This document shows, one piece after another, positions 1 to 64,000 of a DNA stretch of 64,000 nucleotides. A model generated the notes under the pieces. The model was not told where the DNA came from and ran no database searches. It saw only the letters and a list, made by a program, of their open reading frames with translations. The translations under genes were made by a program, and so were the position numbers. The stretch spans positions 5,494,501-5,558,500 of the forward strand of contig NC_092580.1 of NCBI RefSeq assembly GCF_037975245.1, in the 5' to 3' direction. Every line of letters starts with the position of its first letter. The stretch's first letter is position 1. Source of the DNA: Apostichopus japonicus (taxonomy: Eukaryota; Echinodermata; Holothuroidea; Aspidochirotida; Stichopodidae).

Positions 1-981
1 ACTTTTTACTTCTACCAAAAGAAGCCTCAGAGTCAACGAATTAAAACTATGATGAAATGTGATGTCGACCGTTTCAACATTATGCACACAAGAAAACCTC
101 GGCTTATTTTGTAACAATTTGCATAACTATGAGATGAAAGTTAATTATAAAACACAGCTGTTGTTAATACCTCGGTTATTGCATTACAATGTGAAAAGTT
201 AACAGGAACTTCACTAGCACATTTTCTCTGGATTATTCCTCTGTAAATTCAGAATAGGACGACTTCATGAAAACTTAATATCTGTGCTCCCGTTATGACA
301 AACTTACACTAGTATAGCACTGATGACGTGTAATAACTGCAAACGAGAATGTTTGGTTGTGGTACCATGTAATATATCTTTTTCTTGGATTGTACTATTT
401 TACCTGACTATGGCTTTAAAAACAAGGTCTTAGGGCATCCTGATATCCTGTGCAGGAAAAGGAAATAGAAGTCACATGACATTGGCAACTTTCTGTCAAT
501 AAACAACTAAGACTATAAAAAACAAAGTTGCTATTAAGCCTACGCTTTGCAAGAAATTACATACCCACAGGATTATTTTCCTTTCCTGTATAGCTGATCG
601 AGAATATGAAACATTTGTTATAATTTCCTTGCGTTTAACAAAGTGGAAACGCCACACACCTTGTACACGACCACCAAATCTTAAGAACAGCTTTGGTTTG
701 AATGATGCCGCAAAAATCACTGGACAGTAAAATAAATGTTACAACTTACGAAAAAATCATAAAAATATAGCAGCGACAGGTAGGTGAGATACTCATCTGT
801 TACTGTAGGCACTTTTTCAAGAGGAACTGATGCGCTGGACAAAATGTTTTCTTACAATCTAAAATATTGGCATGTCTATCGTCGAAGCTCACTGTTCTTG
901 CAAGTCACCCCGCAGCCGATCATCTAACTTAGCGACATACTTCGATGTTGAAATCCGATTTATCTGTTATGTCACTGGCAA
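1..981. other. Region downstream of FBXL14, no gene seen
   Basis: AT-rich sequence on the 3' side of the minus-strand FBXL14 gene. Open frames here are short, lack splice support and resemble no family I know. It may hold the FBXL14 3'UTR and possibly a small C-terminal exon (a usable donor overlaps the FBXL14 stop). I could not identify a convincing minus-strand poly(A) signal or terminal exon. Confidence 0.5.
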
Positions 982-2181
982 TCACCTTTTGTGCCACAAG
1001 CCCAAGTTAAGCACCGTCAGGTTCGGCAGTTGCATAATCCTTTCCAACCCCAGTGTCGTTATTTTTGTACAACCGTATAAATCTATACATTTGAGCTTTC
1101 TAAGGTTCTCTGCAATAAGTGTCAGGCCTCTGTCAGTCAGTCTCACACACTGTCCAATGTTGAGAGTTGTGAGTCCCTTGAGGTTCCGTACAAGTCTTTC
1201 AAGGCCTTCATCAGTAATATGGCAAGAACTAAGGCTGAGACTGTCGAGATCATCCATTCCCTGCGCGATGTGGCCCAAGGCACCATCCCCGATCCGATCG
1301 CAAAAACTCACATCTAACACTCGGAAATGTGACCCTTTCTCTGCCAAATGAGCAATTCCAAGGTCACTAATATGGTCGCAACTCCTAAGGTTGAGGTCCT
1401 TCAGGCTGGACATGTTTGATAAACTGATCATTCCAGTATCAGAAATCTGGCAACAGAAACTCAGGTTTAGGGTCTCAAGGTTTGGGAGTCCTTTAGCGAT
1501 ACTACTTAATGAAGTATCACTGATCTGGCAGTCTTGGAGAATTAATGACTTCAAATTTCGTGTTCCTGGAGGTCGACTGATTGTTTTGAAGACACCAGCT
1601 AAGCAGCTAATACCATCATCTGAAATTAATCTACAACTTCTTAAATTTAAGTGTTTCAGTTTTTGCAAATACTGTTCAATAACCATTATTCCCATGTTTG
1701 ATATGCTACTGCATCCTGCCAGATCAAGGCTTTCTAATGAACGAAAACAATGTGCAATTCGCCGTAAACTTTTATCTGTTATCTGTTTGCATAGGCTCAA
1801 GTTAAGCACTGTGAGAGTTGTGACTTGCCTTGAAAATGCATGAGACAAACCCGCGTCAGTAAGGTTGTAGCAGCCACTCAAATTTAGGCTTTCGATATTA
1901 GGCATGCTTAGCAAAATGGAGCTTAGCCCTCTACGAAGACTTAATATTTGTACCTTGGTTATACCTCGGGTCACTAGGCTGTAGAACATTGAAGTGTTAG
2001 GGCTACGTTTGAGATGTAGCTTGGCTTCCACACCTCGCCATATTGAACGGTGATAAAGTGTGTCCCTCCATGCACGACATACTTGTGCTGCTCGACCCTT
2101 GTCAGCGACATCAAGATAGCTAAATATGATCGCCAAAATCTCTGGCAAAAGGAAAGCAACGTGTTCCTTATCCAGCGGCAT
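982..2181 (-). CDS. FBXL14: F-box/LRR protein FBXL14 (Ppa-like SCF substrate receptor)
   Basis: Single uninterrupted frame of 399 residues. An F-box covers about residues 8-50 (LLPEILAIIFSYLDVADKGR, then the AAQVCRAWRD core). About 11-12 cysteine-containing leucine-rich repeats follow to the C-terminus, including LNLSGCYNLTDAGL, LNLRSCDHISDLGI and LNIGQCVRLTDRGL. The last residues match the family's LNLGLW ending. Vertebrate FBXL14 is about 400-418 residues, so this is near full length. The family is the substrate-recognition subunit of an SCF ubiquitin ligase; known targets include Snail/Slug-type EMT factors, and the fly homologue Ppa targets Paired. The ATG at 2181 has A at -3 (good Kozak) and opens directly into the F-box. 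Oddity: the stop codon lies inside AAAAG/GTGATT, a plausible splice donor, so a short C-terminal tail could be encoded in a downstream exon. The gene is transcribed away from Wnt5, as in human FBXL14/WNT5B. Identity is very secure. Confidence 0.96.
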   Translation of the reverse strand: MPLDKEHVAFLLPEILAIIFSYLDVADKGRAAQVCRAWRDTLYHRSIWRGVEAKLHLKRSPNTSMFYSLVTRGITKVQILSLRRGLSSILLSMPNIESLNLSGCYNLTDAGLSHAFSRQVTTLTVLNLSLCKQITDKSLRRIAHCFRSLESLDLAGCSSISNMGIMVIEQYLQKLKHLNLRSCRLISDDGISCLAGVFKTISRPPGTRNLKSLILQDCQISDTSLSSIAKGLPNLETLNLSFCCQISDTGMISLSNMSSLKDLNLRSCDHISDLGIAHLAEKGSHFRVLDVSFCDRIGDGALGHIAQGMDDLDSLSLSSCHITDEGLERLVRNLKGLTTLNIGQCVRLTDRGLTLIAENLRKLKCIDLYGCTKITTLGLERIMQLPNLTVLNLGLWHKR

Positions 2182-2690
2182 GTTTCACTGAAACCAGACA
2201 CCACATTTCGAAGGCACAGTATCCATTAAATGAACGAATTTTCTTCCGAAAACTGTAGTAATAATCACTAGTTAGTCTGTACGCGCTATAAGGCAGCTTA
2301 GAAGCTGATCTGTATGTTGCACATGCGCACAGATCAACCTGAATCCGGAAACTAAGTCGTTGCCAATGCACACGTAGAACGGAAGGAAAAATCAGAGTCG
2401 GCTGTTTGTGGTTAAGGAAAGTCGATATAACCAGGTGCAAACTAACAGAATTTCTTAAAATCATTGCTCCATTAATTCCTGAACTAAATTCAATTATTTG
2501 AATGCAATGTAACCTGAAAATTATCATAAATATTGTACATTATTCTTATCTTAATCGAAAGCGTGCTGAAGTTAGTTGCAGCATGCATTTTGGAAGGTTT
2601 ACTTTATCACAATGTAAATTGGCAGTCGAAGTGTATGCGGTTGCGTTGTTTATTGTATATATAGTTACTTCACTGACAAAATTTCTGTCT
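2182..2690. other. FBXL14 5' flank / probable promoter
   Basis: Sequence between the FBXL14 start codon and the tRNA gene. It should contain the minus-strand 5'UTR and promoter. No TATA box at a convincing distance and no other coding signal was seen, so the core promoter is not located. Confidence 0.4.
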
Positions 2691-2763
2691 GGTCGGTTAG
2701 CTCAGTCGGCAGAGCACCGTGCTAATAACGCGGCGGTCATGGGTTCGAGCCCCTTACCGACCA
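2691..2763 (+). tRNA. tRNA-Ile (anticodon AAU)
   Basis: A 73-nt cloverleaf. The 7-bp acceptor stem is perfect (GGTCGGT with ACCGACC) and the discriminator is A. The D arm has GCTC/GAGC, and the anticodon stem is CCGTG/CGCGG with loop CTAATAA, giving anticodon AAU (isoleucine). The T-loop is TTCGAGC. The pol III A box (TAGCTCAGTCGG) and B box (GTTCGAGCC) are intact and a TTTT terminator follows at about 2769. There is no intron and no encoded CCA. The D-loop is one base shorter than usual in tRNA-Ile and the T-stem has one T-T mismatch, so it may be slightly degenerate, but the gene is probably active. Confidence 0.92.
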
Positions 2764-5176
2764 AGTACCCTTTTGTAATTTTTTTATCCCTTCTTTTTTA
2801 TCCCTTCTTTGTTTTTTCGTCCTCTATACGAATTTTACGAGTTGATAGACTCATAAAAAATGTGCTTTGTCAATTTGTCATGATGCGATTTTGAAAGGGA
2901 TGGATGCGGCGAGGGTGGGGGGGGGGGGCGGGGCGGGGTGGGGCGGGGAGGTTATGAGATGGATATAAGGAAGTTAGAACAAGGGAAAGTTCTAATCTTC
3001 CTGCTGCTTATTTTGTATTCTTAATGGGACAATAGAAAAAAGATCATTCCCTTTAAAACGGGGCCGACGTTAACATAGAAATGATTCGGTCAGAGGACAA
3101 ATCGAACTAGTTTGTCAAATACTTATCTTCTCATAATTATGTAAGCTGATGGGAAAGGAATATCCGTTGGCGGAAAAAACCTAGCCTGCATTCTCTTCAG
3201 ATTACGGGGAAATTACCAATCGTATTGCAATTGGAGGGGTATGCGAAGGAACGTTGGAGGGGACGGGTGGGCGTGGATTCATTAATCCAAAGGAAGCGCG
3301 TGCTAGAGCAAGGGGAATTTCACTGGATAGTTATTATTCCTAGCCACAAAATTTTAACTTTGTTCATGCATAGTGGTGCTGTAGGGAGTAGGGGGGGATG
3401 GGTAAGAGTAACAGCGGCTGGAAAAAAATACAAAGCGATTCACATGCCCTAATTATGCAAGATAGAGTGCACAAGGTCCGCGGGAAGGTAAAATAAGTCA
3501 AGCACAGTGTTATTTTAACCCATATTTAAGATAAACCAGGTTTGCTCCATTCATTTTTAAAATAGATGAGATTACTGTGGATGGAAGTTGAAGGTATCAG
3601 TATTTTCCCCAATCATTACGACATAATTTGATTACTTATAAGTGGTAACTTAAGCGCACCAGACTGTCTTCACTAGAAGTTTTCACATAGGGGAAGGGGA
3701 GGGGAGCTCCATCAGTTATCACCTTATCAAAAGACCTGATGGGAAAGGACAAACTTAAACCCACTTTAAAATACCTGTTCAGGAAACACTAATAGAAGAA
3801 GAAATATATGGTAGTGTACACCACTGGTGACCTCCCTTTAGAAAAGGAATGTTCCCACATTTTCCTATCAATCTCAAATTGAGAAGTCCATCTTGAATTG
3901 GGGCAGCTGAAGTGGTGGCGTACTTTTAAAATCGAGTCATAGATTAATAAATCTACGCTGTAATCAGAGCCGTATATAGAGAAAATGATTACTGCCCTCT
4001 ATTTCACATTCTCTGTCAGAGCCATAAAATGCCTATTCGTTATATCTGCGTTCAAATCTATCTAGCCCCATCAACTTCACTCCGCAACTTCACTCCGCAA
4101 TCTCAAAATCGATTTGCAGCGTGTCGCTGGTTTGTGGTAAAAACAAAACTATGTGAGTCATACAAGGCTACGTTTTGTTGAAGAAAGTGTTTAAATATTT
4201 TCGGTTCTTTAGCCGTGGGAATAATAAAAGCACAAATAATTTCCTGGTAGTCCCTGTGAATAGCAAATAAGATAAAGTTTAAACCCATTGAGGAACGAAA
4301 GCTGCTCGGATTGTCTTGTACGTGTTCTCACAACCATTTGCGAAAATGAAACAAATATGTATTATATGTTTTCAGTACACTATAAAACCACCGAATTTAC
4401 ATTTATCACACCCATCCAGTGACGCCATGTTGATGGAAACTAATTCCGACAGTTGATAATCTTTCTTTCATTTTGGAAGCCAAGAAAGACAAACTATGCA
4501 GGGGTGGAGGAGGGGGGGTACGATTTTAATAGGTCTAATTGAAGAAGTGCGTTGCCCAACAACGATTCATCCTCGCAAGCGCATAAGCATTATGTTGCAA
4601 ATGTATGATGTTGCATTCTATTCATATCAGAAAATGAAAATCATTTCTCAAAACTCACTAACACATAGCTTAATAGAATCCAGCCCAATCAAAGTCGTTA
4701 TAGTCAATGTAATCTGGAATAATCCGAAGCAAGCCACACACTTTTTTGGGGGGCGGGTTTTTTCTGGTTGAGGGGGTGAGAAGGAATACATCGTGGCGTT
4801 TTTATATGTTGATACAAAATTTAAAAGAGCACAGACTGATATTTTGGCTGGAACGGGATTCGATCAACTGTGCTATCCATCGATCAGTTGATAGCATTAT
4901 CTATATAGTCATATTTTTGCTAGGTTGTCCACAGTTTTATTACACACCGTGTTACCAGCGGTAGCCTCCCAATTCCACCCGGTACAAAAACGGCATGATA
5001 TTTAAAGAGAAATTAGCATTTCATTGTCAGTAGGTTAGTTTTTCGTTCTTCGTTATATATACCGATGTGTAAAGATTATAACACTTATCCTATCATCATT
5101 TAATGATATATGTCAAAAGGAATAAAAAATAAATGGGGGAAAAAGAAGAGCCTCTCTGTCATTGCACCAGTGAAAC

Positions 5177-5482
5177 CAGGCGCGTAGCGAGGAATTTGCC
5201 AAGGGAGGGGCGAACCTGTAGGCAAATTATCAGAGCCGTAGATTCGGCATTGGAAACTATCTAAGCTTAGCGCCACCATGGGTTGGCGCGAAGCGTACAA
5301 AACAGTTTTGGCCGAAAATGCCTCTCATATCGTTGGAAATGGAACTTCCCAGGCCTTGCAAGTTGCATCTAAGCATTTTCTATTTTGAAATTACTAGCGA
5401 TATCATAAAAACGTACAAAAAAATATGCTCAAGGGGGGGGGCGTCGCCCCTTCGCCCCCCCCCCCTTTGCTATACGCGCCTG
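5177..5482. mobile_element. hAT-type MITE with perfect 8-bp target duplication
   Basis: A 306-bp element with inverted termini: left CAGGCGCGTAGCGAGG, and the right end reads CAGGCGCGTATAGC in reverse complement. The element is flanked on both sides by AGTGAAAC (5169-5176 and 5483-5490), an exact 8-bp duplication as made by hAT transposases. There is no coding capacity. The interior contains a G9/C12 inverted homopolymer pair (about 5434-5466) near the right end. It must have been mobilised in trans. Confidence 0.88.
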
Positions 5483-6600
5483 AGTGAAACTACAACTATT
5501 TTCGTCTTGTAAAACATACAACATCCCACCCGGGCAAATGGTTGTGTGTCTCTTGTTATCACCATGGAGATATTTCTGCAGAGTCGTAGTATAGTCCCAT
5601 CATTGGAGAACAAGCTGTGACGTGACGCGCTTACGCGCCGATACGCATTTATTGATGATAAAATGATTTAGTGATTACTAGGAGATCAATGTCTCATTAA
5701 GATTCCTATCCTATTATACAGAAACAGAATGCTGTCTGTATTATGTTGTATTCTATTATCTTCTTGGTTATACTGTCGGTTCATCTAAACGATGATGATG
5801 TAGAAAATCCCTTATAATGGAATAAAAACCTTTTGTAAGTTAATTGGTTTGGACGTTCGGCCTTAATGAGATTAAGTTATCACTCTAATAGAATTTACAG
5901 GTTGTGGTTGAACGCTTTTGTAAAACTTGGTTCGATCTAATTAACTCGTTCCTATCGACCTATGTATGGTCTGTTGTAACTGGCTTATACTTGGAAAAAT
6001 GTATCGTAATCCAATACTAGCCCCTTAATAGTACCTCTATACACATGTCTATACCATGCAGGATCAAATGAACCCACACAACAAATATACTAACTCGTGT
6101 ACCAAGAAGAAGACGAAAAAAAACACTTATTTAAGTTTTCGGTACACACACGAGGACTGAACTGAAAGGGGTAGTTCCAAATAGATATTGTTTTATAAAT
6201 ATGAAATAGATATGTATTATTTATTTAGATATTTTACGAACACCACTTGCCTTCCATCGGGAAATATGTGCATTTTGGCCTTAACAATCTACATAGGTCT
6301 ATGCAGTCTGGTAGTGCTCATTGACGCAACAAATTTGTTTCATAAATAGTGTGTACTGTGGAAAAATCCTTTGCCTAGTAAGAGGGGTGGTGTGTAGGGC
6401 GGTAGCTATGAGTACGAAAGCAGTAAGATCAACGTTTAGTGGCGATACCATTTCTACGTGAACATCACTGCTATGTATTCTTTAGGGTGTCGTGTAGGTG
6501 GCATATATAGCGAGAACAGTTTTGTATAACACGTGACTAATGTATAATAAGTTGTGCAGTGAAAACGTCTTGGCAGAGTCCCATCCTTACCCCTCACACA

Positions 6601-6621
6601 CACTCGCACACACATATATAT

Positions 6622-6666
<45 letters not shown>

Positions 6667-6762
6667 TATATATATACACATACATATATATATAAATATA
6701 TATATATATACATACATACATACATACATACATATACATACATATACATAGCCTATATATAT
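6601..6762. repeat. Compound CA/TA microsatellite
   Basis: Alternating purine-pyrimidine tract made of CA, TA and CATA units. It keeps several frames open on both strands, which explains spurious IYIYIY-type open frames. Confidence 0.95.
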
Positions 6763-8712
6763 ATTTCTACTTTCCACCACATCCCTGTTTTCCAATCGGG
6801 TATATGTCGCACCCCCATTGACTCCCAACAGCCCCTCCCGTAGTAAGCGTACCACAAAGTCACGGCTCAGGAAAATCAGAATCTATAGATTGTAAACACG
6901 ACCTCTTTCAAGATTTTCTACACAATCTTTTTTTTTTTTTTTGAGATGTCCATATTTGCTTAAGTTCTTTTCCACGGGTTTAGTCAGCTCAAGAGAGAAG
7001 CGGTGTTTCTGAGGTGGCCAGAAATAATTGACATACCGAAAGCGACCCATAGTAACCACTTGAGGTCCATTTACATTACTTTTTGCTTCGGTAAGACACG
7101 GTGTCTATGAACGATTACAATCAACACCGTAGCTGTAGATTTCCCCCTCACCAATCCTAAGAGGTTTATATCTTTATAAGACGTAACACGAAGTAAGAGG
7201 AATAACATTACAAGTAACGAGACCGAATTTGTATAGTACTCTGCAAGCTTGAAGACAAATTAAATTAAGTTGGCCAGTATAGAAAGCGCGATCGAACATT
7301 ACGTGTGTAGTATACATTTATGTTATCATGTACCTTATAAAGACCCGTAGCCACGAATTGTGAGTCGGGGAATGGGGGGGGGGGGGGGGTCGGGGGGTTG
7401 AGGCGGGGCACTTACAATTTAAGGATGGATACAATATTTGTGTCCTGTAAAATTTGAAGGTGTAACCGTAACAGCGATACACCTTTATACGTGCGGTGCA
7501 ACCAAACCAAAGGAAGCGTGACCAGTCAACACGCTATAAAGTATGCCATAGTGTAGTCTATATGAATAGTAACATATTATATAGCAAATTTCTTGCTTCG
7601 AACTATGTTCGTATAGACAGTGCCATCAACACGATACTGCATACCTGCACCATCCATCTTTACAAATAAATTACTGGGAGCCAGACTGTATTATCAGTAT
7701 TAGCGGATGATGCATGGGTGGTCCGATGATCTCTCTCTGTAATAAATAATGTTGTTTGTAGTGTGCATGCGTATTTCCTTTTGTGTGTATGTGTGTGTTC
7801 TGCTCACATCTCCCTCTTTGTCTTCCTCTCCATCTCATTTTCGCCTCCTCTTTTTTCCTTACTGTATATACTCTTCTCTCTTTTTGCATCTATATTGTCT
7901 TATTCTTTGAAATTTTTCTTGTAACTTTAATTTTCTATGATCACTATAACTACGATAAAATCGCCTCTTGGTATATATGCTTCCCTATATTGATGTTGTA
8001 TTTAGACCACTTGAATTGGTATATTGCGTTACTCCCGTACACCAACACATGAGAACTTGAATTGAATTTAAACAAAGATAAGAACACAGGTTGTAACTTG
8101 CCATGGTCATATATCTGAAATATCACGTGATGACGATAGTCCAATCGTCTCATTATGTGCTATGGTACTTTATGGTACTTTATCGCTTATATAGTTATCG
8201 CCTTCAGTTCCCCCCCCCCCCCTTGTTTTTGGAGCAGGCTTCCAGCGTAATCTACAAGCCGAAGCTGCAATCGAATATGGGCTTGGGTATGAAAAGGGGG
8301 CATGGATATCAATTCATCCTCCTCATCCAAGGCTATTAATATGTTAATGTACCTTAGGGACGGAAAGCATTGCTTAACAACATAGCACCCAAAGAAATAC
8401 ACAAACAGAACAAAAATATAGATATATTTGTGAAGATTCTTGCAGTACGTAGTAATGACGTCACTTTGAAGTTGATGGTATATATTATTGAGAAACCATT
8501 GTCTCTGATATATTCTTCTTGTGTGGTTTCGCTCAAAGGCTTTCAATGCGTAAAATGTTCCCCTGATCTTCTAAACTAGTACATCTTTTGATGGGATTAA
8601 CTTGGAAGGGAAAATTCCGTCCTTCTGACTAACTATAGAACAGTAAACATGTTTCGTGAAATTGGTAAACGCGTTAAAGCGAAGCCTGCAGGGTCCTACG
8701 GTATAGACTTAA

Positions 8713-8730
8713 TATGCATGCATGCATGCA
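8713..8730. repeat. (ATGC)n short tandem repeat
   Basis: Four and a half copies of the self-complementary unit ATGC. Too short to interpret further. Confidence 0.85.
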
Positions 8731-9559
8731 GTGCACCTTAAAACATGGCCGCGGGTTGGATATACTCGTGTAGGTGACTACTAACTGAAAGAGTTAGCAG
8801 GATAATGCGTTTCAAGTATTTAAGCTCTATATTCTACTATGGCTAAGGGGACGTCTTATTCCTTTAGCCAACATACTCGGGAAATTTGTGCCGCCACTTT
8901 TCGACTCGCATTATACACAAGCTGGGTGAATCTCCCAGTTTTTTTTTTCAGATCGCCCGACTGTTACACCTAAATACCAGATCCTATTCAAGTTCACTGA
9001 GAGATTAAGGTATAGTGTCTCTTACTCAGACTATCAAATTCCCTACCAAACGGGCAATTGACTATACGTAAAAAAGAGTTTCGAAAACACCTCCAGGCCA
9101 AGAAGGCTATTCTTTTGTATACTTCGTAATTAGCTCCCGGGGAAGAGTCTTTCGAGAACAATGGACTTGTTTCCAGCCAAGAAATTGATTGGCATGTCCT
9201 ATAAACTGCAAGAAAGGAGCCCCCGTGAAGTCAGTGCACTGCGCGGTCTAAGCTGGTTCTGTGGTCAACCCACGTTATACATAGCCATACGAAATGATAA
9301 CCACTACAAGGTATGTAGGTATATAATTCAACTTTATATCATTAAATAGTTAATGTGATGTTAATAAATTCCACTGGGGCTAGCAACCGTCTTGTGATTC
9401 AATGAAGAGAATAAAAATGTTCATTTTGTAGGTTTGTGAATGACCTTCATACAGCACACTTATTTGTTACTTCAGTTTCACGTGGAGTTTGTGGACTACA
9501 TATCTAACTTAATATATCTATAGCTATACTATAATCATAGTAACATTAGCTGTGAGATT

Positions 9560-9790
9560 GAACCTAAGTCAGATTGAGTGTCTGACTAACTAATTATTGT
9601 TGTGTTAGCTGTCTAGCTGATTGACTAACCGAATATTCAGTGATTGATTACGGTAGCTGGCTGACGGACCTGCTGACTGACTCAATGGTTGACTGCAGAC
9701 TAATTGACTAACTAACTCACTAAACTAACCATAGAACTAACTAGTATTACCTAACGGACTCACGTTTGGTGACTCATTGACTATAAATGA
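9560..9790. repeat. Degenerate TGAC/TAAC-rich repeat
   Basis: About 230 bp dominated by imperfect copies of (C)TGACTAACT, TGATTGACT and CTGACTGACT. It includes full AP-1-type heptamers TGACTCA (in CTGACTGACTCAATGG and GGTGACTCATTG). It is probably a decayed tetranucleotide repeat; a regulatory role is only a possibility. Confidence 0.6.
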
Positions 9791-12700
9791 CGCGGCTGGT
9801 CGGAAACACACGGCCCCGGCGTCATACATTTTTATACTGAATGCTGAGGACATTAACCTGTATAGATGTTCCTATTTAATAACGTATTTAGGTGGTTGTT
9901 GCCTATGTTACTTATGTAATAATGGAATACCTCATAACCGAAAAGTAATTTGAAAGACGAGTAGATGTGGTGGATAGTCATGCGTGAATATAGGTCTGCA
10001 TAATTTTAGTTTTAATGGATCGTATATGGCGAGCCACTTTGACTTCCAGATACCAGGTCAAAGTTTAAATCTATGCACTAGAGAGATGAGTTTGGTATGT
10101 GGTTGATGTATTTAAATACGATTAAACCCATCCTTAAAAAAAAAAATGTTTTTTTTTGTCATTTGTGTTTGCCTTTTAATTTCTTCCTGCACCCCCTCCT
10201 GGGAATATTAAATACACATCATTTACGGTATTACTAGGGCATCCCTGTTTACAATAATTATCACTGGTTTACCAATTGCTTTGACAGTCTCATATTTTTC
10301 TTACGAATCTTCTTTCGCCTTGACCGAGAGAGAATCAAACCGAGGGGATTTGAAAAGGGGTGAATATTCCAGCTGTTTTGATTACAATGAAAAGAATTTA
10401 TTTTATTAACAATCGAAGAAGCCCGACTTGAAAGAACGGAAGGGTCAGTGCGATTTGATCCTATTTCTATTGTTGAGCTGTCACTTGTTAAAAGCCCCGT
10501 ACTATAACCCCCGCCATGCCAAATAAAACACATCGTAGTTGTCAATTCATTTCAATGGTTATACCTATGATACCACTTTATAGAAAAGCTCTCGTAGAAC
10601 AAAAACGGTAGTTACCACAGATCGTTCAACTTTAATTACATTTTTTTTATGTAGAATATTATAGGCCTACATGGAAGACAAAAAGGTGAGGACACACTTT
10701 TATCTCTGGATTAATGGATTTTTCATATTATTATTATTGTTATTTTTTTTCTCGTCTAACGTTTGTTGAGAATCTTATACACTAAGGATACAAATATTTT
10801 GTAATCAACGTCAACGCTACAGTAGTTTTGATTGCCCAGTATTGAAGAGACTGCATGTATGATGATGAAACCAGTATAGGCTATATATGATCGACAGCAG
10901 GTGATCATAGTTCATGTTTAGTTCAGTGAATGTTTTACACATCACGTTATATAGAAATAACACACGAAACATAACTATATATGATCTGTACATAGCATGC
11001 TGGACTATTTGGACTATTAGCAAAGTTTAGACTATTTGGAAAACTTAAAATGGCCGAAACCACTCAATATTTGGAATCACCCGTCCTTATACAAATAAGA
11101 AAAGTTAAAATGATACCCTTCCTTCTTCCCCAAACCATCCCCAGAATGTAATGTAGGTATGTGTTGTGAATTTTCAATTCCAGGCATGTAACACTATCCG
11201 AACTTCCCCCTCCCACCCCCTCCCTTCCCCTCACCCACACACATACAAAAAAGAGATAACAAAAATCATCAAAAATATTAAGATAAACTTAAGTTATATG
11301 GAATGTCATTATTTTAATATTTATCGCTGACCCGGCTCTACTTCCTTGTCACCTTCAGTTGAACTGCATCCTGGCCAGTCAGTGACCCCCTACTGAAAGT
11401 CCCGCCGTCCATGTTTTATAGTAAATTGTGTTTCTTCACTATGTCATTTATACCAGATGTGTGCAGTATAGGTACAAATGTTCTCAATTGTCAACATAAG
11501 GTTTTCTCTTTTTTTTTTACTGTGGCTATTATAAGCCCATGTTTACCCTTTCCCTCCATTCCCGTTAAATTCTTCTGTACGGTCAAACTAATGAATACTT
11601 TATCGTAGCCGTTTGCGTAATCCACGCAAACACTTCATGTTACTCTTAAATGTATAGCGTCAATATTTACTACTTACCTATAGGATTTACTCTATTTCGA
11701 CCAATCATATTCCACCTTTCTGTACACGGTCGACTGAGATGGACTATACAACTTGAGCAATGACCAACAAGAAGTCTACGCGCCTCTCGTCAAACTTTTC
11801 GTGATGTGTTCATTGTTAAACAAGTCTTGCTAACGATTGGATTGCGCTAACTTAAATATTTCCAAACCAAGTTTCAGTCTGATTTATTTAAACGGATTAA
11901 GGCAGGGAGTGATTTCGCGATGTTCTATCAAGTCGAAGGAAATATTTCTCTTTTCAACATTCAGCAGATGATTTGAATTTCGCTGTCTATATCAAACAAT
12001 AACAACAGGTAAGAAAGCTGACATTTTAAGGAGTGTTTTGTTAAGGGAACTTGTTGCCATGTTTGCAGCATGGTCACAGTTTGGTGTTACCTGTAAATGA
12101 CTGGAATGCTTGTCGCTATACTACCTATATGCACCTCTAGAATACATCGTATGGGCAGTCAAACTGCAGTCCGCAAACCATATGGGTATGTACATTATTG
12201 TAGTCCGCGACAGGCCCTGTGTGACTATGAAAAAATTAGAGCAATAGATCATCATCGCAAATTGTTATATCATCTGTAAAATATGCAAAACGTTCAATTA
12301 AGCTATAACATTCATATGATAAGATATTGGGTTACTAAACTGACTCCGAATCAAACGCAAAATGGCATTTTTTTTTCCTCAAGATTATTCCAAATTTTAA
12401 AGTTCATCCCATTTTTTATAGTGTTTTGTTGATTATTATTTAGTTTATGTTTTTACTATATAGGCGTATAGGCCTAGTATGGGCCGGCGGAAAAAAAAGG
12501 AAGGCCTGTAAATAACTTTTGTACCGCTGAGCTTGTTATACTCTAGACTAACATATTCAAGTACAACATTCAGTTTATACGTGAGGGATTTCATAACAAT
12601 TAATAATGGTTTCACTTCATGCATGTGGCGTATAGTGATGTGAGGTGGATCGAGGATCATGTTTGCAGTGAAATGTTATGCAGATAAATTTATCCTATAT

Positions 12701-14619
12701 GAATTGGATATTTGTGACATATTATTGATTAATTATCCATACACACAAAAGTCAAGGCCCCCCCCACCCACCCCCATACACAGTTCCTGGAGATAGGAGG
12801 TAGTTTATAGACTGTATATCTTTAACTGTTGACAATTAAAAACATATTGAGATTACAGCAGTGAAATATGAAAGATTTATAAGTATATACTACAGTAACA
12901 CATCGATAAAAGATATTTATACGCTTTGCAGTTTGTGTTCAGTTGATGTAACAAAGGAATTTCGTACTGATTCGGAATTTGTTGAGACAAAAATATGACA
13001 CATTTAAGAAAGTAAACGATGGGGCAGGGGGAGTTATATAGCTTGTCAGATAATCTGCTAAGAAGATTCCTTTTAAATAACATGAATTTGATGAATGATA
13101 TGTTAAATATAAGGATAGATATTTGTAGTTATTGTTTTTGCATATTTAATCACGATAAAAATCAACATTTTTTGTGACATTCAAACCATGGTAATTATGT
13201 AACGTGCCTGGCTGCATTGCCCCTGTAGTTTACGTTCTCGTTTCAATTGAACAATTTTTAATATTTTCCGAATAAAACATGATCCCAAAAGGAGCGAAGA
13301 TTTGCCGACATTTGTTCATTGTATAATTGAATACCTTTCATGAAATTGCAATCTTAACTGTTTTACACTTGCACTTTGAAATTTAATTTAAAAAATTGTT
13401 ATTAATATGGTAACTTTGTACATTTAATGTCAGTCCTTATGGAAAATATTTTTTTTTGTAAAATCCGATTTTAATTTTTTTTACATTCACACTTTTCTTC
13501 GTCTTACTTGCGAAAAAAATATATAGTTTAACTGCACGTGGTTCTAAGTTCAGTGCAAAACTGTTAGCATTGTAATCTGCCGTGAGCTTTTGGCCATGCA
13601 AGTATAGTGGTTTATAGGTCACTAATTGGTATCGTCACGAGCAAATATTGGAAGTTAAAAAGACAAATACTGGGCAACGTAATGTTCTAACTATACAACA
13701 AACACTGCTACCGTATAACTTAAGTACATTAAGCTTGGTTGAGGTATGAATCATTCGGAGACACAGAGGACGAGGAGTTGCATGAAAATACTTGAATTGT
13801 GTTAGAGCTAATCTGTATTTTGTCCTTTCATTAATCTTTTAAAAGTACTTTGATTTGAATGTACCGAATTGTTCTATGCCACGTATAAGTTAACCCGGTG
13901 TATAAAGCAGCCAAGAAGATTTATATATATTACTCATTTTACTTATAAGCAAAGAAAAATTGATTTGAGGCGGTGTTCATTTATAGGCCTGAATGTGATT
14001 AATAATTACCGTAATTGACTATCAATGGTATATGAACGACAAGACTGTCGGGATTGGTTGGAATCGTTCATTAATGATCATGGAGGGGCCCGGGCGTTTC
14101 TAGATGGGAGTACATGTTAGTCTATCAGTAACGCATACACGACGTATCCCCAACATACCTGGTAGGGCTTCGTATTTCAACTAAATGTTGCATATAATGA
14201 GAGGTTAGGCTACAAAACGGATTATTACAATTTGATATTTATGTGAAGTATGGAGATGTTTTAGTGAATAAATGTAATCATGGATAATTATTTTAATTTA
14301 TAACAATAATTAGCTCACACCGGAGCTTCCCCTCCAAACCAAACACCTGATTCTAATATAAACAAAAATCATTGGATCATATGGACAATGTGCTCGTATG
14401 TCACGAGTAATTAACAATAATGTTAACTAGGAAGTATTGCTTCGTTGTTTCTGAGCAGAGGAAACAATCATAATGTTATTTTCAAACATTCTGAAATAGG
14501 CCTATATTAAAAAATCACTCATTGACATATTTTTTATATGAAAGCTCTGGTGGCGCGTTGCCAAGCAAAAGCGTATTTTCAAGTTAAAAGTATTATTCTG
14601 AATTATCATTCATACATGC

Positions 14620-14715
14620 ATAAATGAATACACTCATTCACGCACTCATTCTTTCATTCGTACACTCATGCATGCATGCATTCATTCATTCATACACTGA
14701 CTCATTCATTCATTA
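14620..14715. repeat. (CATT)n/(CATA)n microsatellite
   Basis: Interrupted tetranucleotide array of CATT, CATA and CATG units. Confidence 0.85.
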
Positions 14716-16998
14716 CGTCAATGTTACCTTCACCTCAGTTGTTTGTGTGTCCTGCTAATCATTATTTATAGGAAGCCGGACCCATCACCCGGGACCATGC
14801 ACATGTTTCTTATATAGGACCACTGTACTTATAGAGGGGTGCGGTGCTACGGGCCATATACCCAGCACTTACATAAATAGGTCAGTCAGTACACATCGCT
14901 TCACGGCGGTCTTCGTTTGTCCCCATGCAAGGCCTTCGCGGGCCCTGTCTATTTTATACAAAAAAGCTTAAAAGATCTCTTTACGTAATCCATCGATCCA
15001 GACTACATTTTGATCTTTTGCGGTCCTTCGTTCTCGCTATCAGTCATGCGTGATAGGGGGCAGGCCTACATATGTAGGGTGGCAGAGACCTTACAGACGT
15101 CCCCTACCTTTCTTCGAAGTGTTGTTCCACACATTGCATCTCCTCAATGAGAATTAGCGAATTAGCCTTCCACTGTGTATACATATATAGGAAATGGATA
15201 CGAAGCCCTTCTGTAAGACTTTAAATGTTTGTTTCGGGTACTTGTTGATACTTTTTTTATTTCTTGCTTTGCTTGCGACATTGTTCCAAAAACGTCAATG
15301 TAACAAAGGTGTTTATATCTCTGTGGACATTGCTCACTTTACGCTTAAAGTTTCCCTTTATGCAAAATCTTTGAATTCTTGACTTAAACCACTTAGCGAC
15401 CTTTTTCTTGGGGAAGGTAAAAAGGTTGACTGGGATTAATGTTGACAGAAGGATGACACTTGAATCAAATTGTATCCCTGGAGTAAATCTCCCGAGTGCA
15501 GGCTAATTTCGAGGTGGGCCGTCTAGTTTGCTTCTTTTCTGTTCAGGGACACGTTTGTTAACACCGTAATTACTGTTTTGTAAACCCATCACTCTCTGCC
15601 ATGGGTACTTCTGTCCTAGCTTTTAAAAATTGTTTGACCATGTTGCCAGTTTGTGGTGACATTTGATACGGGAACAATAGAGATTATAACAATGGAGATC
15701 GATTCAAATGAAATACCCTTATAGTGATGTTCAATCAAACCCTTTTTTTCACATCGAATAACTGGACAAAGGTCCTAAAGTGTGCATGCGTATACAAGTC
15801 AAGTAAATGGAATGCATGTGTTTATAGTATATTAGTTCCGTCACACGGTAAATGATTTCAACGCAATTTGACGGAATAGTTTTGCTGAAATCTTCTTCTG
15901 GTAAACTTACCCACTTATGTCCACGACAGTTCTCTGAACCATCCATGTGTCAACGCAACAACTTATCAGTTTATAATCTATTTACGCATGCTCGTTTTAA
16001 AATTTCTTGGAAATTCCAGTTTTAGTTACAAAAGTGAGTGATCTGTATCGCGTGGTAAGGGTATTTAATATTGTCTTAAAAACAGCTAGAAAGTCCAATA
16101 ATGGTCACTAAATTCTCAAAAATATTTACCACCACTCTCAATGTTATTCCCATACCGAGACCAAATTTATACCCATACCCATACCCCTCCCCCCATCCCC
16201 CTCCATCCCCTCTTGTTTTCTTGTCTGAGAATAATCGGGGATCCAAGAATGTATACTTTAAAAAATTACATGAATATGAAGTATTGATGGCATCGCTTAA
16301 GACATTAAAAATAATTAGATACCCTCTGGCAGAAATCATTCTTGTCAAGTTTGGCAGATGTTCGTATAGGGAATGTAGTCAGCCAGTATAGATTCCGTGC
16401 ATGCGGTATAATACATATGACAGTTTATTGATTCGGGTGTATTAACCGTATACGTGGTTCCTAAGTTAAAATGTTTTAATGTTAACCACTCGACAATGTA
16501 GTTCTTGGTAATTCTCTCCGGTTGTAAAATGTTTAGTTCATCTTAAACACCCTGGTTGGAAATCCTTTCTCGTAGTTATTTTTATCTACCTCTCCGTTTC
16601 AATAAAAATGAGAGTCTCGCACTAAGGCCAAGGAGAGGACCCCATAAATTCTTGACAGTCGTTCGTATAGCGGTGCTCACAGGTTGACGAGGTGTCGCGA
16701 TAAGGTGTTATGTTGTTTTATGTGAGTCCCTCAGTCTGTCTGTCAATTCAGGACAAAACGGTCATAATTGAAGCAATGTATCTGCTAATGATGCTAACAC
16801 GTTCATGGCGGCCGGGTATATATCTCTTGTTTTGTGATAGCTGCATTATACTTTATCGATGTAACTTTTTCTTGAACTAATACATTATCACATGTCTTAA
16901 AGTTTTCGGCAGTTGCACTTCGTGTGTTTCATGCATATTGCATATTCATTAGTGTTCAATGAATTATTCATTAAATCAGTTCCTTTTCTTTCTTTCAG

Positions 16999-17387
16999 TG
17001 CAGTGATCGAGTTAAATTTCTACATTACTCCTGGCATACAGCGAGCAACACCCACACCCCAAATCACTTTTGATCGGTCTATCCGCAGTTGTCATGACCC
17101 ACAAGCAAGATATCTCGTTCAACGGAAAACTGTTTCGGAATTAGTGCAGCATGTGGGATATTTCCTCAATCGACGCATAACGAAAGATAGTGTACCCATT
17201 CAACGAGATATTGTTGCATAATACCCTGTCAACAACATACAGTATAAATTGGACAATTGGACAGACGTTTTTCTAATATTGGAGAAAGCTCTTTTTTCCC
17301 CTTCTTCTTCCCCTTTTCCATTTTCGTTTTTCATTGAACGTGAATGAGTAAACAATCTTTATATTCCTTCTTATCTGGACCGCATAA
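16999..17387 (+). other. Probable Wnt5 5'UTR part of first coding exon
   Basis: A very good 3' splice site, a pyrimidine run ending TTTCTTTCAG at 16998, precedes the Wnt5 start codon by 389 nt, and no donor-acceptor pair is needed between them. I infer a noncoding upstream exon spliced to 16999. An in-frame TAA lies immediately before the first ATG, so coding does not extend upstream. The alternative is that transcription starts within this interval. Confidence 0.4.
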
Positions 17388-17620
17388 ATGACCACGGCAT
17401 CAATGACAATGGCTGAAGGACACTGTTATTGCACATTTGACGGTGAACTGCAAGAAACTTTATCGACCTGCAGAAGATGTCCAAATATCGAAAACACGAG
17501 TTACGAACATAAGAGTTATAAATCGACAAAATACGGAGTCAGTTCTTTACCGAAAATAATTCTCTGGATTCTCGTCGGATATGTCACAATCACAATCACA
17601 GAGGCACAAGGCAAGTGGTG
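17388..17620 (+). CDS. WNT5: Wnt5 coding exon 1 (N-terminus and signal sequence)
   Basis: Begins at the first ATG after an in-frame TAA. The third ATG (17409, ACAATGG) has the better Kozak context and could be the real start. The hydrophobic segment [20 protein letters not shown] at about residues 55-74 acts as signal peptide or signal anchor. The exon ends in codon 78 (second W) at TGGTG/GTAAGT. Confidence 0.85.
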
Positions 17621-20600
17621 GTAAGTACAACTTCAAAATATTACCCCTTAAATGTCCTTGGTAGGATGACGTCAGAATTTTCATACGACATATATTTCCC
17701 GCAATATGCTGTTCAAACGATCGATATAGTAACGTGGTCAGAAACATCCGTGACTATATATAATATAGCACATAGTAAGGTTGTACTATATTGAAATCCC
17801 CCAAACAGAGTGTAAAGTCGCTCTTTGAGTCGGTGTAATAATTTTTATAAACGGATTTGAAACTACACTGAAATTATGAAGTTATACTGACTATATTGCT
17901 GGGCGCTTTCTTGTAAATTTTGAGCTTTTAAACTTGATTGAAGTCGTTGTATTATATATCGAGAATTCTTCTTTGTTTGAAGCAGCAAACCGTCACTCGA
18001 TTATTAACCTGTAACACCAACAGTGTGTATACGAAGGCCAAGCCTGACGAAAGATATGAAGCCCAAGGTCCAGGGGTCAATTGTGGGAGGGGGGGGGGGT
18101 ATTGGATAACAATAATTTATTTTCAGCTTCATGATATACGTCATAATAAAATGATGACTTTAAAGTGAGGGCCCGCCCTGGTTACCCTCGGGCCCGTCGG
18201 TTCACGGCCATGGTGATGATGAATCTTTCATATCTTCATAACATGTGTCTTGAAATAACTGTCTCAACCGCATGTGCAGTGTTATGTGTAAGGTATATTC
18301 GGTAAATATATGCAGGGCTACCGTATCAGGTTTATTTTTGTGTATGTGACAAGCAAGTGATGTTATTTACATCTTAATATATATCTAATTCACCTTACAG
18401 GGTCACGTATTTCACTTAAATTTGCCGTTTCAATGCTTAACCCCCGTGCTTTTGTACTTGAACCCACCTAGTTTTGAACCATAGTTTGCCGCTCTCATAC
18501 GACTTTATGACAGGGTTTTATGGTAAACATGTACTTCATATTGTATGCTTCTTGTATCTTTAGTTGAACTTAATAATATATCATGATCATGTACCTGCGG
18601 TATAATGTTAAGAGGTGTACGCCATATATGTGAACTTTAGGATTTAAGTATACACGGTGTCAATGCTTGCTTGCTCCGAACCGATGTATACCAAAAATCA
18701 GTTCCGGTATCTTGTACAATGTTATGTATACGGACACAAGTTTGTATGGATTGTATCCCCGGGCAACGGTGTTTTTATATGGCGTCTATATCAGATAAAA
18801 GTCTGCGCGCAGCATCATAATTTCCACCCAAATTCAGGTTGTTTAGTGAATATTTTCTCAAAGTAAAGTCTTCCGTCATATGAGGTGGATTTAAACTGTT
18901 TTTTATTTATCTATGAGCCTCTCTCTCTCTCCCTCAAACACACAACCGCTAAAAAATAGGTTTTGCCTCGGTGAGTTTGATTCATTTTCGATATTAAAGT
19001 TTAAACGCCATACTGCTCGGCTTATATCACAGTATAAGGCAAATATTATTTCTAGTAATAATGTATGTAGCTTTCTGACAAAACGTCGAAAATTTAGACA
19101 TTTCAGTTATTTTCCCTATATACTTTTAACGTTAACATTGCAAGATATCAAAACGATTGTTGAGATGTTTCTTGGGAGTCAAGAACAGTAGAAATAAAGG
19201 CCGTGTATATTTTGGCGACTTCAAAAATAGACATTTGGGCATTTTACCACCACGTCACGACGCTGAATTCAAAATCATGACAGTCTAAAGCTATTTAGAG
19301 AGATTTGTGCTGTCCGTTCCGATGATTATAAATAAAAAATAGATACAAAAATAAAAAACAATAATAAAAAACGCCTACCGCCAAGTCTATATTTTGTCGG
19401 GTGGAAATCTCCATTTCCTGCAGAAATTGTAATCTATTGTAATAAAAAAAGAAAGAATGCGAACTAAGACATAAAGAATGATCAAGTGACATGCTTCCTT
19501 AGCTGCCCCTGAGTGGGGCCAGAGCAGGGAGGGGTTAACCTTACTCCATTAATCTGACCCCAGTATGGGAATAACAATCACATAACAACCAATTGAATAT
19601 TAAATGGAAACGTGAAAAGGCCAAACCTTGAAGAGAACGCGTATATAGCTTTCATGGAAAGTTCTGTTTTGAAGTACAATGCCACACATATAGCCATAGC
19701 GGTGAAATGCTGACATTTATGCCTTGTGCAAAGATATAGTTTCTTGTCACGGATATAAGCGAGCAGATACTTCTCTTCCTTCGCTCATGACCTTAAATAA
19801 TAATAAAAAACACCTTCTTTTCTTTTCATCTTTAAAATACATGACAGTTTTACGAAGAAATCTAGACTACAAAAGTCTGCCGTATTCTACGGAATTTGAC
19901 TAGTTTTTATATGGAAATGGTCAAGATATTAAAAGTTGACGTCAAACTGTTACAGCTTATATCCACCAAATGAGACTAGATAAGCAAAGACCCACTTGGG
20001 AGTTATACGGGTACAGCTGAGCCCCCATGCAAGACTAATATCGAGCTATTCGACCGCTAGCTGGTGCATTAATGACGGCTTTGTTTAGAAGTTAACACCT
20101 TCTTTCTTGTCAGCTTTCAGCTTTTAATTACCTCTTGAGGTTCCCATATAACCACCGACATCTGCAGCAAGCTATGCTGCCAACTGACAATTCTAAGTAA
20201 CAAAGAAAATCGTAAAAACGAAAAAGTTCGAAAAAAACGAGAGAAAAGTATGCAGAAGCAATGGTCAACAAGTGTTGAAGTCAAAATTTTGTCGTTCTTT
20301 TAACCCCACGAATATTTAAGAAAAACAATTTTTTTTTTAAAATAAAATATTGTGTTGCACTCTTAAACTGAGAATTTCAAAGATGTATGAAATGAACCTA
20401 TTACAAACGATGACTAAAAGAAGTTCCCTTTTCTTCACTATTTCGATAATCATGAGTTAGGCTTACACTCCCCCCCCCCCACATAGTACTGGAAGGCCAG
20501 GGTGGCGGGGGGATTTACTGGAGTACTACCTTGAACCATTTGGACAATTAATCCAGATTTTAGTATTGATAACTAATAGCTCGGGTTATAGAATGCAGCC

Positions 20601-23600
20601 AACATTTGCATAGTATCCGGCAACTAAACAGGGGTGGTGGATGGGGGGGGGGGGGGTGATCCTCCACCTGAGCGATTCATAGTTTTAACTGTTGCATGTG
20701 TGTGGCTTGCTTTCTGTTTTACCCCCTTTGTAATCAGGTTGTAAAAGTGCCTGTTGTCCAGGAGCGTTATTGAAGATGGAGGGCCGGGTATATAGATGGG
20801 AGGGTCATATGCGAACAGCGATACCAGCTTAGGTATATGAGATTGGGAGGGGACAGGAGAGTGGTGTTAAAATTTCCAACTGTGACAACATCACTCGTGT
20901 GGGGTAAGGCCGTGTGAGGGGGGTGGGGGAGGCGCCCTCCGACGTCGGGATCCTGTGGAAGGGTGCTTCATTTTCCGTCCAATCACTGCCACGACCCTTA
21001 CGATATTAGTACCTTAGTCTCGTGCACTTTTGAAATGAGTACGTTTGGTTTCTAACATCACTCACCCGTCACTCTTCTCGGCCCATCTTAGGTACGCTTC
21101 CCTTAACCCCCCCCCCCCTAGATACCAACGCTTTTGATAGATATCGTTGGGGTTCGTTGGCGAAACGGAACTTACTAGTTGAACTGAAGTTTATTTAAAA
21201 GCGAAAACTATCTGTATACTATAGACTCCGCCTATTATATTCAGGTGTCGGCCAGAAGCATACATGCAACGATCCTCACACGCTCACATCCGAACGTACA
21301 ACTTCTGCCAGTACCCTCCTTCTCCTCTCTTCCACTTTCGTTTTTACATATCTTTTTTCCTGTAATTTTGTCGTCAAATTTAATAATTTTCTACCATACC
21401 CGTTCTTTTCAGCCTCGAGGCAATATTTGTGTTTCTTGGTTCATTTAGACAAATTCCCATACAAAAAAAATATGGTATTTTTCTCAGACTTTTGCAAAGC
21501 ATCCGCGGGTAACTGTAGAGAAAATAATACTCGCTTGCATGCAGTTATTGTAGCATATTATCCAAACAGCCGGCGGCTTATTTGATTTTCCCCCGTATAA
21601 TCCCCGTCTTGGTGTTTACAAGTTGTTCGCTGATCTTTTGAAAGGTGAAGTGTCGAACAATTGTAGGATTAAAATCTGTTACATATTTTAAACATCTTTA
21701 GGCAACGAACGGTTGGGATGATCGCCAGCCAGCGAGGCATGCCTTCATGAACAAAGCAATATTTTTCCACTGAAAGTTGCAAAAAAGACCCGAAGGTTTC
21801 ACCGAGTTTTTGTTGTCAAAGATTTGGTTAAAATAAAGTATGAAAACGAAAGAAAGAGAGGAAGAATAGAAGAGAATAAAAATGCTTGAAACATTCTTTT
21901 CCGTTTCCTGGAGGCTTATGGAAATGCTACATTTATTTCTCTTGCGGTAGAAGACCGTTGTTTTGACGGTGTGTTTTACAAATTACTGTGATACATTCTC
22001 TCCTCGAAACAACATGGCAAACATTGTACTCCCTTGGGGCAACTTTCCATCACAATGTGGAAGCGTCGTATATACTGTCAACGTTGACGCCCGCGTAGAG
22101 TGTGGGATTATGTATACAAGAAGGAGAAATGGAACGTGAGAAGATGGTTTGGACAAAACGCTAGATTGTATTTGCTTGCTTTCGCAAACTTGAATTATCG
22201 GTGATCAATTTATAGGGACTCGTAATGGATTTGTTCGTAGCACACTTCAAGGACGCGACACAGATTTAAGGTGGGAAGGGGGAAGGGGGAAGGGGGAGGG
22301 GGAGTTGAAGGCATGGCCCGGAATGGAACCAATGTTCATAGGCGCTTAAAACTTGATGAGACCACGCCCGCGTGAACATTAATGCTTTCAAAATTATTGG
22401 TCGTTTTCTCGACCACTGCCCCTGATTTGAACTTAAATGTCTGTTTTCAATGCTGAAATTTCTCTCTTTAGCATAACCCGTTCATTGCTACGCTAGTTCC
22501 CAAGCAAAAGAGGTAACACAGAAATGTTTACACTTCCACACACAGCAATCGGTAAACCTTGTACAGAGTACAATAAAAGAAGAACGCAAAAAAAGAAAAA
22601 AAAGAGAGAGTTTGCACTTTGTAGCAACCTCGGTCAATGTGACATAAGGTGGGCAGGGAATCAGCCGTTGGTATTGACCCGAGATGACCTCAGAGTCGTA
22701 CTTTGAGGTGAAAGTGAGAACAAATTGGCGTTAAAACATCTCGGTTTCTCTTTGACGGCGAGGAATGATTTACATTGGTCGTTGGGAACTACGGTCACGT
22801 TACTGATGATTAATGGCCTACCTGGAATGAAGACCAGCGAGACCTTAGTAAATGTTTGTGGTATAATATATACCAAAATACTAATTACATGGAACAGTAT
22901 CGTCAAAATGTAAGGTGTAGGCACAGCAAGGTGTTTCTCACAGAAGAATTGAAATAGCTTGTCGTGATGACGTAGAAAGATAATCTTAGAAGTCACTTGG
23001 TATAGTGTACCATTCTAATCATACAAGTCTATAGAACAACTGAACGCGGAATACTTCTTATAATAAGTTCTTGAATGGTTTCATGGTATGTACGCGCGAT
23101 GTATGTATCTTGGGGTTTTGGAACGGTACATAAACAAAACTCAAGCTTTAGATTATCATCAATATAGATAGCCTGCTTATTACAAGCTGATTGTAATATT
23201 TCGTGTATAATATTACTTTAATAGACAAACAGCTACATTTTTTTCTCTCACTAATCATATAAGTCATACGGTAGTCACGTGATGTAACCATTTCCTACAT
23301 CTGTATTGCTGGTAAAACGTTGGTTAATGAATATGGAAATTTCCCTTAATTATCATTATTACTACACTTTCTTTTATAATTTCTATTGGGTCTAATCAGT
23401 TCGAATAACAAACGTTTCCTATAGATAACAAATGACTTGAAAGCTCGCTCTCAAATCAGCGGTTGGTGTTGGTATCCAAAGTTGATCGTGATATATAGTA
23501 TGTGCTTGCCTATATATGATGTTTGTCGGGGTCTCTCCGTGTTATATACCCTGAAGTGTGTTGTCGTATAACTCGCTAAATAATAAACATAGCACCTAAA

Positions 23601-26600
23601 GATACACACTGTGAACTTGCAGAATGTGTCAAGACCGTTCTAACCTATCGCTCGTGAAAATTTATGCTCCAAACAAATCACGACCTTAATGCAATCCATC
23701 ACAAGATTGTGCACTCTCGTGTCACCTTTTCTGTTTTGTATTAAGAAACTATGTACTATGTATAGACAAGAAGGTACGGTAATGTGTTATGTGGTTCAAC
23801 GTGTGTTTTTACTAATGAAAACAAAGATGGGTTACAAATGTCTGCTATCTTCCAATAGGAAAAATGTGGCTTATTGAATCACTGCAGAGCAAGGCGCGCA
23901 TTCCTGGTTCAGGTAGCCTACATGTCTGTACTGTAGGCCTACATAGAACTATCTATAGGCCTACCTATACTTGTAGGCTAATTTACAGCTCGGAGGATTT
24001 TGAATTGGGTGGTGCGTTTACTGAAGATGTGGACTTTCCTGAGGGCGGGGGGGGGGGGGGATATGTCTGATATTGTTTAATTAAGGGTGCATTGATGCGA
24101 TATTGGTACCATACTTTGCAAACCACATCAATTTGTGACATTTGATACCATTAGAGTGAACGTTCCCCGTGAAATTATTTTTCTCTACCCTGCAAACTGT
24201 GGACCTAAAGGTCATTTGCATGCACCCATGAGTGACTCATTGGTATACATGCTCATCTACACATGTACGAAATCCTTGATTCGAATTTTGTATCACAAAA
24301 TCTTGTTGTATAGATAACTTTGTGTATTTTGACACGATCGTGGAAAACTTCACGATATCTCGTTATCACAATCAAAACTGAGAACCTTTAACTTGTTTCT
24401 TTTCTCGCCTAAGCGCTTAAGTTGATACGACGGTATAAGGGCGATTAGTGGTTCATTTTTAGCATACACGTGTAAACTGAAGGTTATAAGATAGTAGGGT
24501 AGATTGCCATGGTAATCATTCACCTATCAGAGGGTTGAGATCGCTAATCATATTACGTAATTCAAAGATGAAGGTTAAAGGTCATACATTTTTCTTCAAA
24601 CGGTTGTTTTCAGAACTGTTGCCGAACACTGTCTCTAGGACGTTCCGCACAAATCTGTCGTTTTCTTGAATCATGGTTTTTTAAGTTTTCTTATGGTTGG
24701 GGGTGGGTGGGGGAAGATTCTGTAGGGAGACAGTGTTTAGGAGGAGGGGTAGGGAAGGGAACTGAACTTGGAAATGGGAAGTTTGCCATTTAGAATCAAG
24801 GATGTCGTTCAGAAGCTATATCATGAACCAATGTTTTAACAATGCCGTTCTTAGATCATGTTGGGGGGGGGGTGTATCCAAAGACGGAATTCATAAAGAC
24901 CTACCCAACGGTGTGATGGCTACACTCACTGTACGCATATCAGCCTATATATATATATATGCCTAGCGAATTGTAGCTACATATAGGTTACACAAACAGG
25001 AACCGTATACGTATACGTACGATAAAGAAGTCAATACAGGTTGTTAATGCAACTACTGGGAACATTAAATGTATGGTTGCAGCTTGCACGAAAGAAAAGA
25101 GTGGGAGAGAAAATACATTTACTGACACTTATATAAACAGGACAGCCAACATTGTAAAGATATAACCAAAGCTACGATGTTTGGCACAAAGGGTGTGTAA
25201 CACATTTTAATTATCACAATGGTTTCATGCATTCTTCTCTTATCTACCAACAGGGACTTGGCATTGGATTCGAGGATAAACCAATTTAGTACTTTCAGTA
25301 ATCCTGAACTTTTCATTTTGGGGGCCCAACCACTGTGTACAGAACTCACGGGCCTCTCCCTTAGTCAGCAGAAACTTTGCCAGTTGTATCAGGACCATAT
25401 GAGTCCAATAGGGGATGGAGCCAAACTTGCAATTGATGAGTGTAGGTACCAGTTTGGCGACAGAAGATGGAATTGCAGTGGACTCGAAGGTCAAGGAGTC
25501 TTTGGAAGAGCGACCACGATCGGTAAGTGATCTTTTATTTGTTTGTTATTCGGAATGATTAAACAGGTAAAACGCCCTCAACTTTTCCCCTACGTTTTAC
25601 CATTTTGATTTCACTCAGCTTCCCTGTTTGGCAGCATAGTATAGCCTATACACTTGAATCAAAGTCACTGCGCGCTGCGTGACATTGCTGTTCTAAATCT
25701 GCGCATGCATGACGAAAGGGGGATGGGCGTCAGGGGCCAAAACAGCAGTTAATCAGGGAACCCGCGAAAATATGGGATGTATAATTAAATTTACTATCAT
25801 TTCCATGTTATACCTGGCGATTCTCAACGCCACTGGTCCTTCATTATAGCATGTGTGATAACATGAAATTAAGTGACCATATAGGAATTATATATATCAA
25901 TTAGACAAAACGTGAATGATCTTGTAACGTTTTAAATCTGCGGGTTTACTGCATAAATCCATTATGGTTATCAATTCAACTTCCCATCACAATTACGTAT
26001 ACCATCTTGTAAGGCTGCACTGCTATAAACATTGCCATATAGGCCTACTAAACACTGTTAAATACAACACTAAATATGCCTACTACTACTAGTTGTCAAA
26101 TTCATCCTCTTCATTTGCTCTCTTGCAACTGTCAAAAGAAAACAAATGAATAACTGGTTCCTCTAATGAGGTACGAGACACCACCTTTCTATTCATCTTT
26201 TAACCCCTCTATCGATCTAACGAGACCCTCTTTGTACCCTTTATTGACTGCTTTGTAAAGTAAATCAAATTGAAGATATTCAATTAGTGTCTGACTTCGA
26301 CCGAAAAAAACAAATTTGTGTTGAATTGAGGCTATTAACTCCGTCTTTCTATTCCTTTTACCTATGAATTGACCATACATAGGTTAGCTTACAGATATTC
26401 ACAGGACTATAGGTTGGTACACATTACACAACACTATATATATCTAAAACTCTGCACTTTTTAGTCCTGATATATTGTAAGAATCACAGGCTAGCCTACA
26501 GGTATACTCTCAATATGGGGTCTACTATAGGTTGTACGTTATAGGATAATACACGATGCATATATTTAATGTATCAACGTAGTCCACGATTTAACGATAC

Positions 26601-29600
26601 GGATACCGTCATAAACACTAGTGACTGATACAGATAGACTAATAAAGTTGTACATTTATATGTACATATTATCAGTGATTGCCAACGATATAAGTGCGGA
26701 AAGATATCCAAAAGTAGAGATGTAAACAAACAAAAGGTTCGTTTATACGACCCCAAATATATGTAAACTTGACTCTTCTTCTTCTTCTTTCAAATTGAGA
26801 TTGTCCAGTTGAGATAAAGAAGGACATTGTAATAAATTAATGAATAATAATGGTTGAAAAGATCACAAGAAAAGCCATCTCATATACTGTTAATAACAGC
26901 ATATATGAATAGAACGACTGATATGAGGTTACGTCTGATGGTTCACTGTTTTGAGAAATCGACTGAGGGATCATTCGATCATTCCTTTGTCCTTTGATTA
27001 TTGTGAAAAGAATAGCAGAGACTCTTAATAACGATTGGATTGAATACCAAACTGAGACAATGTGTCAAGGTCCATTGAAGATGGATAAACCTCAAAGAAA
27101 ATCAAAATGGCCAAAGAAAGGAAAGGTGGTCAGAAAACATGTCTACGATTACAACCTGCAGTGTCTTTAGTTGCAAACTAAGGAAAGATGTATTCTTCTG
27201 TTATACGGGGTATATACGGCTATAGGCTACATTTCAATTTTATTTCTGTAACTATATTTTATCGAAGATTGTGGTAAGGATGAAAGGCTAATAGATAAGC
27301 ACTTGGTGTAGACTTACCACAAATCGTTAAAAGACTCTTTTTTTTTCATTTTATCGACATTATGCTTAACAGGCTATACACAATTTACTTTAAACCTGTT
27401 TCATGTTGGTGTACCCTGCAGCCGTTTTGCTCCTGAATAAACTATAAACAGCCTACAATGAACACAATTCCTATAACATAATATTATAAACATATCCTAT
27501 AAGTACCAATATATTCTTCAAGAATATAGTAGGTTTTGTTTTACTACAGTTGGGTTGAGGGCGTGAAGGGGGGGGGGACGGGAGGGAGGGAGGGCATTCT
27601 TATCCGCAGCTAGCATTTTCTTATTTTATGCGGATAAAAAGCACTGTAGCAATAAGCATTAGAAGTTCGGGTACAACATCCTGTGAATACGGTATCACAA
27701 TATGTATTTAAGTTCACATCATTAGGCCTGACCAAAAGGGGGGGGGGGAGGGGTTCAAGTGGTTACAGCCCTTAGACGGTGGGTTTCATATAAAAGACCT
27801 AGGGAAATATGGGACCAGGAATATTGTATTTCATTTTCATTATATATATGACGAAATTGAAGACTTCCAAAAAAAAAAACAGCGGGGGTGGGGTGAGTTG
27901 GGGTGGTTGGTAGGATCTGTCACATAATCGTCCCAAGGGCTTGGCCTGGATCTTGACATCTGAATATGATGGAGGCACAACGGTTTTTGCTTTAATTAAC
28001 ATTTAAATTAACATTCTCATGTCATGTGTGTGAGTTGAGGGTAAAGTTTTAATATTAATATCACACTTCAAGCGCATGTTCTCAATCAAGCTGTAACTGA
28101 ATATGCGGGTTGTTGTGTTCGCCATCAAAACCAAATATTTCTCTGATGATACATGTGCATGCTTACATAAAAACCATATGAGCTTGTTTCTCTCATGCAT
28201 TTGAGAAGTTACAGCGGGTCCCACTTTTCCGATCGGCCTACATAATATTGACGTTATTTACAATCCAATGAGGTTTTAATAAATATTAAAACTATTAGAA
28301 TATGGCTTTTACGTGACTTATTAATATTAGTCGTTGAAGGTTAAAGCAACCATTATGTCTTTACGATATGTAATAAACAAATGAATTGACGTGCTTTACA
28401 TATCGTGGAGGGCGGGCGGGCGGGCGAGAGAATATTTTCAACATTCCCGATCACAATTATCGTGTCATTAGCTTAAAACGGAGCACGAACGACACATGTG
28501 CCAAAATCCAAATCATTGTCACCAAGTGGATGTGGTGGGGGAAGCCCCACTCGTAAATTTCAACCATTAACCAACCTATACCTATAGTTGGTAGCCTATA
28601 TAAAATTGAAGTAGGCATTCGGGAAGAGGTACAGACTTTGGAAGAAATTTGTGATGATTCTGCGTATGTCATATTTGGCGTAGTCAACATTTTAAGTATT
28701 ATTTTGTGGTTTGCGCCCGCCCCTCCCTCCACCCCCCCCCCCCCCGCCTTTATATCATTTTGTCGCATATGTAGCGATAAGGTCATGCTCTATAACTATA
28801 CGCTATATATAGGATCGGGGAAAAGTTTGAAAAAAAAGTAACAAGATAGTTTGCTGAAGACATGGTTAGTCAAACATTTTAACTGGAGATGGGAAGTCAA
28901 TAGTTAGATTACACACTAGTTACGTTGCCCAGGTGTCACGTGATGTACCTGAAAATTGTTGGCAGTCGTATGATCAAACACGTTATCACTGTGCATATGG
29001 TTGTAAATTTTACATACAGCTGGGGAAAAAACCCAACATTTGTAAAAAGTCAACACGTTTGTATAGGTCGGTCCACATACTATATCCCTCATAATTGATG
29101 ATGGTTTTGTTTTATTGCTGTTGTACAATTATTAAACAGTAAAGTTTAATTACATCATAAACAATTGCAACGAAAGTTCTAAATCAACCTTAGACGGAAA
29201 TATCACGAGGTTCCTCTGCTTTCACCGTATATGATATATTGTCAGCTATAATTCTTTAGAGTGGATGTGGTCACATGTCAATATACGACCATGTCTTAGC
29301 AACGGTTCCTGCTATATGGAAAGTAAATGGACGCCATTAATCTTCATACTATTTGTCAAAGTTATACGAGCGTATCTTGTGTGCGTAAATCTTTCACTAA
29401 AAACAAGTTATTTCCGTATTCTGGACAATTAGAATGGAAATTAATACATGAAGTCAGTCAATCTGTAACGTCAGTGAATTTAATCTTCATTTCAAACTCT
29501 GCAATCGCTTTTGAAATAAATTCCCACTGCTGTAACCATGTGCTAATTATAGCTCAAGTTAATGGTTAATTAAAGTTAATTATAGCTCAAGGTCAACTCT

Positions 29601-32600
29601 TTCATCGTATCACATGCAATATGCAAATACATGCTCTAGGAAAGTAAGTGGAATTTCCCTCCAACATTTCCTAAAAATATCTAAAGGTTTAATGATGTTT
29701 GTAATTACTCCATCTCTTAATTGAAATTAACTCGCGGGTACCCTTAATAACTACACTCTGCCACAGAGCATATTATGGCTCTAAAACTCAACAGTGCTGT
29801 GAAGTTCAGGGTACACCTCTGCAGCGTCTTTCTGCACAAAAATGTAACTATTTGTCTTGTTTAAGGGCACTTTTAATCTCACCAACGGATACAAGATAAT
29901 TATATGTGTATAGAACAAATATTTCCAAAGTATTAAATTACATTTTTTACAAACCGGTAAATACGCACCGAGGTGATGCCTCAGCATCATAGGTATAGGC
30001 GCTAAAACTAACACATTTTACATGGCGAACGACAGTGAAATATTTTCGAATTTCGGCACACCTTATCCAAACATTTCTTCATTTATTTACTGTATACAAG
30101 AAGCATAAAGGGAGTGTAATTGAGTTCATGTGGACTACATCAATCTCCATGTTGTTTCTTTGCCTTCATCCTCATTGACAAACCGTATATCCATCCAGTA
30201 CCATCGATCTATGTAGGGCCCTTATTTAATGTTTTAAATAGGTGACTGGACACTCTATGACAACTAGGAAGAAAGAAAATCGATGTACATTCTGGTTGCA
30301 TTTCTCTTGCTAATCTCCGTCCGTTTTCAGCCAGTGTCAAGAAATCTTTCAATTTGCTTGGAAAGTCGATTCCCGATTCGAATCCAATTACTTCAAGCCT
30401 TATCACCTATTGGAGTCATGTCAAACTTTGTTAACGCTGTCTCGACATAGAAAGATATAAGACAGATTGTTTTGTTCATTCCTTCAGCCCGGAAAAATAT
30501 TTGAAGAGGAGGGGTAATGGGGAGACAAAAGCCATTCCACAGAGTCCTTGGAAGCATGGGATGAATGACAGGCCTTTTGGCAAACTGATATAGTAAACTT
30601 TTTAGACCTATCACTCAGTATCGTAATTGCTATAAACGACATGAATGTTGTAACTGTAATGTGCCCACAGATTTGGATTGAACTCAGCCTAACGTGTGTG
30701 ATGTATGCCAATCGTAAGCCTACATGGTCACAATAAACGTTTAGAGAATTACCTATTACATGAAGTGTCAAAAAGACACCGAAGCCAAATAAACTTTACT
30801 CATTTAGATTAATGTATCGAATAATAAACTTTCAAGAATTTCTCCATTACATCCAGTCGTATGTAAAGGTGGGTACAGATCAATAGTTTCAGTGAGATTC
30901 ATCTCTTAGGATGTATAACTTCATTTCATTAGGAAATAGATCATTACCACGTTTATGTATAAAAGAGTGTTAACAGGTGACGGCAGACCTTCCGTGGGCA
31001 AGTGGAGACTTTATATCATTTAAGCTGCTGAAGAATGACTTTATAGACTTCGAACAAAACACGTTATAAAACGCAACCGCTTTAATGGTCGTTATAAGAT
31101 TCTCAATCTCTGTCTCGAACCGACATTGCATCAGTAAGAAACACAGGCCTATCGCATTCTGTGTGGTAATTAGGACCGGATACTTGACGTGTGCCGTACC
31201 CTAATATGCATGATGTATTTATTGACCATGGTTATCATTTTCAGGGTAAGGTCCATGTTGGTCTTGCTACATAGGTGTCAACTCTGTTATACTTAGAGTA
31301 GGATACGTGTCGCCTTCCCATATGGCTAGTCAGGTATTTGACTCAACCGTTGTCATATGCCCCACTCACGCCCAGATATAGGCTCGAGGTATTCACTATG
31401 TTAATAAGGGTAGGATACATGTCGTCTGCTCCATATAGGCATGTAGGATATATAGTCAGGGGTTGACCCAACCGTTTTTATATGCCCCCCCACTCCCCTC
31501 ATTCATGCACAGCTATAGGCCCAACGCATGTTTTATGGATATCATGATAGGATATATAGGAATTCACTCTGTGAATCAAAGTGTAGGATACATGCCGAAT
31601 GTCTCTCTCACACAAGCTTCAGTAATAAAATAGACGCTCGATTGAACAATCGGATTTTGTCTTTCTTAGCGGAAGTATAGCACAAACGGTCGATTGGTTT
31701 GATAAATGAGGGTTGGTTTATAAGTAGCTCATCGGTTCCTGTAGTTTGAATAATGACAGAATAATTCCTAACATTATCTGGATTAACTGAAATTTACCCC
31801 TTTCTATCAACCGGCGTCTTGGAAACGTTCTCGTCAATTTGAGGAATTCTTCCTCATATAAACCTCAATCTCTTTACGGCTCCTTTAACACGACTCAACA
31901 AAGCTTGAAAGATGTAGGAACTAACGTGGTTTAAAGGATTACCCGACTGTAATTGGAGACTCCAAATGTGATAAAAAGGATGTCGGCAGAGAAAAGAACA
32001 GGGCTGCTTTTTCCTCGATTTAGCTTCTTTTTAAAGCTTATATTTAAATGTGTTCGGTCCAACTTCAAAATAAACTTACAAGCCATAAATTTTTTTGTTG
32101 TAATCAAATGGATTAACTCTGGTCTACAACAATACCTGAATTCGTGATTAGGCATTCTCTTGGTGAACTTCCGAAATGTGCAGTACAATGCGGTACAAAA
32201 TGTTCAAACTGGAAGAATTCTACTAATAGCTGTCACATAAACAGACTATCCAGCAACAATGTCAAGGATAACCGAATTATATGCGTGAATTTGAAGATAC
32301 GTGGCACGGTAGGTTGTTCGATGTTAATCCATGATGGCGAGGGTTCACACATCGTATATATTTCGTCAGCTTATTACCGCATGCAACAAGGTCTACCAAT
32401 GAGATCCATCCTCCCTGCCACTGGTCCTCCCCTCCCCCCCCCTTTTCCCCATCACCTCGCGAAGCTTAATTCGGCAAAGGCACGTCAAAAATAACAATTT
32501 CAAACCGTCTTGACCCCGGATATAATGTTTGTTATAATTTTGTACCAATCGTTCATTGACTCAGTATACAGGCTTTGGCGATGATGCAGTAGACCAATGG

Positions 32601-34958
32601 AAATAGGATTCCCTTTATTAGTATAGAGTAACAAGAAATGTAACTTAATAAAGTATTTTGAGTAATTTTCCTTGTCCCCCTACTCTGCATTATGCTGTTC
32701 TCGGCATCACGTGATCTCGATTTCTATATATGCATGGTTCTTTTCTTGACGAAGTTAATTTCTTTTTAAATAAGTGCATAGATAAACGGTGCCTTCCCTG
32801 CCTCATTATATTAAGTAAATGTTTATCTCAAGAAATGAGATATAGGCCCTACATTTAACTATATCTTCCCAGGGCTGTAACAATTATCTTTATAATTGAT
32901 GGATGCTTCACCTGAAAAATATGATAATTGTTTATTAGACCGATGAAGATATCAAAACGATAAAACAGACCTTATACCCCATAACAATTCTCAGATCGTT
33001 TGGTAACAAAGTATCGCCACTTTAGGAAATGCACCTGATTTAGGACACACATATAGAAGCAATTTAAACTTTGTCTTGGCTGTCAGGACAGATTTTACAC
33101 ATTTGTGAAATATGAGAAGAACTAAGAATGATAAATCCTGACAACCTATAGACGAGTTGCATATTTCCTATCAAATATTCAGTGTTTCTTAATGAAACTC
33201 TCGTTTAGTCGATATCGCCTTGAAACCATTTTGTCGATTAATTGAAGCGTCCTCGTTTTCACTTACATCACTAACTGAGCAGATGTTTTCTCTCACCGTG
33301 CCAGTACGGACACCTTATCTCATTTCTCATGTTTAATAAAGACTAAACTGTTGAAGACAGGGACTTCTTCTTTTGCACGTTTTTTTCTACTTTTTTTTCT
33401 GCGCAAGCTGTTATCTTTCATCCGGATCTAGTCGAATTTGATCCTTCATGTTTTGACAAACTTGACGGTTGTAAAGATGTTTCTTTATTGCAGATTAATT
33501 GGACAATTATAAGAAGATATTCCCTAGCGAATACCTCGCTTGGAAACTCATGGTATACGTTACCGAAAGCCTCTGACTAATATATAGGTCGAGGTGTTTA
33601 GGCCTACTAGGTGGTTTCGAGTTAGATGAACTTACTCATTCTCTCTCAGAAACGGTGAGAGAGAGGGAGTTTCTTGGGTAAGAAATAAATATGTTTCAAC
33701 GAGCAAACGCACGTATAGTTCTGCATGGGGGTGCGTCGTTCTGGCTTTTTCTTAAAACACCGGTTGATCGTTTTAATAAAGTGATATGGAAATGCACTTT
33801 AACATTTGGCGTAGAAGAAAAAAATGATCATCCACATCATACCCACATCACATTACACACAGGACAGAGACCACGTAAAGAGAAGGTCGGGGGGGGGGGG
33901 CTAATCAGCATTACCGGTACAAAAGTGTTTACTAACCTGGTTCCTACAAACAGTGACATATTGTACTAGATATTAAAAGCGGGAGACTCATAAAATAGAT
34001 TCAGTTGTTAGTCTCATCGGTCTAGTCTGTTTAGAAGGGCTCATGCACGCTCATTGCGTGCGCAATCAATTTGGTCACCATCCTGCTTGCATTTCCACGT
34101 CAAATCGCCTTAATTTGATTCTTCATCCGTCTCTTTTGCTGGGGAGGGGGGGGGGTTATCACCCATCCTACTACCCCTCCTAATTACGCTATACTATTCA
34201 TGTTCTCTTTGCCTGCAGCCCAAACGAAACGGACGCCAATTTCTGTGGGGGGGGGGGAGAGAGGTGGGGTGACAGCATTTCTTAAAAGTTTGGTCTGTGT
34301 GTCTGTTTCCAAGATTCCATGTAACTAAACGACAAGAGTGTAACAGTTATTTCTTTGTGTATATGTATAACAGATAATGAACGACCCAAGGAAGTTTGTT
34401 TATAATATGATGTCTATGGAAAGCTAATAGAGTAAAATTTATTGCTCCTTAAAATGTTCTCTCACAAAAATGTGATCTGAGTTTACCACAAATTCTTTGA
34501 ATGTGAAGTAATTTAGTATAACCAATTAATTCGCAAACTGTCATTCATAGATTCATGACGTGTTCGGTTATTGGTTTGAGGAATCACGGTATGTGTGGGA
34601 CTGTGAGTAATGAATGATTACATAGCACGATAGACATTCAGTATATACCAAATACTCAGTCATGAAGCCATAATGCAAAACTTAACGCTTCACAATCACA
34701 CCTAATAACCTTTTAATGGTAAAAGGCTCGAGGAAACAACGTTTTATCGGTGTAATGAAAGGGGAAAGGAGGGTGTGTGTGTGTGGGGGGGGGGAGGGGG
34801 GGGGGTTGAGACATATTTGAGGCTTCCCGTTGAAATATAGTTCAATATCTTCTTCGAAAGTTTCCCGGAGTTTGGTTGATTATAATTCCCACTGTGCATG
34901 TTCGTGTCACATGTTATAGGTCAAGCGACACAAACACAATTGTGTCATGATTTGTACG

Positions 34959-34994
<36 letters not shown>

Positions 34995-37900
34995 TATATT
35001 TCCATGGTATAAAGTACGGTATAATATATATATTGCGTTTTGTTCTTTTAGTTTTCTTCTCTGCCGTAACTGATTTACTTTAGTTTGAATAGTAACAGTA
35101 GAACTGTGTAGTAGCCTGCCTGGGTTGGTTGTGAGTCTCACTAACGGTTCGCGTATGTCCAGTTGGAAGAATGGAAATGATCCGTCTCTTCCTGACCAAA
35201 AAAAAAACAGGCAAGAAAATACTTAATCGTAGCATGGTAGTATAGTACAAATAAATATTACAGAGGAAGGCAATGAATCACTCTGGAATTAAACATAACG
35301 GGATGAATTAGTGCTGGATAATCGGGATGACGTGACCCGTCACGAATTGTTCCCACCTCTAACCGGTGATGGTGGGTGTTAAATCAAGGACCAATCTGTC
35401 ACCTCCTCTAAACAAGTCATATCATCAGCATAAATTTTGAATGAGTTACGAGCAAACAATGGACGTATAGAGGCGATAACTGTTTTACCCTTTCATGTAA
35501 GACCCTGTTTGGGCCGAAAATAGTTTCGTCGTAACGCGGATGTTAGCAAGAAGAATGGGAAAAAAATTGTTTTCGAAAATTCATACATTAGCACCTAACA
35601 GAAATTTTTTGAAAAAAAGTAAACTCGGGCGATATTATATCAAGGAGTTGTTATAGTTCCTAATAATGCCAGCGTTGTCCAAACTTTAGTTCGGGCTCAT
35701 GCCGGCGTAGACAGAAGGTTATGTGATGTTACCTATATAGTGTATACGGAGAAAGCATGGATATCCATAAAACCGGTTTTCATCCAATTGAGGTCACATA
35801 ATTTTATACATAGCTTACTTTTCTCCAGGATTATATCCTCCCCAGCCCCTCCCCAAACCCCATCCAACGCCTTTACCTGCTCCACTCTACCCGTAACTCA
35901 AAGTAACAAACTTAAGGTATTCCAGGTGTCAAAGTTCGTTACCTTCCTATAAGATTGAGCAGTTCAGGTTAAAGTTTACAAATACCATCGACAATCCAAG
36001 CTACGGGCTGACTGCATGCTCTCTGATGGAAATATCTTTGTTCCGTAATACAGATTGGCAGAAGCCAGGCAAATCGCGACAGGTCGTTAATGGCTTTGCC
36101 CATGTTGCTGTGACGGAGCAAACCTACGGCATGACATTAGAAACAGTCTGCGCAACGGTTAATAAAAGATAAACTATATATATCGAGTGACCGATATGAC
36201 AAGTATAAGGCGAAATATGAACTGACATAAAAGAAGGACGGTTCATTAACAATAATAGGGGGAGTATATCACGTGATTAATGTGTTTTGTCAGCTACTGG
36301 ATAATTTAAGCTTATCGTGGTATGTGACGGTGTTCATGGAACGCCAATGTTGCTATAACGAATCGTGATTTCTTGAAGAGAGAAGCCGGCAGAGTTTATT
36401 CAATATTTAAAATGTTAAAGGACCCCCCTTAGAGTGCACGTTAGGAAAACAGACAACTGAAATAACATGACTAAATAACTCTCCTTGTCGGTAATTAGCG
36501 CGAATAGTTTCTCGTTATATTACAGACGGCGCCTCATATTATAGATCACGCCGTGCGTATAACTTAGGTAAGGTATAGGCTACTATAGTTCTAAACTTTT
36601 ACATTTCAATTCCTTTTCTTTATATACTTCTAAAGTTGTCGAGAGATATTCATTGCCAAAGCAGGGACGCTATAAATCAAGCTACGATCGGTTAATTGAC
36701 ACTGTAATATTTCATGACATTTAAGTGTCGAGAAGAATTACGAGGTGAGACTGTTACCACTCTGTCACCGTTACAACACGGATCATCAAAATTGTTCAAG
36801 TGTCTCTCGTCGGGATCTGTTGTTGTTGAGTCAATGTTAGGCGATGCGAGACAGCGCCGCGTTGGGATGCAAATATGTTGTCAGTTTCATGTCGTCCAGA
36901 AAAGAAGAAACAAAAGAGGGCGGGGGGGGGGGGGAGGGCGGTTTGGAAAGGAGCTTGATTATAGTTCAAATCTGTATCGAAGATAATTTCGTTTTCGAGG
37001 TCATGACTAACCTGAAATTCGAACACCGAATTGGACTTCAGTAAATGTCTTACCAGTGTGGAATATATTATAAATTGTGTATGCATGGGGAGTCATTCAT
37101 GAATGTAAAAACAGACTTGTTCGCATGGTCCTGTTTCTAAAAAGATTCCATTTTAATGTTGCCAAACTGAGTACGTCATAACTGCAAGGTACTTTTGAAA
37201 CATGACCAAGGGTTGCAAAACCCGCTTAGTTGATATCTTTACCGTAAGCTTATTGTGTGTCCACTAGTCGAAGTTTGTATATTGGTGAATACATAATGTG
37301 TGAAACATGCATATATGGTACCGCATCACATTGAACTACCCCCGGGCGTGAAGTTTGTAAAAGAAATGTGTTTTTGCTTCATGACATGCTATGTATGGGC
37401 ACCATCACAATAGGTTGCATGAGATTGTTACCCTAACATGAAATGGACGGTTATGTTTAATCCGCAATGTTCAGCTGAATGCCTCGATAATGCGATACTG
37501 TACCAGACCTACCATCGTGATGGTAGACCTATATTGCATTATCACAGTCCTATGTAGCCTATGGTAATTTCTACACCTGGATAAAGAGTTTCTCGCGGTA
37601 TACTAAGACTTGGTTCTCGTCCGCAGGTATTTCCCGAGTAACTATCGGTATATCGAGGTTAAACAAAGGTACCATTCATAGACCAACGATGTATTTTGCT
37701 ATGATTTTAGACGAATGAAACCGTCATATTTACAGCCTTCTTTTCAGTTAAAGGTAATTCATCTTGTAGTGCTAGTGCTGTCTCAACCTTTCACCTATTT
37801 CTGTACTTGTTTGATTTACAGCGAGCCGAGAGACAGCCTTCACATACGCCGTGTCGTCTGCAGCCGTGGCGCATTCAATTGCGCGATCGTGCCGCGAGGG

Positions 37901-40900
37901 CCAGTTATCCACTTGTCTCTGTAGCAACGTACAACGACCCGCTGACCTCGACCAACAATGGGAGTGGGGAGGATGCGGCGATAATATCGACTACGGAATT
38001 CGCTTCGCGCGACAATTTGTCGACGCAATCGAAATGGAGAATAACCCAAGACGAAATACGAAGGAGTATGCCAAAACCAAGATGAATTTGCATAACAATG
38101 AAGCCGGAAGAAGGGTAATTATAAAACATATATAGATATTCAATCATTACCAAAGACTAAAGGAAAGAACACTTTATAGTTGTCCACAGTGATAAACTTT
38201 GAAATGGGCGATCAAGATAGACATTCATTGTACAAGATTTGTGAGGCCAGTCAAAGGCTACTCATTAATAAATAAATAAACAATAATAAGATGGCAGCCG
38301 ACATGACAGATGTTTACGCCATTTTCTGATCGGTCTTACGAAACTACCTAAAGATAGAAACCATTTATGAGACAATTATCACCGGTTTGTAAGGAAGAGA
38401 AATGTATTTGCGGTGAAATTTACAGAGAAGAAGCAATTGGCTGATTCATAACTGACAGTTTTGTTTATGATCATAAAAATGGCTGCCAAATGTTTGCGTG
38501 ACGTGTTATGAAAGATAAAAAAGCAAACGAAGAGAGAAACGTTGCAAAAACATGGACATTTACACGGAACTCTAAAACCATCTTCCGTACAGTTTGCCTC
38601 AAATAAACCTCACCACACGACCATGGCATGCCATAAATGACAAAAACATTTACTGAACTTAGAGCGGATCGAAATTACAACTGATTCTGATCGACATCTT
38701 GAGGGTCCACTTGAGGCACTGTCTTTGTATATAACGTTCCCTTCCATCCTGCAATACGCTATAACGTAACGTCTATTACACGTCTTAAATATGGTTCCAT
38801 GTATTTTGCGGTATAACTTCTCTTTCCATGAAAAACACTTAAAAAGATCTTAGTGGCTTATACAACAATATGACAACGAATATTTAAATCTGGAAAAATT
38901 ATAATATGCCTATACCTGAAATACTATATAAAAATATGTCAACACATATCCCGTTTGAACACTTTCATAGAGCAGATGTATTTTGCATAAACTCTACTTT
39001 GTGTAGATTCGGGGCACTGAACGTATTGAAACAGTTGAGCTTAACCAACATGACTTTTATCTTAACACAATTTGTCTATTTGTGCGATATCACTGAGAAA
39101 TCCGTCTTTCGTGTACTTTCATTGGGAACCTTTGATTCCTATTGATATTTTTATCTAACTCTAAAAGAATGATAACTCAGTCAATACAATCTTACTATGC
39201 CTCAGTCACCTAAATCTCGCACTTTTATCTCCAAGATGACGAACTATAACCTCCAACCCCATCTCAACAAGAAACAGAAACTTCGCTAATACAATTGATA
39301 TATCCAAACGTATTGGCCGATGTATCATGCAGTACCACCCGACCCATTATGTTTCTATTTTATCTTAACATAGGTGCACCTAGCTCATAATAAGTCCTAC
39401 ATATTAATCTGGAATGAAAGTAACAACTTCACCCAGATCCTAATATGCAAATTGTGGGAAAATTCGAAAGAAATACGAGCATTGTTTTAAAAAGTAATTG
39501 ACTTTTCTTGGATGCACTCAAAAAGTTTGTATGACAGTATCATGTGAATTGATCAGTGATTGTATTGATCACGCGTGTTTGAATCTTGGCAGACGCCACC
39601 AAATATACTATAACGGAGGTGGTGAACTTTGGCGAGAGAAAGCAAATATAGTTGAGAAATAGCATACATGCCAAAAAAATGAAAACTGTATAAATCTTAA
39701 AATTTTTAGAGAAGGGGCGACGTCTCTCCGCAGTCACGCTAAAGTATGAGCTTTGGCTTCATCGTGTGCTCTGCTTATTCGTAGAAATCAGAAAGAATTC
39801 GGTTGCCTAGGGGAACATTCTACCTCTGTGGTCTGACGGTCTTCCGGAGATGAGAGAGAGGGCGAATATTGTTACCTTGGAAAGATATTATTGAATGATT
39901 TATTATAAACAGAGTAGAATTATGAGGATTTTCTTTCCAATCTTTACTTGCGTTTCTCTGTGTATCACACTGACATGTATACGCGCTCTTAGCATCTGTG
40001 ATATATTATACGAATATTTACGCAAAGCTTGAAGACTCATTGGCGGAATCAAAATGGAATTAGCCCTAAATCTCGCCAAAATGTAAATAATAAAATATGT
40101 TATATTGTCGAGAGCTCATGGGAATATATGATATGGTTTTACTTAAATTGATTGTTACATTATTGACCCCATATTTTGCGTAAAAATCCTCTTCCAGTTC
40201 TTTACAATAATAGGCAAATAGCCATAAAACCTTGTACCTGTGTTGAATGTTGGTGTGCGAGAAATACCTTTAATTTTTTTATTCGAGCTCAAAGTTTCCT
40301 TGGAACGAAGCAATCAGGAACGATGTATCATACATCCAACCTTTATTTCAATTTCAAAGCAAAACTGACTCAAGGACAATATTGAAAAGAACAAAGCAGT
40401 TCAGACAATGAAAAGAGAACAATAACATAAAAAACCTGAGTAACCTGTCTAATAAGTCTAATAATTACAATAATACATGTTTCGTTCCCCAGACAAATTC
40501 TCTTCTTATATTAACGACATTCAAACAAAACGAACTAAAACGAAATTGAAAGGACAAGAAGAAAGACTTAAGTTTATTTTTTTTTAAATAAAACTTAATT
40601 TGACTAGTCATCTTAATGAACTACGTTGTTATGGGTTTATATTTGTAATAGTATACATCTCAAAATTTACCAAATAATAAAGCAAAATTCCTTTAGTGTT
40701 GCACTAAATATTCTGAACTATCACGGACTGATATTATACTGATCTCTGACGTCACTCGTGGAATGCAACATTGTGTAATCTTCCTTTGTGAATTTTGTGA
40801 ATATTCAAGCCATCAGTAAGGTGCGCGGTATCGATATATAAAATGTAGGCCGCATCAGTCCCAAGTTCATTCTTGTTCATGGAAAATCTCAAAGAGGTTT

Positions 40901-42397
40901 TTCTGGTATTGATTCGGAAGCAGTTTTAACAGTCAGAGGCAATTAAGTCATAAATCTCGATGCTTTTGTCAGTAACAACATGTCCTCTCTGTGTAACGTA
41001 TCAAAGTGTGCTGAAAACAAACACCACAAATCAAACCCATGTATATGTATCACAAACTAGACATTCTTTATCGACGTCATAATTCTACAGGATCACGAAG
41101 AATCGACTCGTATTTGACAAAGCCCATTGCTGTTTTGGAGGACGTTCATTATAGTTAACGTATTATGGTAGTGGTAACGAAGATAATACAATACAATATA
41201 ATTGAAAATTAGCAAAATGTGTACTATATGTAAGGCACGAAACATAGAAGTGAAATCAAAATTAGAAAAGTATAATCGATAATTGCGAAAAGACATGTCC
41301 ATTCACACACATACACACAGACCACCAAACTGTTAAACGAAGCTTGTATATCGGCAACGTACAAAAAGTATTCTTTCTAAGCCACGTGATTTTAGTTGGC
41401 AATAGTTTGATGTGTCACTTGTCTGCCTTGCCATGCCTGTACAGGCTGTGGATCCATAGGCAGGAGGAGGGGGGGGGGGGTGTAAGGGTGTACACTCCCC
41501 TCCTACTAACCCCCACAGAAAATTAAAAGTAGTTAGCCAAATCCATAAGTGTTAACCTAATTTATAACTCTAAATGTATAGCGTCTTAAGCTTTCTTTTT
41601 GGGCGAGAAAAGACCCTCATAAATGGGTGTCGGCTTCAACGAATTCAGGGACCCCCCCACCCTTCTTCCTAAAATTCTGGACCCATCCCTGCTGTATCAG
41701 CCCTTTACCGAGAATATTTGATATGTCGTTGAGTGCCGGTGGGTGGTAAGGGTTGGGTAGGTAGTGTAGTTCTTCACCCATGGGGCTATAAAATGCCTGA
41801 AAGTTGTGTAACGATCATAACATACATACTAGTGATAATATAAGGTAAATATATATAGTAATGTCGTGCTACGTATTACGGATTGATATTATAATATTAA
41901 CCTCCTGAATCTCTCTATCTCTCTCTCTCTCTTTATAGATCGTACAACAGTCAATGGAGATTCAATGTAAATGTCACGGTGTCTCTGGTTCCTGCAGCCT
42001 CAAGACCTGCTGGCTAGAAATGAGATCGTTTCGGGATATCGGAATCCTACTGAAGCAGAAATATGACGGTGCCGCCCCCACACACGTGAACAAAAAGGGC
42101 AAACTAATCAATAAGTATGTTCGCTTCAATAAACCGACCAGAACTGACTTGGTCTATCTGGACGAGTCACCGGACTATTGTGACTATGACCCGGTAGTAG
42201 GGTCACTTGGAACGCGGGGTCGCGAATGTAACAGGACCTCTATAGGTACGGACGGGTGCAACCTCATGTGCTGTGGTCGTGGGTACAACTCGTACACCGA
42301 GGAGGTAGAGGAGAGGTGCAAGTGTAAATTCAAATGGTGCTGTTATGTGAAATGTCGAAAGTGTAGATATACCGTGGAGAAAAGTGTTTGTAAGTGA
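17388..42397 (+). CDS. WNT5: Wnt5 secreted glycoprotein ligand, four coding exons
   Basis: join(17388-17620, 25254-25522, 37822-38114, 41939-42397) gives 1254 nt, i.e. 417 residues and TGA. All four junctions have GT/AG and matching phases (2, 1, 0). Wnt5-type landmarks in order: WW just after the signal sequence, [71 protein letters not shown] (with the palmitoleoylated serine), [45 protein letters not shown] and the terminal CK. I count 24 cysteines after the signal sequence, the usual Wnt number. Wnt5 is lipidated by Porcupine in the ER, carried by Wntless and signals mainly through Frizzled/Ror in non-canonical pathways. The subfamily call rests on the [19 protein letters not shown] and [10 protein letters not shown] regions, which fit Wnt5 better than Wnt4, 7 or 11. 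Odd point: a hydrophilic N-terminal extension precedes the signal sequence. Confidence 0.95.
17621..25253 (+). other. Wnt5 intron 1 (7.6 kb)
   Basis: Bounded by GTAAGT and a CAACAG acceptor. No additional exon or gene is supported. It contains several G or C homopolymers (for example near 18091, 20470, 20642, 21109 and 24046), a GGGGGAA purine repeat at 22272 and a short TA microsatellite near 24945. Confidence 0.75.
22272..22303. repeat. (GGGGGAA)n purine tract
   Basis: Imperfect 7-bp tandem units of G and A within Wnt5 intron 1, on the sense strand. It could form triplex or quadruplex structure. Confidence 0.8.
25254..25522 (+). CDS. WNT5: Wnt5 coding exon 2
   Basis: The acceptor at 25253 restores the second W codon (TG+G). 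The exon encodes the stretch from DLALDS through [29 protein letters not shown] and RRWNCSG to VFGRATTI, and ends in phase 1 at ATCG/GTAAGT. All conserved residues of the Wnt N-terminal domain are present. Confidence 0.95.
28410..28424 (+). repeat. G-quadruplex-type GGGC repeat
   Basis: Four G3 runs separated by single C bases on the Wnt5 sense strand, inside intron 2. It meets the simplest quadruplex rule with one-base loops. Confidence 0.7.
31290..31600. repeat. Diverged tandem repeat, about three units of 110-170 bp
   Basis: Three spaced copies of GTAGGATACATGTCG-like sequence (near 31299, 31410 and 31582), with related intervening blocks around CAACCGTT, TATATGCCCC and CCCAGATATAGGC. It lies in Wnt5 intron 2 and is old and decayed. 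Confidence 0.6.
34964..34990. repeat. (TA)n microsatellite
   Basis: About 13 TA units in Wnt5 intron 2. Confidence 0.95.
37822..38114 (+). CDS. WNT5: Wnt5 coding exon 3
   Basis: The acceptor TTTACAG joins in phase 1 (G+CG, Ala). The exon encodes [48 protein letters not shown] and [11 protein letters not shown]. It ends in phase 0 at AGG/GTAATT. It is highly similar to the central Wnt5 block. Confidence 0.95.
38115..41938 (+). other. Wnt5 intron 3 (3.8 kb)
   Basis: No gene supported. It ends with a CT microsatellite that serves as the polypyrimidine tract of exon 4, and holds a G14 tract near 41467. Confidence 0.75.
41905..41935 (+). repeat. (CT)n microsatellite forming the exon 4 polypyrimidine tract
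   Basis: CTCTCTATCTCTCTCTCTCT directly precedes TTTATAG/ATC at the Wnt5 exon 4 acceptor. Confidence 0.9.
41939..42397 (+). CDS. WNT5: Wnt5 coding exon 4 (C-terminal domain)
   Basis: Encodes the lipid-bearing thumb loop [16 protein letters not shown] and the whole cysteine-rich C-terminal finger. It holds 16 of the 24 cysteines, the sequon NRTS, and ends VEKSVCK then TGA. Reading starts in phase 0 at ATC (41939), giving IVQQSMEIQ before CKCHG. This replaces the usual family linker (about ...VYNLADVA) and is somewhat diverged. Confidence 0.97.
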
Positions 42398-43312
42398 TGG
42401 GGCGAGGGTCAACGCTTTGAAACAAGTCTGCAGTGATGTCATTGCAAGGACTCCATTGTGACTATTCGAAAGTTTTTGTATCCAGACAGGAAAATTGACG
42501 GTACAAATATTAAATGAAATCAATTTAGTTTTAAGTAAGGAAAGATAAGGATTCACCGTGCATTACCTGAGTACAAACAGTGACGAGTGCAAAGGTGTGG
42601 TCCAGGGAGGGGTAGAGGAGGGGTAGCATCCCCACCTCTATCGCCAGTCGGAGGTAACACGCCCAGTCGGGGATTGTTTACATCCCAGTCGGGAAAGAAT
42701 TTTAGACAAACTGCGTCTGTCCCAAGACGCACTTCCAGAAAGATTCATGTCATTACCTGGATCAGTAGGGGGATTTTTTAGAATTTGTCCGCCGCCACCC
42801 CACCCCACACCCCCAGCCCCTCCCCCTTGAAACCTTTAAAATACTGTGCACATTGACGGACTACATAACAAACAAGAAGATAAAAAAAAGGAAAGCTACA
42901 GAGGTTGGACATTGAATCGTGTGAACTTCATATATGGACCTTATTGTGTTGTAAGCAGTCATGGGCACCACGTTGGAGTCGAAGTGTGGATATGTACAGC
43001 AATTATAAGTTTGGAATATATTGCAAGCAGTCTTTGTTGTATACATCAAAAGAGACTTTTCTCCTTTCTTTTTATTTTATAGAAGTGTATATTTTAGTCT
43101 GAAGGAAGAGTTTATAGGCATACAGTTACTGATGTTTAATAATTTAAAATTTTAGAAATAATCTCCAAATGGATTGTTGCCACAAGATTTGATGTAATCA
43201 ATTTATTTGTGAATGTTTTTTTTTCTCGTTTCTTTGTGTACTTGTTGAGCTGAAGTCGAAAGAGACTGAAGTAAGGGGGCTAGAAGGGGCAGAGACTATG
43301 TGAGGTGGTGGT

Positions 43313-43347
43313 GGGGAGGGGAGGGGAGGGAGGGGAGGGGCGTGGGG
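43313..43347 (+). repeat. Strong G-quadruplex-type run in the Wnt5 3' region
   Basis: Six to seven runs of G3-G4 separated mostly by single A bases on the Wnt5 sense strand, about 915 nt after the stop codon. Confidence 0.8.
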
Positions 43348-43514
43348 AAGTTGTTTAGGCAGAGAGTCAAATGTTTACTCTTTAAAGTTAAACTTGTATG
43401 AATCACCGCTTTGATTGAATATTTGTTCATGTTGTCTAATGCCTGGAGACACTACAAATATAAAATCACTCGGATTTTTCTGATGACGTCACTCTGTTCT
43501 TTCGAACGTGGTTC

Positions 43515-43520
43515 AATAAA
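43515..43520 (+). terminator. Candidate Wnt5 poly(A) signal AATAAA
   Basis: The first canonical AATAAA I noticed on the sense strand downstream of the Wnt5 stop, 1.1 kb away. Alternative or more distal sites are possible. Confidence 0.4.
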
Positions 43521-43866
43521 ACCCGTTGTTCACTGTAAGGAGAATGACCACCGATTACATTTGCCAACGGTTACATTGAAAGTCAATCAGGCTGAGTGAA
43601 TTTTCAACCTTTAAGAATTAATCGGAGCATAATATGTTGATCCAGGTATGCCGTACAAACTGTTTGCAGAATTCAGAACTTATTATAACGATAATGTTAT
43701 GAATTTGAAGGAGAAAAAAATGAACATGGTGAAAAAGTGTCTGGTCGTGAAATCGAACGGCTTACCATGCAATTTCTCAAGTTAGCCGAGAAGGAAAAAA
43801 GGGAAAAGCTCTATAACTCTCTCAATTCAGACGTAGTCTGACAAAATATTCCCCCCTATTTTACAC

Positions 43867-44083
43867 CAGGGGGCGGACTGGTGCATAAATTGCAGCTGCA
43901 GGCACAGTGAACTAACCGGTGATACGGGGCTTTCTAACAAGTTGCGCCTCTGGTGCCTCGGACGTAACTATAGCACCTTTCTCGACCAGGACGAAGAAAA
44001 GCTCTTTCGGCATCTCAACCTGACAGGCGCATTCTGGGCCCCGGACCCAGGGTCGTCAATCCGCCCCCGTCAATCCGCCCCTG
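43867..44083. mobile_element. Short inverted-repeat element (hAT-like ends)
   Basis: The left end CAGGGGGCGGACTGG is mirrored by a right end that reads CAGGGGCGGATTGAC in reverse complement. The right end is partly duplicated (GTCAATCCGCCCC occurs twice). Element is 217 bp and noncoding. No exact target duplication was found, so the assignment rests on the termini. Confidence 0.5.
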
Positions 44084-44702
44084 CCCTATATATACACCTG
44101 CACTTATTTGCATTTCACACTCTCTTAATTTTGATAACCCTTACTTCCATTCCAAATAATGTTTTTTTTTTCTTTTCTAACTTGCCGGTTTCGCCGACTG
44201 AATGGTCACCAATTTTACCTCCAATATGCTAGAAAGTCAAGGACAGGTGCCAGGTTGCATGAAGCAATGTACCTCACTGAAGTAATCATAGTTGTTTTAT
44301 CAAGTTTATAATACTTCTCAATATCTCGTGAACATGTAGAGGATCGAAACCTGCTTGTCTTTGGTTGTCCTTAGTAACACTGTGAAACAGTGGCCCAGAT
44401 GTGACATTGAAGTTTAGACTATTTTTATGTTAAAATTCATACTTTTACTCAATTTGTGTGAATTTCCCGTGCCTCCACTTCTCCTCCGTTCTTTCGCCCA
44501 TGTAGAATGTATCTTACTGATGCAAATGTGCCGAGGTGCTCAACACAATCTACAACGTGGATTTAGTTGGTCAGGAGACAACATCGTCAAACTCCTTAAA
44601 CTCACGGAATATGACTCTTACGTATGTAAGTGCACATTATAGTTTGCAGCTAACACGATGATAAATATAAAATACTACGACAAGGCAACATATAATTTGC
44701 AG

Positions 44703-44708
44703 TTTATT
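44703..44708 (-). terminator. Candidate poly(A) signal of the secreted-protein gene
   Basis: AATAAA on the minus strand about 455 nt beyond the TAG stop at 45162-45164. It is the nearest canonical hexamer seen downstream on that strand. Confidence 0.35.
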
Positions 44709-45161
44709 TCATGTGTCAATTAAATTTCACCTAGTAGGATGCATATAAGTCACGAAATTTGTTGAATTTTTAAAGGGATTTGAAGTCATTTCAAATATTT
44801 GAATAGGAAGAGAAATTCAACTAATTTGTAATTCCATAACAATAAATGAGAAATAATTGTGTATATCCGTGTCAGTTTGTCACCTCTAGATGAAGATTTA
44901 TCAAGCTAAAATCACTCATAACACGGACTTAGCCTAGACAAATATTCCTTCTGACATGCGCACCGCTCATATTAATTCACTATTTGAAGTGTATACGTAT
45001 GTCTTTGAAGGCAAAACCTTTACATGCATACTGTAGTAAACTAACAAATGTTTGCTTTAGGGCTTTGAAAGTAAAAGGTCTCAGTTATATATGATATATG
45101 CATGCTTCAGAGATGAACTAGTTAGTATATATAGGCTTATTTTCGTTAGTCGAATAAACAA

Positions 45162-45862
45162 CTAAACGCATGGTGATTTAACCACAATTCCGAAGTCACC
45201 AGTGTTTGCGACACTGACGACTGCAGCCCCCTCATCACCTGATAAGAGACTGATGTCTTTAAACTTATCAGAAATTGTGTCCAGAAGTGTCTCACCGACG
45301 TCACACTCTTGAAGTTTACGGTGATACCAAAACTGACACATGCAAGGCAGTTCACGGACAACACAGACGTGTAGATCCGCTGTGCTGCCCTCACTACACA
45401 GAGCCTGATTAGGTTTAACAAGATGAGAGAGCGTATATTCTCGGTTGTATCCCTCGATTTTTTCTTCAGTGACGATATCAGGAACAACACAACTCTTGGA
45501 AGATGGGACAGTAAAACTGATCGAAAGAACGTCAGATCCGTTTCTGACCACCAAACCAGTATCTGAAAGCGATATACTCTCAACCTGCTCAGTGGGAATA
45601 GCAACATTCGGTTGGAAAAACGGTTTGTCGGTGGAGACAAAACTATTCAGCGCCAATTTGTACATGGGTTCAGCAGTCTCGTCTTTGCCAGTGAGAAACG
45701 GTATGAAAAACTGCACGGTGTCGGCTTCTGTCGCATATGAATCTAACAAGTCCTCTGTATGTGCCGACGTAGCTTCAAGGCTGCCAAACGAAACTGCTAC
45801 TACGTGGTCCTCGTCCCCTATGAGATCTTGTAGCACAGGCGGATACGGTAAGGTTAATCCTC
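45162..45862 (-). CDS. Secreted unknown protein, exon 2
   Basis: Carries residues from GLTLPYPPVLQDLIGDED to SPCV and 7 of the 8 cysteines (including VCVVRELPCMCQFW). A 234-codon frame without stop entering from the acceptor at 45863-45864. Confidence 0.8.
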
Positions 45863-48053
45863 CTGAAAATACACCGAAAAAATGAATATATGGTATTCAC
45901 ACACACAAGTCGACTGAACGTATAACTTGATAAGTGAGCTGTTTAATTATATCAGCGCATTAAGTGTTCTTGAAAGGTATGAAAGGTTAATAGTTACGAG
46001 CAATATAACATGGAAAGGTCATATCCTAGTAAGAATTACGAGTCACCGTAAACTGTTACTCAGTTTATTCTAGTGCACACTTTTCCTATCAAATGAACTT
46101 GATCGATCATTATAGTCACACTAGACTTCGGATTTCAGAAACTTCTTGCACTAAAGTGATGAATAGCAGTGTTGTTATGACTGAGACAGTGACTCTGATT
46201 GGTTAAGGTCAAAAGCCTTTACTCGACTCAAGTCTCAAATCAACTCGACTCGAGTCATACCCTAAATTCGGGCCCAAACGGACTTGTGACTTTAGTCATG
46301 AAATCAAATAATTACCGTTATTACACCAGACTGCTGCTAGAGTGAACGACAGACTATAATGGCACAACAGTAAACTTGCATAATGGTCACACCTGCTTGT
46401 CAGCAACATGCGTAGGCGTGCACCAAGTAAATTAACTACGCAAATGGCAATTCTTAATGCAGTAAATTGACAGCAGCATTGTTATGCGTCTGTCAGAATC
46501 TTTTCACATAAAATATATGTTCCATTTTATACGACCTCTGACAACAGTGTAGCAGGCAAGTAATCCAATGATTCACATTGGTAAAGAGTCTTTCTCTGGT
46601 GAATAATTATTTGTCAGTTGTTACAAATGAACCAATAAGCATCACGGTTACAGCATTGTGACTGGAAGGAAACTAGCACAAGTGAGTTCACATTTATGCC
46701 CAACAAAGTGTTTAGTATTTCCTTTCATTAATTCGCAGTGACTAGACTTACATAACTAGTGACTCTACGTAGACAATCATGGACTCGAAGTGACTCCACT
46801 TAGATATAAAGGACTCGAACTTACTTTAATTACATAATCAGGGACTCGAAGTGACTCTATACTTAGATAATCAGGGACTCAAAGTGACTCTGATAAGACA
46901 ATCAGGGACTCGAAGTGACTCTACTTAGATATAAAGGACTCGAACTTACTCTAATTACATAATCAGGGACTCGAAGTGACTCTATACTTAGATAATCAGG
47001 GACTCGAACTTACTTTGATTACGTAATCAGGGACTCGAAGTGACATGGACTCGAAGTGACACTACTAAGACAACCAGTCACTCGGAGTGACTCTACTTAG
47101 ACAATCATGGACTCGAAGTGACTCTACTTGAGGTAATCAGCAGGGACTCGAAGTGACTCGGAGTCACAAAGAGACTCGACTCTGACACGACTTGAGCTAA
47201 TATTGAGAGACTCGACTCGACTTGAAATGTGTAATGCTCGACCCGACGTGAGTCTTTTCTACTTTGGAACTCGATTACAACTCACACGTGCTGAATACAC
47301 ACGTGCTGAAGACACGATGACAAACCCTTAAAAATATATGACGTCATGGCTTAACTGAACATTGGAAATACGACATTTTAGTCCAATTCATTACATCAAC
47401 AAGCGTGATAAATTGAACAAGATTTGAATTTAATGACGTAAAGGAACTTCGTCAAGCAACAACCAAACGTCTGTTCATATATTTGCGGATATAAAGCTAT
47501 GGAACTTAATTTAATCTCAGTTAGGTGGAATTTAATTTCTTTCTTAAAAAAATTGATGAATCTTGTAAGCTGAACAAACTTCTCAATTGAATCAAATGGA
47601 ATCAAAATCATATCAATACAACTAGGTGAATGCAAAACTTTGCGATGTATATATGCAGGTAACGTGATAGTGACTTAAAATTAACAACAACTAATCATGT
47701 TAAATATTATTTAATTCTTTTAAATTAATTCGCTTTCGAGAACAATATATTTTTCCTTCAGCAGGAAGGTTTTTTAATAACGTAGAAGTCAACAAATGAC
47801 AAATTTTTAACTGATTTAATTTATTTACATAATAAAAACTTAAAACAGCTTTCTTACCTGCATCACAGCTGCTCGAACTCGATTGTATCTCAGCCAGTTT
47901 CGCCGCAATCCTTGCCCTTGGAACAGAAAAGTATGCTACAATGCCATTCCAACGCGCATCGGTAACGCCTGAAATGAACACGCCATTCGACAAACCGGCA
48001 AAAGTTGCTAAATATAGCAACATGAGTGTTGAAATATGAATCGAAAAGGCCAT
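45162..48053 (-). CDS. Unrecognised secreted cysteine-containing protein, two exons
   Basis: complement(join(45162-45862, 47858-48053)) gives 897 nt, 298 residues plus TAG. The donor is GCAG/GTAAG, the acceptor is TTTTCAG/GAGG, phase 1 matches. The start is the ATG at 48053 (AAAATGG, strong Kozak), 20 codons inside a longer upstream frame, and it opens straight into a signal peptide (AFSIHISTLMLLYLATFAGL, cleavage probably near SNG/VF). The mature part has 8 cysteines, an even number that suggests disulfides, one sequon (NGS), an SSSSSCD turn at the junction and no further membrane segment. It contains acidic stretches (IGDEDHVV, TGKDETAE) and ends SPCV. I recognise no domain family. A short intergenic promoter with TATA/Inr precedes it. 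It could be lineage-restricted. That it is a real gene is well supported; its function is unknown. Confidence 0.8.
45863..47857 (-). other. Intron of the secreted-protein gene (2.0 kb)
   Basis: GT-AG intron in phase 1. Its central half is filled by an ACTCGA-rich minisatellite. No other gene seen. Confidence 0.75.
46205..47275. repeat. ACTCGAAGTGACTC minisatellite, unit about 32 bp
   Basis: The most regular part is 46750-47210. Units resemble GGACTCGAAGTGACTCTACT followed by TAGATAATCA, with variants (GAACTTACTTTAATTACATA). Diverged flanks keep the ACTCGA/CTCGAGT core. About 15 recognisable units. Confidence 0.85.
47858..48053 (-). CDS. Secreted unknown protein, exon 1 (signal peptide)
   Basis: Encodes the signal peptide plus about 40 mature residues (VFISGVTDARWNGIVAYFSV, ARIAAKLAEIQ) and the first cysteine, ending GATGCAG/GTAAG. 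Confidence 0.8.
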
Positions 48054-48114
48054 TTTAGAACTATAGTTTGTTTTCGTTGTGTTCTTGGTTGTGTCTGTGT
48101 TGCTGATCAGCAAG

Positions 48115-48148
48115 TGAGAGAATAAAATATATTTCGTGTCGCTTTATA
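48115..48148 (-). promoter_or_regulatory. TATA/Inr core promoter of the secreted-protein gene
   Basis: On the minus strand TATAAAG (48148-48142) lies 33 nt before the A of an initiator-like TCACTT (A at 48115). This would give a 5'UTR of about 62 nt before the ATG at 48053. Spacing is canonical for a pol II TATA promoter. Confidence 0.55.
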
Positions 48149-51100
48149 TTTACAACGAATTCTCAACATTATCTATAGTAGGCGGGGCATAAGTGTAGCT
48201 TTTCGGCATACGATAAAGTATGGGTATTACCATTTCACGAATAGAAATATGATTCGGTCTGATGATTATGCGCGTGGTCACGTATGTCTCACTGAGTGGC
48301 GTAACCAGTGAATGGGGCGTGGGGCAGGGGCGGGATCGCCCGGCCAAATGCCTTCCCTCGCTCTCCAAATGATATTGGTGGGCAAAAAATATTGGAGGCA
48401 AATACAACATGCATTTCAAGGCTCAGCTAAATCAGTAAAAGTCGATACCAGCCAATTGCCGTTAAATATAATCCTATTACTTTGCTTTCTGTCGTCGCTA
48501 CCAGGCCCCGATATTTCTCCCTTCGCCGCACACGCTGCCCATCAAGATAACCTGCTACCGTGCCTGTTATGTCATGTGTATGTCTATAACTTTATATCAT
48601 CGTTATATCGACCGTCCGAAGTTAATCCTATATTGTAACTTGGAAGCTGCAGCATTGATATATTGCGTTTATTTCAACATCGCACTTGTGAGCTGATATA
48701 GACATATCAGTCGTTAGAATAGGCCTCACCGAAATATTGTTTCCAACGACTATGCAGATTGAAGACGATTAATGTAATAAAACCGATAGACCATGGCGCT
48801 GCACATACAGTGGCTGGATGTATGAAGCATAAGTTGTTGCAACTTCATATACAAATTTATTTAACTCATAATTATAGTAAATCATAGACAATGAGACAGC
48901 TTAAACTTTACTGTTGAAAGAATAGTTCAGACCAAAACGAGAACTTCAGACAAACAATTGAAAGGACAAAAACTAAACCCAATTGTCAAAATCCCATCGC
49001 TACCATTTTTGCTTTTTAAGTTCAATTTGGGTAAAGAAAAATTCATAACAGTATCGTTACCATGGTTACAAGTGTTTGGAAATGGGGCATATTGCAAAAG
49101 GCATTGTTATACGGACTAAAGCAGTTTGATGGATATTTCCACATATTTCGTCACTTTCGGTTAGTGATGATGCTAAAACAAATACCCATTTAATCTGAAT
49201 ATGAAATCTGCAACCAGACGAGTTATCACGAAGTTCGCTAACTCAGACCCTAACCCTGAAAAGAAGATGAAGAAGCATTCCAAATGTTCCAATAGACCAT
49301 ACCGATTAAATGGAGCATCCATCCACGTCTTGAATGATTATCCCACATTTATGATACAATTCTCCTACAGTTAAACTTACTAATGAGGGATTTGGGGGCT
49401 CAGTACAGTTTGCAATCCTGATACATACTTCCATTAATAATTTATGTTCTGGAGAAATAAATCATGGGAGAATAAAGTACATCGTGATAGCAGGAAACAT
49501 TTCGATTGTATACAACTACCGTGATGATCCTATTCACGATAATATTTGCTCAAACGGCGTTCAATATCTTCAGATACATATTTCCAGAGACGAAAATTCC
49601 TACTGTTTACAGTTGTCAAGCAAGCAGGTGAACGATTGATAACACCGATTTCCCGTTTTCAACCATTTGACGGCTTGGTCATCTTCACGTGTGGAAGTAA
49701 ACGATATCTTCCAGTTCACCACCAAGATGAATCGAGGGTGGGTCTTCAAACTGATATTCCTTGTCTCCTTCAATACTTTTCTCTGTTGGATACCACCCAT
49801 TGTCGCAAAACTGGCTATGGTGTGTGTAACATAAGGCTTTTTATTTTAGCCTAAGCTACAGTAGGCTAACTTTAGTCTGCCAGTCGCATAATACTAATTT
49901 ACTAGCTTGACAGTCATTTACCACTAAATGTTTAATATTATTCAGGGGTTATCTTAATATTTCCTAAGGATTATTCACACAGTAACTTTCTATCTACCTA
50001 GTATGCACACAGTAGTAATAAAAACATGATATAGTCAGTATTGCGAAGTTCGCCATACTGCGAAGTTCGGGCACCCTAAGAAATACACGATTTTCACCAT
50101 GAAAACCTACAGGAAGAGCCAAATTTCACCAAAAAGTACGCAGCTACAGTTATTTTCTCTCCAAAATGACCCGTGTGCAAGAAATTACTTACATATTTGT
50201 CAATAAAATGACGAAGATCTATGAAGTCTGTTATAATTACTGAAAGAGCAACAGCGCCACCAATTTTTACCAGCGCCACACTGTAGGTTGCGTGTCCGAA
50301 CTTCGCAATACTCTAGCAAGAAATACCAGTTCCACAATCACAAAGAATCTTCTTGGAAAACAACGTGAAAACAGTTTGCAGGAAAGAAAGTTTGGCCGTG
50401 TATCGTACTATAACAAAATTCTCTCACCATATGAAGTATATTTTCAAATGATTTATACCAGAAGATTTAGTTTTGGGGTGTTTTAAGTCTTAAGTGGCGG
50501 AACTTCGAAGTCACCATCCTACTGTATATTCCCTCTGCAGCCTGACACAAGATCTCTAAGTGCTAATGTGCTATTGCTAAGAAAGACTAGAATTTGGCTA
50601 AGGCCTAGTGTAATACTGTAGTAGTAAAGAAGTACTAGTAGGCCTCATGGTACTACTCAGTTGATCTATTTAACAGATAGTAGTATTAGAAGCTAGTTTA
50701 TATTATTTTGACCTCTAGCCTAGATAACATATATATTTGAATTTCAAAGATCACTGTAATTTATATGTGGTCATAATGTACATAACACAGTTCAGTAACC
50801 CGTAACAGGAGTAACATAGGCTAAATCCCTGCTTGAGTACAGTGCATATTTTGAAGGGAACAAATCACACGATGTATGCAGTGATCTTTATACATAGCAG
50901 GCTTTATGAAGTTCATCCAGTCACTGCAGTGCTGTGAGTTTGAGATTAGCACATTACAGCACTGCACCTCCTTTTCACACAGTGCAGTGTATGATTATGA
51001 TGTATAATCATTTTAAGGCCACAATTTGTTTCTTTTTAAGACTGAATTTGACTAATGACGTGATGTGCAATAATACTTTTCAGTTGTCACAATTTGTCGT

Positions 51101-51862
51101 AATTTCAGGCTCTGTTACTTTCAAAGTTTAAAGAGTGTAGAATTGATGACCAGGGGCAGAACTAAGGTGCGTCAATAAAGGCCAGAGCAGATACCGGTAC
51201 ACCTGCTGACAAATACTGTTATTACCGGGTATACCGGAAATTTTCGCAGAGCTGCTATATCCAGTGTTAACTGTACTATGAAACACAAGCATGAACCTAT
51301 CTATATACACTAGCCTAGCCCACAAATGTATTTTCGCTTTTAGTAGGACTTTTCCATCTCCTTTTTTTTTCTTTTGCAGCAACTTATTTAAAAATTTTAT
51401 TCAAAGATATAAAAAAGAAATAAGTGTTGTTTACGTATCTTTCATTACAACGCGAAAGTACAGTTCAGTACACTTCAGGGACCAGTCCAACCAGAAAAAG
51501 TACAGTAGCATTTAATGGGTATGGGAATTACCAGGTCATTGACAGTTTGGATAGTAATGCGTAGAATCGGTATCAGAAAAAGTATGAATAAAGTAATAAA
51601 CATATTGCGTCGAATCGGTTTCTTCCCAAAATAACTTGTTAGAGCAGTTGACAAACTACGTGCGTGAAATGGAACTCTGACTACATGTATAGCTTAAAGT
51701 GAGGGGCAAATTATGAAGCGGTGACAATACTTTTCTTTTGTTCATCTTCTTAAATTGGATTGTTGACCCTATATTTTGTGAAGCTCGCTTTTTATGGAAG
51801 TGAAAGTCAATCGGTCAAGTTTTCAAACGATCAAAATTCTGCCCGTTTAAATGTTTAGATCA
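48149..51862. other. Intergenic region with one TA-flanked MITE
   Basis: No gene can be supported. Open frames here are short and unlinked. A stretch beginning GTGGCGTAACCAG near 48296 resembles the end of a dispersed repeat, but no partner end was found. Confidence 0.5.
50041..50308. mobile_element. MITE with TTGCGAAGTTCG termini and TA duplication
   Basis: The left end TTGCGAAGTTCG and right end CGAACTTCGCAA are exact inverted repeats of 12 bp. Both are flanked by TA (50039-50040, 50309-50310), as expected for Tc1/mariner-like elements. A second GCGAAGTTCGGGCA copy occurs 20 bp inside the left end. Noncoding, 268 bp. Confidence 0.75.
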
Positions 51863-52608
51863 TTAAACGTATTGTTACGTTGGAATGCGAGAGGTCTCGA
51901 TAACTAATTTTAACGAGACACAAGCCTGGGTTCGTTTCCGTAAGGAACACAGACAAATTGACGAGTCTTGAGGTTTTAAATGAGAACGTAAACTATATTG
52001 AACAATGGATTTCGAACCGACAACAACAACAAACGGTAATTACAAATATACAGAAAATTACTCACAAACTTAACAAGATAGGATACACTTTAAAACACGC
52101 TGGTCTCTTCCAACGGCGATATCCCACAGCGGCCACGACCTTGAGGACGACGATTCTCGGTCCGTTGTACCGCGAAATTCACTGGTCCTCGACGAAGTTT
52201 CTCGCGATCCCAGAAACAGCAGTCACCTTCTTTCCGGCGATGCTCCAAAATAGAAGACGGACTTCCAGCCACAATAGAGTGAAGCACAAGTCGAACTTCT
52301 CGCCGACTAAATATTACCAGAGTCAGTCCAAAATCAGCTTTATAGCCACTAACTCCTGGCGTAACGAACTTCCTCAACGGAGACAGAAATTCTTCACCTT
52401 CTCCGAAATAAACACTGGAAAACTGTAGTTTCACAGCAAAGTCCTCTTCAAACTTCTGAATGGAAGTGTAGAATCAATCTTGGTATCGATATCTCAATCC
52501 TTCAGAAAATACTGGTAGTTGAGCACTGACGATATATAGTAGAATGATATAATATGTGTCGTCGCTTGTATTCGTACAGAAACTGAGAAACTCTCCGATC
52601 TGGGCGGG
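51863..52608 (-). other. ATG-free transcribed-strand region with a Met-less open frame
   Basis: Downstream of a minus-strand TATA/Inr promoter. No ATG occurs on the minus strand from the promoter to 51863. The longest minus frame runs 52466-52090 (about 125 codons without a Met). A pyrimidine-rich acceptor (CTTCCATTCAG) precedes its FEEDFAVKLQFSSVYFGEGE segment. It could be a long 5' leader, an internal coding exon, or noncoding RNA. An overlapping plus-strand frame (51958-52428) is equally long but has no better support. No family recognised. Confidence 0.3.
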
Positions 52609-52616
52609 TTTATATA
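52580..52616 (-). promoter_or_regulatory. Candidate TATA/Inr core promoter
   Basis: Minus-strand TATATAAA (52616-52609) is followed 32 nt later by TCAGTTT, a match to the initiator consensus with its A at 52584. A GC-box-like CCCGCCC lies just after the TATA box. It points toward lower coordinates. Confidence 0.5.
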
Positions 52617-52624
52617 CGATTCGC

Positions 52625-53761
52625 CATGTCAAGAATCATCTGGATCTTTCTCGATACACTTGACCCAGTTTTTCTATTCTTGGAAGTCCTTTGCATATCT
52701 TGCGAACGTTCCAGAGAATCCACGAAGATGCCGTGCACAGCTTACACGCATTTCCACGTAAACCGACGTTAACCCGAGACCAGCGCGTCATCATGAGGAA
52801 TATACTAGAAAAATCGTGTATTGCTCATTACATAAATAACATTCTGACGTTAACCCGACCTAATTTCTCAAATACTGATTTATCACGTAGGCAATTTCAA
52901 TTACTCTCCACATTATAACATTAGGTTTCTCACTAGCAGTGACTAGCGTTAGGCTACAATGGGCGCTCGTAACAGTATGCACAGCACTAAAACACAAGCC
53001 ATCCTATCCCTTCCTCCTAGTGTACCGAAGCATGTGTTTTGAAACCTCCAACAGGTGCTGTATTCTGTACCTCTCCCCTACCCCCCCCCCCCTCATCCGT
53101 GGGTAGACTGTTCCAAATTATGTAAATGTACCCATTCCGTGCTCGTGAATGGCTGATTATGCCTTAACCGTTTTTGAAGGTGAAAACGCAAGAAACATAT
53201 CGGTGTCCCTCCGTTGACCTTTTGCTCGGTACAGTACATGCAACAGATGCAAGGGCTAAGATTGTGCAGTAAGAATATTTAATGTTTAGGACTACGGGGA
53301 GTGGTAAGGTATACACGATAAACAGTAGCAGCAGGAATATCAGTATTCTCGGGTTTGCATGTACTGTCTGGGTTGGTATTTTAATAAGGTATATATTATT
53401 TTTACCGGGTATTCAAGGTTGTTTGGGATATACCTGGTATTTTCTGTATATATTCGTTGATGACAGATTTAAATACCGTCGACTGACTATTTTGTACTGG
53501 GAGGAGGGAAGCTTAGAAGATGTGATTGTGTCCAGGGATGGGGTCTAATGGAAGGAGTGTCCCTTTCAGAAATTTTAGTAAAATGGAGACTGCTTAGATG
53601 CAAAATGGTGCTATAGTTTGCTTCTTTTGTAGGTTGTACTGCATATATTGATAAATACACTCAGTCATAGATTATAAACAAAGATACGTTGTAAGTGACC
53701 TCAAATATATAGTATATTTGTGTGAATTATCAACATATAATGGTTATAATTCTCATTAAAG
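52625..53761. other. Region upstream of the first recognised Ccdc66 exon
   Basis: No exon could be secured. The true first exon of the coiled-coil gene should lie here or in the preceding interval, possibly sharing a divergent promoter with the minus-strand TATA at 52.6 kb. A C11-12 tract occurs near 53080. Confidence 0.35.
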
Positions 53762-53820
53762 GGAAGGATTAAGAAATGCTGCAAGAGCTAAACATGGTAC
53801 AAGTGGTCTTTTTCCAGAAG
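53762..53820 (+). CDS. CCDC66: Ccdc66-like exon a
   Basis: Frame EGLRNAARAKHGTSGLFPE ends in phase 1 at CCAGAAG/GTAAGT. An in-frame TAA just before requires an acceptor (CATTAAAG) at 53761, which has a weak pyrimidine tract. The donor is strong. Confidence 0.5.
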
Positions 53821-56800
53821 GTAAGTTTAACGCACTGAAATTGAAGATTAAGGACTTTCTAGGCTTACACATCTTGGTTCAATTTTCCGGGCAAATTTCT
53901 AGATGTATAGCTATGTTTGTACATAGGAATATCATATTATTTTACAAGAGATCAGTCTTACTTGTCTGTCTGTCTGTCTGTCACAAAGCAGCTATTCATC
54001 GACATGATTTCAAAGAGAAATGTCAAAAACAAACAAAAGAACCTAAGGGTAATGCAGCAGCTCTAAGAAGTAGCATGATGCAGGTAATAATTTATCCAGT
54101 ATCGCATCGCAAAATACTACGAAAAATGGGTAGAGTTATAGGTGTGTAGCAGTGTTTGTACGTAGGAATCTCATAGTATATTACAAGAGATCAATTCAAA
54201 CTTTGATCACTAAATTATTTTACTTGTGATGTATGCAACGATGGGAAGTGATGCTTGAAGTACAATGCAGAGTGGTCCTCCTCAGAAGTCTGAATCTTGT
54301 ATTAATAAGGCAAGGAAAACTGGCTTGACCAAACTTTGAATATTGGTGTGATGTGAATCTAAGAAAGCCACTAAAAATGTTGAGTCAAGAAGTTGCTGTT
54401 TGAGCTGCCATGTGACAATAGAGAACTGGAAAATATTGTTTTTGTTAGTGAAATGAATTGATTCATAAATATTCATGTATGAGATTTAGATGTAAGGTTT
54501 CTATGACTCAGAGTCTCTTAAACAAATTTTTTATGATTTTGTTCTTAATTCAAATGAAATCAATTTTTTCTTTTGCTACAGAAAAGAAACCAAAGAAAAA
54601 GGTTAGTAAAATTATGCAATATATTTCAATGGGAGTCATAAACATGAAGTGTTCTGCATGTTTCATTGAAACAATGCTAATACATTAACAGCATGATAGG
54701 CACCTTAAGTAATAAAAACATGTTTATAATGTAAACATTTTTTTGTCTGCTTGATTTAACAATTGATCAAACCAACAATGACATTCTGGACAGTAAGATG
54801 ACCATTGTACAGCCAGGCCATCACTTAACCCTTGAGATCCAGCAAGAAATTTGCAATCTCATCTCTTTGTTTTAAGAAAAGATAAAGAAGAAAAGTTATA
54901 ATCCTTTCCTTTCAAAAGCTGTTCATACATTTTCTTTTTTATAGCAATTTAGTTATAAATCTCGAAGTCAGTCTTATCCGGTGAGAAAGGCTCAAACAGA
55001 TGTCGATAGTAAGGACGTTAGTAAACAACAACAACAACATCAACGTGCAAAAACAGGTTCTCAGAAAGGATCCTCAACTATTAAACAGCACAGAGTTCCC
55101 CACAGTGGCGAGAGAGAAAGATCTGGAAGCACAGAAAACAAGGGAAACAGTAATACCCAGAAGAAACAAGTTGTGGATTTTGTAAAGAAGAACAAGACAG
55201 TAGGTGGCACATCTGGAGGTGGCTCAGGTAAAAGATCCTCTGAAGTGAGAACCACCAATACCATCACTCTCACCCAGGAACAACTTAATGCTATTCTACA
55301 ATCTATTGGTACAGCCTCTGGTGGCAATGGTGCTCCTGCGATCGCAATCGGTGAGTAAGGGATGGTGTGGTCAGAGAGATGTCATTTGTTAATGACCAGG
55401 GATGAGCTCATACTGGGCGGCACTGGGCGGCTGCGCCCAGCAGTTCTGAATGCCGCCCAGCACAAACAGTATTTTAATCATTTCTGCCCGCACTTTTTGA
55501 TGATAATTTAACAAATTTTACCATAACCAAAATCTGGGAGAATACATGGCACAGAATATGAAAAATAGCACTAAATAAGCATACTTCATTTGTAAAATTT
55601 GTCCAGTGGGGAGGGGATACCCCACCCATGAGATTCCACTCCCAGGGTGTGGATCACACTAGCGCACACTCTACCTGGCACTCAAATATTCCTGAGCACA
55701 TCCCTGGATGACCAAAGAATTTACCAATTAGCTCAGGTTGGACTTGGTGGTATAAAGAGCTGCACGAAACAACTCTTGACTTCATGAGACAATTTGTAAA
55801 ATTTATCAACAGTTAGTGACTTTATGACGTAATTTGATAAGCAAAGAACAGAGGAGTCTATCATGATGATGATGATGATGATGATGATGATCATCATCAT
55901 CATCATCATCATTATCACTTCTTCAGCCTTTAGCAAAATGAGCTTTGCATTATCGACGGATGTTTTGAAGATATCTTGAAGGATATCTGTATTCTTTCCA
56001 AACTTTATCAATTTGGTAAAATTGTTTAAAGTAAGTTTCCTAGAACAGTTGACCATCCAGCTTCTTCCTACACACTGAAGAGCATGTGAATTAAATGTCA
56101 CAGTTAAAGGTAATGGTAATAGGCTCATTGATGTTAGAATATGACTGCTTTGTTATCCTACTTTCTAGTATGTTTTTGCACATTAGTGTTAACTGTTACT
56201 ATGAACTAGAGAAGATCTAGTTTTTACACTTTCTACATATCTATGACACTTACACAAGTCCTTTCTGTTAGTATGTGCATCATCACTCCTCTTGGGTTTA
56301 TGATCAGCTGTGAAATGTTAAGGGACTTAAAGAAACCATCTCAAAAGTTCAAATTTAAATAATGGCCTTTCTTTGATTTGCCTTACTCTCTTCAGAGAAT
56401 GGAGAAGTAAAAGTGGAAAGTCCTGATGTGAAAACCAATGGTACTGTTGGGCAAGAAAAGGATGAAAAGAGGAAAATGGATGACGACAGCAACAAGAACA
56501 AAGAAAGTAAGACAATGGATGAGGACAATGAGAAGAAGGAATCTTCCAAGAAAGAAACTGACGATGAAGATAAGAAGACAGTTGCCTCTGAGAACGTTTT
56601 CCATTTGTTGAAGCAACTTGAAGAGGATGATGGACGTTCAGATGATCATATTGTGACCGAAGTATCGTCTAAGCCGCCATCTTTGCCAAGAACAGCAGAC
56701 AGTAATGACAGAAAGATAGATACTTTACAGAGGAATGGTCAGTATTTGTTTGACTTTATGATGTTATGAAATGCTGTGCAACTTCTCCTGAGTTTCTGTA

Positions 56801-59800
56801 CTGCTGTATGGTATTCTTTGATTCAGACAACTGCCTGTATAGACTTTGTGTAACTTACGAACACTTATTTCTTGAGAAATTCAGTCCCATCTGTGAGAAT
56901 GCAGGTAACAATAGAAATTGCAGGTAACAATAGAGAATGCAGGTTACAATAGAAATGCAGGTAACAATAGAGAATGCAGGTAACAATAGAAAATGTAGGT
57001 AACAATAGAGAATGCAGGTAACAATAGAGAATGCAGGTTACAATAGAAATGCAGGTAACAATAGAAAATGTAGGTAACAATAGAGAATGCAGGTAACAAT
57101 AGAGAATGCAAGTAACAATAGAGAATGCAGGTAACAATAGAGAATGCAGGTAACAATAGAGAATGCAAGTAACAATAGAGAATGCAGGTAACAATAGAAA
57201 TTGCAGGTAACAATAGAGAATGCAGGTAACAATAGAAAATGTAGGTAACAATAGAGAATGCAGGTAACAATAGAGAATGCAAGTAACAATAGAGAATGCA
57301 GGTAACAATAGAGAGTCTTTTGCTTTATGATGTTATAATTACTGAATGGTTCCCTTTCCAAACCTACTTATAAATCTCTCAATTTGTGTGACATAGTTTT
57401 AGCTAGTTTGATTTCTGCAATATCAGGTAAAGTTTTCCATGGCATCTATTCAGTTAGCCTTTGGTTCAAATTGTATTCTGGGTGTTATCTGGTTAACACT
57501 TCTTTAAGATCATTCTCATGATGCAAATTAGCGGTGTAAACACCATCTGAAAACACCAACGATGATGTAACCTTACTTAGCTATGTCTACTTAACATTTC
57601 ATTTATACAGTGCTGCATAATGTTTTTACTCAGAGAACTGTCAAAGTTCTTGATGGCAGATTTAGTCATTGGTTTTCTGGTTAGTACTTCTCACTTAGTT
57701 TAATATTGTCGCTACCGCTGCTGCTGTAGATCTCTTTTTAAACCTGCACGCCACCACCGGTCCTTCTGGGGCAGGTTTTTCAAAAACAAGACTTCTAATT
57801 TATGCTGGTAACTCCATTTTAAAGAAAACTTAGCTTCTAAGCCATCGATAGAAATTCTCAAATAATTTCTTGAAATTATGGTTTTTCATGAGTGCTATAC
57901 ATTTTCCGCTTTGCTTGCAAAAGTAGTAACAAAAGTCCCTATGTCATCAGCCAAGGTCAAGAAGAAATAAAAGAGGATAGAAATTCTCAAATAATTCCTT
58001 GAAATTATGGCTTTTCAAGAGTGCTATACATTTTCCACTTTGCTTGCAAAAGTAGTAACAAAGGTCCTTATGTCATAAGCCAAGGTCAAGAAGAAATAAA
58101 AGAGGATAGAAATTCTCAAATAATTCCTTGAAATTATGGCTTTTCAAGAGTGCTATACATTTTCCACTTTGCTTGCAAAAGTAGTAACAAAGGTCCTTAT
58201 GTCATAAGCCAAGGTCAAGAAGAAATAAAAGAGGATTGTTTATCTAGTATGTATCAACCTTGAGTTCTGCCTATCTGAAGCATATCTGTTGTATCAGTTA
58301 CAGAATTGTTTCCCCAGCAGTGCTTTAGTTTGACCTTAGTCTGAATAAGACATATAAGAGGGGTGTTAATGTTCAGTTTAAGACTGCCTTTGTTTTCATG
58401 AGAAACGCTGATTAATATGAAAACTTTTGGCACCTTTGAAAGATGCACGTTACCATTGAGCCTATTCCAATATCTTTGACAAAGTTTCTGTAAAAAAGTT
58501 TTGATGGCAAAATTGATTTTGATTCATCCATTTTTTTAGGCCTGAAAGATTTGACATGGGGCAGTTCTGCAGGAATGGGTAACATCGGTGCTATTGTGGG
58601 GTCTCAAACCACATTAACCCTTCAGGAGAAGAAAAGACTGGAATGGAAACAAGCATTAGGTAAAGTGGACAGAGAAAGGAAGTATAAAAAGTTTATTTAA
58701 TTCTTGTAAGAAGTTTGACTCTATTAATAGAGACACAAAATTTCTACTCTGTACATAAAATTGTTTCTTTTTCCTTTGTTTTTTCTACATAAAATGACCA
58801 CTGAAAGAACTACCATTTTTTGTACCTGTTTTGTACATTTAGGTAACTAATACAGTAATACTGTTCATGTTAGGATTGCAATGGTTGTTATGAGCTACCA
58901 AAAGTTAAGGATTATTTTAAACAGAAGTATTCTTCAAACAACTTAAACGTTGCAGAAGGGTTGATATTGTTAGCTAGGCAAACTCAATCAATTAGTGGTT
59001 TCAGAACTCGGTTGGCATGAATTTAACTGTAAAAATTGTTCTTCAGACGAACAGAGAGCTGAGCAGAAACAACGGAAGATGCATGAAGATGCACTCCGCA
59101 AGTCTCTGGATGACAATGGAATCTATCACAGGCAGAGGACACCTCAACAAGCAGAGAAGATAACTCCTCCAAGTAGTATGAAAAAGGTAAATCTCATTCA
59201 GACAGTAAGTGTCTTGTCGTAGTTCAACGATCTGTGTCAACCAGAAAAGCTGCAGCTGCTGCAACCTGCCTTGCAGCAAGACTGCATAGATACAGCAAAC
59301 AATAGAGATATACTGCAGCAGAGCACCATTGCCTATTGTGTAATACTGCAGTGCATATTGTGTGAGACAGCACAAAAGACTAAGTCCAATACAGCCTGGC
59401 TGCAGCTGCTGCAAACTGCCCTGCAGCAAGGCTGCATAAATACAGCAAACAATAGAGATACACTGCAGCAGAGCACCATTGCCTATTGTGTAATACTGCA
59501 GTGCCTATTGTGTGAGACAGCACAGCACAAAAGACTAAGTCCAATGCAGCCTGGCTGCAGGATGCTGCAAACTGCCCTGCAGCAAGGCTGCATTAATACA
59601 GCAAACAATAGAGATATACTGCAGCAGAGGACCATTGCCTAAAGTGTAATACTGCAGTGTCTATTGTGTGGAACAGCACAGCAAACAAGACTAAGCCCAT
59701 TGCAGCCTGGCTGCAGCTGCTGCAAACTGCCCTGCAGCAAGGCTGCATAAATACAGCAAACAATAGAGATATACTGCAGCATAGAACAATTGCCAATTGT

Positions 59801-62800
59801 GTAATACTACAGTACCTATTGTGTGAAACAGCACAGCACAAAAGACTAAGTCCAATACAGCCTGGTTGCAGGATGCTGCAGCTACCTCAGCATCCTACTT
59901 TTGACATATTGCCTATTTAAAGGTATTTATTATTCCTGTCACACATGCTGTGGCTACATATCACTATAGATTTGGCACCATTCATCACATTTCTAGTCAG
60001 CTAGATAGTATTTACTCGGCAAAGTTACTCTCCCCCATTGAACTTTAAAATGTATCAGAGGCTTAATTTCTTCATATTTCTAGGATTCTAACATTTTAAT
60101 GGTCCTCATTTGGTTGATTAGCTAGACTTTGCTGCAGCATTTGCTAATTGTCTGGCTGGTCTGGTCTGGTTCAAAGATGCTGATGGTATGACTGATTGGC
60201 TGCAGCTATTGCAGGTTAATTGACATGCATGGCATGGCTTATTGACTAAATGTTAAGTCTGTTTAAAGAGTCTTAACAAGTTTCTGCAGGTTTAGCGATT
60301 GCTAATTGGTTGCTGGTTTCTGCATCTCCAGTGATCCCTGGAAAAATCAAGATGAGAAATTAAAATGCTGCTGGCACCTACACTAAGATGCCAGGTAGGT
60401 TCATTCATTGTGACAAACTTTACCAATTGATAAATCTGATGTGAACTACTGTGCCTTTCGGCACTCTTGTAATATTTAAACTTAGCAATAAAGTACCAGT
60501 TTTTAATGTCGACTGATTGGTTTCACCTTCAGGAATCAGCTGAGGATAGACTCATCCCTGAGTCGTCTCTTGGACAGGTTGCAAGACGGTCATTTGTCCC
60601 TGCTGCAATGAGGAGCAACTTCTTTATCGGAGTACGTATCGCTGAGGAGCTCAGCTGTTTTAGAATTTATTTATCTCCTCTCCATGATACATTGAAACTA
60701 CAGATGAGTATAACATGGGTCATGGCAGAAGGGGCATTGGAGGAATGTGTGGTTAAGGAGTATGTTATTATAGTTTAGTTTAATCTTAAGCTCCCTAAAA
60801 GTGTATTAGTAGCACTTATAAAAAAACTTATATAACATTGTTCACCAACTTAAATTGAGAATCAGCAACTTCATTTGACAAGCTTCACCAACTCTTTTTT
60901 AACCTTGCATGGGATGAAACTGCCATTTCCACGTATAAGTAAAATTTCTAACAATTTTCACCTGATAAAATGAGAAAACCTTTGATATTTGATTAATGCT
61001 TCAATGGGGGAGGATTGATTGACTAGCTCCAATTGATAATGCATGGAATGAAACAGTTATTTACATGGGTAGGAAAACTTTTGGCAATTTTCACCTGATA
61101 AATTGAGAACCAGCATCTTGATTTGCCAAACTTTGGTATTTGATGAACGCTTCAATGGGGAGGTCTCGGTCGATGAGCTCAATTGATGATGCATGGAATG
61201 AAACAGCCATTTACATGGGCAGTAAAAACTTTTGCCAATTTTCAGCTGAAAAATGAGAACCAGCAACTTCATTTGAATTTCTAAGTACGAACCTAGGTGC
61301 TCAATTATTTGACCAGAATACAGTGCATTCATACCCGCCAATGGGAAATAATTATAATGTTAGGTTTACAGTCTTGTTCAGGGCCAAGGCTCTCTCACGC
61401 AACTTTACATCTTAAAGCAGCATTTTGCGTTTGGTCGCCGTTTTCTATTTTTTTGACAAGTCCATCAAGTTTTTTACATATATCAATCACAAAACAGCAA
61501 ACTAAGATATCAGCCAAGTTTTTCCCTGCCAACATCGTTAATTTGCGAGTAATTAAGGATATTTGCAGAGAATGAGAAAAGTATCCACGACAAAATTCCA
61601 CATTTAAAATTAATCGCATACAGTACCCCAAACCCACTAGTTTGAAGTCAACCAATCAGAGATGCAGGTTTAGTTATGAGCCGTTGCTAAAAATAGATTC
61701 AAGACTTTGCATTGGCACAACCAGGGAGTTGTTATGGAACTCCCTGGTACAACTGCCATATAGACTGTACACAAATCAAGCTTGGTGTTGGATTACGTAT
61801 TGGTCAATGACGTTCGTAGTGTTTAAATATTCATATTATGGGCGAGGTTAATTGGGATCCCAACGGAAAATATCTTGGAGAAAAACAAAGTTGAAAGTTG
61901 CACATTTTTCGACTTTTATGCCACCATTTGAAGTAAGATTTAAATAGATAAGCTAGTTATGTATGTTGTTATGGCATAGTGAAGTCAGTGAGGTTGAGAA
62001 ATATCATAGTAAAGGACGCAAAATGCTGCTTTAACCCTGGTCATTGGTAACTTGTCACACACCTACACACCAAAGTGTGCACAATTCAATCAATCTCTCC
62101 TGGGGCACCACAGTGCACCACAAACATGTTTCTCCCGGGGGACTTCCCATAGGTGCAGCCACCAACCAGCGAACACAACTTTACTTACAAGTTACCTCGC
62201 AAGTCCCCAATTATACACCTGGGTGAAGAGAGGCAATGGAGATAAAGCGCCTTGCCCAAGGACACAACGCTATGATCTGGCCAGGAACCGAACCTGTAAT
62301 CCTTCGATCACAAGTCCACTGCCTTAACCACTTGACCACAACACCCTCACAAAAATTGTCATACAAAAAAATCACTGTTGAAGCACTGTGAAAGCTTTAC
62401 GTTCAACCAGACTTGATCTAACTCGTCAAATGAAAATAACAACCAAGAAAGCCTATTAAAAATTCAAATGATGACAATAAAGCAGAAAGACAGATATTCC
62501 CTGAACTAGTAAAGCTAGATGCCTAAGTAATAATCACATTTGCCACCCAGAATGTCCTGATATGGAATTTCGTTTTGGTTTTCCATATTTGCATAAATAC
62601 TGCCAGTTCCTTGAAAAAAAAATGATCACTTTGTTAAATTTGTGAAGATAGACCATGGATGTTTCTTATGCATCATAGCTTTCAGAAATATGGCAGTCAT
62701 ACGTCAGAAAGAAGAAGTCGTAGAATCCTACGAGAAGTGCGTCCCCCTTCCATCTAAAATGTATTTACAGTATCTAAAGTACAGCAAGCACATGATTAAT

Positions 62801-63588
62801 CAAGGACATTTACCTAAATTGGACAACAAAAAAAATGTTATATGAGTTATTGCTGTGCCATTTAACCCTACACTCTTTTGTAATGAGTAAAAGTTACTAG
62901 AAATACAGCAAAGCAGTGTTAACACTTCCTCATGTGACTATGCACATAGTCAAACAGTTAATGTTATTGACATTAGTATGAGGTCATAAGAGAGGGGCAT
63001 AGTTAGTAGTTTTATGCCTTTTAACGATCACCTTAAGAGAGGGGCATAGTAAGTAGTTTTATGCCTTTAAAGATCACCCAGCTGTTATCTTTCCTTACCA
63101 CGAGGAACACACTAAATAAGCCAGAAATCTTGTACTCTGTGGCTTCATATTTTAACGTTCAATAATTTAACGTTTTACCTTGAAGTTAGTATGATACAGT
63201 CATTTTATGGTGCTAATATTAATTACCAATTAAATTAATTGTAGCCATACTGATATTTTAGTACTAATAATGGGGTTATACTGGTACGTTGTTTGTTAAA
63301 GTGAAGGACATCCATCTGCGCTTGACTAATTATGCCTTATTTTCATATCTCAAAGTAAGGGCATCCTGTCTGACTAATAAATAAAAAAAAATAATTAAAA
63401 AAAGTATGTAGATTTTTTATGTTTTTTTTCTTTACCTGTAAAGTTTGCTGCCAACAATTATTTCATTTGATTTACTTTTCATGTTTTATATATATATTTC
63501 TCCTCTTAGGGTTCAGCTGGACAAAGGACGGATGATTACAATGCCCAGCTTAAGAGAAGAGAACAACAAGTATGGATCATAGAAATAG
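53762..63588 (+). CDS. CCDC66: CCDC66-like coiled-coil centrosome/cilium protein, 5' part
   Basis: join(53762-53820, 54582-54601, 54945-55350, 56396-56737, 58540-58659, 59047-59186, 60533-60631, 63510-63588) keeps one frame through seven GT-AG introns, giving about 421 codons; neither the start codon nor the C-terminus is in the window. Family evidence: TITLTQEQLNAILQSIG matches the CCDC66 LTQDQLQQIL motif, LQEKKRLEWKQAL resembles EAKKAQWKKELDEQ, and LKRREQQVWIIEI fits the later EELNKQ-type helix. Most of the protein is charged and low complexity (Q-rich, then K/D/E-rich at 56396-56737), and coiled coil begins around 58600. CCDC66 is a microtubule-binding protein of centrosomes, satellites and primary cilia. 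The linkage to Wnt5 independently supports the call. Gene structure is firm; the family name is probable. Confidence 0.7.
53989..54083 (+). CDS. Possible alternative Ccdc66-like exon
   Basis: Fits exon a in phase (G+CA) and encodes AIHRHDFKEKCQKQTKEPKG and NAAALRSSMMQ, ending in phase 0 at CAG/GTAATA. Its inclusion would require the next microexon to use an internal AG five bases downstream (15 instead of 20 nt) to keep frame. Acceptor CACAAAG is mediocre. Confidence 0.25.
54582..54601 (+). CDS. CCDC66: Ccdc66-like microexon (20 nt)
   Basis: An excellent acceptor (TTTTTTCTTTTGCTACAG) and a GTTAGT donor enclose 20 nt that link exon a (phase 1) to exon c (phase 0), giving EKKPKKK. Confidence 0.5.
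54945..55350 (+). CDS. CCDC66: Ccdc66-like exon c (LTQEQL motif)
   Basis: Acceptor TTTTTTATAG, 406 nt, donor ATCG/GTGAGT. Basic and polar, with a QQQQHQ run; it ends with a short conserved helix TITLTQEQLNAILQSIG, the best CCDC66 marker in the window. Confidence 0.85.
55396..55707. mobile_element. Inverted-repeat element, CCAGGGATGAGCTCA termini
   Basis: The left end CCAGGGATGAGCTCA and right end (reverse complement CCAGGGATGTGCTCA) match at 14 of 15 bases. ATGA flanks both sides. The interior has an inverted GGGCGG/CCGCCC hairpin (CTGGGCGGC near 55413 to GCCGCCCAG near 55453). CAGGG termini suggest hAT ancestry, but an 8-bp duplication is not seen. Confidence 0.7.
55869..55912. repeat. Perfect (ATG)n/(CAT)n palindrome
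   Basis: Twenty-two bp of ATG repeats run directly into 22 bp of their reverse complement with no spacer, centred between 55890 and 55891. Confidence 0.95.
56396..56737 (+). CDS. CCDC66: Ccdc66-like exon d (acidic/lysine-rich)
   Basis: Acceptor CTCTCTTCAG, 342 nt, in and out in phase 1. K/D/E-rich low complexity (for example DDDSNKNKES, KKETDDEDKK) followed by ENVFHLLKQLEEDDG, a probable helix. Donor AATG/GTCAGT is non-ideal but phase-correct. Confidence 0.85.
56896..57313. repeat. 19-bp minisatellite, about 22 copies
   Basis: The consensus is GAATGCAGGTAACAATAGA with A/G, T/C and CAAG variants. Because 19 is not a multiple of 3 and the minus strand lacks stops, all three minus frames read through it as a 19-residue leucine-rich repeat; this is an artefact, not a protein. 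Confidence 0.97.
57847..58233. repeat. 129-bp tandem triplication
   Basis: Three direct copies start at 57847, 57976 and 58105 (GATAGAAATTCTCAAATAAT). Copies 2 and 3 are nearly identical, copy 1 differs at several positions. Confidence 0.95.
58540..58659 (+). CDS. CCDC66: Ccdc66-like exon e
   Basis: Encodes GLKDLTWGSSAGMGNIGAIV then LQEKKRLEWKQAL, in and out in phase 1 (donor TTAG/GTAAAG). The glycine-rich lead and the start of a long charged helix resemble the CCDC66 segment before its first coiled coil. Confidence 0.85.
58660..59046 (+). other. Ccdc66-like intron
   Basis: 387 bp, phase 1, plain AT-rich sequence; nothing further seen. Confidence 0.8.
59047..59186 (+). CDS. CCDC66: Ccdc66-like exon f (coiled coil)
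   Basis: Acceptor GTTCTTCAG; DEQRAEQKQRKMHEDALRKS continues the helix, then PQQAEKITPPSSMKK. Ends in phase 0 at AAAAAG/GTAAAT. Confidence 0.85.
59187..60532 (+). other. Ccdc66-like intron with GCAGC-rich satellite
   Basis: Phase 0 intron of 1.35 kb, nearly half of it a tandem array of about 155-bp units. Plus-strand frames in it come from the repeat. Confidence 0.8.
59251..59890. repeat. About 155-bp tandem repeat rich in CTGCAG
   Basis: Four full units start at 59251, 59401, 59556 and 59712, with a partial fifth at 59867 (spacings 150, 155, 156, 155). Each contains TGCAGCTGCTGCAAACTGCC or its GGATGCTGC variant, GCAGCAAGGCTGCAT, and TATTGTGTAATACTGCAGTG. Confidence 0.95.
60533..60631 (+). 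CDS. CCDC66: Ccdc66-like exon g
   Basis: Acceptor CACCTTCAG, 99 nt, phase 0 in and out. Encodes ESAEDRLIPESSLGQVARRS then FVPAAMRSNFFIG; donor ATCGGA/GTACGT. Serine/arginine linker with no domain signature. Confidence 0.8.
60850..61290. repeat. Diverged tandem repeat, unit about 150-170 bp
   Basis: Nearly three units share GAGAACCAGCAACTTCATTTG, TTCAATGGGG, GCATGGAATGAAACAG, CATTTACATGGG and CAATTTTCACCTGATAAA in the same order, with substitutions and small indels. Confidence 0.8.
61416..62030. mobile_element. TTAA-flanked inverted-repeat element (piggyBac-type MITE)
   Basis: The termini AGCAGCATTTTGCGT and its inverted copy (ACGCAAAATGCTGCT) are exact over 15 bp. The element is flanked by TTAA at 61412-61415 and 62031-62034, the target site and duplication of piggyBac elements. 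It is 615 bp with no transposase frame. Confidence 0.75.
62048..62345 (-). mobile_element. tRNA-derived SINE
   Basis: On the minus strand the head contains an A box TGGTCAAGTGG (62338-62328) and a B box GGTTCGGTTCC (62294-62284), spaced as in tRNA genes. It is followed by a body with GTGTCCTTGGGCAAGGCGCT and CACCCAGGTGTATAATTGG, sequence of a kind seen in dispersed repeats of many marine animals. The 3' end runs toward 62048. The target duplication was not identified. Confidence 0.7.
62987..63079. repeat. 46-bp direct duplication
   Basis: Two copies of AAGAGAGGGGCATAGTTAGT followed by AGTTTTATGCCTTTTAACGA, differing by a few bases. Confidence 0.9.
63510..63588 (+). CDS. CCDC66: Ccdc66-like exon h (last in window)
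   Basis: Acceptor TTTCTCCTCTTAG; encodes GSAGQRTDDYNAQLKRREQQ then VWIIEI, ending phase 1 at AATAG/GTAAAT. The next exons lie outside the window. Confidence 0.8.
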
Positions 63589-64000
63589 GTAAATAAAGTA
63601 TCTAACCTTACAAACCAGTAAAAAAAAATACGTCAATAACTTATATACTATACCCTCACTGATCAACCGAACAGATTAGATACATATAGAATATAATTTA
63701 CAAAAACACTGACTCACGGAATAAATTGCGTACGTGCGTGCTCTCTAACGCACACCTGACTACAGAGGTGTGTTGGAATGCATACAAACTCTAATACTCA
63801 CAAAATGAAAAAAGGAATAGGATGCATCAATAGAGACTCTGTACTCAAACTGAGGGAAGGATCAGAATTTAATACTCACACACTAAATAAACACTTAGGA
63901 TACATACAGACTTATACACTAATACTCACACGCTTAGTAAATAAACAAATTGGATATGTACAGACTCTAATACTCACACACTTAATAAACAGATTGGGTG
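63589..64000 (+). other. Start of next Ccdc66-like intron
   Basis: AT-rich; its second half is a degenerate tandem repeat that continues past the window edge. Confidence 0.7.
63770..64000. repeat. Degenerate ACTCTAATACTCACACAC repeat
   Basis: About four units of 55-65 bp with the order CAGACTCTAATACTCACACA, CTTAATAAACA, GATTGGATACATA. Truncated by the window end. Confidence 0.8.

Follow-up and report, generated by a model that had tools for sequence, protein, structure and literature searches.

A probable single-copy Wnt5 neighbourhood of ancient bilaterian type in the sea cucumber Apostichopus japonicus, with a CCDC66 gene close by

The 64,000-nucleotide stretch of DNA analysed here (the window) probably carries the single-copy sea cucumber version of an ancient bilaterian Wnt5 neighbourhood, one that would be held together by enhancers and in which the closeness of CCDC66 is perhaps not ancestral; we give this reading a probability of about 0.8. 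ERC, FBXL14 and Wnt5 remain neighbours, while other members of the block (Wnt7, ATXN10, DCP1, NINJ and CACNA2D) are now dispersed over the chromosome that carries all of them. The fbxl14-wnt5 core is already known. CCDC66 is the new part; it has probably long belonged to this chromosome and perhaps also to the Wnt5 neighbourhood. The original prediction had described the locus as a pre-duplication Wnt5 block, and a single Wnt5 with FBXL14 and ERC beside it, as in the published block, agrees with that description.

Wnt5 lies on the plus strand and has four in-phase coding exons that give a 417-aa product. Exon 1 (17388..17620) was placed by its phase with exon 2 (25254..25522), which matches the Pfam wnt family (E 1.1e-13); exon 3 (37822..38114) was recovered in phase by a genome-wide wnt search (E 1.2e-29), and exon 4 (41939..42397), which includes the stop codon, matches wnt at E 3.7e-62 and has Wnt-5a as its top PDB match (E 3.2e-59). 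Among 12 PDB matches of the whole product, a comparison that covers only those Wnt classes with a PDB chain, Wnt-5a scored 463 bits, ahead of Wnt-7a (340 bits) and all others (300.2 bits or less), supporting the name first given to the gene. The Wnt7 protein of the same genome ranked Wnt-7a first. Two Wnt genes of the genome were classed by search, Wnt5 and Wnt7, and a further copy of either may lie elsewhere.

FBXL14 has a single coding exon on the minus strand (982..2181; ATG at 2179-2181, stop at 982-984), within an open frame of 400 codons (985-2184). Its product has an F-box-like domain (E 4.2e-11) followed by LRR_6 matches along the whole protein (E 1.1e-36, Pfam), and no close copy was found elsewhere in the genome: there were 12 further matches, all at most 36% identical, and the top match in the rest of the genome was 33% identical. 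The 19 PDB matches do not include FBXL14 itself, and the name comes from a similarity to the human FBXL14 protein that we presume. The domains and the one close genome copy fit the predicted FBXL14 gene, and its orientation, divergent from that of Wnt5, is also as predicted. A tRNA-Ile (AAT) gene lies between the two on the plus strand (2690..2764; ARAGORN, and Rfam RF00005 at 61.2 bits).

ERC was found on the other side of FBXL14, on the plus strand of the chromosome carrying the window (C20, 5.3% of the genome) at 5385606-5452285; the last exon matched lies 42 kb before the start of the window. All nine genome-wide matches to PF10174 (Cast) fall in this locus, covering profile positions 2-759 of 766 in order, and one exon matches ELKS/ERC1 in PDB. 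The local order is thus ERC (+), FBXL14 (-) and Wnt5 (+), followed by a predicted gene (-) and CCDC66 (+). No protein gene was identified in the intervals between ERC, FBXL14 and Wnt5, where three short, weak coding-like stretches occur between ERC and FBXL14. Human ERC1, FBXL14 and WNT5B at 12p13.33 presumably have the same order and orientation. An assembly error could create such a linkage, but this is highly improbable: the 264 kb inspected are free of N, ERC-FBXL14-Wnt5 is a published arrangement, and the source assembly has a contig N50 of 17.2 Mb, if the species identification is right (PMC10344927).

The arrangement corresponds to a bilaterian Wnt5-7 block in which fbxl14-wnt5 and atxn10-wnt7 are conserved pairs and which also includes erc1/2, cacna1d, cacna2d, ninj and dcp1 (Robert et al. 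2022, PMC8851819); the WNT5/7-ERC1/2-FBXL14 links have been described as older and more strongly held (PMC9750109). The sea cucumber resembles this block in its adjacent ERC, FBXL14 and Wnt5, in having Wnt7 beside ATXN10, and in that DCP1, NINJ and CACNA2D share this chromosome. Eight of the nine published block families were tested (ERC, FBXL14, Wnt5, Wnt7, ATXN10, DCP1, NINJ and CACNA2D), and all eight have a gene on C20. Wnt7 is at 29.93 Mb, 24 Mb from Wnt5, and ATXN10 is 18 kb from it, so that this pair is kept together outside the close Wnt5 block; DCP1 is at 18.84-18.90 Mb, NINJ at 19.59 Mb, and a PF08399 search found two CACNA2D-type genes, at 4.41 and 34.40 Mb. The looked-for ERC and CACNA2D homologues were both recovered, the former adjoining FBXL14 and the latter elsewhere on the chromosome. 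Unlike the published block, that of the sea cucumber consists of two tight parts separated by 24 Mb, and close to Wnt5 it has CCDC66, a gene that is unnamed in the main texts of PMC8851819 and PMC9750109.

Genome searches with PF08473 (CACNA2D) and PF12509 (TASOR) gave no match, and both results are uninformative; TASOR is presumably a human neighbour of CCDC66. The HlyIII family, which we assume to include ADIPOR, taken to be a vertebrate neighbour of WNT5B, has seven genome matches, none on C20, which speaks against the block reading. ADIPOR2 comes next in the vertebrate arrangement, whereas the sea cucumber HlyIII matches are on other contigs.

The coiled-coil gene at the far end of the window was identified as CCDC66. 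Fourteen plus-strand exons were found, half of them in the window (54945-63588) and seven further ones beyond it (65033-70155 in window numbering). The in-window exons are at 54945..55350 (the first found; a start-codon exon was looked for and not found), 56396..56737, 58540..58659, 59047..59186, 60533..60631, 62686..62736 and 63510..63588. Six of these are supported by phase and by the joined product that matches Pfam, and the 51-base exon at 62686..62736, the weakest, by phase only. Joined, the 14 exons encode 942 aa that match PF15236 (CCDC66) at 77.6 bits (E 1.2e-21; curated cut-off 29.9 bits), the sole family at E up to 1. The PF15236 domain sits in the exons outside the window. The seven joined in-window exons gave no Pfam match at E 0.01 or below, and the identity is therefore provable only about 6 kb past the window. 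The profile search proposed as a check on the name thus failed within the window and succeeded once extended to 14 exons, upholding the predicted CCDC66-like gene, while seven in-window exons were found in place of the eight claimed and the gene runs 6 kb beyond the end at 63588 first assigned to it.

Coiled coils yield spurious matches, and the silence of the in-window exons would suit a spurious hit or membership of a different coiled-coil family. Scans of single exon frames gave nothing significant: four of five frames scanned against Pfam had no family and the fifth gave Sua5_C (E 0.069) and RPN2_C (E 0.86), while among three further frames one gave DUF1601 (E 0.88) and two had none. Such a misidentification would nevertheless be very surprising, given that PF15236 is the only family and scores far over its curated cut-off. 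A separate genome-wide search with this profile returned two matches, both exons of the CCDC66 gene (one above the cut-off, at 34.9 bits in a single exon), and none elsewhere. When four ERC coiled-coil exons were scanned against Pfam in like manner, they had Cast as top family, and CCDC66 was absent among the families listed for them (25 of 28 for one exon, all for the other three). An unrelated coiled coil was rejected on the profile E-value and the restriction of genome-wide matches to this gene. Mammalian CCDC66 is described as a centrosomal or ciliary microtubule-associated protein (PMC6776500, PMC12324684); nothing on CCDC66 outside vertebrates was found in the literature searched.

Wnt5 and CCDC66 are at most 12.5 kb apart. 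Immediate adjacency was rejected, as a predicted two-exon minus-strand gene intervenes (45162..48053; exons 47858-48053 and 45162-45862), supported by phase-consistent splice sites and frame. The long exon reaches a coding score of 29 and the first exon is below the listing threshold; the 298-aa predicted protein has a start that by eye resembles a signal peptide, and it matches no Pfam family. A weak coding-like stretch was also seen at 52088-52458. Farther downstream are a plexin-like gene, so named from reading only (Pfam matched nothing at E up to 1), and a FER/FES-like gene, named by reading together with SH2 and kinase matches.

Ancestral membership of CCDC66 in the Wnt5 block is plausible. 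Human CCDC66 presumably lies beyond ERC2, about 1 Mb from WNT5A and on the side opposite to that in the sea cucumber, not across WNT5A, in a region taken to be without FBXL14. Vertebrate Wnt5a adjoins Erc2 and Cacna2d3, and Wnt5b adjoins Fbxl14 and Adipor2 with Erc1 close, the neighbours compared here at 12p13.33, and the two regions have been proposed as duplicates (PMC2922100). Human CCDC66 is placed at 3p14.3 (PMC5423597), so that ERC2, a CACNA2D gene (PMC2922100) and CCDC66 share one region there, a likeness to the sea cucumber.

An ancestral FBXL14-Wnt5-CCDC66 group may have been duplicated in vertebrates, with FBXL14 then lost by the WNT5A copy and CCDC66 by the WNT5B copy, a model whose chances we put a little below even. 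The original prediction is partly supported: the three gene identities and the ERC and CACNA2D linkage agree with it. In favour of the loss model are the presence of FBXL14 and CCDC66 around one Wnt5, the proposed duplication of the Wnt5a and Wnt5b regions (PMC2922100), and a chromatin interaction of a CACNA2D3 intron variant with CCDC66 reported in one human study (PMC9830790). The evidence covers the sea cucumber genome, and the presumed human position beyond ERC2 sits poorly with the model, which requires CCDC66 to have switched sides in the WNT5A copy.

Alternatively, ERC-FBXL14-Wnt5 is ancestral and CCDC66 joined Wnt5 independently, by shuffling within a conserved ancestral chromosome. 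This is a serious possibility, though somewhat below even odds. Other block genes are millions of bases away on C20, which points to a fluid gene order along this chromosome, and CCDC66 is missing from the main texts of PMC8851819, PMC9750109 and PMC2922100 as a block member, with no relevant report of CCDC66-Wnt5 synteny in the literature searched. As a crude estimate, the chance that one named gene of this chromosome comes to lie no more than 2-4 genes from Wnt5 is 0.4-0.8%; had any of ten human neighbours been accepted as a hit, it would be about 4-8%. The presumed human position across ERC2 also favours independent joining, but linkage of CCDC66 and Wnt5 in both lineages makes descent likelier than chance. 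The fuller account, in which the echinoderm-vertebrate ancestor had ERC-FBXL14-Wnt5-CCDC66, the WNT5B copy kept FBXL14 and the WNT5A copy CCDC66, and Wnt5 control DNA binds the block, is tentative and falls a little short of an even bet.

As for what would hold the neighbourhood together, the likeliest mechanism is that Wnt5, as a developmental gene, has distant enhancers, part of them within or past the adjoining genes, and breaks parting ERC and FBXL14 from it would then be selected against. Such a mechanism has already been published for Wnt7 and ATXN10, the other pair in the block. The original prediction suggested that long regulatory DNA could hold the block together; at 35.8 kb per gene over five genes, spacing at the locus is average rather than sparse when compared with that of the genome (33.9 kb), and offers no local support for a regulatory desert.

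The locus provides a chromosome-scale echinoderm view of the Wnt5-7 block, in which the links held are ERC-FBXL14-Wnt5 and Wnt7-ATXN10, the others having loosened to linkage on the same chromosome. If CCDC66 is an old neighbour, it would serve as a marker of the common origin of both vertebrate WNT5 regions and as a site in which to seek Wnt5 enhancers.

The linkage of FBXL14, a single Wnt5 and CCDC66 set out in the original prediction was confirmed, with corrections, by Pfam, PDB and whole-genome searches (671.58 Mb, 35 contigs). The window occupies positions 5494501-5558500 of C20. The gene order is ERC (+), FBXL14 (-), Wnt5 (+), a predicted gene (-), a weak coding-like stretch and CCDC66 (+). 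ERC, which the original prediction proposed to look for nearby, lies upstream of the window on the same chromosome (C20), where all nine genome-wide Cast matches fall in profile order at C20:5385606-5452285 (+), and one of its exons matches ELKS/ERC1 in the PDB. The DNA between ERC and FBXL14 yielded no further protein gene and contains three short, weakly scoring coding-like stretches. FBXL14 is one open frame on the (-) strand with F-box and LRR matches in Pfam, and a whole-genome search with it returned itself and 12 other matches, all at 36% identity or less (33% for the top-scoring of these). Its 19 PDB matches include no FBXL14, and the specific name follows what we take to be its similarity to human FBXL14. 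The interval from FBXL14 to Wnt5, in which no protein gene was identified, carries a tRNA-Ile (AAT) at 2690-2764 (+), on the strand opposite FBXL14 and 0.5 kb ahead of its start codon.

Four in-phase coding exons spanning 17388-42397 make up the Wnt gene of the window, and the product scores 463 bits against Wnt-5a in the PDB, compared with 340 for Wnt-7a and at most 300.2 for the remaining matches. With Wnt-5a as best match by so wide a margin, the gene is, on sequence similarity, Wnt5. As a control, the Wnt at C20:29.93 Mb (L003) ranked Wnt-7a first in the same search, and classing by search covered these two genes. Another contig has four Wnt last-exon matches grouped within C23:17.27-17.44 Mb (L004-L006), probably the known Wnt cluster. 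Between Wnt5 and CCDC66, the predicted gene (45162-48053, (-)) has two exons encoding 298 aa, with a signal-peptide-like start and a Cys-containing C-terminal part; the protein is without a Pfam match and the gene is possibly lineage-specific. Its intron holds a 31-bp tandem array (46758-47159). The weak coding-like stretch that follows (52088-52458, (-)) consists of two overlapping pieces with scores of 14 and 15.

The coiled-coil gene has 14 identified exons, seven inside the window and seven past its end, which join to give 942 residues. At E<=1 the sole Pfam match of this product is CCDC66 (77.6 bits, E 1.2e-21, against a cut-off of 29.9 bits). An independent whole-genome search for the family gave two matches, at C20:5561188-5561358 and 5562523-5562648; one of them is above the cut-off, with E 5.2e-6, the other has E 0.32, and both are exons of this same gene. 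By these profile matches it is CCDC66. The seven in-window exons alone have no Pfam match at E<=0.01, so the proposed identity was right but unprovable from the window, the profile search succeeding when the seven exons beyond it were joined. No start-codon exon was found, and exon F (62686..62736 (+), 51 bases) is weak. The introns contain three tandem arrays, at 59249-59880 (155-bp unit), 57847-58236 (129-bp) and 56895-57314 (19-bp). Past CCDC66 there are SH2 and tyrosine-kinase exons on the (-) strand, and one open frame whose match to PI-PLC-X falls short of the threshold (E 0.03). About 61 kb beyond the gene (L025-L026, window coordinates ~131000-143000) are reverse-transcriptase-like and long retroelement-like open frames, named by eye.

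The Wnt5-7 block described in the main text of Robert et al. comprises nine families: wnt5, wnt7, fbxl14, atxn10, erc1/2, cacna1d, cacna2d, ninj1/2 and dcp1a/b (PMC8851819). Eight of these (all but cacna1d) were placed, every one of them on C20, a chromosome that makes up 5.3% of the genome. The only ATXN10 match in the genome (L045, C20:29950270-29950434, 29.95 Mb) is 18 kb from Wnt7 at 29.93 Mb, so that a second published block pair is kept too, 24 Mb away. Both DCP1 matches are at 18.84-18.90 Mb and the single NINJ match is at 19.59 Mb. CACNA2D homologues were to be looked for in neighbouring scaffold sequence; both alpha-2/delta calcium-channel genes found genome-wide, so named by PDB match, are on C20, far apart at 4.41 Mb (L046) and 34.40 Mb (L047). 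An earlier search with another CACNA2D profile gave no genome match, an uninformative result. The HlyIII family, of which ADIPOR2 is presumably a member, has seven genome matches, spread over four contigs that do not include C20, and a TASOR profile found no match in the genome, which is likewise uninformative. Five COX1-like fragments at C29:14745-31219, separate from the mitochondrial contig (C35), may be a nuclear copy or else a fragment of the assembly. The COX1 of C35 itself carries AAA codons at sites taken to be conserved as Asn, which fits the echinoderm code.

Much of this arrangement is in print. Wnt5a adjoins Erc2 and Cacna2d3, Wnt5b adjoins Fbxl14 and Adipor2 with Erc1 close, Ciona and fruit fly have a single Wnt5 with Erc1/2 and Fbxl14 nearby, and duplication of the region has been proposed (PMC2922100). 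Compared with the links to ATXN10 and FBLN1/2, those of WNT5/7-ERC1/2-FBXL14 are described as older and more strongly kept (PMC9750109). The window is thus a further instance of a known single-copy FBXL14-Wnt5 arrangement, and to this extent its interpretation as a pre-duplication form of the two vertebrate WNT5 regions is supported. CCDC66 is absent from the main texts, exclusive of supplements, of PMC8851819, PMC2922100 and PMC9750109. A literature search for CCDC66 with synteny, or with WNT5A and ERC2, found no report of its gene order (the one match is on non-coding RNA orthology), and among the matches listed for the broader CCDC66 literature none, judged by title, concerns gene order.

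Whether CCDC66 is an ancestral member is the less settled part of that interpretation, and we put it at near even odds. It is closely linked to Wnt5 in the sea cucumber, and human CCDC66 is, we assume, about 1 Mb from WNT5A. Against this, the human gene presumably lies beyond ERC2, on a different side from that in the sea cucumber, the predicted gene intervenes, and other block genes are scattered along C20. The crude chance of one named gene falling this close to Wnt5 on the same chromosome is 0.4-0.8%, rising to ~4-8% if ten possible human neighbours are allowed. On the side of ancestry, human CCDC66 has also been placed at 3p14.3 (PMC5423597), and one study reports a chromatin interaction of a CACNA2D3 intron variant with CCDC66 (PMC9830790). 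Loss of FBXL14 and CCDC66 from opposite vertebrate copies is a possible history.

The best-supported idea for the persistence of the block is cis-regulatory constraint around Wnt5, in which ERC and FBXL14 would be bystanders. The block has been considered consistent with such constraint, with earlier work cited for wnt7-atxn10, and its gene density is low in most bilaterians examined (PMC8851819). Here the spacing is 35.8 kb per gene (five genes) against 33.9 kb genome-wide, using the gene number of PMC10344927, or ~45 kb if the predicted gene lying between Wnt5 and CCDC66 is not counted, and neither supports nor excludes the regulatory model. To a block whose core was already known, the linkage of CCDC66 adds a modest piece that can be tested.
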